A DNA stretch of 64,000 bases from Xestospongia bergquistia (taxonomy: Eukaryota > Porifera > Demospongiae > Haplosclerida > Petrosiidae): NCBI GenBank assembly GCA_963965975.1, contig OZ014413.1, positions 5,590,001 through 5,654,000 of the forward strand, given 5' to 3'. The translations under genes and the position numbers were made by a program. This document shows, one piece after another, positions 1-64,000 of the stretch; the stretch's first letter is position 1, and every line of letters starts with the position of its first letter. The notes beneath the pieces were generated by a model. That model had not been told where the DNA came from. It made no database searches and saw only the letters and a list, made by a program, of their open reading frames with translations.

Positions 1-294
1 ATTTTAATATCTAGTATACTATTTCACAGGATAAAGTTTATTGATTTATGAGGTTAAACTCTATAGAATGTCATTTCTTTACTAAAGAAAGTTTTTCCAT
101 TGTGCTGATGTGCTTTCTTAATTTATATATAACTTCAGTGTGCTTCCTTATTGTAATGTAATGTTTTATTGTTTATCATATTGTAGTATTCATCTGATAA
201 TGAGGAGATTAAGGTAAAGCTTGTTAAAACCCGTGGGCAGTGGAGGACACAAGATTTCCATTAACTCTCTCATGAATGATGATCATGGAGGTAT

Positions 295-333
295 GGATGA
301 ATAGATGAATGGATGGATGGATGAATGGACAGA
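295..333. repeat. GGAT-type tetranucleotide repeat
   Basis: A short run of imperfect ATGGATGA/GGATGGAT units. It is a simple microsatellite in what looks like an intron or intergenic stretch. No coding role is visible. Confidence 0.8.
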
Positions 334-493
334 TTAACAAAAGAATTCATAAACTATTTTTTATCTATTCAGATGACAGGTATTTTCATTTGTTCTGTTA
401 ATCCCATTAGACCAGCTGGTCTGAGTGGACTAGTAAGACATAAGATCATATACTCAATATTCACAACCAATTCCTAAAATATCTTTCTAACAG

Positions 494-668
494 GGCAGTT
501 GCTGAACTCCTTTATAATACTGGCAATAGAGTTACAGTGGTTCTTGGACAAAAGAAAGGAAGGTTCAGTGACTTGCCAGAGATTGCAGAAGATCAAGAAA
601 TAGGTAATGAGGTGGGTGTGGTTAATGGAAACAACTTCAAGTGGTCAGAAATCAAAGATGAAGGATGA
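494..668 (+). CDS. possible PDZ-like C-terminal exon
   Basis: After a polypyrimidine stretch and a CAG acceptor, an open frame reads GCA-GTT-GCT-GAA onward. It gives AVAELL, then NTGNRVTVVLGQ, then a charged end (KKGRFSDLPEIAEDQ), stopping at 666-668. The pattern of an alpha helix (AVAELL) followed by a TG turn and a hydrophobic strand (VTVVLG) is that of the last helix and strand of PDZ domains. That is a family-level resemblance only. A 27-nt exon-like piece with GTAAG-type donor (about 187-213) precedes it, but its phase is not proven to match. It would be the 3' end of a gene starting left of the window. Another open frame with acidic residues runs from about 655 to 791, so the true 3' structure is uncertain. 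It could be an unrelated ORF. Confidence 0.3.
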
Positions 669-1700
669 GACTGGACAAGAGGAGGAGACAAACAAGGGGA
701 ACAGAGGTGTCCTAGGAGAGGAACTACCTGATGTGGTTTCCCAGAGACATGTAGATGCAGCTCTTGAGAGGAAATGGTCTGAATGAGAACAGACTACACT
801 AGCTTCTTGTTCCTACATGACATAATATATGCTTTTAAACGTACATATAGGTTCAATAAATGTTCTAAAGAGATGAGAAGATCTACCACCAAAGTTTATC
901 ACTACTTGATTACCAGTTTATATCAATACATTACACAGAAAGCAAAAAGAACAAATTGACAAATGAGCTATTGTACATTCATATTATAGTGATAATTTCA
1001 AAACCAAATCCTTTGACTTGTAATGTAATGATTATAAAAATATCATGTCATAGCATGAATGAACCACACATATATATGTAACAATTGAATGTTTAATAGT
1101 ACATATAAATAATGTTCACTTTAGAGCTCCCCTTATCGACTAGGTTCATTATGGCATTATTATGGTTGGAGAATTACACAAAGAACATTGTATACAAAGT
1201 AAGAAAGAATGTCTATGTTGAATATTCTTAATATTTGCAGCTTTTCTATACTTTGAATTTTTAGTAACACTTTATGAGTTATTGAATTTAGGTAAAATAC
1301 AAACATTCTTCCTGCTATAGAACCAAGGTTGTCATGAAAATACAATGTGATACAACAATATCAGTTTTAGCATTCTTTCCTATATTTAATATTGTAAGTC
1401 CTGCAGAATTGATGACTGCTTTAAGTAAAGAAGAATTATAGGAATTTGTAACACACACATAATAAAGGAGGCTACATAATAAAAATTGCATGAAAAATAG
1501 AATTTTTAATTATTATATTGGTTTGTATAGCAGTGTTTTGGGTGAATCTTCATACAATAACACTCCACTATTACCAACATAGTCATTATTCTACAGTGCT
1601 GCTTTTCAATGCCTTGGAAGTAGTGTCCAAAGTGCGATTATAGGTAAGTTGACTGCTACAATAGTGAACTCATAGTAATGGGATATACTCACATTTCTCA
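669..1700. other. no convincing gene; AT-rich
   Basis: The first 120 bases continue an open, acidic reading frame on the plus strand (it contains EEETNKGNRGVLGEELPD and stops near 791). That frame may be an alternative end of the PDZ-like gene. Beyond it I see only AT-rich sequence with short ORFs lacking any recognisable domain. Confidence 0.4.
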
Positions 1701-4020
1701 TAACAAGATGACTGATCTCAGTGAACACCAATACAGCAAGCAACAGAGAAGAGAATTGTAGATTTGATAATATCAAGCTATTTTAATATATCCTTCATGA
1801 ATAGGTAATAACTTGATCATTAGAGGCATCCAAGTTTTTGTAAATACAAATGTAGTAGAATGCAGAGTTTCATTATTGTTGTCAATAACTTGAGATACTG
1901 TACTAGAAGAGGACCCTAGAGTTGACATAGGGTGGATAGCTTTAGTTGTGAGAGAAGGAGTTGAAGTGAGAGAAGGAGTTGAAGCAAAATTAATTGGATC
2001 CATCTCACACTAAGTACTAAGTTATACTAGTCAATATATTAATTTTTACATCCTCACCCCAAGAATAACTACACAGGACAAAAGTCCCTTTTCTCCAATT
2101 ACCAAGACCTTGCTCAAAAATGGAACCTGGACTTTATTTCCAAGAGAAAGAGGCGATATTGTTATTCTTTCAGTTTTCTTATAATATTTATAGGAATAAA
2201 AATGTAAAAATAATGATATAAAAGCCATATCTAATAAATATATCACCCTTAATTCTTCCAACAATAATTATAAAGAAGTCCATACTACACACATAAATAC
2301 ACTTATAAAACTTAATTTATAACTGTATATATATTATTGTATTTATTTAATAATTATATATTACTATAATTATTATATTATAATTATAATAATAAGAATA
2401 TATTATATTATTAGTTATAAATATATATATATATATATATATATTCATTTTTATATATTTATTATTATTATTTATTTATAAATATATAGCTCTTCTTCAA
2501 ATTCACTCTCAAATTCTTATTCTTCCTATCTTAAGAAAGCAGACTAAACATAACAATGAAACATCTAAGTGAACACTATTTTAAGAAGATGGTATATATA
2601 ACATTATTTGGTGAGGAAGGTGCAAAGCTGAATTATATCTCTTATAACGTATACAATATACATCTTAAATATGTGCTATGTATATAGAAACACATACACT
2701 TGTAGTATTTCACCATATCATTTGTGACTCCATTAGTGTATAAAACACAGTAAAATAAACGTTTTTTATAGGTACAAGTAGAAAATCATATTAAAACTGA
2801 TCACTTAATGCATACTTCATAGTGAAATTAAGATAATCACTCTTAGTTTACATTATCATGTGTCAAGATTACACATTTCAGTTCTCCAGTAGTACCAGAC
2901 TATAATAGTCAATAACATAATTATAGAATAATTTCTAATAATTATATGCTGTTTAACCAATTGTACAACAAGTAGATACGCATTCATTTGGTTTCTAAAC
3001 TAATATTTATTCTATTATTTTTATCAGTCATATCAATACTGAGTTTCAAGAACTCATACCACTATAGTATATATAATTAACAATGTAAATGAACAGTTAA
3101 AGAATGATATCATACTGACCTCATAGGCATTAGGATAGCGCTCAATAAGATTACCATTGTACTTAACTATAACTTCAAGATAAGTCAGCTGATCAAAATA
3201 CCACAGAGAACAAATAATCAAGTCTGTAATGTCAATGTTTTTGGAAATACAGCTTGAAGATTTGTAGTTGAACATCATAATCTAATACAACAATATTAGC
3301 TTTGCTCATATGTACAAGATACTGACATGTTTTGGAAACATTGGTATAAAAAATCCCAGCTGATATATCACTATGTGGTAAATATCTATATGCAATATTT
3401 AATGCTATATGTCTTATCCAGCAAAGATTTCTGCAATACACCATATTTCTGAAGAGTTGTATCTTACTATGACAACACTATAATATTGTAAGATATACAA
3501 ACAAAATATTGGAAAATTAATGTAGAAACATAATGTCAATGTAATATTAATAAACCAAGAAATAGAATATGTTTGAATATACCAGCAGACATCATTAAAT
3601 TAGATTTTAAACACACACACACACATCTAGAAATAATTTAGCTGCTCTAATACAGAGATTATAATACTGAGAGTATGTGGTCTTATTCCAATTGTCCCAT
3701 CTTTAGTACAAAGAGCAGCAAGGTCAGGATACTCATCTTGCTTTTTACAGAAGCATCATAATATAGGCTACTGCTTTATCTTTCATAAGATGTACTATAT
3801 AAACAGTCACACATCTAACTAATATATACCTGGACAAACAAGCATCATCATGACAGTTGCAATTGTATAATATGGCGTTGCTTTGTGAACAGTTGACAAG
3901 ATGTTGCTCAGTACCAACCTGAGGGCTAGTAGCAAATGTCTTCCTAGCATGAAAGAACATTACAAATACTAATAACTGAGGTACCGTCTCCTCATTAGAG
4001 AAGGTCCACTTGTAACGTGA
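1700..4020 (-). other. weak exon-like islands, possible decayed gene
   Basis: Three pieces look coding on the minus strand. One (3830-4012) has a good GTATATA donor and encodes a cysteine-bearing segment ending in NCNCHDDACLS. One (3112-3278) ends at a GTCAGT donor and encodes a segment ending in NLIERYPNAYE. One (1773-2003) is Ser/Thr-rich (STPSLTSTPSLTTKAIHP), like a stalk. I could not join them with consistent phases and recognise no family. They could be a diverged membrane-protein gene, a pseudogene or chance ORFs. An (AC)n run lies near 3612-3626. Confidence 0.2.
2418..2445. repeat. (AT)n microsatellite
   Basis: A perfect run of alternating A and T inside a longer region that is almost entirely A+T (about 2300-2490). 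Confidence 0.9.
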
Positions 4021-5861
4021 GTTATCTGCTCCTTATGAGATATCTAACTGAAGGCTCCCTTTCTACCATATATGGCAGTAAAAATACACACTAAGAGCAA
4101 AGTTACTTAAATTAGGCGGAAAAGGACTTGAAATCACGTGATTGTATTGACCCTTGATACCGTTAAAGCGTGCTTGTGCTAGTTAGTTCTCACCATGTTT
4201 TAACTAAGGAAAGCCTTGGATATAATCTCTTTCTGGACTCTTTAAGATCTTCCTAGAGTTGTAACCTCTCTGTCATTGATGTAACACAGCTATCAAGTCT
4301 GTCTGAATCATGATATAATTTTCAGGCAATAATTGCATAGCACCAGCTGTCATTTCAGGTGAGCCTGTGTTACTAATAGTGACTTTGTCTTTATTTTAGC
4401 AGAGTGCATTTACTTGTTAAAAGTGATATAAAGGTATAAAAAGAAGCTTGACTCATGAAAATCATCATAATAAGTGTACTATTCCTGATATGTTTGGTCA
4501 TTTGGTACATTTGTGGTCTTTAATTGGTTGTTAAAGAACAATTTTTATGTCCCTCCCATTACAATCTAAAACACCATCCATTGTTATAATGAACCACATT
4601 TTGTTGTGAATATAATACTTGATAATTACATGAGTGTAGTTGTGTATGTCCTGTAAACATCTTATTTTATTGTAACATTGGTAGTCTCTTGTCAACAGGT
4701 ATGACTTGAAAATTATGACTTTCCTTCTACCAGAAATCAAATTCAAATACAGTTCAACACAATGTTTCATCAAAAGTATCAACACATCTTGAATTATTTG
4801 TGAATACTCCAGTTTTAACTTTTATCAACTGGAAGAAAGACTAAATGCTACATCAATCATTTCTCAAGGTATTTAATACTAATTCATTATTATTTAGTTT
4901 AATGTAACATACATGTAAGGTGGATCAAACTTTATATATGAGAAATATTTTTAAAATATAATTTTTTAAGTACAGGTTAATACAGTAAATGTTATACATT
5001 CCAAAAAGTTTGCATTGACTTTTGATATAAGTCATAAAGGTAGCAAGTTTAATTTTTTGATCAGTATTAAGTATAACATTAACAAATGTAGACCTAATAG
5101 TACATTATGTGAGTGAGAACCAAAGCACCGTGTCAGAAGTCTAGATGATGGAATTCATTTTTTTATATAATTACCTATGACAATGGTTGTTTATCGTAGT
5201 ATTATCTACAACTTGGAAACACTTTTTCAGTTCTGGATTATATTTCAACAATTTTAATAGTTGTTAGGCAAAATGATACTTAACTATATTGTGATATTCC
5301 AATAAACATGCTTACATTAAGAACTCATTGGTAAAGATAAGTTCAAATGTTCTTTACCTCTTTACTCAGTGTACACAGCTTAAATGATTTTATAGGAGAA
5401 GTATAAAGCTTTTCATATACACTATAATGCTCTAACACAACAGAGCATCAAGCTTCTTTGGAACTAATTATTTCTGTGTTCATAGCATACTCATAAAGGT
5501 AGACAGTACAACATTTTCATCACTTCAACATCTTCTAGAAGAAAATTCATTCCACTACCCAAACATTTCAGGTCATTATCTTGATGATGACATTATTTGT
5601 TATTGATAATTATAAGTACATTCATGTATTATTGTAGATCAGGAAATGTTCACGTTACAAAAGTTTCTCGTAAAAAATAAACATGTTGGAAAGATTTTGA
5701 ACAAAATTGGTGAGTATGAATATTTATTAACCCCTTATATTTTGCCACAAGCAACACATTGAGCACTATTGAAGAGTATGGATTTTATTTGGAAAAAATG
5801 CAATGCTGCATTAATACTATGATCACTAATGTTTTTGCCCTATGTGTCTAATTTAAAATAA
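4021..5861. other. no gene seen
   Basis: AT-rich sequence with scattered short ORFs on both strands. None has a domain, a plausible splice pattern or a paralogue elsewhere in the window. Confidence 0.5.
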
Positions 5862-6910
5862 AGCAACTTGACTCAATATAAAGCTTGATTACATACCTAA
5901 TTTATGACCAACTAACTTACTCCCATATATAAACCTATTTTAATTAGTGATGTCTTGTGTTTCTTGATCTGATGAACTTATCCCTGGAGTAACATCCACT
6001 TGGTCATCTGGTTATTGAGGTAGTTGTCATATGATGGTAACTCTTGTTGGGTAGCAAGTACTCCTCAAGCATTTGGCTTAAATGTGGATCATCACTTTAA
6101 TCTGATAACATAACTGTACCATATGAGACTATAGATGTAAACAGATTATCAGATATAATAAGAATTTCTAGTAATTTTTACTTTTCATGGGCTTAATTAA
6201 TTTATTAGTCTTTTCTTTTCCTCCAATGACTATAAAAGTAGCGATATTATCTATTCTTGCAGCATCTCAATCTCTTCCTGTCCGCCAATATGGTATTAGT
6301 AACTATAGAACATAACTATATATGGTATATACAACTAACAGTAATATGCCTAGCCTTTTTACATTGTCTGGTTAAGATGACTATCTCTAAGGTCTTTGCC
6401 TTCTTGGGGTTAGAGTCAATCATTGAATTCTGTCCAATGAGACTAATTCATTGCCAGTATCTGCAAACAAAATGATTTTTTAAATAAAAGATAAAATTGA
6501 ATTTGACTTATGACTCGAATACGCTCATTTCATTCGCTGTGCTTTGCAGTGACCCCATTTCTATATTATTTTGAAATAATACTTCCATCATAATTATGAA
6601 CATGTATATTGATCTAGTATAGCAAGTATATATATATATATATATATATTTTACAATTGGAATATTATATACTTGAAGGGAGATGGACTGCTCTTAGAAT
6701 AATAATTAAGAATTACAAATTGATGAAAATGATAAAAAAGAAAAAATATTGCAAATAATCATGTTGTTGTTGTATTAATTTTTTAAAATTATTAGTATTA
6801 AAAAAATTAGTCATAAAATACCAATTAAATTCAGAAAATTTATGAAAGTGCTATAAAGAAATAACTGTAGTCATAACAACTAGCAACATTTGCCAAATGA
6901 ACAATTAATT
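5862..6910 (-). repeat. module X, copy 1 (decayed coiled-coil region)
   Basis: This block is repeated at 10030-10870 and, less well, at 16890-17300. Shared landmarks are the AAAGCAACTT start, a GATGATCCACATTTAAGTC stretch on the minus strand (DDPHLSQ), and the GCCAAATGAACAATTAA end. Compared with copy 2 it carries about 270 extra AT-rich bases (about 6542-6810) including a (TA)n run at 6630-6648. On the minus strand it corresponds to the exons that encode the coiled coil and DDPQLSQKFEE segment at 17.0-17.3 kb, but its frames are interrupted. I read it as a degenerate duplicate. Confidence 0.65.
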
Positions 6911-7379
6911 GTTAACCATCACCAATGATACCCACCATATGATGTATCATAATATATACTCAATGCACTTACCTTTTTTTGACTGCACAGGCTATCTGAC
7001 TGTTATCACTGATCTCTAACTCCTACATATCACAAGTTATCTGACTGTAAAACTGTTTTGGAAGGTTCTAAAATAATTCTGTAGGGATTACTAACTTATG
7101 TGTACATCACGCCTTAATCAAAACATCTTTTAACTTCACAAATTCACTATTATAATGTAACTCCTCTTTGAATATAAAAGATTCTCTTCAAGAAGTCTCA
7201 TCTCATCTACCAGATCTTTAATTCCTACATATATCAACACACAAATTACTGACTAGTATAGTACTCATGTCTTACCTTATCTCTGTTATATTCATCCCAT
7301 ATAGTGTGGAAGGCAGTAGTTAGTTACTTTGCTTACTGCTACGTTATTAATACATTAAGATGTTTCTTTTTTTCATCAA

Positions 7380-7852
7380 TAGAATATTCTTTGCATCATA
7401 ACAGTTCACAATAATGGAGTTGTCTTCTGTAATGTGTTTAACTAATATTCTCTAAGCCATCTTTCCAAATGCCTTACACAACAGTTTTTATGTCTGTTTC
7501 ACATTCTAGGACATATTTAATAAAAGGTTTTACATCTTGAGAAAGAAACATAGACATATCATAAAATTCTGCTTTTCATAAACACTGAGTTTGACTTCTT
7601 CATAGTTTGTATTAAATTCAGATCTTAGCTAGTGATGTGAGCTTTAGCTTCTTCAATATTGTAATGATTGATAATGGTCTCTAAGTAACCAATAATAACT
7701 ACAATATATTTCTCTTCAACTAGTTCCATGACATCATCAAATGATTTAACAATAGACAATTGAGGTTTTAACTCTTGAATGCATCTTCCAAGGAATTTTG
7801 TGATCTTTTCCGGTGGAAAAGGTACTTCCAATGAAGAAGCCTCAAATGTCAA
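7380..7852 (-). pseudogene. decayed sponge cytosolic domain
   Basis: The intact part (7852-7625) encodes 75 residues containing VPFPPEKITKFLGRC, KSFDDVMELVEEK and YLETIINHYNIEEAK. It looks like a mostly helical folded domain. Shortly after, the reading frame changes, and YEEVKLSVYEKQNF is read one frame away. Further on, stops interrupt a segment with AFGKM and EDNSIIVNCYD. The order of these pieces fits a single ancestral domain that has since decayed. From memory this style of domain occurs in large sponge proteins together with ZU5-like domains, which matches the neighbours here. I cannot name a Pfam family. The frameshift and stops are seen directly; the family link is inference. Confidence 0.5.
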
Positions 7853-8734
7853 GCACTTATGGTGAATTTCAAGGAGACAATATCATGACAACATATTTTG
7901 TAAGAGGTGCTAAAGTATCAATCATTGTTCGAATTTTGCTGATATTTCTTAATAATGTCTCAATAAATAAGCAACAGATAGAGCTTTTCTACACAAATTG
8001 TAGTAACAATACATTACGTCTATGTTTATTTCATTTACTATTAATAGCACAATCTTTAAGTGTGTCTTTGCTACATACACTGTTTCTTTAATTGAAATAA
8101 TTAGCTACTATCAACACATACTGTCTTATCTGGTTGTAATATATAAGACACTATTGAAAATATTTAACTTGTTTTATTCTTAGATAATGTTTAGAAAGTG
8201 CTTTCAATGAACAATCAACTAGCAAGCTCCTGATTGTTTTATATCTTCATATGTTTCTTTAGAGATAACTCTCTCTGTATATAATGTATTAACTCTTTAC
8301 CTAGGAAGAACAAGCTTTGATAATGTTCAGAAGTTTTTCACTGGTAAGACAAGAACATTTTATCAGATTATGTGAAATCACTTAATTTACTACGTTGTCT
8401 AGATTTCCCAAACTATTATTGAGGCCAGACCAGTGTTATTGGATATGCAGAAAGGAACCACTCAAATCACTTTGTCGTTTGGAATTTTCGCACAATTTTG
8501 AGGCATTTATTGCGCTGATTTTATGATACCCGAAATAAACGCATGCATAGTTAATGTTAACAAAAAACATTGGCTATTACATGAAGCTAAGTTTGCAAAA
8601 AAAAAAAGATTCACTGTTTCCACCCACACATACCGTATACAACTCGATCTTCAACATGCTCTACCTGCTATGAATCACTAAAAGATGATATAAAAATGAC
8701 AAAAAATAAAGAAATACAGTTAACAAGTATATAC

Positions 8735-8854
8735 ATTCTTCAGATTTAAGTTTCTGACAAATTCTTATTAAAATCACAATAAGGATAGCAATACCTATTC
8801 CTATAACATTATCTGCAACACTTAGTTTTAATAACAAATTACCAATAAACATAG
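8735..8854 (-). CDS. single transmembrane exon, copy 1
   Basis: An exon framed by a TATAG acceptor and a GTATAT donor. It encodes a short hydrophilic start, then VIGIGIAILIVILIRIC, then a basic stretch (QKLKSEE). This is a typical stop-transfer membrane segment with cytosolic positive charges, so the preceding exon should be extracellular and the following ones cytosolic. The paralogous exon lies at about 11965-12082. The gene family is not recognised. It probably belonged to a type I membrane protein whose cytosolic part is the 7.4-7.85 kb domain. Both the exon call and the gene link are inference from splice signals and order. Confidence 0.4.
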
Positions 8855-9112
8855 CTATATACCTTTAATAAATTTCAGAAAATTGTCCAATTGTGTTAGT
8901 ATTATTGTATCTGTTAAAACGTGACAGAATTACGTTAAGCACTTTTTAAGAAAATACCACCAAAAAATGCTTGATATACTTTGTCATTATGAGAGTTGCG
9001 AAATTTTATTAATGACAAGTGAGTATCAGTTACTTATTTTATATTGCATTATAATATCAGTTGAAACAAGTTGATCCTTTATAGTCATCTGAAAATTATT
9101 GCAGAAGTAAGT

Positions 9113-9290
9113 TATAGTGCAAACTATAAAATAGCATTTACTGAGTTATTATATGTACTTCCTGTGATGTTCCAACATTGTATAGACTCTACTATGAAGT
9201 ATACAGTTCCATTTCCAACCAACTCTCGAGTATGTGAGTTATCACTTGCTATCAAGCCCTGACTCTGCAGCTCTTCCTCCAAATCCTAAA
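9113..9290 (-). pseudogene. ectodomain fragment, copy 1
   Basis: The minus strand reads through LQSQGLIASDNSHT, ELVGNGTVYF, IVESIQCWNITGS and TYNNSVNA before a stop. Two N-glycosylation sequons (NGT, NIT) and one cysteine suit an extracellular segment. The copy at about 12340-12505 encodes nearly the same residues and also runs into a stop, so both are probably non-functional remnants or exons whose donor I have misplaced. Confidence 0.4.
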
Positions 9291-9460
9291 TAACTAGTTT
9301 AAAGTTATAAGCTCAAGTATATATAAGTAGTAGGAAACCTTGCGTATTGTGAATGGGAAAATAATATACCGAATCAGTAACAGAGGGTCAGCCTCATAAC
9401 TTTAAAGTTGTCTATAGAAGGCAATCCAATATGTTTGATTGATGTGATCAAGTCCAATGA

Positions 9461-9831
9461 CTACAATATGACATAAATTGGGCAATAGAAAAGTGATACA
9501 GGTAGAATTGCTGTGTAATATTTCCTTTTTACCCTCATCACTGAATACCAAATGACTCTACCACTTCTGTTTGTGATAACTGCATTATGTTTAAGAGTAA
9601 TGGACACTGTATTTTGGACCCTTTCATTAGCTTTTATTTGATATGTTGGAGAAATCAGTTTATATCCTTTAGGAATTTCAAATCGAAAGTAATCTTCTAT
9701 TGAAACTAATATATGAACATGATGTTCATTTGGAAAGCCATCAGCAAAAATATTCATTTTAAAACTGGAGTCTTCCCATTGAATATATTCTACAATTCCT
9801 CCAATGACTGTTTTACAAATATGTAGTGTAT
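9461..9831 (-). CDS. ZU5-like domain exon
   Basis: From a CTACAG acceptor, phase 1, the exon reads DTLHICKTVIGGIVEYI, then IFADGFPNEHHVHILVSIE, IPKGYKLISPTYQIKANE and QNTVSITLKHNAVITN. It then diverges into residues of low similarity and stops at 9461. Strand-rich sequence with PxGYxLISPxYxI followed by VxxTVSITLKHxA is the pattern of ZU5 domains (found in ankyrins, UNC5 and PIDD), which sit before UPA or death domains. The assignment rests on this motif pattern. The domain is uninterrupted here, in contrast with the copy at 13.3-14.4 kb. Upstream on the same strand is module X copy 2, with coiled-coil remnants. The end after TNRSGRVIWYS is probably intron or decayed sequence read through. 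Confidence 0.45.
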
Positions 9832-10029
9832 CTGTAGTATATATAAATAACAATAACTACAATGTAGTCTACCAACATCAAGTACTTATTATATTACAGA
9901 CTATCTTACTAAAGTACATGTTAGTTTGAAGATAATAAGATTATAGAAGCTACTATGTAAGATAACATAAATTTCTAAATGAGATCTTATGTGTCCAATT
10001 TAAAATGTCTATACATAGTACTATTGTTC

Positions 10030-10870
10030 AAAGCAACTTCACTCAACATAAAACTTGATTACATACTTCATTTAAACTTGTATAGTAAAACATATAACTG
10101 ACAAACCAAATTGCTCCCAAATATAACCATATTATTTTCATTAGTTATGTCTTTTCTTTCTTGATCAGAAGAAGTTAACTTAAAGTTACATCCACTTTGT
10201 CAATTGGTTTTTCTTGAGTTAATTTGTCATCTGATGGTAACTCTTGTTAGCTAGCTAGTACCTCCTCAAGTATTTGACTTAAATGTGGATCATCACTTTA
10301 ATCTGATAATGTCACTGTACCAAATGATACTATAGAAATAAACAGATTATCATATGTAATAAGAATATCTAATAATTTTTACCTTTCATGGACTTAATTA
10401 ATCTACTAATCTTTTCCCTTCTTTCAATAACTTATAAATTAGTGATACTACCTATTCTTGTAGCATCTCAATCTCTTCTTGTCTGCCGATATGGTATTGG
10501 TAACTATAGAATATAACTATATATGGTATGTACTACTAACAGTAATATGCCTAGCCTTTTTCGATGTCTGGTTAAAATGACTATCTCTAAGGTCTTTGCC
10601 TTATTTAGGTTACAGTCAATCTTTACTTTTCTTCTCAATGAAGTCTGTCCAATGAAGACTAATTCATTGCCATTATCTGCACACAAAAGTGAATTTTTTT
10701 ATATAAAGAAGAAAGTTACAATTGACTTATGTCTCTAATACACTCATTTCATTCACTGTGTCATAAAATAACAATTAAATTCAGAAAATTTATGAAAATG
10801 CTATAATGAAATATCTGTACTCATGACAGCTAGCAAAATATGCCAAATGAACAATTAACCCTTTACTGAT
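10030..10870 (-). repeat. module X, copy 2
   Basis: The second copy of the block at 5862-6910, without the AT-rich insert. Around 10504-10686 the minus strand has an open stretch (GNELVFIGQTSLRRK, NKAKTLEIVILTRH) that is interrupted in copy 1. Stops interrupt the DDPHLSQ segment near 10250. It is a partially open duplicate, probably not functional. Confidence 0.6.
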
Positions 10871-11591
10871 AAATTTCGCGCATGCACAAATGCACACTGT
10901 GACCAAATTATTTCTGTGACATGTAGAGGAAAAGAAATGTAAGGCTGGTGATGTGAATGCTTGTGCCTGTGCTTGAAGTAGAGTTAGTGCTTTGTGTTCT
11001 ACATAGAGTCAAAAGCTTCGTCGTGAAACGTTGTCCAAGATCTTGTCATCGTAAAGGGAAGTTGGTAGCAAAATTTGCGATCAAGGGCTACCTTTACATT
11101 TGTTTGTTTACTGACAGTGTTTGATTGTGTTCTATTCTAGGGCTACTTTATCATTGAAAGTTAGTTTCATGTAGTAAGTCATAACATTTAATCCAGAGTG
11201 CTCTCTTTTCTGGGTCCTTTGGAATTCTTTGGAAAGTAACACTTGGATCTTTGGCTTTCGTATTTCCACACACATAGCAACGACAACCAGTCATAATTCT
11301 TTATTAATTATATATTGTTATATTAATTTTTATATAGCTATGCTATATAAAATATATGGTATATTTTTTGCTTGGCACAAGTTTCAAATCTTCAACTGAG
11401 TTGTTCTCCATTATCTTCAATGTATTTACCACAGCAACCGGATAAAACGTCACGATGTAATCAATTTTCTAATCAAAATACTTTACCTTATGTGCAAATG
11501 ATCAATTGTGGTCATTTAACCTCATTCCTTTAGACTACATTGTCCATTAGGATTGTGGAAGAGACATTATGTTGTAGCAGCTACTTATTTT
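10871..11591. other. spacer with slightly higher GC, no gene
   Basis: This stretch separates module X copy 2 from module Y copy 2 and has no counterpart between copy 1 of X and Y. It contains a few CpG-bearing words (TTTCGCGCATGC, CATCGTAAAGG) unusual for the surroundings, so it may be an inserted element. I found no terminal repeats or ORF. Confidence 0.4.
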
Positions 11592-12505
11592 CACATTTTA
11601 TCAGATTATGTGAAATCACTTAATTTACTACGTTGTCTAGATTTCCCAAACTATTATTAGAAAGGGACCACTTGAATCACTTTGTCGTTTGGAATTTTCA
11701 CACAATTTTGAGGCATTTATTGCGCTGATTTTTTGATACTCAAAATAAACGCATGCATAGTTAAAGTAACAATATGTTAACAAAAAACATTGGCTATTAC
11801 ATGAACCTAATTTTGCAAAAACAAGATTCACTGTTTCCACCCACACATACTGTACACAACTCAATCTTCAACATGCTCTACCTACTATGAATCACTAAAA
11901 ATAACAAAAAATAAAGAAATACAGTTAATATCTTAGAAACACCTGTTACAACAAATATATAGATTCTTCAGGTTTTAGTTTCTGACAAATTCTTATTAAA
12001 ATCACAATAAGGAAAGCAATACCTATTCCTATAACATTATGTGTAACATTTAGTTTTAATAACAAATTACCAATAAACATAGCTATATACCTTTAATAAA
12101 TTTCAGAGAATTGTCCAATTGTGTTAGCATTATTTTATCTGTTAAAGCGTGACAAAATTACTTTTTAAGAACATACCACCAAAAAATGCAGGATATACTT
12201 TGCCATAATGGGAGTTGCGAAATTTTATGAATGACTTGTGAGTATCACAATTACTTGTTTGATATTACATTTATAATATCAGTTGAAACAAGTTGATCCT
12301 TTATAGTCATCTGAAAATTTTTGCAGAAGTAAGTACGTATAGTGCAAACTAAAAAATAGCATTTACTGAGTTATTATATGTACTTTCTGTAATGTTCCAA
12401 CATTGTATAGACTCTACTATGAAGTATACAGTTCCATTTCCAACCAATTCTTGAGTATGCAAGTTATCATTTGCTATCAAGCCCTGACTCTGCAGTACTT
12501 CCTCT
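11592..12505 (-). repeat. module Y, copy 2 (ectodomain + membrane exon)
   Basis: The paralogue of 8355-9290. Its membrane exon (about 11965-12082, minus) encodes VIGIGIAFLIVILIRIC and QKLKPEES, but the donor of copy 1 (GTATAT) is changed to CTATAT here. That would abolish the same splice site. The ectodomain fragment at about 12340-12505 has LQSQGLIANDN, NGTVYFIVESIQCWNITES and then a stop. Confidence 0.7.
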
Positions 12506-13011
12506 AACCACTTACCTTAACCAATGCCATCATTTGTAAAGATTAGTTGATACATGTAGGAGCTGTTACTGTTTTAAAACTACTGGTATAGTCAGTGTTA
12601 CAGACAGTGTTGTCACTGAGTGTTGCTTTAACAAAAATGTAGTTTAGCCAAGAAGTTCTAAAAGATTAACATCTGCAAATGCATGACAGTTTTAGACAGA
12701 TGATGTCACATTATTTTGATTAAACTGATACCACACCTGAGTCTTAGCAATACTTTTGACTTTGAGACAAAGTCTGGTGTTCTACTATTTGAGAAAGTTC
12801 TCAGTGGCAGCATGATAAACTATAACTCAATATAAATATTAGCTACTACTACAGCAAGGATGTTTCACATTATAGTGGTTTTCAACATATCAATAAAATC
12901 AAAAAAATAAATACATACCTGTATCTACTAAACCAGTTCTCTTATTGACTGATGCACTAGTTGAGTCTCCTTACACAAGAATCATAAAGATAAGAAATCC
13001 ATAATTATCAG

Positions 13012-13236
13012 TTACTCAGCATCATTATTTCTAAGAGAATGTATAATAAAAATCTTCCTGTTATGAGGTTTGATTCCTCTAAATAGAATGCAATATTTTA
13101 TTCCAATGACTGTATGAGATCTATGTTTAGCAGATACTGTGATCAGTATAGAACCACAAGATGGAGGATCTTCAAAACTGAACATGTCCACATCACTCTT
13201 GTATAGCTGTACATAATCATCCAAATATGTGTACAA
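13012..13236 (-). pseudogene. open segment of the ZU5-like family, uncertain
   Basis: The open stretch contains YTYLDDYVQLYKSDVD, FEDPPSCGSILITVSA and HTVIGIKYCILFRG and stops at 13012. It directly follows (3' on the minus strand) the stop of the ZU5-like remnant at 13283. It may be the tail of that gene before a stop arose, or a separate broken exon. No family is recognised. Confidence 0.25.
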
Positions 13237-13282
13237 ATTAGTAGTATAGTCCTACCACTGATTCTTGATGAGAGTCAATAAT

Positions 13283-14580
13283 TCATCCATTAAAAGGACG
13301 CTCTTGTTCTTCGTTAAGTGCTAGCTCGATGTAACCATCATCTTCAAATGTAAAGGACAAGTGGACATCCTTTTCAACATTAGGTGGAAGAGACTTCTTT
13401 ATAAACTGTATGTGTATTGTTAAAAGATTAAAAGGACAATGTCAATGTTTTGCTACTCATTTCATGTATAGCATTGAGATGTTTAGCAACCAAAAATCGC
13501 ATTAACCATTCCCTACCTTGACATTTTACTTCATATACTACCTGACCTGCATACTTGTTATCAGCAGAAGGTTGTGACTCATCTACAGAAGAATATGCAT
13601 TACAATAGCTACAACGCTAATCTACATTTAATTTTGACTTGTTCATTAGGTAAAACTGATGAGATAGAAGGTTGTGGAGACTCTTCTAAACTATGTTTAA
13701 CAGATTTTTCTAAAGTGACAGAAGCATCTACAAATGGTAACAGTAGTTCATCATCAGAAGATGATCCACTGCTTGTTGGATATCCCAGCAATCTCTTGAT
13801 ATATTTGACAATTGCCCATAAGGAGAACTGAGAAAGACAAATGCTGCCATATTGATCACCAGGGTGGAACTCTCCTCCTTCTTTGAGCTGGAACTGAAAG
13901 GGAGTCCAACATTAACAGAAGCTGTAGCAAAGCTCAGATAAATGGTATGATCTTCAGTAACTATATCTGCACAGTGTTGAATTTCTAATTTGACAGGTTT
14001 GAGTAGTGGCTTGGAGACAGATAAGGCATAGACAGCACTAATTAGTTCAGTTCCTTCAGGTATTGAAACTGTCCACCAACTAGTGCTGTCATAGCTACTT
14101 CAATTGTGTCTGTTGAAGATAAAGTGTCTTGAGCAACAGTAATTCTCAACCCATATTGTTCCCAGTTGAGGAATTGGGAAGAGTCACCTTGAATTATGAA
14201 CATCTTTTCACCAGCAATACACACACCTTTAAGAGAATCTACAAGATAAAAATATAAATGAAATGTATTATGGTGTTAGTACCATTTGATGGAATAATGT
14301 AGTTAAATTGGACAGAAACATCCTTTTTATCCACTCCTAGCTCCATCGATTTTGTCGCACCTTCTTTTGCAACTTCTGCCAAAAATAGATGTCATATAAA
14401 AGACAAAACATAGGTTGTAATAATACAATAGTAAATAAAATGGCACATACTTTCACTACTGATAATCTCTTCTTTTTCATCCAATTGGGTTTTCAATGAT
14501 AACACTCTTTTCTTCAGTGTCTCTATCTCTTTTTCTCTGTCTTCAATCAACCCTTTTATCTTATTGTCTCTCATCATCAT
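13283..14580 (-). pseudogene. coiled-coil + ZU5-like protein, frame-broken
   Basis: Exon 14451-14580 encodes a charged helix (KIKGLIEDREKEIETLKKR, then TQLDEKEEII). Exon 14283-14375 (phase 1 to 1) gives KSMELGVDKKDVSVQFNYI. The exon from about 14239 has GEKMFIIQGDSSQF, ITVAQDTLSS, VAMTALVGGQFQ and, one frame away, PEGTELISAVYALSVSKPLL, KPVKLEIQHCADIV and YLSFATASV. After another single-base shift it reads PGDQYGSICLSQFSLWAIV, then a Ser/Asp linker. Exons near 13410-13578 give GQVVYEVKCQGREWLMRFL and FTFEDDGYIELALNEE, ending with FNG and a TGA. The middle is the ZU5-like fold pattern (GTELISAVYALSVS, KPVKLEIQH). Two one-base losses break the ZU5 region, so this copy is either a pseudogene or carries assembly errors. 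The coiled coil and ZU5 in series suggest a cytosolic scaffold; function is unknown. Confidence 0.5.
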
Positions 14581-16900
14581 CTTTTTAAGTATTAGCTGTG
14601 ATGTCTCTACAATAATTAATGTGTATCTACCTTTTTAAAAATAGACTGAAATTAATCTATATGGTTGTTCTACATCAATCTTGTAAAATGGATACAAATC
14701 AATAAGACAACAGTAATCACAACAGCATTATTTATGGCTACAATTAACCATAATATTATTATTATCCACATTACAAAACAGAACTAACAACTTTTATTAT
14801 TTAAAATGGCATATTCACAACAAAATGGGTAGCTAATTAGCTATAGACTATTCACATGCTACACTCAATATTAATGAGACTATTTAGCTCTACACTTCCA
14901 CATGACTAATAACCCAATTGATATTATGTGAGCATAATGCTGTTGCTATTGGTGATGTTATTGCAATATATCCTATTCTACTAGAGACTAAAACTAGTTA
15001 ATTTTCAGTTATTATTGCTATCTTGCTTTAGAATAAAATGAACAAAATTTTGATAGATTCTGACAAGTTTTCAAAGAAATGCTAAGTGTTCTATATGTTA
15101 AAAGACCACTGAGCCTGAGATATAAAAACACAATAGACTTATATATCATATTTGTAACAACTTCATAATAGTAGTCTTATGATAGCAGCAGTTATCATCA
15201 GATATATTATACATTCCACTAAAACTATCAGAAAGAGAGTCAAGGCAAATCAACTTCAGAAAGAAACACCTTAACAAAATTACAAATAATCAAATTTATA
15301 GATGATTGCACACGACAATTTTATTGCAGGAATTAACTATTCCATCTTGCCTTCACTTTTCAAAGATGTTTGTGACTTTTCAAGCTTTGCATTTGTTTGG
15401 CAGTCTTTTAGCTAGAACTTATCTCTAATACTGAACTTTTGCCATAATATATATAGTAAACTTGGTTGCATTACACAGTGTTGTTACGAAGCTAGAGCTG
15501 TTCAAAGTTATTGATGACCAAGTCTCTAAAACGTGAAAGTTAATGAACAAGTGATAATAATAATAATTATAATTATTATCATAATTGTTATTCCTCAAAT
15601 GAGCATGGGCATGAAGATGACATCACAAACAGGTGCCATAAATTGTGAAAAAAAACATTTTTAGGAAAATTCTCAGGTTGAAAATGTAAACAATTGCATA
15701 ATATACACACAGTTACATTTTTGGAGCAATATACTTTGCTGTAAACACACACACACAAGGCAAGTAGTATAAAAATAAGAGTTCCACATCAAACAGCCTT
15801 TTTTAATTGATTTCACAAAATGTACACAATTACATTCTATTATGACTTTAAAAAATATTTTCGGCATAAAACTATGTGACAACTTATCTCTTCATCCCAA
15901 CCTACTTTACTAACAAACAAGCTATGATCAATTACAGCAGTGATATCCACAAAGTGTTGATCACTTTTTGAGCTTCTCTCAATAATTAACTATATCAATT
16001 GGGATAATTTACATCTAATTTATATAACTGATAGCAAGTTACAACAGATGTGATATAATGTGTAGGCATGTGACATTACCTTAGAAACATGGGCACATTT
16101 AATTTATAGCTTATTTTCAGAAGTTTATTTTTAGATAACTAGACTACCATACTCTAGATCTAGACTATATTATAAGAATCAGTGACACAAAGTACCTTGA
16201 TACTTTTACTTAAGATCAATTCTTAGTACGATAAATCTGGCAAATTGTATTGAAATTTACATTCATTTTAATAACATTAATTTTATTTTTTGTGTGGTTA
16301 TGTATATTATAATTTTTGTTTGTCAGTTCATAGGTTATCATTATAAACGTCCATGAAAATTTATTGATATGGCAGAAACATTTCCAGATTCACAGCATTT
16401 ATTTTCTTTCCGTAAGATACTTTTTGTAGATAATATGTATAACATCATTAAAAAAATATACTTTTTTATTAAATCTTACATTTTTAGTTAATAACTTAAG
16501 ACTTTGATTTTAATTTTATTAAATTCAGTCACCAACTTTCTACTCTATTTTTTTAGTCTACTGTGGTTTTATATATAACAATGAAACCTATGGGCTGAGT
16601 TATGAAAACAAATTGTACAAATTTACATTTACATGTTATAGACTAAGTTACTGATATATGTTTAAAAATGAAAGTATAGAAAACCCCTGTGTATTATGAC
16701 TTAAATTTCAGGATGAAGTCTCACATCTCCAATTAAAGCAAGTCCATAAATAGCATAATCACTTCAAAAACAAAGTTTATACAATGTTTTAGAGTTTGAT
16801 AGTATAGAACATATTGAACAAATGTACAGTAAACCTATGAGTAATTAAATTTCACTTTTACATAACCTATAAATTTCTAAATCTTACTTTGACAAGGGAT
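14581..16900. other. no gene seen; AT-rich
   Basis: Long AT-rich stretch with many stops on both strands, a few (ACAC)n and TAATAAT runs (15560-15590, 15745-15756). No domain, paralogous block or splice-framed exon was recognised. Confidence 0.5.
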
Positions 16901-16989
16901 ATCTTGTGCTTCATGATCTAAAGAACTTAGCTTCGAAGTATCATTTACTCTGTCATCTGGTTCTTCTAGGGGTTAGTTTGACTTCTGAT

Positions 16990-17278
16990 GGTCATCTATT
17001 ACCTCTTAGTTCTTGATGGTCATCTATTACCTCCTCGAACTTTTGACTTAACTGAGGATCATCACTTTTAATTTGATCATCCAATTGTACTACCTGACAC
17101 TGTAGAACTAAACAGATTATCTGATATAACAGAATATCTGGTAATTGTTTACCTTTCATGTTCTCCATCAACTGATCAAACTTTTCTTCTCTCTCCATTA
17201 ACTGTAAACTTAGTGATTTTATCTTTGGTTGCAGTATCTCATTCTCTTTTTGTTTCTTTTTTAATATTTCATCAGTAG
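16990..17278 (-). CDS. coiled-coil exons of the sponge ZU5-type family
   Basis: Exon 17153-17278 (phase 1 to 1; TATAG acceptor, GGTAAA donor) encodes TDEILKKKQKENEILQPK, SLSLQLMEREEKFDQLMENM, a clear heptad-rich coiled coil. The next exon (about 17099 down to 16990) reads VVQLDDQIKSDDPQLSQKF, then EEVIDDHQELRGNR and a stop. An odd direct repeat of GAGGTAATAGATGACCATCA lies at its end, giving two alternative GT donors. The exon-to-exon phase did not match cleanly, so the join is not certain. Modules X at 5.9 and 10.0 kb are decayed copies of this part. It may belong to the gene starting at 19502 or be a separate fragment. Confidence 0.4.
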
Positions 17279-18001
17279 CTATACAACATAACCATATATG
17301 GTATGTTTCCACAGTTGAATTCAAATTATTAATTTTATAATTCGTGAGAACGCAAATGAAATATGGCAATAGTTGTAACAATTATATTACTACATGTATG
17401 TAGTTTTGGTCTCTTACATTAACTGCTTATAACAGTTAATAAGATATAACTGATCAGTAATAATGACAACAATTTACTGTTGTATAATATTTTATCTTTA
17501 TAGAATGAAACCACGAGTTCATCTTCAACATCACAATTATATAAAGCCTTTGCACATCTATGAACAAATAAGATTTCCGTATCATCACTTGACTTATTAA
17601 ATCACAAGTAAGGAACTCCCAAAATAGGACAAAATTACATTCAATGGCTCTAGAATTTAATCTTTAATCTTATGATTTGGAGAGTACACATGCGCATAAA
17701 GTTTTCTTTGATGATAGATGCATGCTCACTGTCTAAATTTTGATACATTTCAACTAGACATGTTGGGTAAAGGCTCATTAGTAGCTGAGTAGGTACATAC
17801 AAAGATATATACAACAATGAAAAGTACTAAAGTGTAGAGATCTCATTAAAGTCACAACAGCAGAAGCTAACAAATTTCAATGAATGTTAGTTTGACCTGC
17901 TGTTACTAACAGCATGCCCAAAATATTAAAAAAGTCAACTGTCCTTGTCTCAATAATGACAAGCTGATGAACAGTGTCACTAAAGTACCAGCATATCTTA
18001 C
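17279..18001. other. no gene seen
   Basis: AT-rich spacer, presumably intron if the 17.2 kb coiled coil and the 18-19.5 kb exons belong together. No exon-like piece found. Confidence 0.35.
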
Positions 18002-18094
18002 CGTGAAAGAACAGGTTTGCTCTTGAGGTGGAGGTGAACATTCAGTAGGTCCTGGACAATCAGATAAGTACTGGGATGTTTGACTACAGATTGG
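18002..18094 (-). CDS. candidate 31-codon cysteine/proline exon
   Basis: A segment bounded by a TATAG acceptor and a GTAAGA donor, exactly 93 nt. In phase 0 it reads ICSQTSQYLSDCPGPTECS, then PPPQEQTCSFT. Another frame is also open (ending LKSKPVLS), so the true phase is unsettled. It lies downstream of the proline-rich exons on the same strand but does not join to exon 18615-18680 in the cysteine frame. Family unknown. Confidence 0.3.
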
Positions 18095-18614
18095 CTATAA
18101 AAGGATTACAATGAAATTATTATACAGTGTCACAACATATACAAGTACCAACAAAACTTGGCTTTGCACTTAAAAGCAACACATTTTAAGTGGCTAATTT
18201 AACTTCAATTCTTGTATGTACACAATGTATAATACTATGACCTCAATCAATAAAACAAGCTGTATAGTACAAACATGTAATAACCATAATAATGAGGGTA
18301 CTACCAGTACCATCCCAAAATTATCATCATAGTTATGTACAGTATGCAGTATGTATTAAAGTACTGTTTCAAGTGACAACTAGGCTGATCAAAGACACTC
18401 GACTGTAGCTACAGAAAGTCATTTTTAATTATCCATGTTGTACCAGCTGGAAAACAACAATGCAGTCATAATTATATATATGTATATGACCACACTTATG
18501 TGCACAGTTCTGTATTAGTTTTTGTACAGCACACTTGTCCCAATAAGGCATATAGCCATGTTGATGCCTTTGATAAATACGCACATAATACTATAAGATA
18601 TCTTAAAGACTCAC

Positions 18615-18939
18615 GTTGTTTTTGGGTAACCGGTGGCCTTGATGTTTGTTTCCCTTCTAAGTGATCAAAATCTCCTGATTCTAAATAAAAATAACAACTG
18701 TATATACATGTACATATATTTGTAGGATATTCATGGTACAATCAAACTAATACTGTACAACACACAAGATATCACAATTGATGGAATAACTCTGTAACAG
18801 CCATCAACATGGCTCTTATCATACCGTAGAAACTGTATCTACTTTTTGCCTCACAGTTGTTGATTAACTGAAACTCTGTTTACAATAACTGTAATAAATG
18901 CAATGTAAGCTCATTGACAATACACAGGCAAATATCTGT

Positions 18940-18970
<31 letters not shown>

Positions 18971-19502
18971 TGTGACAATACTTGAACTGACTTATCAAGC
19001 ACAGGTCTTCTTTCCTCTTGAGAGCTGTGGCATGAGAGGTTGCTCCCAAAGCAACTGGTTGCCTCTGTGTAACAGGAGGAGGAGGAATATCCTTGTTGCT
19101 TACCAGTGGGGATACTGCAGCACTGAAAAAAATGGAATGTAATTTTGACATGAGATCATAACAACATTTAGTACAAGTAATTAGGACCTTCAACTAATAT
19201 GTAGTTCCAGGAAATTCATAAAACATATTCAACATACTCTTAAAAACTTGAAATCCATTATAGATAATGTTAAATCCAAAGTTACAAAAGTTAAAAGTAA
19301 ATCTTGTGGAAGTACATACATGTTATTTCTTAGCTTACTTATGAGATGTAGTAGTGGATTGTGTCTTTTGCTCATGAACCGTTTTCATAAATTCAGCTCC
19401 AGACACTCTCTTAGTAGGAGCTGGAGCAGCAGGAGGAGGATGACGCCTGCTAGAAGGAATTCGAACTGGTTCTGAGTGATTAAACACGTTTGAGTAAGAC
19501 AT
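18615..19502 (-). CDS. N-terminal exons of a proline-rich protein
   Basis: Exon 1 (19339-19502) starts with ATG and encodes MSYSNVFNHSEPVRIPSS, a PPPAAPAP stretch and VSGAEFMKTVHEQ, ending in phase 2 at a GTAAGC donor. Exon 2 (18992-19122) joins in frame: NAAVSPLVSNKDIPPPP, VTQRQPVALGA. Exon 3 (18615-18680) joins in phase 1: SGDFDHLEGKQ, SRPPVTQKQ. Two PPVTQ(R/K)Q repeats suggest a ligand motif, perhaps for SH3 or WW partners. No signal peptide or membrane segment, so probably cytosolic. Phases of all three exons agree, which supports a real gene. The 3' part is uncertain; coiled-coil exons at 17.2 kb are candidates. Confidence 0.5.
18941..18966. repeat. (TA)n microsatellite
   Basis: Perfect TA alternation just 3' of exon 2 of the proline-rich gene, in its intron. 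Confidence 0.9.
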
Positions 19503-20774
19503 GATGTTCTTTGGTGTAGGAAAAGATCAACTTGTTTGAGCACTAGGAAATATCTAAGAAAATTTAAGTAGAAATACTATCAATAGACAAATGTGAGGGA
19601 CATATCCAAAAAAATCTGACTCCAACACATATTATCAACTAACATGTTTGCAAAAATTAGAGTCAGATATAAAATATCATAAACAAGATCAGAGAAGAAA
19701 TATAGTACAAACATTCCTATTTCAGTAGTATCCACAAAATCAGGGAGATATCGTTTAATTAATCATAGCGATTATCACAACAAGATAAGAACATGGATAT
19801 TACAGTGACATATACATATGTAAGTATTATTTGCATAACTCAAGTATATAATTTATGTAGACTCAAAAGAACATATATGCTAATAACTTTCACTAGAAAA
19901 TCACACATCTGTGTTTTCTAAGGATTGACTGATTACATTCAATTTGTTCAAAATGTTCTTTATAAATATTGTCAAGTACAACAGACTACTTCATAAACTC
20001 ACCTCATCTATATTTAGAATCAAGTATTCCACAGTGATGTTTTGATAGTGAACATCAACAATACTTGCTACAGTTTACAAACTCCCAGATTACTGGCTTT
20101 CATTAAATTTTTACCTGCCATATCAGCTACACTACAAGGAAGCCAAAAGGTAAACCTGATTTCATAACATACATGTAGCAACTAATTAAATTAAGCAGCA
20201 AAATCATATATTGTTGTAAATAATAAGAATTCCAGTTCAACTCCAATTCTTTTAAGCATACTTGGAATGAAATTGTGAAAACAAGGATATATGATTAATT
20301 GATAGAAGGGAATTAGAAGCAAACTTACTAAAGTAAATAATGAATTTTTAAGTATAAAGTAAAGCCATATATTTATATGATTTATAGTAACTAATGAACT
20401 TAACCTCATCAGCACAAATAAATTGTCAATTTAATGACCAGTAACACAAATAAATAATCAATCACAGTCTACCTTGACATTCCCTATCTTCTCTTTTGAG
20501 AAGGATCTACCAAATATTTGCTTATACCTAAGTTTAACCTGGAAGGTAGTTCCTTTTGATTCTGGATATATTTGTTTTTGTATCATAGTTGATTACTTTA
20601 GCAATCAATTTGACATGATAGACAAATGTGACCGATAGTATCTGTAGCGTATTGGGAGTGGGTTCAAAATGTCTTTTAGGACCTCCACTCTCAGTCACCT
20701 TCTCAGCTTTACTCAACAACAGAGATAAACATTCATGAAGACAGCTCTCTCAATCCAAGTTTAATCATTCCATT
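19503..20774. other. intergenic; one unexplained open stretch
   Basis: It holds the 5' flank of the gene starting at 19502 and AT-rich sequence. A minus-strand open stretch at 20534-20719 (GGPKRHFEPTPNTLQILSV, then VYHVKLIAKVINYD) has a residue mix that looks coding, but I recognise no domain, start or splice site. It adjoins the copia fossil and might be host or element sequence. Confidence 0.3.
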
Positions 20775-21062
20775 GAGGTAACAAAGAATTCATTTTACTG
20801 CTGTCAAGTGAGCTTCAGTAGGACAGGAGTTGAGCTTTGACACAGCTCCCACTGCCTGTGCAATGTCAGGTCTAGTTGCAATAGCTACATAAAGCAGACT
20901 ACCTACCATCAATTGATAACATATTGGATCAACCAACTTACTGACTCCATTGTTCTTAACTAGATTGACAATAGTATCAGCTGGAGTTGTGGATAGTTTT
21001 GCTTGAGATAGTCCATATCTTTCTAACAATGAGTGAATATACTGCCTTTGGTGCATCCAAAT
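20775..21062 (-). mobile_element. Ty1/copia retrotransposon fossil (fragment)
   Basis: A short, broken remnant of a copia-type LTR retrotransposon: only the end of the reverse transcriptase region is present, recognised by motifs such as GSLLYVAIATRPDIA. No LTRs, integrase or gag part is visible around it. It abuts the degenerate SRCR block precisely where an SRCR exon begins. It appears old and incapable of function. Confidence 0.8.
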
Positions 21063-24000
21063 CAGCTAAATGAAAAGATTATCATATATAGTCAATACAC
21101 TTGTTTAACATTCTTATAACATTGACCAAATACAATGATATAATTGCTTACAAATTAATCCAGAACAAGTAGTATTTGAATTAGAAGGATTTGAATATGA
21201 ACTGCTGTAAACTAAAGAATACAGTAATGATAATGAGTGAACCTAAGTAATTAGATCAATTAAAAAATTGTGAAAATTGCTTGGTATAAAAACTTACTAC
21301 ATGTGACAGTAACATCCTCATAGTGGATACAACTAGTTATTGAAGTTGATGGACAGGAATTTCTAGTACCATTATATGTGTCAGATGAAGAACTAGACAT
21401 ATCTGTATTCCAAATTGGTTGACTGTAATTAATTGGTCTGAAATTATACAAATATTGAAACACTTATGTGGCAATTAATAAAATTACTCACAAATAATTG
21501 AGGTGATTGTATTTATAGTAACTGTTATATCCCAGTTGTTTACAAACAGTCTGAGCATCACTAGAATCAATTCCATTATCACATATTGTTCCCCAATCTC
21601 CATTACAATAGACCTCTACATGACCATGATTGGAATAACTACCTCCTTGAAGACGTATCATACCAGGGAAAGGATTACTATTCCAGATCTTAGTCATATC
21701 TGTTACAAAATGATAAGTAATAGATAATATTTATACAAGCACAGCATGACACAGTAGCATCATAATAATCAGAACATCCATTATCAATATATGTAGAGAA
21801 TGAACATTGAAATATAGTCAAGTAGCTACTATTGCCACAGTTTATGTTATCCATCTTTATTGGTAGACTGTCAGTGCCATAGCTAGACAGATTAATGAAA
21901 CTAACTATGGTTAAAACTAGTTAAATATAACCTCACTAATCCAGCTCTAGAATAACTAGAGACTCCAGTATATCCCAATTGATGACAGATGACATTAGCT
22001 TCAGTAGAACTGTAGTAGTAGTCACAATACCATAGTAATGGGATGGTGATATATATCCATTACGATATAGAATAATAGCACCATTTTGGTCTGCATCAGG
22101 TACATGATACAAGATAAACTTTTTCTAACAGCCAACTAAAGAAACTCAAGACTCATTTTACTCAATGTATATATAATTATACATGTGTATATATATTAAT
22201 ATTGTCTGTACAAGCAAAGCTAAAACATTTTAAAAATTTCAAGATACTTAAGAAGGTACAATAAAGAAAACTATGTAGCTCATAATATAATTCATGCCAT
22301 ATGTAATATAGTCATAACTATGTTGTGATAACTTACAACTTAATCTTAAACAAGTAGTCTTTGTATTAGAAGATTTGTAGTTAGAAGTGCTGAAAGCTAA
22401 ATGAAACATTTTTATATATTTACATATTTATTGAATTCCATCTGTTAAAACTCAAAAAATATTATACTCTAGTCACTCTAAGAATATAGTATAGACGGTG
22501 TTAAGGAAGCAAATGCTGTGATGAGCTTACAATTGTAAATAAGTAAGCATACGGATATTTAATGCTTGTTATAAATGTATCATACAGTAATTGTGTTCAC
22601 GTGTAAAGAACTCTAATAAAAAATAAAGTCAAGATTGAACAAGCCTTCAAATTATTTATTAAAATTATTATATTTATTTTATTTTAATGAAGTTATAATG
22701 CCTCTTTCTAGCTATAAACAATACAATAATACAAATTAATAGTCATTTAATACGATTACTTACTACATGTGACTGTAACATCATTAGAGTGGGAACAGCT
22801 AGTCACTGGAGTCAATGGACAAGAATTTCTATTATCATAACATTTGTCAAAGGAAGCACTAAGCGTTTGTTGACTAGAATTACTAGGTCTGAAACAATAC
22901 AAATATTGAAACATTTATTTGGCCAGCAATAATATTATATAATATAACATATAATTGAGATGATTATAATTATAGAAACTGTTATATCCCAGTTGTCTAC
23001 AGACAATTTCAGCTTCATTAGAACTAAATCCATCATCACATATTGTTCCCCACTGTCATTACAGTAGACCTCAGCATGTCCTTGATTGGAATAACTTCCT
23101 TCTTGAAGGCCTATCATACCAGGGAAAGGATTACTGTTCCAGAGCCTAATGGTATCTATAACAAAAATTATAATTATTAAGGAATATTTATACACTTAGA
23201 ACAGTACACAGTAGCATCATAAAAATTAGTATTATTACATCTCCTTATCAATGAATGTAGAGAAAAAACACTGCAATATAGTCAAATAGTCACTATTGGT
23301 GCAGTTGAGTTCATCCATTGTTGTAGATAGACTATCAGCGCCATAACTAAAGAGAAAAAATGAAACAATGGTTATAACTAGCTATAACCTCTCTAATCCA
23401 GCTCTAGAGTAACTTGATGCTCCAGTATATCCCAATTGATGACAAATGACATTAGCTTCAGTAGAACTGTAGTAAGAATCATCACAGATATTACTCCATT
23501 CATTATTGTAATAGACCCTCACAATACCATAGTAATAGGATGATGAAGTATACCCATTACGATATAAAGTTATAGCAACATTTTGAGGAACATCATCTAG
23601 ATGAAAATAAATTAACATATTCTAACTACCAACTAAAGAAAGTAATTAAAACATTTTAATCAATACACATATTACTAAGTCTGAATATACTAATGAATAA
23701 TTTATTCAAAAAAAAGCTAAAACAAGTTAATAATTTCAGAATATACATCTGTTATGCCTCAAAAAAGGTACAATAAAGAAAACTATGTAGTTTGTAATAT
23801 AATATAGTCATTACTATGTTGTGGTAACTTACAAATTAATCCTAAACAAGTTGTTTGTGTATTAGAAGATTTGGAGTTTGAATTGATGTAAGGTAAATGA
23901 AACATTTTACAATATACTTACATATTTATTTAATTTCATTTGTTAAAACATAAAAATCATTACATTAATCAGTCTAAAAAAATATTTTAGATGATGCCAA

Positions 24001-24690
24001 GGAAACAAATCCTGTAATGTATATAAATTGATAATAACTATAGATCAAAATTAAGATCTGGTATAAATGCATCAACTGATTGTATTGATCTTCATGGAAC
24101 TTGATAGCTTGTTGATAGCATCACTTACTACATTTTATAATGACATTTTCACTGTGGGAACAGTTAGTCACTGAAGTTAATGGACAGGAATTTCTAGTAC
24201 CATAACATGTGTCAAAGGAAGAACTAGACATGTATCTACTCCAAATGGAATTACCAGATCTATTATAGTGATATAATAACCTGTAATCATTGCAATCATG
24301 CGTAACAGCATTATACATTAATGTCTGAATAATTATTACTTTTTATAATTACAGGCTGAATGGATCATTACTGTAGTAACTGTTATATCCCAGTTGTTTA
24401 CAGATAGTTTGAGCATCAGTAGAAGTAAATCCGTCATCACATATTGTTCCCCACCGTCCATTACAATAGAGCTCAACATGTCCTTCATTAGAATAATTTC
24501 CTCCATGAAGACTGATCATACCAGAGAATGGATTACTGTTCCAGATCCTAGTAGTATCTGTAACAGATATTATAACTGTATGTAAAACATAAACTCACAG
24601 TAGGAGACAGTAGCATCATAAGAGTTAGTATTAGTACCATTTTCTTGGATAATAGCACCATTTTCTTGGATGAGCTAGATAGAGATAGAT
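21063..24690 (-). pseudogene. degenerate SRCR array remnant
   Basis: Thirteen SRCR exon relics in the same order as in the large gene. From the 5' side: partial B (24603-24690), C (24353-24557), D (24128-24268), E, A (23385-23597), B, C (22945-23154), D (22763-22891), E, A (21937-22094), B, C (21487-21699), D (21296-21438), E (21150-21214). That is about two and a half units. Breaks are visible. The 22.9-23.15 kb C exon lacks one base in the GQWGTIC region. The 21.9-22.1 kb A exon lacks about 40 bases including the WGNIC cysteine. The first B exon is replaced by a tandem ATTTTCTTGGAT repeat. There is no signal-peptide exon and no membrane exon. It lies downstream of the large gene's stop and ends at the copia fossil. 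Probably a relic of an older SRCR gene or of a longer array. Confidence 0.8.
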
Positions 24691-24769
24691 CAATATACTC
24701 AAAGTATCAACTAATAGAAATAAACACAAATTTTTTAGCAGACTCAGACCCAGAAGTTCTTGCATGGTA

Positions 24770-25440
24770 ACTTTATAACTCTTAAGTTCGAACTCAAAAT
24801 ATTAGTAAAGCTTGTTGCAGCTATATATGTGTTTAAGGTACGCACAGTATGATGTTTATAATAACAGTTTAAATTGACTTTAAATTGTCATCATCGAGTT
24901 TTTCTCACCTAGTAAAGACTTGCCATAATGTTAGAAAGTGTTGAAATGAAGAGCTGGGAACTAGTAAACAGCCAAATTGTTATTTTTTATTTTATTTTTT
25001 CTTACCTTGCACTAAACATAAATACTACTTATTATTCATTGATTATTCATTATGTAAATACTAAATGGTGGTAAGTACTGCCACAGAATACGGAAAAGGT
25101 AAGTATTAGATACAAATATTATAAAGTATATTAATGCATAAAATGTGTATATATTTATGTTAATTTTGTTTTATTTTGTTTTCTGATAACACTTTGTAAT
25201 ATATTATGCCTTAGGTACGTGTAGAATGAGCCAGACATATTTAAGTCCCAGGGTATTATCTTGATATTGTACTTGCTATCCTATTGTTGTATTTTATGTA
25301 TATTATGGCTTGACATGATAGTAACACCTCTGAAATTGCGTATTTGGAAAAGTTTAATGCTTACTTTATGGTAAGCTCAAAAATATTAAAGACAGTTTGA
25401 AGTTTTAAAGTTAGTTATAGTGCATTAACATCCTGTCTAG
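24770..25440. repeat. duplicated SRCR flank, copy 1
   Basis: Paralogous to 58509-58676 plus 59483-60340. Landmarks in both are GACTTGCC followed by ATGTTAGAAAGTGTTGA, AAAGGTAAGTATTAGATA and AGTTAGTTATAGTGCAT. The copy here has no hAT insert and is more diverged. The first part also matches 56640-56745, upstream of the large gene. Confidence 0.7.
25205..25400 (-). mobile_element. MULE transposase relic, copy 1
   Basis: Minus-strand sequence homologous to the better-preserved piece at 60042-60300, but full of stops. It shares words such as CTTAAATATGTCTGGCT and AATATCAAGAT. A plain DNA-transposon remnant carried along in the duplicated flank. Confidence 0.5.
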
Positions 25441-26856
25441 TTAGGGTAATAGCCCTCTAATATATACTTCATAGAAAAACATTTTTTTAAATTGCATAAG
25501 TAATTCACTAATGTCCTATTCATTTCAAATCAGGAAAATACTGATTGTCTTCATCTCTTTTTAAAGAATAAGGCAATTCTTTGTCTAAGCAAAATATTTA
25601 ATAACTGGTATTTATCTTATATCCTTTCACCTATGGGTACCATAAAGGACAGATGTTATGTACAGTCTCACATATATATGAGATATATTATCTAGAAGCT
25701 TGGTACATGTTCTCACAGTTGTCCCATGAACAAAGATGAGGGATACTTATCCTCAATTTTCAAGCTTGTTACATGTACATGTATACAGTATTGTTTTTGA
25801 TGTACAAAATACATATTTTAATGTCACACTCAGATAGACTGCCCAGCTACTAAAGGTTACGAGTGACAAATAAGTAACTAAAATAAGTTTTGTATGATAT
25901 ATAATTATAATATTAGGACAAAACTGACCACACCCACTAAACTACAACCATTGTCTAGTTGATTATATGCTGGTCCTACAGTTATTTTGTTCTGTTTTCA
26001 ATTATAAACTTAACAAACATAAAGGTAAACGAAGAACTAAAGGCAAATGTGTAAAATTTCCTCAAAAGGAAGTGCTTCTGATTCACTATTGGGAAACCTC
26101 CAGGTTTTGAGACTTGTTCCCTTGTGATCCACCTATCATGCCATGGGATTGAATTCTAACTCCAACTGGCATGTAGATCACAAGATGTCTCTTGATTATC
26201 AACATTTGACAGAGCATTATATGATGATTCAAACTTCTTAGGAATAATATATAATGTCACCAAAAGTCTTAGCAAATGGAGTAATTTGACAGCAATGAAA
26301 GTAAGAAAGAAATAGATTAGGCGGAAGAAGCATACTGCTACATCTCTCAAAAGACATATATCAAGATGGATTTAAAGAAGGGAAATAGTGAGCTATATAA
26401 GATAACATACAGTATGAAACTGTTATCTTAGTTTTTTACCGAGTTGATAGAATGCACCGTGTGTTGACAATGGTAGCACATTAGCATGTGCATTGAGGAA
26501 GTATTTGAATAAGGACAACAGTACAAATTACAGTGTAGTTATACACTTAAATTTTGCTGAGTTAACTGAAAGGACCTGTTTGAACTTAATAATAACTGTC
26601 TGGACTAGGACCAATGTTTCTTGCTAATAGTAGTCTGGCTTAGACTAGTTTTAGCGAAGTAACAGAAGACCATTATTATTGACAAAAGTTTTTGTTTGGG
26701 TGACCACTTTAATTTTTCTGTCACAAATAGTCCTAGAACCACTTTTTGTCTTTTACTGAGACGTGCATTTCATCTGATATAATAAAATTAGAATTAAAAG
26801 TATTGAAGTCAATCCTTTGAGTGTCACTCATATCTATTCCACTAAGTTATGCTATA
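25441..26856. other. no gene seen
   Basis: AT-rich. A minus-strand open stretch at 26156-26350 begins with a hydrophobic run (FFLTFIAVKLLHLLRLL) and ends in polar residues. It has no homologue in the window, and without splice context I do not call it a gene. Confidence 0.4.
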
Positions 26857-27447
26857 CAGGGCCGTCGGAAGCAATTTATGATTGGTCCCGTTTTAGGTAT
26901 GGCGCGCGTAGCGCTCCGCGAAAAATTTCTAATTATGCATTCATGGTGTGGTTAATTATTTCATTAATTAATTGATTGAGAACAAAAAATTTATAGGACG
27001 TTTACATTTTCTACAAACTGTAGCAATCACATTGTCTTCACTAGTAATTTCCCAAAGTAAGTCAAGTTATATTCTGACTTTGTAGCAAATTCATTAGCAA
27101 TAACAACAAAATCAAGAGAGTGTAAAATTCTTGTGTACATGTAATGGAAGCAAGCGATTCAATTGAGTATGTGTCATTGTACTTCGCAAATAGCTTTTCA
27201 CTCTTCTTAAAGCACTAAATGAACGCTCACTCATAGCATTAGTTGAGAGCATAACCAAGACCAGCTTAAGAACTGTACAGACTTCTGAGATCAAGCATCT
27301 TGTAACTACTACAATATTCACATACAACGCGTGTTCCACGCCCACAACCACCAATAATAACAATTATTATTATTATTAATTAATTTGTTTTTGCAAAAAA
27401 GCTTGTCCGGCCAAAACCGGAGAACCGGACCTGTTCCGCCGGGCCTG
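26857..27447 (-). mobile_element. hAT DNA transposon, internally deleted
   Basis: About 590 bp with imperfect terminal inverted repeats: left CAGGGCCGTCGGAAG, right (reverse complement) CAGGCCCGGCGGAACAG. GCTATA is repeated directly at both outer edges, consistent with a hAT target duplication. Inside, on the minus strand, lies the end of a hAT transposase: NAMSERSFSALRRVKSYL, then TQLNRLLPLHVHK, the C-terminal dimerisation region. The DDE core is absent. It lies 0.43 kb past the stop of the large SRCR gene. Confidence 0.8.
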
Positions 27448-27877
27448 CTATAAATATATAGACTGTTAACACCAAAGTGTCTAAAGATTAGAGTACAGAT
27501 AATCAAACCTACTGTAGGTATGATCAGTTGAATAAGTCTGCAAAATTGCTACATAGGTGTAAGAAAACAAAAAGTACAAATCAATGGCTATTTCAAAATA
27601 GTTATTTTTCAATTGGTAGGAGTAGCTGACGGGTAATTGATCATGAGAAAAATCATTATTAATAAGGTTTATTTACATTACTTTAATCACCTTAATACAC
27701 TAAAAATGTTGATAATTTCAATGACAACAAAACACAATTAAGTAACCAAAGAAAACAAAAAAATGATTTATAGTTGTAACATTAATATGAAGAAATTTAG
27801 CACCAACAATCAAATAATGTTGTGTGTTTTTCACTTTTTAAAAAGGTTAGCGTAACTTAGAAAAAGAGGAATATTCA
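27448..27877 (-). other. 3' flank / UTR of the large SRCR gene
   Basis: No ORF of note. A possible AATAAA poly(A) signal on the minus strand lies at 27668-27673, about 205 bases past the stop. The matching words CACTTTTTAAAAAGGT just past the stops of this gene and of the paralogue at 61.7 kb show that their 3' ends share ancestry. Confidence 0.4.
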
Positions 27878-28293
27878 TTATTTTATCTCATCATAGATGT
27901 TCTCTACATTTTCATAATCAGACTCTTCATGAACAGTACCTAAAAATCCATAAGCTGGATTATCATAAGTAGCTTCTACATCAGAAAGATCTTCTCGATT
28001 GCCTAAATTAGAGCCTTGCTGTCTAGATACCTGTACATTGGGGTTATGAGCAGAAAGAGTTGTAAAAGAGGTCAGTGCAACAGATGTGTTCGGATGTCTG
28101 CCTTGATGTGGCCTAGATGAACCTGCTTTAGTTATTGTTTCAGTAGTTTCATGAGAAGTGTTGCTACTTCTAGCATTTCGTCTCTTCCATTTCTTTCCAA
28201 TAGTAACAACGTTTATATAGCAAACAAAACCCACGATAATTATTACGAAAACAGAACCAGTTGTACCACCAATTAGTACAACTATGTTTGACG
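27878..28293 (-). CDS. last exon: membrane segment and tyrosine-rich tail
   Basis: From a TTTTTAG acceptor it reads SNIVVLIGGTTGS, then VFVIIIVGFVCYINVV (membrane), then the basic stop-transfer KKWKRRN. The cytosolic tail has a polar middle and a conserved end: DNPAYGFLGTV, SDYENVENIYDEIK, stop. NPAY fits the NPxY class, which binds PTB domains or endocytic adaptors. YENV and YDEI resemble SH2-binding or ITAM-like sites; YENV and YDEI are only 5 residues apart, closer than in a canonical ITAM. The paralogue at 61.7 kb keeps NPAY, DYDN and SYEEV at equivalent places, which argues for constraint. Confidence 0.88.
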
Positions 28294-31200
28294 CTAAAAA
28301 AACATTAAGTAATTGTAATTATAATATAGAGTTATAGCATTGCTCTGATAAAGGAAGTAATCAATAAATATATATATGTATGGGGCGCCGTTTTTTAAAA
28401 ACCTAAATAGTTGATACATATTTCATTTATGCTGACAATTTATAAATCCTACAATAAATATAATAAAAATGAACACAGATTCATAAACGCACGTGGGAAT
28501 TTATAAATGATATTAGAGATTTGTAAAGACTGTTACGAATTTATAATATAAATAGATGTAAGAATTTATAAATACTGTTGAGAACTTATAAAAATTGCTA
28601 GGAATTTATAAATCAGTAGGGATTTATAAATACAGCAGTTAAAAATCTCTAACATCATTTATAAATTCCCATGTGCATTTATAAATCTTCATTCGTATTT
28701 ATTATATTTATTTTAGAATTTAGTACATAATTAATTACATATAAACTATATTCACAAACGGCGCTCCATATGCATTTATATTATATGTATATATTTATAT
28801 ATATATAAATATTATATGTAGTATGTATGTATATATATAGTTATTCACTAATGTTATATATCATAGTTCATACTTTAGTATTGACTTACAAGCAGTGGTA
28901 GGAAGAGCAGTAGTAATATTGTTGTGACATGTAGTTCTTAATGTTGATACTGATGATAAATTCCTTGGATTACCTACAAATGTAATGTGACCTCATTACA
29001 ACATGAAATATGTAGTTATGTTATGATATCTGTGTGTGGCTTTATCTCATAAAAATACATATGGATATTATTTTAACTATAAATTTCTTAGGCATATCCT
29101 TTTATTAAACAACAACTAATTTAAGAGGCATTTATAATATTTTTACACAAGATAATACTATAATTTTGATTATTTTTATTTAGAAGAGTCAACAAGTTTT
29201 AACAACATGTGTATTTCCAACTTACTACATTGAATTGTGACATCTTCAGAATGACTACATCCTTGATAAGAACTAGTAGGACAACTCTGACATGAACCCA
29301 AACAGGAAAAACTGCTACTACAACCTAAGTTACTCATCCAAATATGTTGAGATGAACCACCAGACCTATAGCAAAAATAGTAGACTTCCAGTATAATCTA
29401 TTGTACTAAACATACAAAGGAAGATGATTATAACTTGTATAGTTTGAATATCCCAGTTGTTTACAGAGAACAAGTGCATCATTAGAATCAAATCCATCAT
29501 TGCATATTGTTCCCCACTGTCCATTACAATAGACTTCAACACGTCCTTCATTAGAATAATTTCCTCCCTGAAGACGTATCATACCAGGAAAGGGATTACT
29601 GTTCCAAATCCTTGTAGAATCTAAATTACAGTAAATTTAGAAGTTATACGATAATGATAATATTAAAACTCACAGCAGGACACAGTACCATCATAAGAGT
29701 TAGTGTTAGTACATCCACTATCAATGATAGTAGAGTAGGAACATTGTAGGATAGTGAGATAGTCATTGTTAGTACAGTTGACATCATCCAGTAACATTGG
29801 ACTGTAGTCAGTGCCATAACTGAAATATTAACAAATAACTATTTATGTCTCAAAAGACAATTTTAAGAAACTAACCTCACTAATCCAGCTCTAGAGTAAC
29901 TTGATGCTCCAGTATATCCCAATTGATGACAGATGACATCAGCTTCGTATTGACTGTAGGAGGTATCATCACAGATATTACCCCATTGTCCATTGATATA
30001 GATCTGTACTATTCCATAGTAATAGGAAGATAAGATGTGTCCATTACGATAAAAACGTATAGTACCAAAACCAATATTGCTAAAAGAAACTATTTTGACA
30101 AATAACAAAACAATGATGTTACTAATGAAAGTCAACTACTTGAGATTACAGATTATATGACAAACCTTTCAACCATCCAATGCAATAATATAATTACTTA
30201 CAAAATAATCCATAACATGTAGTCTTGGAATTAGAAGGCTTTAAATATCTACTACTGTAAACTAAAAAATACAATTATGATAATGATAGTAATTAAATCA
30301 TATTAAACAATTAACATGAAAACTTACTACATGTAACAGTAACATCTTCAGTGTGGTTACAACTAGTTAGTGAAGTTGATGGACAAGAATTACTAGTACC
30401 ATGACATGTGTCAGAGGAAGAACTAGACATGTTTGTACTCCAAATTGGTTGACTGGAATTACCGGGCCTGAACGAATCACAAATAATGCAACACCATTTT
30501 AATGCATAATAACCAAATTAATCAAAACATAGAATTTTAAATGATTCCAAATAATTAATATTTTGCTTCTTACAGGCTGAGATGATCATAATTATAGTAA
30601 TAGTTATATCCCAGTTGTTTACAGATAGTTTGAGCATTAGTAGAATTAAATCCGTCATTACATATTGTTCCCCACCGTCCATTACAATAGAGCTCAACAC
30701 GTCCTTCATTAGAATAATTTCCTCCCTGAAGACGTATCATACCAGAGAAAGGATTACTGTTCCAGATCCTAGTGCTATCTGTAAAACATGTAGCAAGTGC
30801 TAAGGATATATTTATGGACTCACAGCAGTACACTGTGGCATCATAAGAGTTAGTATTATTACATCCACTATCAATGTATGTAGAGAATGAACACTGAAAT
30901 ATAGTAAGGTAATTGCTACTAGCACAGTCGAGGTCATCAATCTTCATAGATAAAGTATCAGTGCCATAACTAAACAGACATAATATAAAGCATGATTATT
31001 AAATAATTCTAACCTCACTAATCCAGCTCTAGAGTAACTTGATGCTCCAGTATATCCCAATTGATGACAGATGACATTAGCTTCAGTAGAACTGTAGTAG
31101 GAATCATCACAGATATTACCCCATCCATTACTGTAAAAGACCCTCACAATACCATAGTAATAGGATGATGACATATACCCATTACGATATAAAATTATAG

Positions 31201-34200
31201 CACCATTTTGAGCAACATCAGCTAAATTATAAAAGATTATCATGCTCTAATTTCTAACTGAGAGGATTACAATATATAGTCAATACACATGCATGTGTAT
31301 TGACTACATATGGTAATCCTAGTTAATAAACTTATTTAACAAGCTTATAATAATCACCTTACACGATAATAATATTACTTACAAATTAATCCAGAACAAG
31401 TAGTTTTTGAATTAGAAGGCTTTGAATATGAACTGCTATATACTAAAGAATAAAATAATGATAACTAGAAATAATAGATTATTTATAAAAAATTAATTTT
31501 TTAAAATATAACATCTTACTACATGTGACAGTAATATCTTCATAGTGAGTACAACTAGTTATTGAAGTTGATGGACAGGAATTTCTTGTACCATAACATG
31601 TGTCAGAGGATGAACTAGACATGTATGTACTCCAAATTGGTTGACTGGAAGTACCAGACCTAAATAATAGACAAATAACTTCAGATAAGTTGTTAGAGAT
31701 GCTATTGTGACAGTCACATTGAAAATACTTAACCACTTGTTAAACATTTAATAAATAACTTTTAATGGTTTTGATGATAGTAAAACTGTAGAAGGCTAAA
31801 TAGTAAGCTAGCCTTGAAAGTCAATTAGTGATAACATTCAGGCTATGCTCACAGTAGCGTCCAAGTGAAATTAATGATTCTTTTATGTGTTGGCAGTGAA
31901 GGATGTGGTTAATGTTTCATATTGTTGTATATAACAATAGAATAAAATGATACAAGTGGACATACAAACATAACACATGATCCAAAACAATTATACGACG
32001 GTCAAGCAAGGTAAAACAATTTCACTGTAGTAAATAAACTACTTCATACTTAAACATTTGCTATAGATTAGTACTTTGATAATTAGTACTTACAGACTTA
32101 AGTGATCATATCTATGGTAGTAATTATATCCCAGTTGTTTACAGATAGTTTGAGCATCAGTAGAACTAAATCCATTATCACATATTGTTCCCCACTGTCC
32201 ATTACAATAGACCTCAACACGTCCTTCATTAGAATAATTTCCTCCCTGAAGACGTATCATACCAGAGAAAGGATTACTATTCCAGATCCTAGTGGTATCT
32301 GTAAAACATGTAGCAAGTGCTAAGGATATATTTATGAACTCACAGCAGTACACAGTGGCATCATAAGAGTTAGTATTATTACATCTACTATCAATGTATG
32401 TAGAGAATGAACACTGAAATATAGTAAGGTAGTTGCTACTAGCACAGTTGAGGTCATCCATCCTCATTGGCAGAGAGTCAGTTCCATAACTAAGCAGAAA
32501 TATTTAAACCCTAATTTATATTTATGATTATTAGTTCTAACCTCACTAATCCAGCTCTAGAGTAACTTGATGCTCCAGTATATCCCAATTGATGACAGAT
32601 GACATTAGCTTCAGCAGAATTGTAGTAGTAGTCATAACAGATATTGCCCCATTTGTTATTGTAATAAACCCTCACAATTCCATAATAATAAGATGATGAG
32701 GCAGACTCATTACGAGATAGAATAATAGCACCATTTTGAGCTCCTTCGGCTAAATGATAAAAGATTATCATACACTAATTGCTGACTGAATGGATTATCA
32801 TATATAGTGAATACACATGTTGACAAGATTTTGTAACTGAACTGACACAATAACATAGTTACTTACAAAGTAATCCATAACATGTAGTCTTGGAATTAGA
32901 AGGCTTTAAATATCTACTACTGTAAACTAAAGAATACAAATATTATAATAAGTTAACCTTTGTAATTAAATCTTATTAAAAATTAACATGAAAACTTACT
33001 ACATGTAACAGTAACATCTTCAATGTGGTTACAACTAGTTAGTGAAATTGATGGACAAGAATTACTAGTACCATGACATGTGTCAGAGGAAGAACTAGAC
33101 ATGTTTGTACTCCAAATTGGTTGACTGGAATTACCGGGCCTGAACGAATTACAAATAATGCAACACCATCTTAATGCATGATAACCAAATTAATCAAAAC
33201 ATAGAATTTTAAATGATTCCAAATAATTTATATTTTGCTTCTTACAGGCTGAGATGATCATAATTATAGTAATAGTTATATCCCAGTTGTTTACAGATAG
33301 TTTGAGCATCAGTAGAATTAAATCTGTCATTACATATTGTTCCCCACTGTCCATTACAATAGAGCTCAACACGTCCTTCATTAGAATAATTTCCTCCCTG
33401 AAGACGGATCATACCAGAAAAAGGATTACTGTTCCAGATCCTAGTGGTATCTGTAAAACATGTAGCAAGTGCTAAGGATATATTTATGGACTCACAGCAG
33501 TACACAGTGGCATCATAAGAGTTAGTATTATTACATCCACTATCAATGTATGTAGAGAATGAACACTGAAATATAGTAAGGTAGTTGCTACTAGCACAGT
33601 TGAGGTCATCAATCTTCATAGATAAAGTATCAGTGCCATAACTAAACAGACATAATATAAAGCATGATTATTAGATAATTCTAACCTCACTAATCCAGCT
33701 CTAGAGTAACTTGATGCTCCAGTATATCCCAATTGATGACAGATGACATTAGCTTCAGTAGAACTGTAGTAGGAATCATCACAGATATTACCCCATCCAT
33801 TACTGTAATAGACCCTCACAATACCATAGTAATAAGATGATGAGGTATACCCATTACGATATAAAATTACAGTACCATTTTGAGCAACATCAGCTAAATT
33901 ATAAAAGATTATCGTAAACTAATTACCTTATAATATTTATAATTGAAGTCATATATAATATAGTCAGACTAATAATTATTTATACTCATATTTATGTCAT
34001 GTTAACTTACAAATTAATCCTAAACAAGTATTTTGTATATTAGAAGGTTTAGACTTAGAAGTGCTGTGAGCTAAAGGAAATATTATACATATTTTGACAT
34101 AATTTATTGATTTTTATTTTGTTTAAATACGAACAAATAATCATATAATACTCAGTTTAAGAATATGTTTTAGATGATGTTAAGATAGTATATGATGTGA

Positions 34201-37200
34201 TAATTATATACATATTGAATTTAAATATTTGCTATAAATGAATTGTAGTTATGCTCAGAGCACTGAAGTAATAATAAAGTAAAGATTACACAAGTCTCCA
34301 AAATATTTTAAAAAATTACGTTAATTTTATTTTATGAGGTGATGACACTAGTTTCCAATATTAAATTCTATTACTTACTACATGTGACAGTTACATCCTC
34401 ATGGTGGGTACAACTAGTTATTGAAGTTGATGGACAGGAATTTCTTGTACCATAACATGAGTCATTGGAAGAACTAGACATGAATTTACTCCAAATTGGT
34501 TGACTAAAACTACCAGATCTATATTAGTGATAGAATAACCTGCATTATAACCTGATATAACCTGATATATAATATTATTGTAATATCAAAATAAAAAATA
34601 TTACAGAATTATTAACACTGAATAATTACTACTTATGCAAACTTACAGGCTGAAATGATCATAATTAAAGTAATTATTATATCCCAGTTGTTTACATATA
34701 GTTTGAGCATTAGTAGAAGTAAATCCATTATCACATATTGTTCCCCATTGTCCATTACAATAGAGCTCAACACGTCCTTCATTAGAATAATTTCCTCCCT
34801 GAAGACGGATCATACCAGAAAAAGGATTACTGTTCCAGATCCTAGTGCTATCTGTAAAACATGCATGTAACTAGTGCTAAGGATATATTTATGGACTCAC
34901 AGCAGTACACAGTGGCATCATAAGAGTTAGTATTAGCACATCCACTATCAATGTATGTAGAGAATGAACACTGAAATATAGTAAGGTAGTTGCTACTAGC
35001 ACAGTTGAGGTCATCCATCTTCATTGGCAGAGAGTCAGTTCCATAACTAAGCAGAAATATTTAAATCCTAATTTATATTAATGAATATTAGTTCTAACCT
35101 CACTAATCCAGCTCTAGAGTAACTTGATGCTCCAGTATATCCTAATTGATGACAGATGACATTAGCTTCAGCAGAATTGTAGTAGTAATCATCACAGATA
35201 TTGCCCCATTGGTTATTGTAATAAACCCTCACAATTCCATAATAATAAGATGATGAAGCAGACTCATTACGAGATAGAATAATAGCACCATTTTGAGCAC
35301 CTTCGGCTAAATGTAAAAGATTATCATACACTAATTGCTGACTGAATGGATTATCATATATAGTCAATACATATGTTGACGAGATTTTCTAACTGAACTA
35401 ACACAATAACATAGTTACTTACAAAATAATCCATAACATGTAGTCTTGGAATTAGAAGGCTTTAAATATCTACTACTGTAAACTAAAGAATGATAATGAG
35501 TTAACCTTTGTAATTAAATCTTATTAAAAATTAACATGAAAACTTACTACATGTAACAGTAACATCTTCAGTGTGGTTACAACTAGTTAGTGAAGTTGAT
35601 GGACAAGAATTACTAGTACCATGACATGTGTCAGAGGAAGAACTAGACATGTTTGTACTCCAAATTGGTTGACTGGAATTACCGGGCCTGAACGAATCAC
35701 AAATAATGCAACACCATCTTAATGCATGATAACCAAATTAATCAAAACATAGAATTTTAAATGATTCCAAATAATTTATATTTTGCTTCTTACAGGCTGA
35801 GATGATCATAATTATAGTAATAGTTATATCCCAGTTGTTTACAGATAGTTTGAGCATCAATAGAATTAAATCCGTCATCACATATTGTTCCCCACCGTCC
35901 ATTACAATAGAGCTCAACACGTCCTTCATTAGAATAATTTCCTCCCTGAAGACGGATCATACCAGAAAAAGGATTACTGTTCCAGATCCTAGTGCTATCT
36001 GTAAAATATGTAGCAAGTGCTAAGGATACATTTATGGACTCACAGCAGTACACAGTGGCATCATAAGAGTTAGTATTACATCCATAATCAATGTATGTAG
36101 AGAATGAACACTGAAATATAGTAAGGTAGTTGCTACTAGCACAATTGAGGTCATCCATCCTCGTTGGCAGAGAGTCAGTTCCATAACTAAGCAGAAATTT
36201 TTAAACCCTAATTTATTTATGATTATTAGTTCTAACCTCACTAATCCAGCTCTAGAGTAACTTGATGCTCCAGTGTATCCCAATTGATGACAGATGACAT
36301 TAGCTTCAGCAGAATTGTAGTAGTAATCATCACAGATATTGCCCCATTTGCTATTGTAATAAACCCTCACAATTCCATAATAATAAGATGATGAGGCAGA
36401 CTCATTACGAGATAGAATAATAGCACCATTTTGAGCACCTTCGGCTAAATGATAAAAAATTATCATACACTAATTGCTGACTGAATGGATTATCATATAT
36501 AGTCAATACATATGTTGACGAGATTTTATAACTGAACTAACGAAATAACATAGTTACTTACAACGTAATCCATAACATGTAGTCTTGGAATTAGAAGGCT
36601 TTAAATATCTACTACTGTAAACTAAAGAATGATAATGAGTTAACCTTTGTAATTAAATCATATTAAAAATTAACATGAAAACTTACTACATGTAACAGTA
36701 ACATCTTCAGTGTGGTTACAACTAGTTAGTGAAGTTGATGGACAAGAATTACTAGTACCATGACATGTGTCAGAGGAAGAACTAGACATGTTTGTACTCC
36801 AAATTGGTTGACTGGAATTACCGGGCCTGAACGAATCACAAATAATGCAACACCATCTTAATGCATGATAACCAAATTAATCAAAACATAGAATTTTAAA
36901 TGATTCCAAATAATTTATATTTTGCTTCTTACAGGCTGAGATGATCATAATTATAGTAATAGTTATATCCCAGTTGTTTACAGATAGTTTGAGCATCAAT
37001 AGAATTAAATCCGTCATCACATATTGTTCCCCATCGTCCATTACAATAGAGCTCAACACGTCCTTCATTAGAATAATTTCCTCCCTGAAGACGGATCATA
37101 CCAGAAAAAGGATTACTGTTCCAGATCCTAGTGCTATCTGTAAAACATGCATGTAACTAGTGCTAAGGATATATTTATGGACTCACAGCAGTACACAGTG

Positions 37201-40200
37201 GCATCATAAGAGTTAGTATTACATCCATAATCAATGTATGTAGAGAATGAACACTGAAATATAGTAAGGTAGTTGCTACTAGCACAATTGAGGTCATCCA
37301 TCCTCGTTGGCAGAGAGTCAGTTCCATAACTAAGCAGAAATTTTTAAACCCTAATTTATTTATGATTATTAGTTCTAACCTCACTAATCCAGCTCTAGAG
37401 TAACTTGATGCTCCAGTGTATCCCAATTGATGACAGATGACATTAGCTTCAGCAGAATTGTAGTAGTAATCATCACAGATATTGCCCCATTTGCTATTGT
37501 AATAAACCCTCACAATTCCATAATAATAAGATGATGAGGCAGACTCATTACGAGATAGAATAATAGCACCATTTTGAGCACCTTCGGCTAAATGATAAAA
37601 AATTATCATACACTAATTGCTGACTGAATGGATTATCATATATAATCAATACATATGTTGACGAGATTTTATAACTGAACTAACGAAATAACATAGTTAC
37701 TTACAATGTAATCCATAACATGTAGTCTTGGAATTAGAAGGCTTTAAATATCTACTACTGTAAACTAAAGAATGATAATGAGTTAATCTTTGTAATTAAA
37801 TCATATTAAAAATTAACATGAAAACTTACTACATGTAACAGTAACATCTTCAGTGTGGTTACAACTAGTTAGTGAAGTTGATGGACAAGAATTACTAGTA
37901 CCATGACATGTGTCAGAGGAAGAACTAGACATGTTTGTACTCCAAATTGGTTGACTGGAATTACCGGGCCTGAACGAATCACAAATAATGCAACACCATC
38001 TTAATGCATGATAACCAAATTAATCAAAACATAGAATTTTAAATGATTCCAAATAATTTATATTTTGCTTCTTACAGGCTGAGATGATCATAATTATAGT
38101 AATAGTTATATCCCAGTTGTTTACAGATAGTTTGAGCATCAATAGAATTAAATCCGTCATCACATATTGTTCCCCATCGTCCATTACAATAGAGCTCAAC
38201 ACGTCCTTCATTAGAATAATTTCCTCCCTGAAGACGGATCATACCAGAAAAAGGATTACTGTTCCAGATCCTAGTGCTATCTGTAAAACATGTAGCAAGT
38301 GCTAAGGATACATTTATGGACTCACAGCAGTACACAGTGGCATCATAAGAGTTAGTATTACATCCATAATCAATGTATGTAGAGAATGAACACTGAAATA
38401 TAGTAAGGTAGTTGCTACTAGCACAGTTGAGGTCATCCATCCTCGTTGGCAAAAAGTCAGTTCCACAACTAAGCAGAAATATTTAAACCCTTAATTTATA
38501 TTTATGATTATTAGTTCTAACCTCACTAATCCAGCTCTAGAGTAACTCGATGCTCCAGTGTATCCCAATTGATGACAGATGACATTAGCTTCAGCAGAAT
38601 TGTAGTAGTAATCATCACAGATATTGCCCCATTTGTTATTGTAATAAACCCTCACAATTCCATAATAATAAGATGATGAGGCAGACCCATTACAAAATAG
38701 AATAATAGCACCATTTTGAGCACCTTCAGCTAAATGATAAATGACTATCATACACTAATTGCTGACTGAATGGATTATCATATATAGTCAATACATATGT
38801 TGACGAGATTTTATAACTGAACTAACGAAATAACATAGTTACTTACAATGTAATCCATTACATGTAGTCTTGGAATTAGAAGGCTTTAAATATCTACTAC
38901 TGTAAACTAAAGAATGATAATGAGTTAATCTTTGTAATTAAATCATATTAAAAATTAACATGAAAACTTACTACATGTAACAGTAACATCTTCAGTGTGG
39001 TTACAACTAGTTAGTGAAGTTGATGGACAAGAATTACTAGTACCATGACATGTGTCAGAGGAAGAACTAGACATGTTTGTACTCCAAATTGGTTGACTGG
39101 AATTACCGGGCCTGAACGAATCACAAATAATGCAACACCATCTTAATGCATGATAACCAAATTAATCAAAACATAGAATTTTAAATGATTCCAAATAAAT
39201 TATATTTTGCTTCTTACAGGCTGAGATGATCATAATTATAGTAATAGTTATATCCCAGTTGTTTACAGATAGTTTGAGCATCAATAGAATTAAATCCGTC
39301 ATCACATATTGTTCCCCACCGTCCATTACAATAGAGCTCAACACGTCCTTCATTAGAATAATTTCCTCCCTGAAGACGGATCATACCAGAAAAAGGATTA
39401 CTGTTCCAGATCCTAGTGCTATCTGTAAAACATGTAGCAAGTGCTAAGGATACATTTATGGACTCACAGCAGTACACAGTGGCATCATAAGAGTTAGTAT
39501 TACATCCATAATCAATGTATGTAGAGAATGAACACTGAAATATAGTAAGGTAGTTGCTACTAGCACAGTTGAGGTCATCCATCCTCGTTGGCAGAGAGTC
39601 AGTTCCATAACTAAGCAGAAATTTTTAAACCCTAATTTATTTATGATTATTAGTTCTAACCTCACTAATCCAGCTCTAGAGTAACTTGATGCCCCAGTGT
39701 ATCCCAATTGATGACAGATGACATTAGCTTCAGCAGAATTGTAGTAGTAATCATCACAGATATTGCCCCATTTGTTATTGTAATAAACCCTCACAATTCC
39801 ATAATAATAAGATGATGAGGCAGACTCATTACGAGATAGAATAATAGCACCATTTTGAGCACCTTCGGCTAAATGATAAAAAATTATCATACACTAATTG
39901 ATGACTGAATGGATTATCATATATAGTCAATACATATGTTGACGAGATTTTATAACTGAACTAACGAAATAACATAGTTACTTACAACGTAATCCATAAC
40001 ATGTAGTCTTGGAATTAGAAGGCTTTAAATATCTACTACTGTAAACTAAAGAATGATAATGAGTTAACCTTTGTAATTAAATCATATTAAAAATTAACAT
40101 GAAAACTTACTACATGTAACAGTAACATCTTCAGTGTGGTTACAACTAGTTAGTGAAGTTGATGGACAAGAATTACTAGTACCATGACATGTGTCAGAGG

Positions 40201-43200
40201 AAGAACTAGACATGTTTGTACTCCAAATTGGTTGACTGGAATTACCGGGCCTGAACGAATCACAAATAATGCAACACCATCTTAATGCATGATAACCAAA
40301 TTGATTAAAACATAGAATTTTAAATGATTCCAAATAATTTATATTTTGCTTCTTACAGGCTGAGATGATCATAATTATAGTAATAGTTATATCCCAGTTG
40401 TTTACAGATAGTTTGAGCATCAATAGAATTAAATCCGTCATCACATATTGTTCCCCATCGTCCATTACAATAGAGCTCAACACGTCCTTCATTAGAATAA
40501 TTTCCTCCCTGAAGACGGATCATACCAGAAAAAGGATTACTGTTCCAGATCCTAGTGCTATCTGTAAAACATGAAGCAAGTGCTAAGGATACATTTATGG
40601 ACTCACAGCAGTACACAGTGGCATCATAAGAGTTAGTATTAGTACATCCATAATCAATGTATGTAGAGAATGAACACTGAAATATAGTAAGGTAGTTGCT
40701 ACTAGCACAGTTGAGGTCATCCATCCTCGTTGGCAAAAAGTCAGTTCCACAACTAAGCAGAAATATTTAAACCCTTAATTTATATTTATGATTATTAGTT
40801 CTAACCTCACTAATCCAGCTCTAGAGTAACTCGATGCTCCAGTGTATCCCAATTGATGACAGATGACATTAGCTTCAACAGAATTGTAGTAGTAATCATC
40901 ACAGATATTGCCCCATTTGTTATTGTAATAAACCCTCACAATTCCATAATAATAAGATGATGAGGCAGACCCATTACAAAATAGAATAATAGCACCATTT
41001 TGAGCACCTTCAGCTAAATGATAAATGATTATCATACACTAATTGCTGACTGAATGGATTATCATATATAATCAATACATATGTTGACGAGATTTTATAA
41101 CTGAACTAACGAAATAACATAGTTACTTACAATGTAATCCATTACATGTAGTCTTGGAATTAGAAGGCTTTAAATATCTACTACTGTAAACTAAAGAATG
41201 ATAATGAGTTAACCTTTGTAATTAAATCATATTAAAAATTAACATGAAAACTTACTACATGTAACAGTAACATCTTCAGTGTGGTTACAACTAGTTAGTG
41301 AAGTTGATGGACAAGAATTACTAGTACCATGACATGTGTCAGAGGAAGAACTAGACATGTTTGTACTCCAAATTGGTTGACTGGAATTACCGGGCCTGAA
41401 CGAATCACAAATAATGCAACACCATCTTAATGCATGATAACCAAATTAATCAAAACATAGAATTTTAAATGATTCCAAATAATTTATATTTTGCTTCTTA
41501 CAGGCTGAGATGATCATAATTATAGTAATAGTTATATCCCAGTTGTTTACAGATAGTTTGAGCATCAATAGAATTAAATCCGCCATCACATATTGTTCCC
41601 CACCGTCCATTACAATAGAGCTCAACACGTCCTTCATTAGAATAGTTTCCTCCCTGAAGACGGATCATACCAGAAAAAGGATTACTGTTCCAGATCCTAG
41701 TGCTATCTGTAAAATATGTAGCAAGTGCTAAGGATACATTTATGGACTCACAGCAGTACACAGTGGCATCATAAGAGTTAGTATTACATCCATAATCAAT
41801 GTATGTAGAGAATGAACACTGAAATATAGTAAGGTAGTTGCTACTAGCACAATTGAGGTCATCCATCCTCGTTGGCAGAGAGTCAGTTCCATAACTAAGC
41901 AGAAATTTTTAAACAATAATTTATTTATGATTATTAGTTCTAACCTCACTAATCCAGCTCTAGAGTAACTTGATGCTCCAGTATATCCCAATTGATGACA
42001 GATGACATTAGCTTCAGCAGAATTGTAGTAGTAATCATCACAGATATTGCCCCATTTGTTATTGTAATAAACCCTCACAATTCCATAATAATAAGATGAT
42101 GAGGCAGACCCATTACAAAATAGAATAATAGCACCATTTTGAGCACCTTCAGCTAAATGATAAATGATTATCATACACTAATTGCTGACTGAATGGATTA
42201 TCATATATAGTCAATACATATGTTGACGAGATTTTATAACTGAACTAACGAAATAACATAGTTACTTACAATGTAATCCATTACATGTAGTCTTGGAATT
42301 AGAAGGCTTTAAATATCTACTACTGTAAACTAAAGAATGATAATGAGTTAACCTTTGTAATTAAATCATATTAAAAATTAACATGAAAACTTACTACATG
42401 TAACAGTAACATCTTCAGTGTGGTTACAACTAGTTAGTGAAGTTGATGGACAAGAATTACTAGTACCATGACATGTGTCAGAGGAAGAACTAGACATGTT
42501 TGTACTCCAAATTGGTTGACTGGAATTACCGGGCCTGAACGAATCACAAATAATGCAACACCATCTTAATGCATGATAACCAAATTAATCAAAACATAGA
42601 ATTTTAAATGATTCCAAATAATTTATATTTTGCTTCTTACAGGCTGAGATGATCATAATTATAGTAATAGTTATATCCCAGTTGTTTACAGATAGTTTGA
42701 GCATCAATAGAATTAAATCCGCCATCACATATTGTTCCCCATCGTCCATTACAATAGAGCTCAACACGTCCTTCATTAGAATAATTTCCTCCCTGAAGAC
42801 GGATCATACCAGAAAAAGGATTACTGTTCCAGATCCTAGTGGTATCTGTAAAATATGTAGCAAGTGCTAAGGATACATTTATGGACTCACAGCAGTACAC
42901 AGTGGCATCATAAGAGTTAGTATTACATCCATAATCAATGTATGTAGAGAATGAACACTGAAATATAGTAAGGTAGTTGCTACTAGCACAGTTGAGGTCA
43001 TCCATCCTCGTTGGCAAAAAGTCAGTTCCACAACTAAGCAGAAATATTTAAACCCTTAATTTATATTTATGATTATTAGTTCTAACCTCACTAATCCAGC
43101 TCTAGAGTAACTCGATGCTCCAGTGTATCCCAATTGATGACAGATGACATTAGCTTCAGCAGAATTGTAGTAGTAATCATCACAGATATTGCCCCATTTG

Positions 43201-46200
43201 TTATTGTAATAAACCCTCACAATTCCATAATAATAAGATGATGAGGCAGACCCATTACAAAATAGAATAATAGCACCATTTTGAGCACCTTCAGCTAAAT
43301 GATAAATGACTATCATACACTAATTGCTGACTGAATGGATTATCATATATAGTCAATACATTATGTTGACGAGATTTTCTAACTGAACTAACGAAATAAC
43401 ATAGTTACTTACAATGTAATCCATTACATGTAGTCTTGGAATTAGAAGCCTTTAAATATCTACTACTGTAAACTAAAGAATGATAATGAGTTAACCTTTG
43501 TAATTAAATCATATTAAAAATTAACATGAAAACTTACTACATGTAACAGTAACATCTTCAGTGTGGTTACAACTAGTTAGTGAAGTTGATGGACAAGAAT
43601 TACTAGTACCATGACATGTGTCAGAGGAAGAACTAGACATGTTTGTACTCCAAATTGGTTGACTGGAATTACCGGGCCTGAACGAATCACAAATAATGCA
43701 ACACCATCTTAATGCATGATAACCAAATTAATTAAAATATAGAATTTTAAATGATTCCAAATAATTTATATTTTACTTCTTACAGGCTGAGATGATCATA
43801 ATTATAGTAATAGTTATATCCCAGTTGTTTACAGATAGTTTGAGCATCAATAGAATTAAATCCGTCATCACATATTGTTCCCCATCGTCCATTACAATAG
43901 AGCTCAACACGTCCTTCATTAGAATAATTACCTCCCTGAAGACGGATCATACCAGAAAAAGGATTACTGTTCCAGATCCTAGTGCTATCTGTAAAATATG
44001 TAGCAAGTGCTAAGGATACATTTATGGACTCACAGCAGTACACAGTGGCATCATAAGAGTTAGTATTAGTACATCCACTATCAATGGATGTAGAGAATGA
44101 ACACTGAAATATAGTAAGGTAGTTGCTACTAGCACAATTGAGGTCATCCATCCTCGTTGGCAGAGAGTCAGTTCCATAACTAAGCAGAAATTTTTAAACC
44201 CTAATTTATTTATGATTATTAGTTCTAACCTCACTAATCCAGCTCTAGAGTAACTTGATGCCCCAGTGTATCCCAATTGATGACAGATGACATTAGCTTC
44301 AGCAGAATTGTAGTAGTAATCATCACAGATATTGCCCCATTTGTTATTGTAATAAACCCTCACAATTCCATAATAATAAGATGATGAGGCAGACTCATTA
44401 CGAGATAGAATAATAGCACCATTTTGAGCACCTTCGGCTAAATGATAAAAAATTATCATACAATTGATGACTGAATGGATTATCATATATAGTCAATACA
44501 TATGTTGACGAGATTTTATAACTGAACTAACGAAATAACATAGTTACTTACAACGTAATCCATAACATGTAGTCTTGGAATTAGAAGGCTTTAAATATCT
44601 ACTACTGTAAACTAAAGAATGATAATGAGTTAACCTTTGTAATTAAATCATATTAAAAATTAACATGAAAACTTACTACATGTAACAGTAACATCTTCAG
44701 TGTGGTTACAACTAGTTAGTGAAGTTGATGGACAAGAATTACTAGTACCATGACATGTGTCAGAGGAAGAACTAGACATGTTTGTACTCCAAATTGGTTG
44801 ACTGGAATTACCGGGCCTGAACGAATCACAAATAATGCAACACCATCTTAATGCATGATAACCAAATTGATTAAAACATAGAATTTTAAATGATTCCAAA
44901 TAATTTATATTTTGCTTCTTACAGGCTGAGATGATCATAATTATAGTAATAGTTATATCCCAGTTGTTTACAGATAGTTTGAGCATCAATAGAATTAAAT
45001 CCGTCATCACATATTGTTCCCCACCGTCCATTACAATAGAGCTCAACACGTCCTTCATTAGAATAATTTCCTCCCTGAAGACGGATCATACCAGAAAAAG
45101 GATTACTGTTCCAGATCCTAGTGCTATCTGTAAAACATGTAGCAAGTGCTAAGGATACATTTATGGACTCACAGCAGTACACAGTGGCATCATAAGAGTT
45201 AGTATTAGTACATCCACTATCAATGGATGTAGAGAATGAACACTGAAATATAGTAAGGTAGTTGCTACTAGCACAATTGAGGTCATCCATCCTCGTTGGC
45301 AGAGAGTCAGTTCCATAACTAAGCAGAAATTTTTAAACCCTAATTTATTTATGATTATTAGTTCTAACCTCACTAATCCAGCTCTAGAGTAACTTGATGC
45401 CCCAGTGTATCCCAATTGATGACAGATGACATTAGCTTCAGCAGAATTGTAGTAGTAATCATCACAGATATTGCCCCATTTGTTATTGTAATAAACCCTC
45501 ACAATTCCATAATAATAAGATGATGAGGCAGACTCATTACGAGATAGAATAATAGCACCATTTTGAGCACCTTCGGCTAAATGATAAAAAATTATCATAC
45601 AATTGATGACTGAATGGATTATCATATATAGTCAATACATATGTTGACGAGATTTTATAACTGAACTAACGAAATAACATAGTTACTTACAACGTAATCC
45701 ATAACATGTAGTCTTGGAATTAGAAGGCTTTAAATATCTACTACTGTAAACTAAAGAATGATAATGAGTTAACCTTTGTAATTAAATCATATTAAAAATT
45801 AACATGAAAACTTACTACATGTAACAGTAACATCTTCAGTGTGGTTACAACTAGTTAGTGAAGTTGATGGACAAGAATTACTAGTACCATGACATGTGTC
45901 AGAGGAAGAACTAGACATGTTTGTACTCCAAATTGGTTGACTGGAATTACCGGGCCTGAACGAATCACAAATAATGCAACACCATCTTAATGCATGATAA
46001 CCAAATTGATTAAAACATAGAATTTTAAATGATTCCAAATAATTTATATTTTGCTTCTTACAGGCTGAGATGATCATAATTATAGTAATAGTTATATCCC
46101 AGTTGTTTACAGATAGTTTGAGCATCAATAGAATTAAATCCGTCATCACATATTGTTCCCCACCGTCCATTACAATAGAGCTCAACACGTCCTTCATTAG

Positions 46201-49200
46201 AATAATTTCCTCCCTGAAGACGGATCATACCAGAAAAAGGATTACTGTTCCAGATCCTAGTGCTATCTGTAAAACATGTAGCAAGTGCTAAGGATACATT
46301 TATGGACTCACAGCAGTACACAGTGGCATCATAAGAGTTAGTATTAGTACATCCATAATCAATGTATGTAGAGAATGAACATTGAAATATAGTAAGGTAG
46401 TTGCTACTAGCACAGTTGAGGTCATCCATCCTCGTTGGCAAAAAGTCAGTTCCACAACTAAGCAGAAATATTTAAACCCTTAATTTATATTTATGATTAT
46501 TAGTTCTAACCTCACTAATCCAGCTCTAGAGTAACTTGATGCTCCAGTGTATCCCAATTGATGACAGATGACATTAGCTTCAGCAGAATTGTAGTAGTAA
46601 TCATCACAGATATTGCCCCATTTGTTATTGTAATAAACCCTCACAATTCCATAATAATAAGATGATGAGGCAGACCCATTACAAAATAGAATAATAGCAC
46701 CATTTTGAGCACCTTCAGCTAAATGATAAATGATTATCATACACTAATTGCTGACTGAATGGATTATCATATATAGTCAATACATTATGTTGACGAGATT
46801 TTCTAACTGAACTAACGAAATAACATAGTTACTTACAATGTAATCCATTACATGTAGTCTTGGAATTAGAAGGCTTTAAATATCTACTACTGTAAACTAA
46901 AGAATGATAATGAGTTAACCTTTGTAATTAAATCATATTAAAAATTAACATGAAAACTTACTACATGTAACAGTAACATCTTCAGTGTGGTTACAACTAG
47001 TTAGTGAAGTTGATGGACAAGAATTACTAGTACCATGACATGTGTCAGAGGAAGAACTAGACATGTTTGTACTCCAAATTGGTTGACTGGAATTACCGGG
47101 CCTGAACGAATCACAAATAATGCAACACCATCTTAATGCATGATAACCAAATTAATCAAAACATAGAATTTTAAATGATTCCAAATAAATTATATTTTGC
47201 TTCTTACAGGCTGAGATGATCATAATTATAGTAATAGTTATATCCCAGTTGTTTACAGATAGTTTGAGCATCAATAGAATTAAATCCGTCATCACATATT
47301 GTTCCCCACCGTCCATTACAATAGAGCTCAACACGTCCTTCATTAGAATAATTTCCTCCTTGAAGACGGATCATACCAGAAAAAGGATTACTGTTCCAGA
47401 TCCTAGTGCTATCTGTAAAACATGTAGCAAGTGCTAAGGATACATTTATGGACTCACAGCAGTACACAGTGGCATCATAAGAGTTAGTATTAGTACATCC
47501 ATAATCAATGTATGTAGAGAATGAACATTGAAATATAGTAAGGTAGTTGCTACTAGCACAATTGAGGTCATCCATCCTCGTTGGCAAAAAGTCAGTTCCA
47601 CAACTAAGCAGAAATATTTAAACCCTTAATTTATATTTATGATTATTAGTTCTAACCTCACTAATCCAGCTCTAGAGTAACTCGATGCTCCAGTGTATCC
47701 CAATTGATGACAGATGACATTAGCTTCAGCAGAATTGTAGTAGTAATCATCACAGATATTGCCCCATTTGTTATTGTAATAAACCCTCACAATTCCATAA
47801 TAATAAGATGATGAGGCAGACCCATTACAAAATAGAATAATAGCACCATTTTGAGCACCTTCAGCTAAATGATAAATGATTATCATACACTAATTGCTGA
47901 CTGAATGGATTATCATATATAATCAATACATATGTTGACGAGATTTTATAACTGAACTAACGAAATAACATAGTTACTTACAATGTAATCCATTACATGT
48001 AGTCTTGGAATTAGAAGGCTTTAAATATCTACTACTGTAAACTAAAGAATGATAATGAATTAACCTTTGTAATTAAATCATATTAAAAATTAACATGAAA
48101 ACTTACTACATGTAACAGTAACATCTTCAGTGTGGTTACAACTAGTTAGTGAAGTTGATGGACAAGAATTACTAGTACCATGACATGTGTCAGAGGAAGA
48201 ACTAGACATGTTTGTACTCCAAATTGGTTGACTGGAATTACCGGGCCTGAACGAATCACAAATAATGCAACACCATCTTAATGCATGATAACCAAATTAA
48301 TCAAAACATAGAATTTTAAATGATTCCAAATAATTTATATTTTGCTTCTTACAGGCTGAGATGATCATAATTATAGTAATAGTTATATCCCAGTTGTTTA
48401 CAGATAGTTTGAGCATCAATAGAATTAAATCCGTCATCACATATTGTTCCCCACCGTCCATTACAATAGAGCTCAACACGTCCTTCATTAGAATAGTTTC
48501 CTCCCTGAAGACGGATCATACCAGAAAAAGGATTACTGTTCCAGATCCTAGTGCTATCTGTAAAATATGTAGCAAGTGCTAAGGATACATTTATGGACTC
48601 ACAGCAGTACACAGTGGCATCATAAGAGTTAGTATTACATCCATAATCAATGTATGTAGAGAATGAACACTGAAATATAGTAAGGTAGTTGCTACTAGCA
48701 CAATTGAGGTCATCCATCCTCGTTGGCAGAGAGTCAGTTCCATAACTAAGCAGAAATTTTTAAACAATAATTTATTTATGATTATTAGTTCTAACCTCAC
48801 TAATCCAGCTCTAGAGTAACTTGATGCTCCAGTATATCCCAATTGATGACAGATGACATTAGCTTCAGCAGAATTGTAGTAGTAATCATCACAGATATTG
48901 CCCCATTTGTTATTGTAATAAACCCTCACAATTCCATAATAATAAGATGATGAGGCAGACTCATTACGAGATAGAATAATAGCACCATTTTGAGCACCTT
49001 CGGCTAAATGATAAAAAATTATCATACACTAATTGCTGACTGAATGGATTATCATATATAGTCAATACATATGTTGACGAGATTTTATAACTGAACTAAC
49101 GAAATAACATAGTTACTTACAATGTAATCCATAACATGTAGTCTTGGAATTAGAAGGCTTTAAATATCTACTACTGTAAACTAAAGAATGATAATGAGTT

Positions 49201-52200
49201 AACCTTTGTAATTAAATCATATTAAAAATTAACATGAAAACTTACTACATGTAACAGTAACATCTTCAGTGTGGTTACAACTAGTTAGTGAAGTTGATGG
49301 ACAAGAATTACTAGTACCATGACATGTGTCAGAGGAAGAACTAGACATGTTTGTACTCCAAATTGGTTGACTGGAATTACCGGGCCTGAACGAATCACAA
49401 ATAATGCAACACCATCTTAATGCATGATAACCAAATTAATCAAAACATAGAATTTTAAATGATTCCAAATAAATTATATTTTGCTTCTTACAGGCTGAGA
49501 TGATCATAATTATAGTAATAGTTATATCCCAGTTGTTTACAGATAGTTTGAGCATCAATAGAATTAAATCCGTCATCACATATTGTTCCCCACCGTCCAT
49601 TACAATAGAGCTCAACACGTCCTTCATTAGAATAATTTCCTCCCTGAAGACGGATCATACCAGAAAAAGGATTACTGTTCCAGATCCTAGTGCTATCTGT
49701 AAAACATGTAGCAAGTGCTAAGGATACATTTATGGACTCACAGCAGTACACAGTGGCATCATAAGAGTTAGTATTAGTACATCCATAATCAATGTATGTA
49801 GAGAATGAACACTGAAATATAGTAAGGTAGTTGCTACTAGCACAGTTGAGGTCATCCATCCTCGTTGGCAAAAAGTCAGTTCCACAACTAAGCAGAAATA
49901 TTTAAACCCTTAATTTATATTTATGATTATTAGTTCTAACCTCACTAATCCAGCTCTAGAGTAACTCGATGCTCCAGTGTATCCCAATTGATGACAGATG
50001 ACATTAGCTTCAGCAGAATTGTAGTAGTAATCATCACAGATATTGCCCCATTTGTTATTGTAATAAACCCTCACAATTCCATAATAATAAGATGATGAGG
50101 CAGACCCATTACAAAATAGAATAATAGCACCATTTTGAGCACCTTCAGCTAAATGATAAATGATTATCATACACTAATTGCTGACTGAATGGATTATCAT
50201 ATATAATCAATACATATGTTGACGAGATTTTATAACTGAACTAACGAAATAACATAGTTACTTACAATGTAATCCATTACATGTAGTCTTGGAATTAGAA
50301 GGCTTTAAATATCTACTACTGTAAACTAAAGAATGATAATGAGTTAACCTTTGTAATTAAATCATATTAAAAATTAACATGAAAACTTACTACATGTAAC
50401 AGTAACATCTTCAGTGTGGTTACAACTAGTTAGTGAAGTTGATGGACAAGAATTACTAGTACCATGACATGTGTCAGAGGAAGAACTAGACATGTTTGTA
50501 CTCCAAATTGGTTGACTGAAATTACCGGGCCTGAACGAATCACAAATAATGCAACACCATCTTAATGCATGATAACCAAATTAATCAAAACATAGAATTT
50601 TAAATGATTCCAAATAAATTATATTTTGCTTCTTACAGGCTGAGATGATCATAATTATAGTAATAGTTATATCCCAGTTGTTTACAGATAGTTTGAGCAT
50701 CAATAGAATTAAATTCGTCATCACATATTGTTCCCCACCGTCCATTACAATAGAGCTCAACACGTCCTTCATTAGAATAATTTCCTCCTTGAAGACGGAT
50801 CATACCAGAAAAAGGATTACTGTTCCAGATCCTAGTGCTATCTGTAAAACATGTAGCAAGTGCTAAGGATACATTTATGGACTCACAGCAGTACACAGTG
50901 GCATCATAAGAGTTAGTATTAGTACATCCATAATCAATGTATGTAGAGAATGAACATTGAAATATAGTAAGGTAGTTGCTACTAGCACAATTGAGGTCAT
51001 CCATCCTCGTTGGCAAAAAGTCAGTTCCACAACTAAGCAGAAATATTTAAACCCTTAATTTATATTTATGATTATTAGTTCTAACCTCACTAATCCAGCT
51101 CTAGAGTAACTCGATGCTCCAGTGTATCCCAATTGATGACAGATGACATTAGCTTCAGCAGAATTGTAGTAGTAATCATCACAGATATTGCCCCATTTGT
51201 TATTGTAATAAACCCTCACAATTCCATAATAATAAGATGATGAGGCAGACCCATTACAAAATAGAATAATAGCACCATTTTGAGCACCTTCGGCTAAATG
51301 ATAAATGATTATCATACACTAATTGCTGACTGAATGGATTATCATATATAATCAATACATATGTTGACGAGATTTTCTAACTGAACTAACGAAATAACAT
51401 AGTTACTTACAATGTAATCCATTACATGTAGTCTTGGAATTAGAAGGCTTTAAATATCTACTACTGTAAACTAAAGAATGGTAATGAGTTAACCTTTGTA
51501 ATTAAATCATATTAAAAATTAACATGAAAACTTACTACATGTAACAGTAACATCTTCAGTGTGGTTACAACTAGTTAGTGAAGTTGATGGACAAGAATTA
51601 CTAGTACCATGACATGTGTCAGAGGAAGAACTAGACATGTTTGTACTCCAAATTGGTTGACTGGAATTACCGGGCCTGAACGAATCACAAATAATGCAAC
51701 ACCATCTTAATGCATGATAACCAAATTGATTAAAACATAGAATTTTAAATGATTCCAAATAATTTATATTTTGCTTCTTACAGGCTGAGATGATCATAAT
51801 TATAGTAATAGTTATATCCCAGTTGTTTACAGATAGTTTGAGCATCAATAGAATTAAATCCGTCATCACATATTGTTCCCCACCGTCCATTACAATAGAG
51901 CTCAACACGTCCTTCATTAGAATAGTTTCCTCCCTGAAGACGGATCATACCAGAAAAAGGATTACTGTTCCAGATCCTAGTGCTATCTGTAAAATATGTA
52001 GCAAGTGCTAAGGATACATTTATGGACTCACAGCAGTACACAGTGGCATCATAAGAGTTAGTATTAGTACATCCATAATCAATGTATGTAGAGAATGAAC
52101 ACTGAAATATAGTAAGGTAGTTGCTACTAGCACAATTGAGGTCATCCATCCTCGTTGGCAGAGAGTCAGTTCCATAACTAAGCAGAAATTTTTAAACAAT

Positions 52201-55200
52201 AATTTATTTATGATTATTAGTTCTAACCTCACTAATCCAGCTCTAGAGTAACTTGATGCTCCAGTATATCCCAATTGATGACAGATGACATTAGCTTCAG
52301 CAGAATTGTAGTAGTAATCATCACAGATATTGCCCCATTTGTTATTGTAATAAACCCTCACAATTCCATAATAATAAGATGATGAGGCAGACTCATTACG
52401 AGATAGAATAATAGCACCATTTTGAGCACCTTCGGCTAAATGATAAAAAATTATCATACACTAATTGATGACTGAATGGATTATCATATATAGTCAATAC
52501 ATATGTTGACGAGATTTTCTAACTGAACTAACGAAATAACATAGTTACTTACAACGTAATCCATTACATGTAGTCTTGGAATTAGAAGGCTTTAAATATC
52601 TACTACTGTAAACTAAAGAATGATAATGAGTTAACCTTTGTAATTAAATCATATTAAAAATTAACATGAAAACTTACTACATGTAACAGTAACATCTTCA
52701 GTGTGGTTACAACTAGTTAGTGAAGTTGATGGACAAGAATTACTAGTACCATGACATGTGTCAGAGGAAGAACTAGACATGTTTGTACTCCAAATTGGTT
52801 GACTGGAATTACCGGGCCTGAACGAATCACAAATAATGCAACACCATCTTAATGCATGATAACCAAATTAATCAAAACATAGAATTTTAAATGATTCCAA
52901 ATAAATTATATTTTGCTTCTTACAGGCTGAGATGATCATAATTATAGTAATAGTTATATCCCAGTTGTTTACAGATAGTTTGAGCATCAATAGAATTAAA
53001 TCCGTCATCACATATTGTTCCCCACCGTCCATTACAATAGAGCTCAACACGTCCTTCATTAGAATAATTTCCTCCTTGAAGACGGATCATACCAGAAAAA
53101 GGATTACTGTTCCAGATCCTAGTGCTATCTGTAAAACATGTAGCAAGTGCTAAGGATACATTTATGGACTCACAGCAGTACACAGTGGCATCATAAGAGT
53201 TAGTATTACATCCATAATCAATGTATGTAGAGAATGAACACTGAAATATAGTAAGGTAGTTGCTACTAGCACAATTGAGGTCATCCATCCTCGTTGGCAG
53301 AGAGTCAGTTCCATAACTAAGCAGAAATTTTTAAACCCTAATTTATTTATGATTATTAGTTCTAACCTCACTAGTCCAGCTCTAGAGTAACTTGATGCTC
53401 CAGTATATCCCAATTGATGACAGATGACATTAGCTTCAGCAGAATTGTAGTAGTAATCATCACAGATATTGCCCCATTTGTTATTGTAATAAACCCTCAC
53501 AATTCCATAATAATAAGATGATGAGGCAGACCCATTACAAAATAGAATAATAGCACCATTTTGAGCACCTTCAGCTAAATGATAAATGATTATCATACAC
53601 TAATTGCTGACTGAATGGATTATCATATATAGTCAATACATATGTTGACGAGATTTTCTAACTGAACTAACGAAATAACATAGTTACTTACAATGTAATC
53701 CATTACATGTAGTCTTGGAATTAGAAGGCTTTAAATATCTACTACTGTAAACTAAAGAATGATAATGAGTTAACTTTTGTAATTAAATCATATTAAAAAT
53801 TAACATGAAAACTTACTACATGTAACAGTAACATCTTCAGTGTGGTTACAACTAGTTAGTGAAGTTGATGGACAAGAATTACTAGTACCATGACATGTGT
53901 CAGAGGAAGAACTAGACATGTTTGTACTCCAAATTGGTTGACTGGAATTACCGGGCCTGAACGAATCACAAATAATGCAACACCATCTTAATGCATGATA
54001 ACCAAATTAATCAAAATATAGAATTTTAAATGATTCCAAGTAAATTATATTTTGCTTCTTACAGGCTGAGATGATCATAATTATAGTAATAGTTATATCC
54101 CAGTTGTTTACAGATAGTTTGAGCATCAATAGAATTAAATCCGTCATCACATATTGTTCCCCACCGTCCATTACAATAGAGCTCAACACGTCCTTCATTA
54201 GAATAATTTCCTCCTTGAAGACGGATCATACCAGAAAAAGGATTACTGTTCCAGATCCTAGTGCTATCTGTAAAATATGTAGCAAGTGCTAAGGATACAT
54301 TTATGGACTCACAGCAGTACACAGTGGCATCATAAGAGTTAGTATTAGTACATCCATAATCAATGTATGTAGAGAATGAACACTGAAATATAGTAAGGTA
54401 GTTACTACTAACACAATTGAGGTCATCCATCCTCGTTGGCAGAGAGTCAGTTCCATAACTAATAAGAAATTTTTAAACCCTAATTTATATTTATGATTAT
54501 TAGTTCTAACCTCACTAATCCAGCTCTAGAGTAACTTGATGCTCCAGTATATCCCAATTGATGACAGATGACATTAGCTTCAGCAGAATTGTAGTAGTAA
54601 TCATCACAGATATTGCCCCATTCGTTATTGTAAAAGACCCTCACAATACCATAGTAATAAGATGATGAAGTATACTCATTACGAAACAAGTTAATCGCAC
54701 CATTTTTTAAAGCTATAGTATAATGAAATATTTAATTTGTCTCATGAATTTTATAATTTATTTCGCCACATTGTTTATAACAGAAAGTGTAATAACAGTG
54801 TAGTGAAAAGTGTGAGCATGCTTGTACTGATATATGTATAGTCCTATAGACATAGAGAGTTGTAATAGTCTTTTTAACATAGTATATTTTTTGAATACTG
54901 CTGATCATTCCCTAGTTTCATTGACCAGCATTTATATATAAATATTGATATTATTTATAGAAATTAGACATGCTATTATTAAAAGTATTGATATATATCA
55001 GCTGAATTATAAATGATAGAGCAAAAAAGTATATATAGGTTTGTTACAATAGTAATAGTTTCTGATAAAAGATGTGTTGAATGTAATTATGGATATGAAT
55101 ATCATGAGTAAAACATGATATGACTCACAACAATATAATAATGATATCATTTTGCTATTAATAATATGCATATACTCACTTATTTTTTGATCATTATCTA

Positions 55201-56497
55201 TCTCCAGTTATTACATTAATAGTTAATAAACAAACATTTTATATTAGTTTAATGTACAACTGGTCATTATACTGATCTCTTATAATAATATGACTAAGAT
55301 CACAAATGTTATAAGCATACTATCAACAGTTTTTAATAGTAATTATATAAACAAACAGATGAAATGTCATTAACTGCTTTGTAATCTCAGTCAATGCAGC
55401 TGTACAATTAGACAAAAATACATTAACATAGCAGTACTATATCTTATTATAAATCAATCTAAATTAAAATTAAAAAATAATGGTATAGCATGATCCTAAT
55501 ACCATAAGGAAGCCAAATTTATAATCTTAGATACAATACGTACAATAGCATTAATTTTAAAAAAGGTGTCGTTAATATATTATGATATGAATATTATGAA
55601 TAGACCATGATATGATTTGAAAGTGCAAAAACATAATTATGACATTGTTTTGCTATTAATAACAGACATAAAATCAATTAGTTTTTAATCAATACATATC
55701 TCTTGCTAAACAAATAACCTTATCACGATGATAGTTAATAAACAAAACAAAATCTTTTACATTAGTTTAATATACAATTGTTCATTATACTGGTTTATTA
55801 AAATAATATGATTACGATCACAAAGATTGAAAGCATACTATAGTAAATCTAATATAGTAGTTGTATAAACAAGCAGGTGGAAATATTAACTACTTTGTAG
55901 TCTTACTCAATGCAGCTGTGTGATTAGATAACAATGCATTAAAAAAAACAATACTCTATCTTACTACAAATCAATCTAAATTTTAATGATAATATGGTGG
56001 CAGGATGATCCTATTGCTCATGGTGTGAGTCATATTTATAATTGTATATATAGTGTAGATAATTACTTAAAAAGCTACATTGGAATAATAAATTATTTTG
56101 TCATGTCTTAAGAGAAATTTCTTTTAGTAATGTCCTTCAGTAATGTACGATTTTTGTTAAACACCTCAGTTTAACCAAAATCTTTTACTTACGCTAAGTT
56201 TGGTCACATCAAAGCATACTAAAAAGCTATCATCCTGCCGGAAATCACTCAAGTCTGCAGAAACGTTCCTAGCTAGCAAATAACTAAGCAATTTACTATA
56301 GTCTTTACAATACCACATATAAAATTAGACATTACATAATGATCATTTACCAACTTGCACTAAAGTAAAGTATTCATGCTGTCACTACTGAGACAGCAAG
56401 TTGAAAGATTTGTACACTTACCATATGAAGAGTAAACTGAATAAGTCAATAGAATTGCAAGAAGGAAGAAAGCAGAGTGCTGCTGCTCTTCAGCCAT
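27878..56497 (-). CDS. giant SRCR receptor, 44 SRCR domains
   Basis: Predicted type I membrane protein of about 5,700 residues. Order: signal peptide exon (56422-56497); 21 five-exon units, each with two SRCR domains and a linker; a 22nd pair; a stalk exon (28890-28973); and a membrane plus tail exon (27878-28293). The phases I checked fit: exon A enters phase 1 and leaves phase 2, B 2 to 1, C 1 to 2, D 2 to 1, E 1 to 1. SRCR hallmarks are WGNICDD, EANVICHQLGY and MDDLNC in domain 1, and [19 protein letters not shown] and HTEDVTVTC in domain 2. Each domain is split over two exons, as in group A SRCR domains. Family knowledge: SRCR ectodomains bind microbial or endogenous ligands, and sponge members include aggregation receptors. 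The role here (recognition or adhesion) is inference. Large tandem units may be miscounted in an assembly, so 22 is what this sequence shows. Confidence 0.88.
28382..28768. mobile_element. foldback MITE in intron
   Basis: About 390 bp, with near-complete inverted symmetry. The ends are GGGGCGCCGTTT and, on the other strand, GGAGCGCCGTTTGTG. Inner arms match over about 70 bases (AATAAATATAATAAA, GGGAATTTATAAATGAT and TTAGAGATTT on both strands). The centre holds repeated GAATTTATAAAT words. TA flanks both ends, so a TA target duplication is likely. No ORF. It sits in the intron between the stalk and membrane exons and is absent from the same intron of the paralogue. Confidence 0.85.
28890..28973 (-). 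CDS. juxtamembrane stalk exon
   Basis: An 84-nt exon, phase 1 to 1, encoding SNPRNLSSVSTLRTTCHN and NITTALPTTA. Position, phase and the words LRTTCHN against SKTTCYG of the linker exon suggest it is a diverged exon E. It has an N-glycosylation site (NIT) and Ser/Thr-rich ends suited to a stalk. Confidence 0.8.
28974..30089 (-). repeat. SRCR unit 22 (last pair, diverged)
   Basis: Exons A 29876-30089, B 29674-29819, C 29416-29620, D 29226-29365. Exon A starts FSFSNIGFGTIRFYRNG and has SQYEADVICHQLGY. D carries six closely spaced cysteines (GCSSSFSCLGSCQSCP and onward), unlike the other units. It is much closer to the last pair of the paralogue at 63 kb than to units 1-21, so this pair is old. 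Confidence 0.88.
30090..31221 (-). repeat. SRCR unit 21
   Basis: 1,132 bp. Exon A begins ADVAQNGAIILYRNGYM. It differs from the homogeneous core at many sites (for example VFYSNGWGNICDD) and shares its D and E exons with the core. A transitional unit at the 3' edge of the array. Confidence 0.88.
31222..32749 (-). repeat. SRCR unit 20 (long introns)
   Basis: 1,528 bp because the C-D intron is expanded (about 31662-32092). Exon A is of the SRNE class but has NICYDYYY in place of NICDDYYY, adding a cysteine. Exons D and E (CYGTRNSCPSTSITSC, SNSKTTCSGL) match the degenerate block at 21 kb and the paralogue at 63.9 kb. Confidence 0.88.
32750..33893 (-). repeat. SRCR unit 19
   Basis: 1,144 bp. 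Exon A begins DVAQNGTVILYRNGYT, close to unit 21; exon C has CNDRFNSTDAQT. Domain 1 follows the unit-21 type, and the remainder is core-like, suggesting an exchange inside the unit. Confidence 0.88.
33894..35306 (-). repeat. SRCR unit 18 (edge of homogeneous core)
   Basis: 1,413 bp. Exon A and B are of the SRNE type, but exon D (FMSSSNDSCYGTRNSC) and linker E (HSTSKSKPSNIQNTC) are diverged, and the D-E and E-A introns are longer. Homogenisation appears to stop within this unit. Confidence 0.88.
35307..36444 (-). repeat. SRCR unit 17
   Basis: 1,138 bp. SRNE class exon A, SYGTDSLP exon B, GCNTNSY short form. The 3'-most member of the near-identical core. Confidence 0.9.
36445..37587 (-). repeat. 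SRCR unit 16
   Basis: 1,143 bp. SRNE class. The B-C intron has ACATGCATGTAACTAG in place of ACATGTAGCAAG, a variant shared only with unit 18; this marks exchange between them. Confidence 0.9.
37588..38729 (-). repeat. SRCR unit 15
   Basis: 1,142 bp. FCNG class exon A with SCGTDFLP in exon B (both extra cysteines). Short GCNTNSY form. Confidence 0.9.
38730..39868 (-). repeat. SRCR unit 14
   Basis: 1,139 bp. SRNE class, SYGTDSLP. Carries TGCCCCAG in exon A, as units 9 and 10 do. Confidence 0.9.
39869..41013 (-). repeat. SRCR unit 13
   Basis: 1,145 bp. FCNG class with SCGTDFLP. Private change NSVEANV (A to V) in exon A; ALASCF at the B-C intron shows a private base there. Long GCTNTNSY form. 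Confidence 0.9.
41014..42152 (-). repeat. SRCR unit 12 (recombinant class)
   Basis: 1,139 bp. FCNG exon A joined to the A-B intron and SYGTDSLP exon B of the SRNE class. It therefore has an exon A cysteine without the exon B partner. Exon C has CDGGFNS, shared with unit 11. Confidence 0.9.
42153..43294 (-). repeat. SRCR unit 11
   Basis: 1,142 bp. FCNG class with SCGTDFLP. CDGGFNS in exon C, as in unit 12, so the two neighbours probably share a recent duplication. Confidence 0.9.
43295..44434 (-). repeat. SRCR unit 10
   Basis: 1,140 bp. SRNE class. Exon B has STSIDSGCTNTN where most core units have STYIDYGC; shared only with unit 9. Confidence 0.9.
44435..45573 (-). repeat. SRCR unit 9
   Basis: 1,139 bp. 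SRNE class, nearly the same as unit 10 over the whole length (same STSIDSGC change and same four-base loss after ATTATCATACA in the E-A intron). The closest adjacent pair in the array. Confidence 0.9.
45574..46718 (-). repeat. SRCR unit 8
   Basis: 1,145 bp. FCNG class with SCGTDFLP, long GCTNTNSY form; exon A keeps the SRNE-like AACTTGATGCTCC word, a small mosaic sign. Confidence 0.9.
46719..47864 (-). repeat. SRCR unit 7
   Basis: 1,146 bp. FCNG class with SCGTDFLP. The C-D intron has AAATAAATTATAT, a variant it shares with units 1, 2, 4, 5 and 14. Confidence 0.9.
47865..49003 (-). repeat. SRCR unit 6
   Basis: 1,139 bp. SRNE class; A-B intron with AAACAATAATTTATT, shared with units 3 and 12. 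Short GCNTNSY form. Confidence 0.9.
49004..50148 (-). repeat. SRCR unit 5
   Basis: 1,145 bp. FCNG class with SCGTDFLP, long GCTNTNSY form. Units 4-5-6 and 7-8-9 both run FCNG, FCNG, SRNE. Confidence 0.9.
50149..51293 (-). repeat. SRCR unit 4
   Basis: 1,145 bp. FCNG class with SCGTDFLP. Private change CDDEFNS (G to E) next to a conserved cysteine of exon C. Confidence 0.9.
51294..52435 (-). repeat. SRCR unit 3
   Basis: 1,142 bp. SRNE class, long GCTNTNSY form; AAACAATAATTTATT A-B intron. Confidence 0.9.
52436..53574 (-). repeat. SRCR unit 2 (recombinant class; exon borders worked out)
   Basis: 1,139 bp. Exons A 53367-53574, B 53174-53316, C 52924-53128, D 52678-52817, E 52553-52612; introns of 50, 45, 106, 65 and 117 nt. 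FCNG exon A but SRNE-type A-B intron and SYGTDSLP exon B, so a lone extra cysteine. The coding sum of 756 nt gives 252 residues. Confidence 0.9.
53575..54712 (-). repeat. SRCR unit 1 (first pair)
   Basis: 1,138 bp. Exon A starts after ACTATAG with LKNGAINLFRNEYTSSS and lacks the AEGAQ start of the core, so the 5' edge is diverged only in the first exon. Exon A joins exon 1 as G plus CT, giving Ala. Exon B has LNCVSS (A to V). Confidence 0.9.
54713..56421 (-). other. intron 1 of the large gene, with internal duplication
   Basis: A 1.7 kb AT-rich intron. Two direct copies of about 0.45 kb lie at about 55085-55500 and 55570-56020, with shared words such as TTTTGCTATTAATAA, TAGTTAATAAACAAA and TTAGTTTAATRTACAA. 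No ORF. It is by far the longest intron in the gene, so it may hold regulatory sequence, but no site is recognised. Confidence 0.7.
56422..56497 (-). CDS. exon 1: signal peptide
   Basis: ATG at 56497, then EEQQHSAFFLLAILLTYS and VYSSY, a GTAAGTG donor after 76 nt (phase 1). A hydrophobic core of about 11 residues after a polar start fits a cleaved signal peptide. The start is supported because the phase joins unit 1 exactly and a TGACGTCA element lies just upstream. Confidence 0.85.
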
Positions 56498-56531
56498 GGA
56501 TCTTTGCCTCTAGAGAGACTGTGCTGTAATG

Positions 56532-56539
56532 TGACGTCA
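56532..56539. promoter_or_regulatory. CRE palindrome TGACGTCA near the start
   Basis: The full 8-bp CREB/ATF consensus, 35 bases upstream of the ATG. A CTATATG word beside it could serve as a weak TATA. A second GACGTCA lies at about 56610. The match is seen; activity is inference. Confidence 0.45.
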
Positions 56540-56639
56540 TATAGGAAGGAGTCGTAATACGTAGTTGTAAATATTTATCAAATTGTAGCTGATAAGAAAA
56601 TTTTGTGTCGACGTCAATGGCAGGAACTCTTCCATAGTA

Positions 56640-56745
56640 ACTCTAATTCTTGTGTAAGAATTCAAGATATTTGTAAAGACTTTTCCAGCTACGTACATAT
56701 TCATGATACACACACTATGATACTTATAAATAACAGTTTATATAA
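56640..56745. repeat. duplicated SRCR flank, copy 2
   Basis: Matches 58585-58676 continuing at 59483 (GCAGCTACGT, CATGATA, AAATAACAG) and, less well, 24820-24870. In this copy the words are continuous, so it is an empty site for the hAT element at 58677. Confidence 0.6.
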
Positions 56746-56750
56746 GTACC

Positions 56751-58508
56751 TGTCACGAAAAAATTTGTCCCCCCGAAAATTTTTGTCCTAGGACAAAATA
56801 ATTTAACGTATCTGCTGAAATTTGTTGTCCGCTGTTGTAAATTTTTGTCCTACCAGATCAAAATGACTGATTCCAATCGTGCTAACCTAGAAGAATGCAG
56901 TAAACTGACGAACAATACTTATGCTAACTCAAAGAATGCAGTAAAGTGTGAAAGAAGGCTGTTGACCTTCAGTAACATGTTACTTTTTGAAAAGTGAGCT
57001 TAGAAGTATGGCAGAGAGAGATGATTTTGATCTATTAGATGAAATTTACCTCTATATTGTGGATAAAGATATTCTAAAGAATGCACTGCTACTAGAAAAA
57101 GACAAATAAGAAAAAAAGCAGAGAAGTTTGTTTTAAATGATGGCGAATTGTTTTATTTATCAAGGAAAGATAAGCAGGTTAGTTGTATTATTTTTTGTTA
57201 AAATTGTTACCAATACATTTACTATTTAACAGATGGTGAAATATGTACAGAACAGAACAGAACAGATTAGAGTGGCTAATGCTTGCCATATTAATATCAC
57301 ATCTGGGCACTTAGGAATTGCTAAAACAGTTGTGAGAATAAAGGAGAGATTTATGTGGAAGGGAGTTATAAAAGATGTAAAAGAAATGGTTAAGTAAGGA
57401 ACACAAACAATTGCTTTTAGCTACTAACACTATAGATTGCAACTTGTGACATTTGCCAAAGAGTCAATAAGAAGCCTTTGACATCATATCCTGAATTGTA
57501 TCCAATTCCAGTTCATTCTCCATGGTTACATGTTGGAATTGACTTCATTGAACCCATAAACCTAGCCTCAAAGAATGGCAATGGATACATTCTACTGCTC
57601 TAACTGAGAGTCTTAAAAGACAAATATCTGCTAGTTTGTGTCTTCAAATACAAAAGAAAGAAGTCACTCTCAAGTATGAACATTTGCAAGGTTATATACT
57701 TATTATGTAGGTACTGTCATTGTCAATCGCAAGCTGAATCAGCTGATTGTGGGCTGTTTGCTCTCACATTTATCTCAATCCTAGCCAAAGGAGATGATCC
57801 TAGTAGATACATGTTTGAGCAAACAAAAATGAGAAGTTATTTACATTTATGTCTGACTGAAGGCAGCTTTAAAGACTTTCCAACTAGAAGGATTGGAAGA
57901 AAAATCACTCGTATCGGCTACATTTATATATTCCATATACTGTTTGTGCAGAATGCCTGAAATAGGAGAAATGATCAAATGTGATGCATGCAAAAAGTGG
58001 TATCATATAGATTTATGTGTGAATGTACCAGATGTAGTGCGTGACAATAAAGCTGCACGTTGGTATTGCAACAGTTACAACCATTAATTTTTTGTCCTAG
58101 TTATTTTTAAATAGTTTCTGTAGACTTTATTTTCTTTGTTATTTATGTAATAGTTGTGTGTTACTACTTTAAGACAAAAGGTATTCAAAATATCTTCTTA
58201 ACTTAAGAGAAATTAACATTGTTCGACTACAATAGTTATCTTGAGACATTTTATCCTAGGATAAAAAGTATTATGAGAAATTTTATCCTAGGATAAAAAA
58301 TATCTTGAGAAATTTTATCCTAGGATAAAAAATTGGCATTAAGATATTTATGTCCTAGGATAATTTTTTTTGTCAGTAGGATAAAAATTTTCTGATATTT
58401 CTTGTCCTAGGATAAAATTATTTGATACATTTTATCCTATAGGATAAAAAATAACAGATAATTTTTATCCCAGGACAAATTTTCAGTAGGACAAAAATTG
58501 CTATGACA
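56751..58508 (+). mobile_element. Ginger1-like integrase transposon, broken
   Basis: Ends TGTCACGAAAAAATTTG and, inverted, TGTCATAGCAATTTTTG, both followed by TTGTCCTA-rich inverted repeats of over 100 bp. TGT...ACA ends and long inverted repeats without LTRs fit Ginger1 cut-and-paste DNA transposons, which carry a Gypsy-like integrase. Inside, in order: integrase zinc-binding region and start of the catalytic core (about 57230-57600), a Ulp1-type cysteine-protease end (DCGLFALTFISILAKGDD, about 57715-57900) and a PHD-type finger (MIKCDACKKWYHIDLCVN, about 57935-58085). It is shortened and broken in several places. No clear target duplication is visible. Confidence 0.75.
58245..58500. repeat. 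palindromic TTTTATCCTAGGATAAAA array
   Basis: Seven near-palindromic copies centred on CCTAGG (first at about 58249, then about 58281, 58312, 58350, 58403, 58430, 58465), the first three about 31 bases apart. It forms the right inverted terminus of the Ginger-like element; the left end has two or three such copies. These may be transposase-binding repeats. Confidence 0.8.
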
Positions 58509-58676
58509 GAGTATTAACGTTTAGTTATGAATATTTACCAAAATGTACTTGATAAAGACATTTTTCGTGTTAGTGCAGGGAGCTCTTGCAAGGTAATTCT
58601 GTAATTCTTGAACAAGAAGTCAATATGTTTTTAAAGAATGTTGCAGCTACGTATATACTCATGATAAATATATTAT
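58509..58676. repeat. duplicated SRCR flank, copy 3 (first part)
   Basis: Homologous to the upstream flank of the large gene (about 56540-56720). It continues after the hAT insert at 59483. Confidence 0.6.
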
Positions 58677-59482
58677 CAGAGCCGGAGGCAGATATTTTTA
58701 GGTGGTACGGCTAATGGGAGGTACAAAGCACCTCCCCTCCCTAGGTGGGTCCGGGGGCATGCTCCCCCGGGAAATTTTTGGAAAATTGGTACTCAGAGAC
58801 GCATTCTAGTGCATTTTGAACCATAAATTCATAGAAATAACATCATTCTTTATGTCATGTGTCCATAAAAATATATATATCACAGAAATGAGCCAAATAC
58901 TCTTTGTCTGCCTTCACGTCCAGTAACAAACTCTTCAGCAACTTCCTGGTGGCATCCTTCCAGTTAGTAAACCCCTTCACTAGGAAACTCTCTTCAGTGT
59001 ATGAGGATAGTCTGGCCTTCTTATCTCTCACAGCTTTGCAGTGCACAAAACAAAAAGCACAGTCTTGTCCACTATCATAGTGGATCCATTTAAATCGGTC
59101 AAACCAGGCTGCCTGAAAACATGTGTTCACTGGATTACTTACTCCAAACTGTCTACGTGGGAAGACCATTGTTCTTGGTTGATAGACTTGATCTGGCATG
59201 TCATACACCTCCTCGCTTGATATTCTTTGCCTGGATGCCATTGTTTACAGCTTTGTCACCTGAAAAAAATTGAACTCTGAGTTGAACTCCATGTGGTCTA
59301 GACTGAGGGGTGTGTCTAGTGTGCGTTTATTAGAAAATGCAAGGAAATTACATGTAGCAAGGCTAGTTAGCCATCCACAGATCCAGTGAAGCTACTGACA
59401 CAGTTCTCTTGGTAAGTTGGTCCCTAGGCCCAAAACTGATACGGCCATAGCCGTACCAGCCGTAGCATTGCCTCCGGCTATG
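58677..59482 (-). mobile_element. hAT-type transposon with TTF zinc-finger exon
   Basis: About 806 bp with matching ends: left CAGAGCCGGAGGCAG, right (reverse complement) CATAGCCGGAGGCAA, followed on both sides by GGTACGGCTA. A GC-rich subterminal hairpin (CCTCCCCTCC, GGGGGCATGCTCCCCC) is typical of such elements. It encodes only the transposase N-terminus (see 58855-59241), so it is internally deleted. A clean 8-bp target duplication was not found, but paralogous flanks at 56.7 kb and 24.8 kb show the uninserted site. Confidence 0.75.
58855..59241 (-). CDS. TTF-type zinc finger ORF of a hAT element
   Basis: 128 residues starting MASRQRISSEEVYDMP. It contains WFDRFKWIHYDSGQDCAFC, FVHCKAV and GFTNWKDATRKL, the pattern of the TTF zinc finger found at the N-terminus of hAT transposases and of ZMYM-like host proteins (W-[LF]-xx-[FY]-x-W-[IL], CxxC/H, G-F-x-x-W-K). 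After the finger it ends with a stop and no RNase-H core follows. It could only give a DNA-binding fragment. The hAT copy at 26.9 kb holds the opposite end of such a protein. Confidence 0.75.
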   Translation of the reverse strand: MASRQRISSEEVYDMPDQVYQPRTMVFPRRQFGVSNPVNTCFQAAWFDRFKWIHYDSGQDCAFCFVHCKAVRDKKARLSSYTEESFLVKGFTNWKDATRKLLKSLLLDVKADKEYLAHFCDIYIFMDT

Positions 59483-60340
59483 ATTATGATCCTTTTAAAT
59501 AACAGACTTATAAATCTATACAAGCGCCTACTTGCCATCACTGAGTTTTCACAGCTAGTAAGACTTGCCACAATGTTAGAAAGTGTTGACAAAGTGGAGA
59601 ATCCGAATTGCTCTTTCTAATTCATTTTTCTTCTGAATTTTATCTCACCAAAAACAAATTACTATTATTACTTATTAATTATTCATTACGTTAATACTAA
59701 TTTGAAAATGGTGATAAGTACTATGTCACAAAAATAGAGAAAAGGTAAGTATTAGATAAGTATATTATAATAGTAAGAGTATAGTTAATCCATAACAAAG
59801 TTAAATTTCTAAATTGCCTATATGTTAGTGTGTGTAGCCATATCAGAAACATTTTCAGACAGTTATTTCCGAATCTATTAATATATTTTTAAGTTCTTCA
59901 GTCTTTCTGTCTTTTTATTGATCTTAAGGTCCTTCTCCATGCTGGGTGGTTTTGATCCTGTTGATGACACTGTAGAGATGTTTCTGTTGATTATTGTCTC
60001 TGGTTTTCTGACAACACTTTTTAATCTATTATGCCACACCTCTAAACAATTGTTAGTCTATGGTCTATCTGTGTTATAGTTATAGAGACATTCCACTCAG
60101 CCTTCGGTAAGTGTCCAACAAGCCAGACATATTTAAGTCCCAAGATATCATCTTGATATTGTAATTGAAAAACTATTGTTTGTATTTTGTATGTATAATG
60201 GCTGGACATGATAGTAGCACCTCTGAATTGTGTATTTGGAAAAGTTAACTGCACTGCTTCCTTTGTGGCTAGCTCAAAATCAGCAACGACTGTTTGAGGG
60301 TTTAAAGTTAGTTATAGTGCATCAGTCTTCTGTTTAGTTA
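59483..60340. repeat. duplicated SRCR flank, copy 3 (second part)
   Basis: Runs parallel to 24850-25440 with ATGTTAGAAAGTGTTGA, AAAGGTAAGTATTAGATA and AGTTAGTTATAGTGCAT. Carries the MULE relic in both copies. Confidence 0.7.
60042..60300 (-). mobile_element. MULE transposase relic, copy 2
   Basis: The minus strand reads VVADFELATKEAVQLTFPN, TYKIQTIVFQLQYQDD, LKYVWLVGHLP. ADFE, an alanine-rich helix, TFPN, then Y-K-I-Q at the place of the usual (Y/W)RKVQ and L..YQ.D are the landmarks of the MULE catalytic region around its second acidic residue. The usual GCxFH is changed (GATIMSSHY). A plain DNA-transposon fragment, not a host gene. Confidence 0.6.
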
Positions 60341-61702
60341 GGTTCATAGTACTCTCATATGTACTTAGTTTATTTGAAAGGAAGGCACAGACTTAACGGT
60401 GCTGTTTATCCTACTTGAAACATGTATAATGAATATTTGGTAAAATAATTTAAGACAAGTTTGAAATATACCATCTATTTAAATCATATCTGACTCACAA
60501 AATGGTTCAGAATTCTTGTCTGTTCCAAATATTATCAGCTTTCATCTCTATCTTCATCGTTAGACATAAGGAAAGGCTACAAATCTCCCTAGGTACAATT
60601 AACAACCTTTGTTTTAACTGTGTTCCTCCGAGTACTTTGTGCTCTTGTTCATTACTGGAAAAGGTGGAAAAGATGAAAGCTGTCCTGTCAAGGATCCTTA
60701 TTTACAGCTGGAGTGTTATTAGTATCGCCTTATTAATAATTATTATTAAAACTGATTATTCTTCAATTGATATTGTTCAAAAAAGAGTGGAAAGAAGTAA
60801 TGAAAAACATTATAAAGAATGAAAAAAGATGTAGGGATGATGATGCCAAAAATAAAAGAAACAAGGTAGGGATGAATACCACACAATATCTGTACATAAA
60901 TAGCCATGCCATTAAAATAAATGAAGAACTGTTAGCTACAACTTGAAAATTAAATATTAATATATGCAACTTTCAGTGGCATATATCTGGATTGAATAAA
61001 AAGTCTAAGTCAATGGATACCATTTGGCTACTTATGTTTAGATTTTGTATGAATTAATGTATTGTTTTTGTTTGGCTTTGCCATCCCCACATCTTTTCAC
61101 ATTTTTGCGATGTCTTTCCTTACATGCATAATTATAATTATGAAATAGATAATCATGTTGTCTTAACTAAGTAATAAGACTCTTATACACATTTTTTTGT
61201 GATTTTTATGTAAAAATTTCAAGCTGCAGTCCATATGTTGTTAATATGTTGAGTGTGACAGTAGTGGAGTTAATTAAAACTGGTATTCCTGACTGTCATA
61301 CTAGCTATAGTCTTCCTTTTAAACATAGTGTAATAGTTGAATAAGCGTACAAAATTGCCAGGCATAAAAAAGCAAACAGCTTCTCCACTCTTTTGCCATT
61401 TTCAAATAACACATGAAAAGCTCTTGAAACTGTAGCAAACACTCCAATTATGTTGTTCATATAATCAGCAGATTACATCATAATTTTTAGTAGAAACAGC
61501 TGACAGATAACTGAGGAAATCATTACTTACAATCAGTCTAATAAAATACTTTCTAAAAACCTTGAAAATTACAATTAGAGCAAAAAGCAATTAAGTCATA
61601 AAAAACAAAAAATGATCTAAAGGTATTAAATTAAAATATGTAATAAAATAGCAACAACAATTTTGATATAGTATATGTTTTTCACTTTTTAAAAAGGTCA
61701 GT
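60341..61702. other. intergenic; one plus-strand ORF of doubtful status
   Basis: A plus-strand ORF at 60502-60822 (106 codons) has a cysteine cluster (CVPPSTLCSC) and a hydrophobic run (YSWSVISIALLIIII) but no family, promoter or splice support. The rest is AT-rich and includes the 3' flank of the paralogous SRCR gene. Confidence 0.35.
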
Positions 61703-64000
61703 TTAACTTGGAGGAGGAGGAGTCCTTACTGTTTTTACCTCCTCATAGGATTCATCCATATTATCATAATCAGACCCACCATGAACAGCACCTACAAACT
61801 CATAAGCTGGATTAGATTGTATATCAGAAAGAGCTTCCCAATTGCCTGTATTGGAGCCATGCTGTCTAGATGCCTGCACAAAGGGATTTTGAGTGGGAAG
61901 GGTTGCAATAGAGGTCAGTGCCACTGATGTATTGGGTTGTCTGCCTTGATTCATCTCAAGAGTGTTAAATGCATGAGTTTCATATCGATATGGGGGAGCT
62001 GATGGTTGTGGTGAGTTCGAAGATGGTGGTTGCTGTGTCAGATGATGACTTGCTTGCTGTTGATAAGGAGCTAGTGGTTGCTGTGGATAAGGAGCCAAGT
62101 ATGGATAAGGCACAACAGGTGGTGCTTCATGTGGTCCAGTTGTATTACAACTTTCATTGTAGGGTGGTGGTCTATGATTAGCTTTTGGATAATGTACTGA
62201 TTCTGTTTCATAACCAGGATATTGGTACTGTCTTTGTGGTATAGTATTCAAAGTGGTATTGGGAAGTGGTCTAGATGGACCTGTTTGAGTTGTTCTTTGA
62301 GTAGTTTCATTAGATCTAATTGTCTGTAACTCAATTTGTTGTGTGTTACAACTTCTAACATTTTGTATCCTGCCTTTTTTTTCCAATAGCAATAACAGTT
62401 ATACAGAAAACAATAGCCACAACAATTAGTACCAAAATAGAACCAATTGTACCACCAACTGGTCCAGCTATGTTTGATGCTAGAAAACAACAAGTAATCT
62501 TAACTATGAATAATATAGAGTTATAGCATTGCTCTGATAAGGAACTAATCAATATAATTATAGTTATTCACTAATATCATATTTTAGCATTGACTTACAG
62601 GAAGTATAGGAAGAGCAGAAGTAATATTGTGACATGTAGTTCTTAACTTTGATACTGGTGACAAACTCCTAGAATTAGCTACAAATGTAATGTGACCTCG
62701 TTAGAACATGAAATATGTACAGTTATGTTGTCTTATTAAGGTGTGTCCTCATCCCATAAAAATACATGTGGATAGTATTTTACCTATAAATTTTTTAGAC
62801 ATGTTCTTTAACTACAAAATGAAATAATGTAAGAAGCATTCATAATCAAAATTATATTTAGCTTGTATTTTGATTATTTTTATTGGAAAGAGTTGACTAG
62901 TTTTAACAACATGTGTATTTCCAACTTACTACATTGAATTGTGACATCTTCAGAATGACTACATCCTTGATAAGAATTAGTAGGACAACTCTGACATGAA
63001 CCCAAACAAGAAAAACTGCTACTACAAGCTAAGTTACTCATCCAAATATGTTGAAATGAAATACCAGACCTATAGCAAATATAGTAGACTTCCAATATAA
63101 TCTATTGTACTAAATATACAAAGAAAGATGATTATATCTTGTAGTATAGTTTGAATATCCCAATTGTTTACAGACAACAAGTACATCATTAGAATCAAAT
63201 CCATCATTGCATATTGTTTCCCATTGTCCATTACAGTCCTTCATTAGAATAATTTCCTCCCTGAAGATGTATCATACCAGGGTAAGGATTACTGTTCCAG
63301 ATCCTTGTAAAATCTAAATCACAATACATGTAGATGTTATACTATAATAATAATATTAAAACTCACAGCAGGACACAGTACCATCATAAGTGTTAGTGTT
63401 AGTACATCCACTACCAATGATAGTAGAGTAGAAACATTGTAGGATAGTGAGATATGTGTTGTTAGTACAGTTGACATCATCCAGTACCATTGGGCTGTAG
63501 TCAGTGCCATAACTGAAATATTTGCAAATAATTCATGATGTTTTAAAAGACAGTTTTTATGAACCTAACCTTGCCAATCCAGCTCTAGAGTAACTTGAAG
63601 CTCCAGTATATCCCAATTGATGACAGATGACCTCAGCTTCATATTGACTGTAGTAGGTATCATCACAGATATTACCCCATTGTCCATTAATATAGATCTG
63701 TACTATACCATAGTAATAAGAGGATAAGGTGTATCCATTACGATAAAGACGTGTAGTACCAAAACCAATATGGCTAGAAGAATCTATATCAACATAATTA
63801 GATGGCTTTGAATATGAACTGCTATATACTAAAGAATAAAATAATCATAATTAGAAATAATAGATTATTTATTAAAAAATATTTTTTTTTAAATATAACA
63901 TCTTACTACATGTGACAGTAATATCTTCATAGTGAGTACAACTAGATATTGAAGTTGATGGACAGGAATTTCTAGTACCATAGCATGTGTCAGAAGATGA
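61703..64000 (-). pseudogene. second SRCR receptor, 3' end (partial, frame-broken)
   Basis: It continues past the right edge. Exons: D 63907 onward (CYGTRNSCPSTSISSC); fused linker-A 63570-63828; B 63367-63512; C 63120-63313; D 62930-63069; stalk 62599-62678; membrane plus tail 61703-62479. Membrane segment: GTIGSILVLIVVAIVFCITV. Tail: Pro/Gln-rich, with RPPPYNES (WW-type PPxY) and QPSAPPYRY (PSAP plus PPY), then SNPAYEFVGAV, SDYDNMDESYEEV and a PPPPS end. Compared with the large gene, exon C lacks 14 bases in the YCNGQW region, the stalk exon ends in the wrong phase (about one base short), and an A8 run after the membrane segment adds one base. The tail frame stays open for 229 codons. Either a recent pseudogene or a locus with assembly indels. 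The same tail motifs suggest it was a signalling sister of the large receptor. Confidence 0.75.

Follow-up and report, generated by a model that had tools for sequence, protein, structure and literature searches.

A predicted gene for a giant membrane protein with 22 tandem pairs of SRCR domains in the sponge Xestospongia bergquistia

The gene model

We analyzed a window of 64,000 nucleotides from contig OZ014413.1 of the sponge Xestospongia bergquistia (positions 5,590,001 to 5,654,000). Exon-by-exon modelling gave a minus-strand gene, splice-consistent throughout, with its ATG at 56497 and its stop codon at 27878 (Table 1). The coding sequence has 17,190 nt and encodes a predicted protein of 5,729 residues, and the only stop codon is the terminal one. 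There are 112 exons: one signal exon, 22 each of types A, B, C, and D, 21 of type E, one last linker exon, and one exon for the membrane helix and tail. The first-pass annotation had proposed a single gene that extends from a signal-peptide exon to an NPAY-bearing tail, with about 112 exons and about 5,700 residues, and our model has the same start and stop. We predict that the locus is one intact gene for a very long cell-surface protein with 22 similar pairs of SRCR domains.

Table 1. Features of the SRCR array gene, with positions in the window
Feature	Position	Strand	Basis
Exon 1: ATG and signal-peptide-like stretch MAEEQQHSAFFLLAILLTYSVYSSY, ending in phase 1	56422..56497	-	Modelling, hydropathy
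Units 1–17: 85 exons, 34 SRCR domains, mutual identity 95.6–99.6%	35423..54712	-	Modelling, Pfam
Units 18–21: 20 exons, 8 SRCR domains, 79–93% identity to other units	30202..35306	-	Modelling, Pfam
Unit 22: 4 exons, 2 SRCR domains, ~69–71% identity to other units	29226..30089	-	Modelling, Pfam
Last linker exon, with a single cysteine	28890..28973	-	Modelling
Membrane helix, cytoplasmic tail (NPAY, YDNP, YENV, YDEI), and stop codon	27878..28293	-	Modelling, hydropathy
AATAAA polyadenylation-like motif past the stop codon	27668..27673	-	Motif match only

All 111 introns of the model have GT-AG boundaries, and the intron phases are fixed for each exon type (1 to 2 for A and C, 2 to 1 for B and D, and 1 to 1 for E). 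The donor after exon A is non-consensus (GTTAGA in 21 of 22 cases and GTTAGT in the other), and for unit 22, the first exon was given an acceptor (30089) picked by hand to satisfy the phase. None of the 109 repeat exons has a stop codon in the model frame, which agrees with the earlier reading that the array has no internal stop. For the two alternative frames, stops are present in all of the A, C, D, and E exons, and in 4/22 and 22/22 of the B exons.

Across the whole protein, mean hydropathy over a 19-residue window exceeded our threshold of 1.6 only at residues 9–27 and 5592–5626. The N-terminal stretch, which was called as a signal by hydropathy alone, is barely above the threshold (1.67). 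No signal or membrane exon had been noticed between the units in the first pass, and this holds up: only the N-terminal stretch and one C-terminal stretch pass. The introns between exon E and the next exon A are 112–161 bp, which leaves little space for a gene boundary between units. Given these short gaps, and with no usable internal signal exon or second membrane exon, the array is unlikely to be several tandem genes.

Adjacent SRCR copies bear lesions, and the upstream copy has a 14-bp deletion. The motifs NPAY, DY[ED]N, and Y[DE]E[IV]K are common to the tail of the array gene and the tail piece of the upstream paralogue.

Rfam (at gathering thresholds) and ARAGORN gave no matches, and Tandem Repeats Finder did not report the array, since it handles periods of at most 500. 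Scans of exon 1 with bacterial models are uninformative for an animal gene: promoter scores were near the shuffle mean, and there were two overlapping terminator-like matches. An alignment of 5 of the 22 units had 55 and 35 pattern matches in prokaryotic and viral contig collections, none of them confirmed, which is uninformative for animals.

Domains, cysteines, and metal-site residues

A search of the predicted protein with the SRCR profile had been proposed beforehand as a check. The Pfam profile (PF00530) matched all 44 domains, two in each of the 22 units, which bears out the original count of units and domains. At an E-value of 0.001, there were no Pfam matches to CUB, ZP, or sushi (short consensus repeat) domains across all of the units and the tail. 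The model, hydropathy, and Pfam results together predict a CD163-type plan, with a signal peptide, an ectodomain of SRCR domains only, a single membrane helix, and a cytoplasmic tail. The names Hepsin-SRCR, YecR, SapB_2, and DUF7631 also came up for whole proteins, with no single stretch passing by itself.

Conserved cysteines number six in SRCR domains of group A and eight in those of group B. The first domain of the unit (SRCR1) has 6 cysteines in 13/22 cases, 7 in 2/22, and 8 in 7/22. Two extra cysteines of SRCR1 tend to occur together: seven domains have both, two have one, and 13 have neither (Fisher p = 0.0002). We do not claim a disulfide from this co-occurrence, as shared descent may explain it. 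The second domain (SRCR2) has 7 cysteines in 21/22 cases and 9 in the other. If the following linker is counted as well, the numbers are 7 plus 1 in 21 units and 9 plus 1 in unit 22. Judging from the sequence, SRCR2 has an odd cysteine that may pair with the lone one in the linker that follows.

For the residues of the metal sites, we presume an equivalence to the SALSA numbering. The residues were compared with those described in the cited part of the SALSA work (PMC7043408) via CD163 alignments. SRCR1 has the CDD motif in 21/22 domains, the aspartate pair before C5 in all 22, and a tyrosine in place of the glutamate in all 22. SRCR2 has the glutamate in 22/22 domains and CDD in 15/22 (the full motif is missing in seven), and it lacks the aspartate pair before C5 in all 22. 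The dual metal site thus seems to be split within the unit: SRCR1 appears to keep the aspartate pairs, with tyrosine for the site-2 glutamate, while SRCR2 appears to keep that glutamate and mostly the first aspartate pair, having lost the pair before C5. Because SRCR2 retains the glutamate and mostly the first aspartate pair, we would expect a SALSA-like ligand site in SRCR2.

Exchange and constraint among the units

The units are mosaics: all four combinations are present at 264 of 435 site pairs, which corresponds to at least 9 exchanges. Two-state positions include Phe-Cys/Ser-Arg, Tyr/Cys, Asn/Tyr, and His/Arg. The SRCR modules and the linker are all phase 1-1, so exchanges of units stay in frame. 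This phase plan and the mosaic units illustrate how arrays can lengthen and reshuffle without loss of frame. Growth of the array would have been recent, via exchange among units, and the number of units would be expected to vary among individuals.

Within units 1–17, pN/pS is 0.35, and the divergence of the introns is close to pS. Unit pairs that look independent have pN/pS of 0.33–0.60, with the bootstrap interval below 1 in five of six pairs; the interval for units 19 and 21 includes 1. Polymorphic codons in units 2–17 (17 nonsynonymous and 11 synonymous) are weak evidence by themselves. The pN/pS analyses of the units do not support positive selection.

Gaps in the alignments of units 17–21 number 10 per 7,575 bases in exons versus 77 per 1,882 bases in introns, and the length differences in exons are all multiples of three. 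The reading frame is under constraint. A pseudogene array is unlikely, since the diverged units keep their frames while their introns are rich in indels.

Proposed function and known SRCR proteins

We think it rather likely that this giant type I SRCR membrane protein works as a scavenger or adhesion receptor that binds multivalently and depends on cations, has tyrosine motifs in its tail, and became larger as phase 1-1 units were exchanged. Put simply, the protein is probably a many-handed catcher of particles or microbes. The signal peptide would direct it to the cell surface, where 22 copies of SRCR1-SRCR2-linker would form the ectodomain, followed by one membrane helix and the tail with its tyrosine motifs. 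The chain could act as a long multivalent tether for polyanionic ligands (microbial, particle, or matrix). Contact would be made through metal sites that resemble those of SALSA/DMBT1, and binding strength would come from the repetition of similar sites. The tail may mediate uptake of the cargo or signalling.

The same gene might instead encode a receptor for cell-cell aggregation or self-recognition, as proposed for Geodia cydonium, with individual-specific repeat numbers and mosaics. An SRCR chain that is anchored in the membrane and has a tail of the signalling type would suit that role, as would the mosaic units, and genetic polymorphism is reported for the sponge aggregation receptor (cited part of PMC5435793). 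We consider it unlikely, given the lack of sushi matches and the reports, in the parts cited, that SRCR genes of sponges and ctenophores react when the animals are exposed to microbes (PMC6208332, PMC11797021). Quite improbable, in our judgment, is a hypervariable surface receptor in which in-frame unequal exchange alters the length and the mix of two-state positions, so as to give each individual a tag for microbe binding or self-recognition, and in which the two halves of an ancestral dual metal site are divided between SRCR1 and SRCR2.

The array itself could be partly a product of assembly, with haplotype blocks joined in tandem and fewer true units (for instance, 19). Units 3–5 differ from units 6–8 at just 5, 5, and 7 positions, units 8 and 9 share an exact repeat of 1,219 bp, the longest that we found, and the frame change at an A-run in a neighbouring SRCR copy could be a sequencing error. 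We nevertheless find this fairly improbable: no two of the 22 units are identical, the remaining pairs mostly differ at 10–47 positions, and the block matches reach at most three units (at offsets of 1–10). The first-pass concern about assembly error is answered as far as simple copying goes, which is unlikely without identical units or longer exact repeats; it stands for units 3–5 and 6–8, which could be a merged three-unit haplotype. That there is no single 44-domain chain, with transcripts that begin or end within the array or skip units to yield shorter isoforms, we rate as very unlikely. The phase 1-1 modules and linker would let skipping keep the frame, and 14 more AATAAA motifs lie inside the gene. 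But only 60 of the 106 hydrophobic pieces with an ATG in the array have a phase-1 donor, and the pieces listed (60/60) all correspond to one stretch of exon C read in the wrong frame, where the next exon requires phase 2. A second membrane exon is absent, too, and for DMBT1 in a cell line, the cited part of PMC9038570 describes splicing as minor, with most transcripts having the genomic number of repeats.

A very long SRCR-only membrane protein, as modelled here, lends itself to testing whether SRCR binding rises with the number of repeats. Such scaling is reported for DMBT1, whose 8-domain form bound bacteria 30–40% more poorly than its 13-domain form (PMC9038570, part cited). The apparent split of the metal site gives a simple prediction of which domain binds. 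If the number of units differs among individuals, the locus is a candidate marker of immune diversity or individuality.

CD163 has an SRCR-only ectodomain and one membrane helix, as predicted here, and the solved chains nearest in sequence are those of CD163 (M130) and of other membrane receptors with SRCR domains only. In contrast to CD163, the protein described here has 44 domains, differs in domain group and cysteine pattern, and is built from near-identical tandem units. Vertebrate DMBT1 (SALSA, gp340) is also a long chain of similar SRCR domains, and its metal-dependent site appears largely recognisable here. The human alleles of DMBT1 vary from 7 to 21 SRCR domains (PMC9038570, part cited), so 44 domains is twice the largest allele cited. 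Unlike DMBT1, the array has no CUB or ZP match, is predicted to be membrane anchored, and has a two-domain unit with a cysteine-bearing linker.

Among sponges, the SRCR genes described in the cited part of PMC10855680, from Amphimedon queenslandica, have Group C domains in tandem-duplicated one- and two-domain units. Each domain there mostly takes up three exons, and domain numbers in the described cluster range from two to six. In our model, each of the 44 domains is encoded by two exons. Sponge Group C domains have seven conserved cysteines, of which C1 is unpaired (PMC10855680, part cited); in number of cysteines, 21/22 SRCR2 domains fit this. The putative aggregation receptor of Geodia cydonium is likewise an SRCR protein of a sponge, with a role in cell recognition under consideration, but the title of the work on it names short consensus repeats, and none were matched here.

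The closest in size are from an echinoderm, the sea cucumber Holothuria glaberrima, whose SRCR proteins have 1 to 51 domains, of Group A, with the largest at about 5,981 residues (PMC13228809, a 2026 preprint, part cited). These proteins rule out a size beyond the known range. In view of these proteins and of human DMBT1, the suggestion in the first-pass annotation that more than about 15–20 domains is unusual is unsupported, as is the description of the locus as an undescribed system. What we describe is a remarkable gene of a known family, not a new system.

The gene model across the array

Templates for the five exons of one unit were read by eye, and we used blastn to place the copies and their splice sites. 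The gene ends were found by reading three frames, the special junctions were inspected, and the full model was then translated. The main gene has 112 exons and a coding sequence of 17,190 nt, which encodes 5,729 residues. All 111 introns are GT-AG. Each of the 22 units (numbered from the N-terminal end) comprises exons A and B (SRCR1) and exons C and D (SRCR2); in 21 of them exon E, a 20-residue linker, follows, and unit 22 is followed by a separate last linker exon. Exon lengths are 208 (one 202, one 214) for A, 146 or 143 for B, 205 for C, 140 for D, and 60 for E. Phases are invariant by type (A 1>2, B 2>1, C 1>2, D 2>1, E 1>1); each SRCR module, like the linker, begins and ends in phase 1 (phase 1-1).

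The first-pass annotation proposed a single gene with 44 SRCR domains, one signal peptide, one membrane tail, and no internal stop, and suggested a profile search as a check. Our results bear this out: all 44 domains match Pfam's SRCR family, and hydropathy exceeds the threshold at just two stretches (residues 9-27 and 5592-5626). The model frame has a stop in 0/109 repeat exons; the only stop is terminal. The other two frames have stops in 22/22 and 22/22 copies of A, C, and D alike, 4/22 and 22/22 of B, and 21/21 and 21/21 of E. We also scanned the array for hydrophobic pieces starting with ATG and found 106, of which 60 had a phase-1 donor behind them. The 60 listed are a single repeated wrong-frame stretch of exon C, and the following exon needs phase 2. 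The short E>A introns (112-161 bp) and the phase mismatch of the 60 listed pieces support a single predicted gene across the array.

Main gene and other features in the window
Feature	Position	Strand	Observation
Main gene	56497-27878	-	ATG at 56497; final base of stop codon at 27878
Upstream paralogue	61703-64000	-	SRCR gene running off window edge
Decayed downstream SRCR exons	21152-24741	-	Exon alignment
Duplication inside intron 1 of main gene	55066-56050		~500-bp tandem duplication, pieces about 72-83% identical
ORF piece	20793-21065	-	Presumably Ty1/copia polyprotein-like; no Pfam match at E 1
hAT transposase dimerisation region	27115-27363	-	E 3.1e-05; just past 3' end of main gene
Region beyond 5' end of main gene	57604-60311		Ulp1 protease and MULE transposase matches, both sub-threshold
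PHD finger	57857-58084	+	E 3.3e-08; inside 57604-60311
ZU5-like weak match	13731-14099	-	E 0.006, under cut-off; one of several unplaced coding-looking pieces

Growth of the array and constraint on its frame

Units 1-17 are 95.6-99.6% identical to each other, introns included. Units 18-21 are 79-93% identical to the others, and unit 22 about 69-71%. No two of the 22 units are identical, and the scan for exact repeats of at least 600 bp listed two (1,219 and 653 bp). Units 3-5 differ from units 6-8 at 5, 5, and 7 positions, which could reflect either a block duplication or two joined haplotypes.

Among units 2-17, 30 sites are informative and two-state, and all four combinations occur at 264/435 site pairs; if repeat mutation is ignored, at least 9 exchanges are needed. 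Compared exon by exon with the upstream paralogue's last pair, unit 22 shows 92-96% identity; for units 1-21, 62-84% of the bases match. This marks the end unit as old, with the inner units expanding. DMBT1 behaves similarly in its repeat growth: alleles with 7-21 domains are reported (PMC9038570), and one class of deletions is reported to arise at a rate of 0.7-2.7% per generation (PMC4851238).

In the 10 pairs among units 17-21, exons have 10 alignment gaps per 7,575 aligned bases (six 1-base, four 3-base). Introns, without the longer C-D and D-E introns, have 77 per 1,882 bases, and 69 of these are not multiples of three. Since every difference in exon length is a multiple of three, the 1-base exon gaps probably reflect paired slips in the alignment. 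For units 1-17, pN/pS is 0.35, with pS of 0.032 and intron divergence of 0.024. Pairwise values are 0.33 (0.14-0.75) for 1 v 17, 0.35 (0.20-0.60) for 17 v 20, 0.43 (0.25-0.77) for 18 v 20, 0.53 (0.41-0.68) for 17 v 22, 0.56 (0.35-0.99) for 17 v 18, and 0.60 (0.22-2.10) for 19 v 21, which is indistinguishable from neutral.

The neighbouring SRCR copies serve as a control for frame maintenance. In the upstream paralogue, exon C has lost 14 bp, and between the membrane segment and the proline-rich tail the frame shifts by 1 base close to an A-run. Downstream, frame-breaking deletions of 1 and 40 bp affect two of the five exons aligned; the other three are free of them. Elsewhere in this copy, exons are absent or have no donor site, and there is no tail after them. 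The region adjoining the main gene's 5' end is perhaps a transposon.

Putative metal sites, cysteines, and relationship to known SRCR proteins

The upstream paralogue's tail ends with NPAY/DYDN/YEEV, like the main gene's, and the two tails share NPAY, DY[ED]N, and Y[DE]E[IV]K. Motifs of these types have endocytic and SH2/PTB roles.

By sequence, the closest solved chain is CD163 (M130), followed by PIT54, CD5L, LOXL2, CD6, and others. We matched metal-site residues to the SALSA (DMBT1) sequence through the CD163 alignments, and these equivalences are presumptive. In SALSA, site 2 is reported as D1019, D1020, and E1086 and site 3 as D1020, D1058, D1059, and N1081, and site-2 mutants lose binding (PMC7043408). 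SRCR1 has CDD in 21/22 units and the Asp pair before C5 in 22/22, with Tyr at the Glu position in 22/22. SRCR2 keeps the Glu in 22/22 and CDD in 15/22, and has the Asp pair in 0/22.

SRCR2 and the next linker have 7 + 1 cysteines in 21 units and 9 + 1 in unit 22. Given the odd count in SRCR2 and the single linker cysteine, a disulfide between them is plausible. For the extra cysteine of Group C, the seven-cysteine sponge class, external bonds have been proposed instead (PMC10855680). Our guess is that short introns, a seven-cysteine SRCR2, and the window's GC content of 31.6% suit a sponge gene.

The main gene's predicted product belongs to the SRCR superfamily. We found no CUB or ZP domain in it, which places it outside DMBT1. 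SRCR repertoires are reported to be large in sponges, ctenophores, and placozoans. The array had also been put forward as an undescribed system, which we do not support because large SRCR proteins, with 1-51 domains, are already reported (PMC13228809). Rather, it is a very large, recently expanded SRCR gene, new within a known family.
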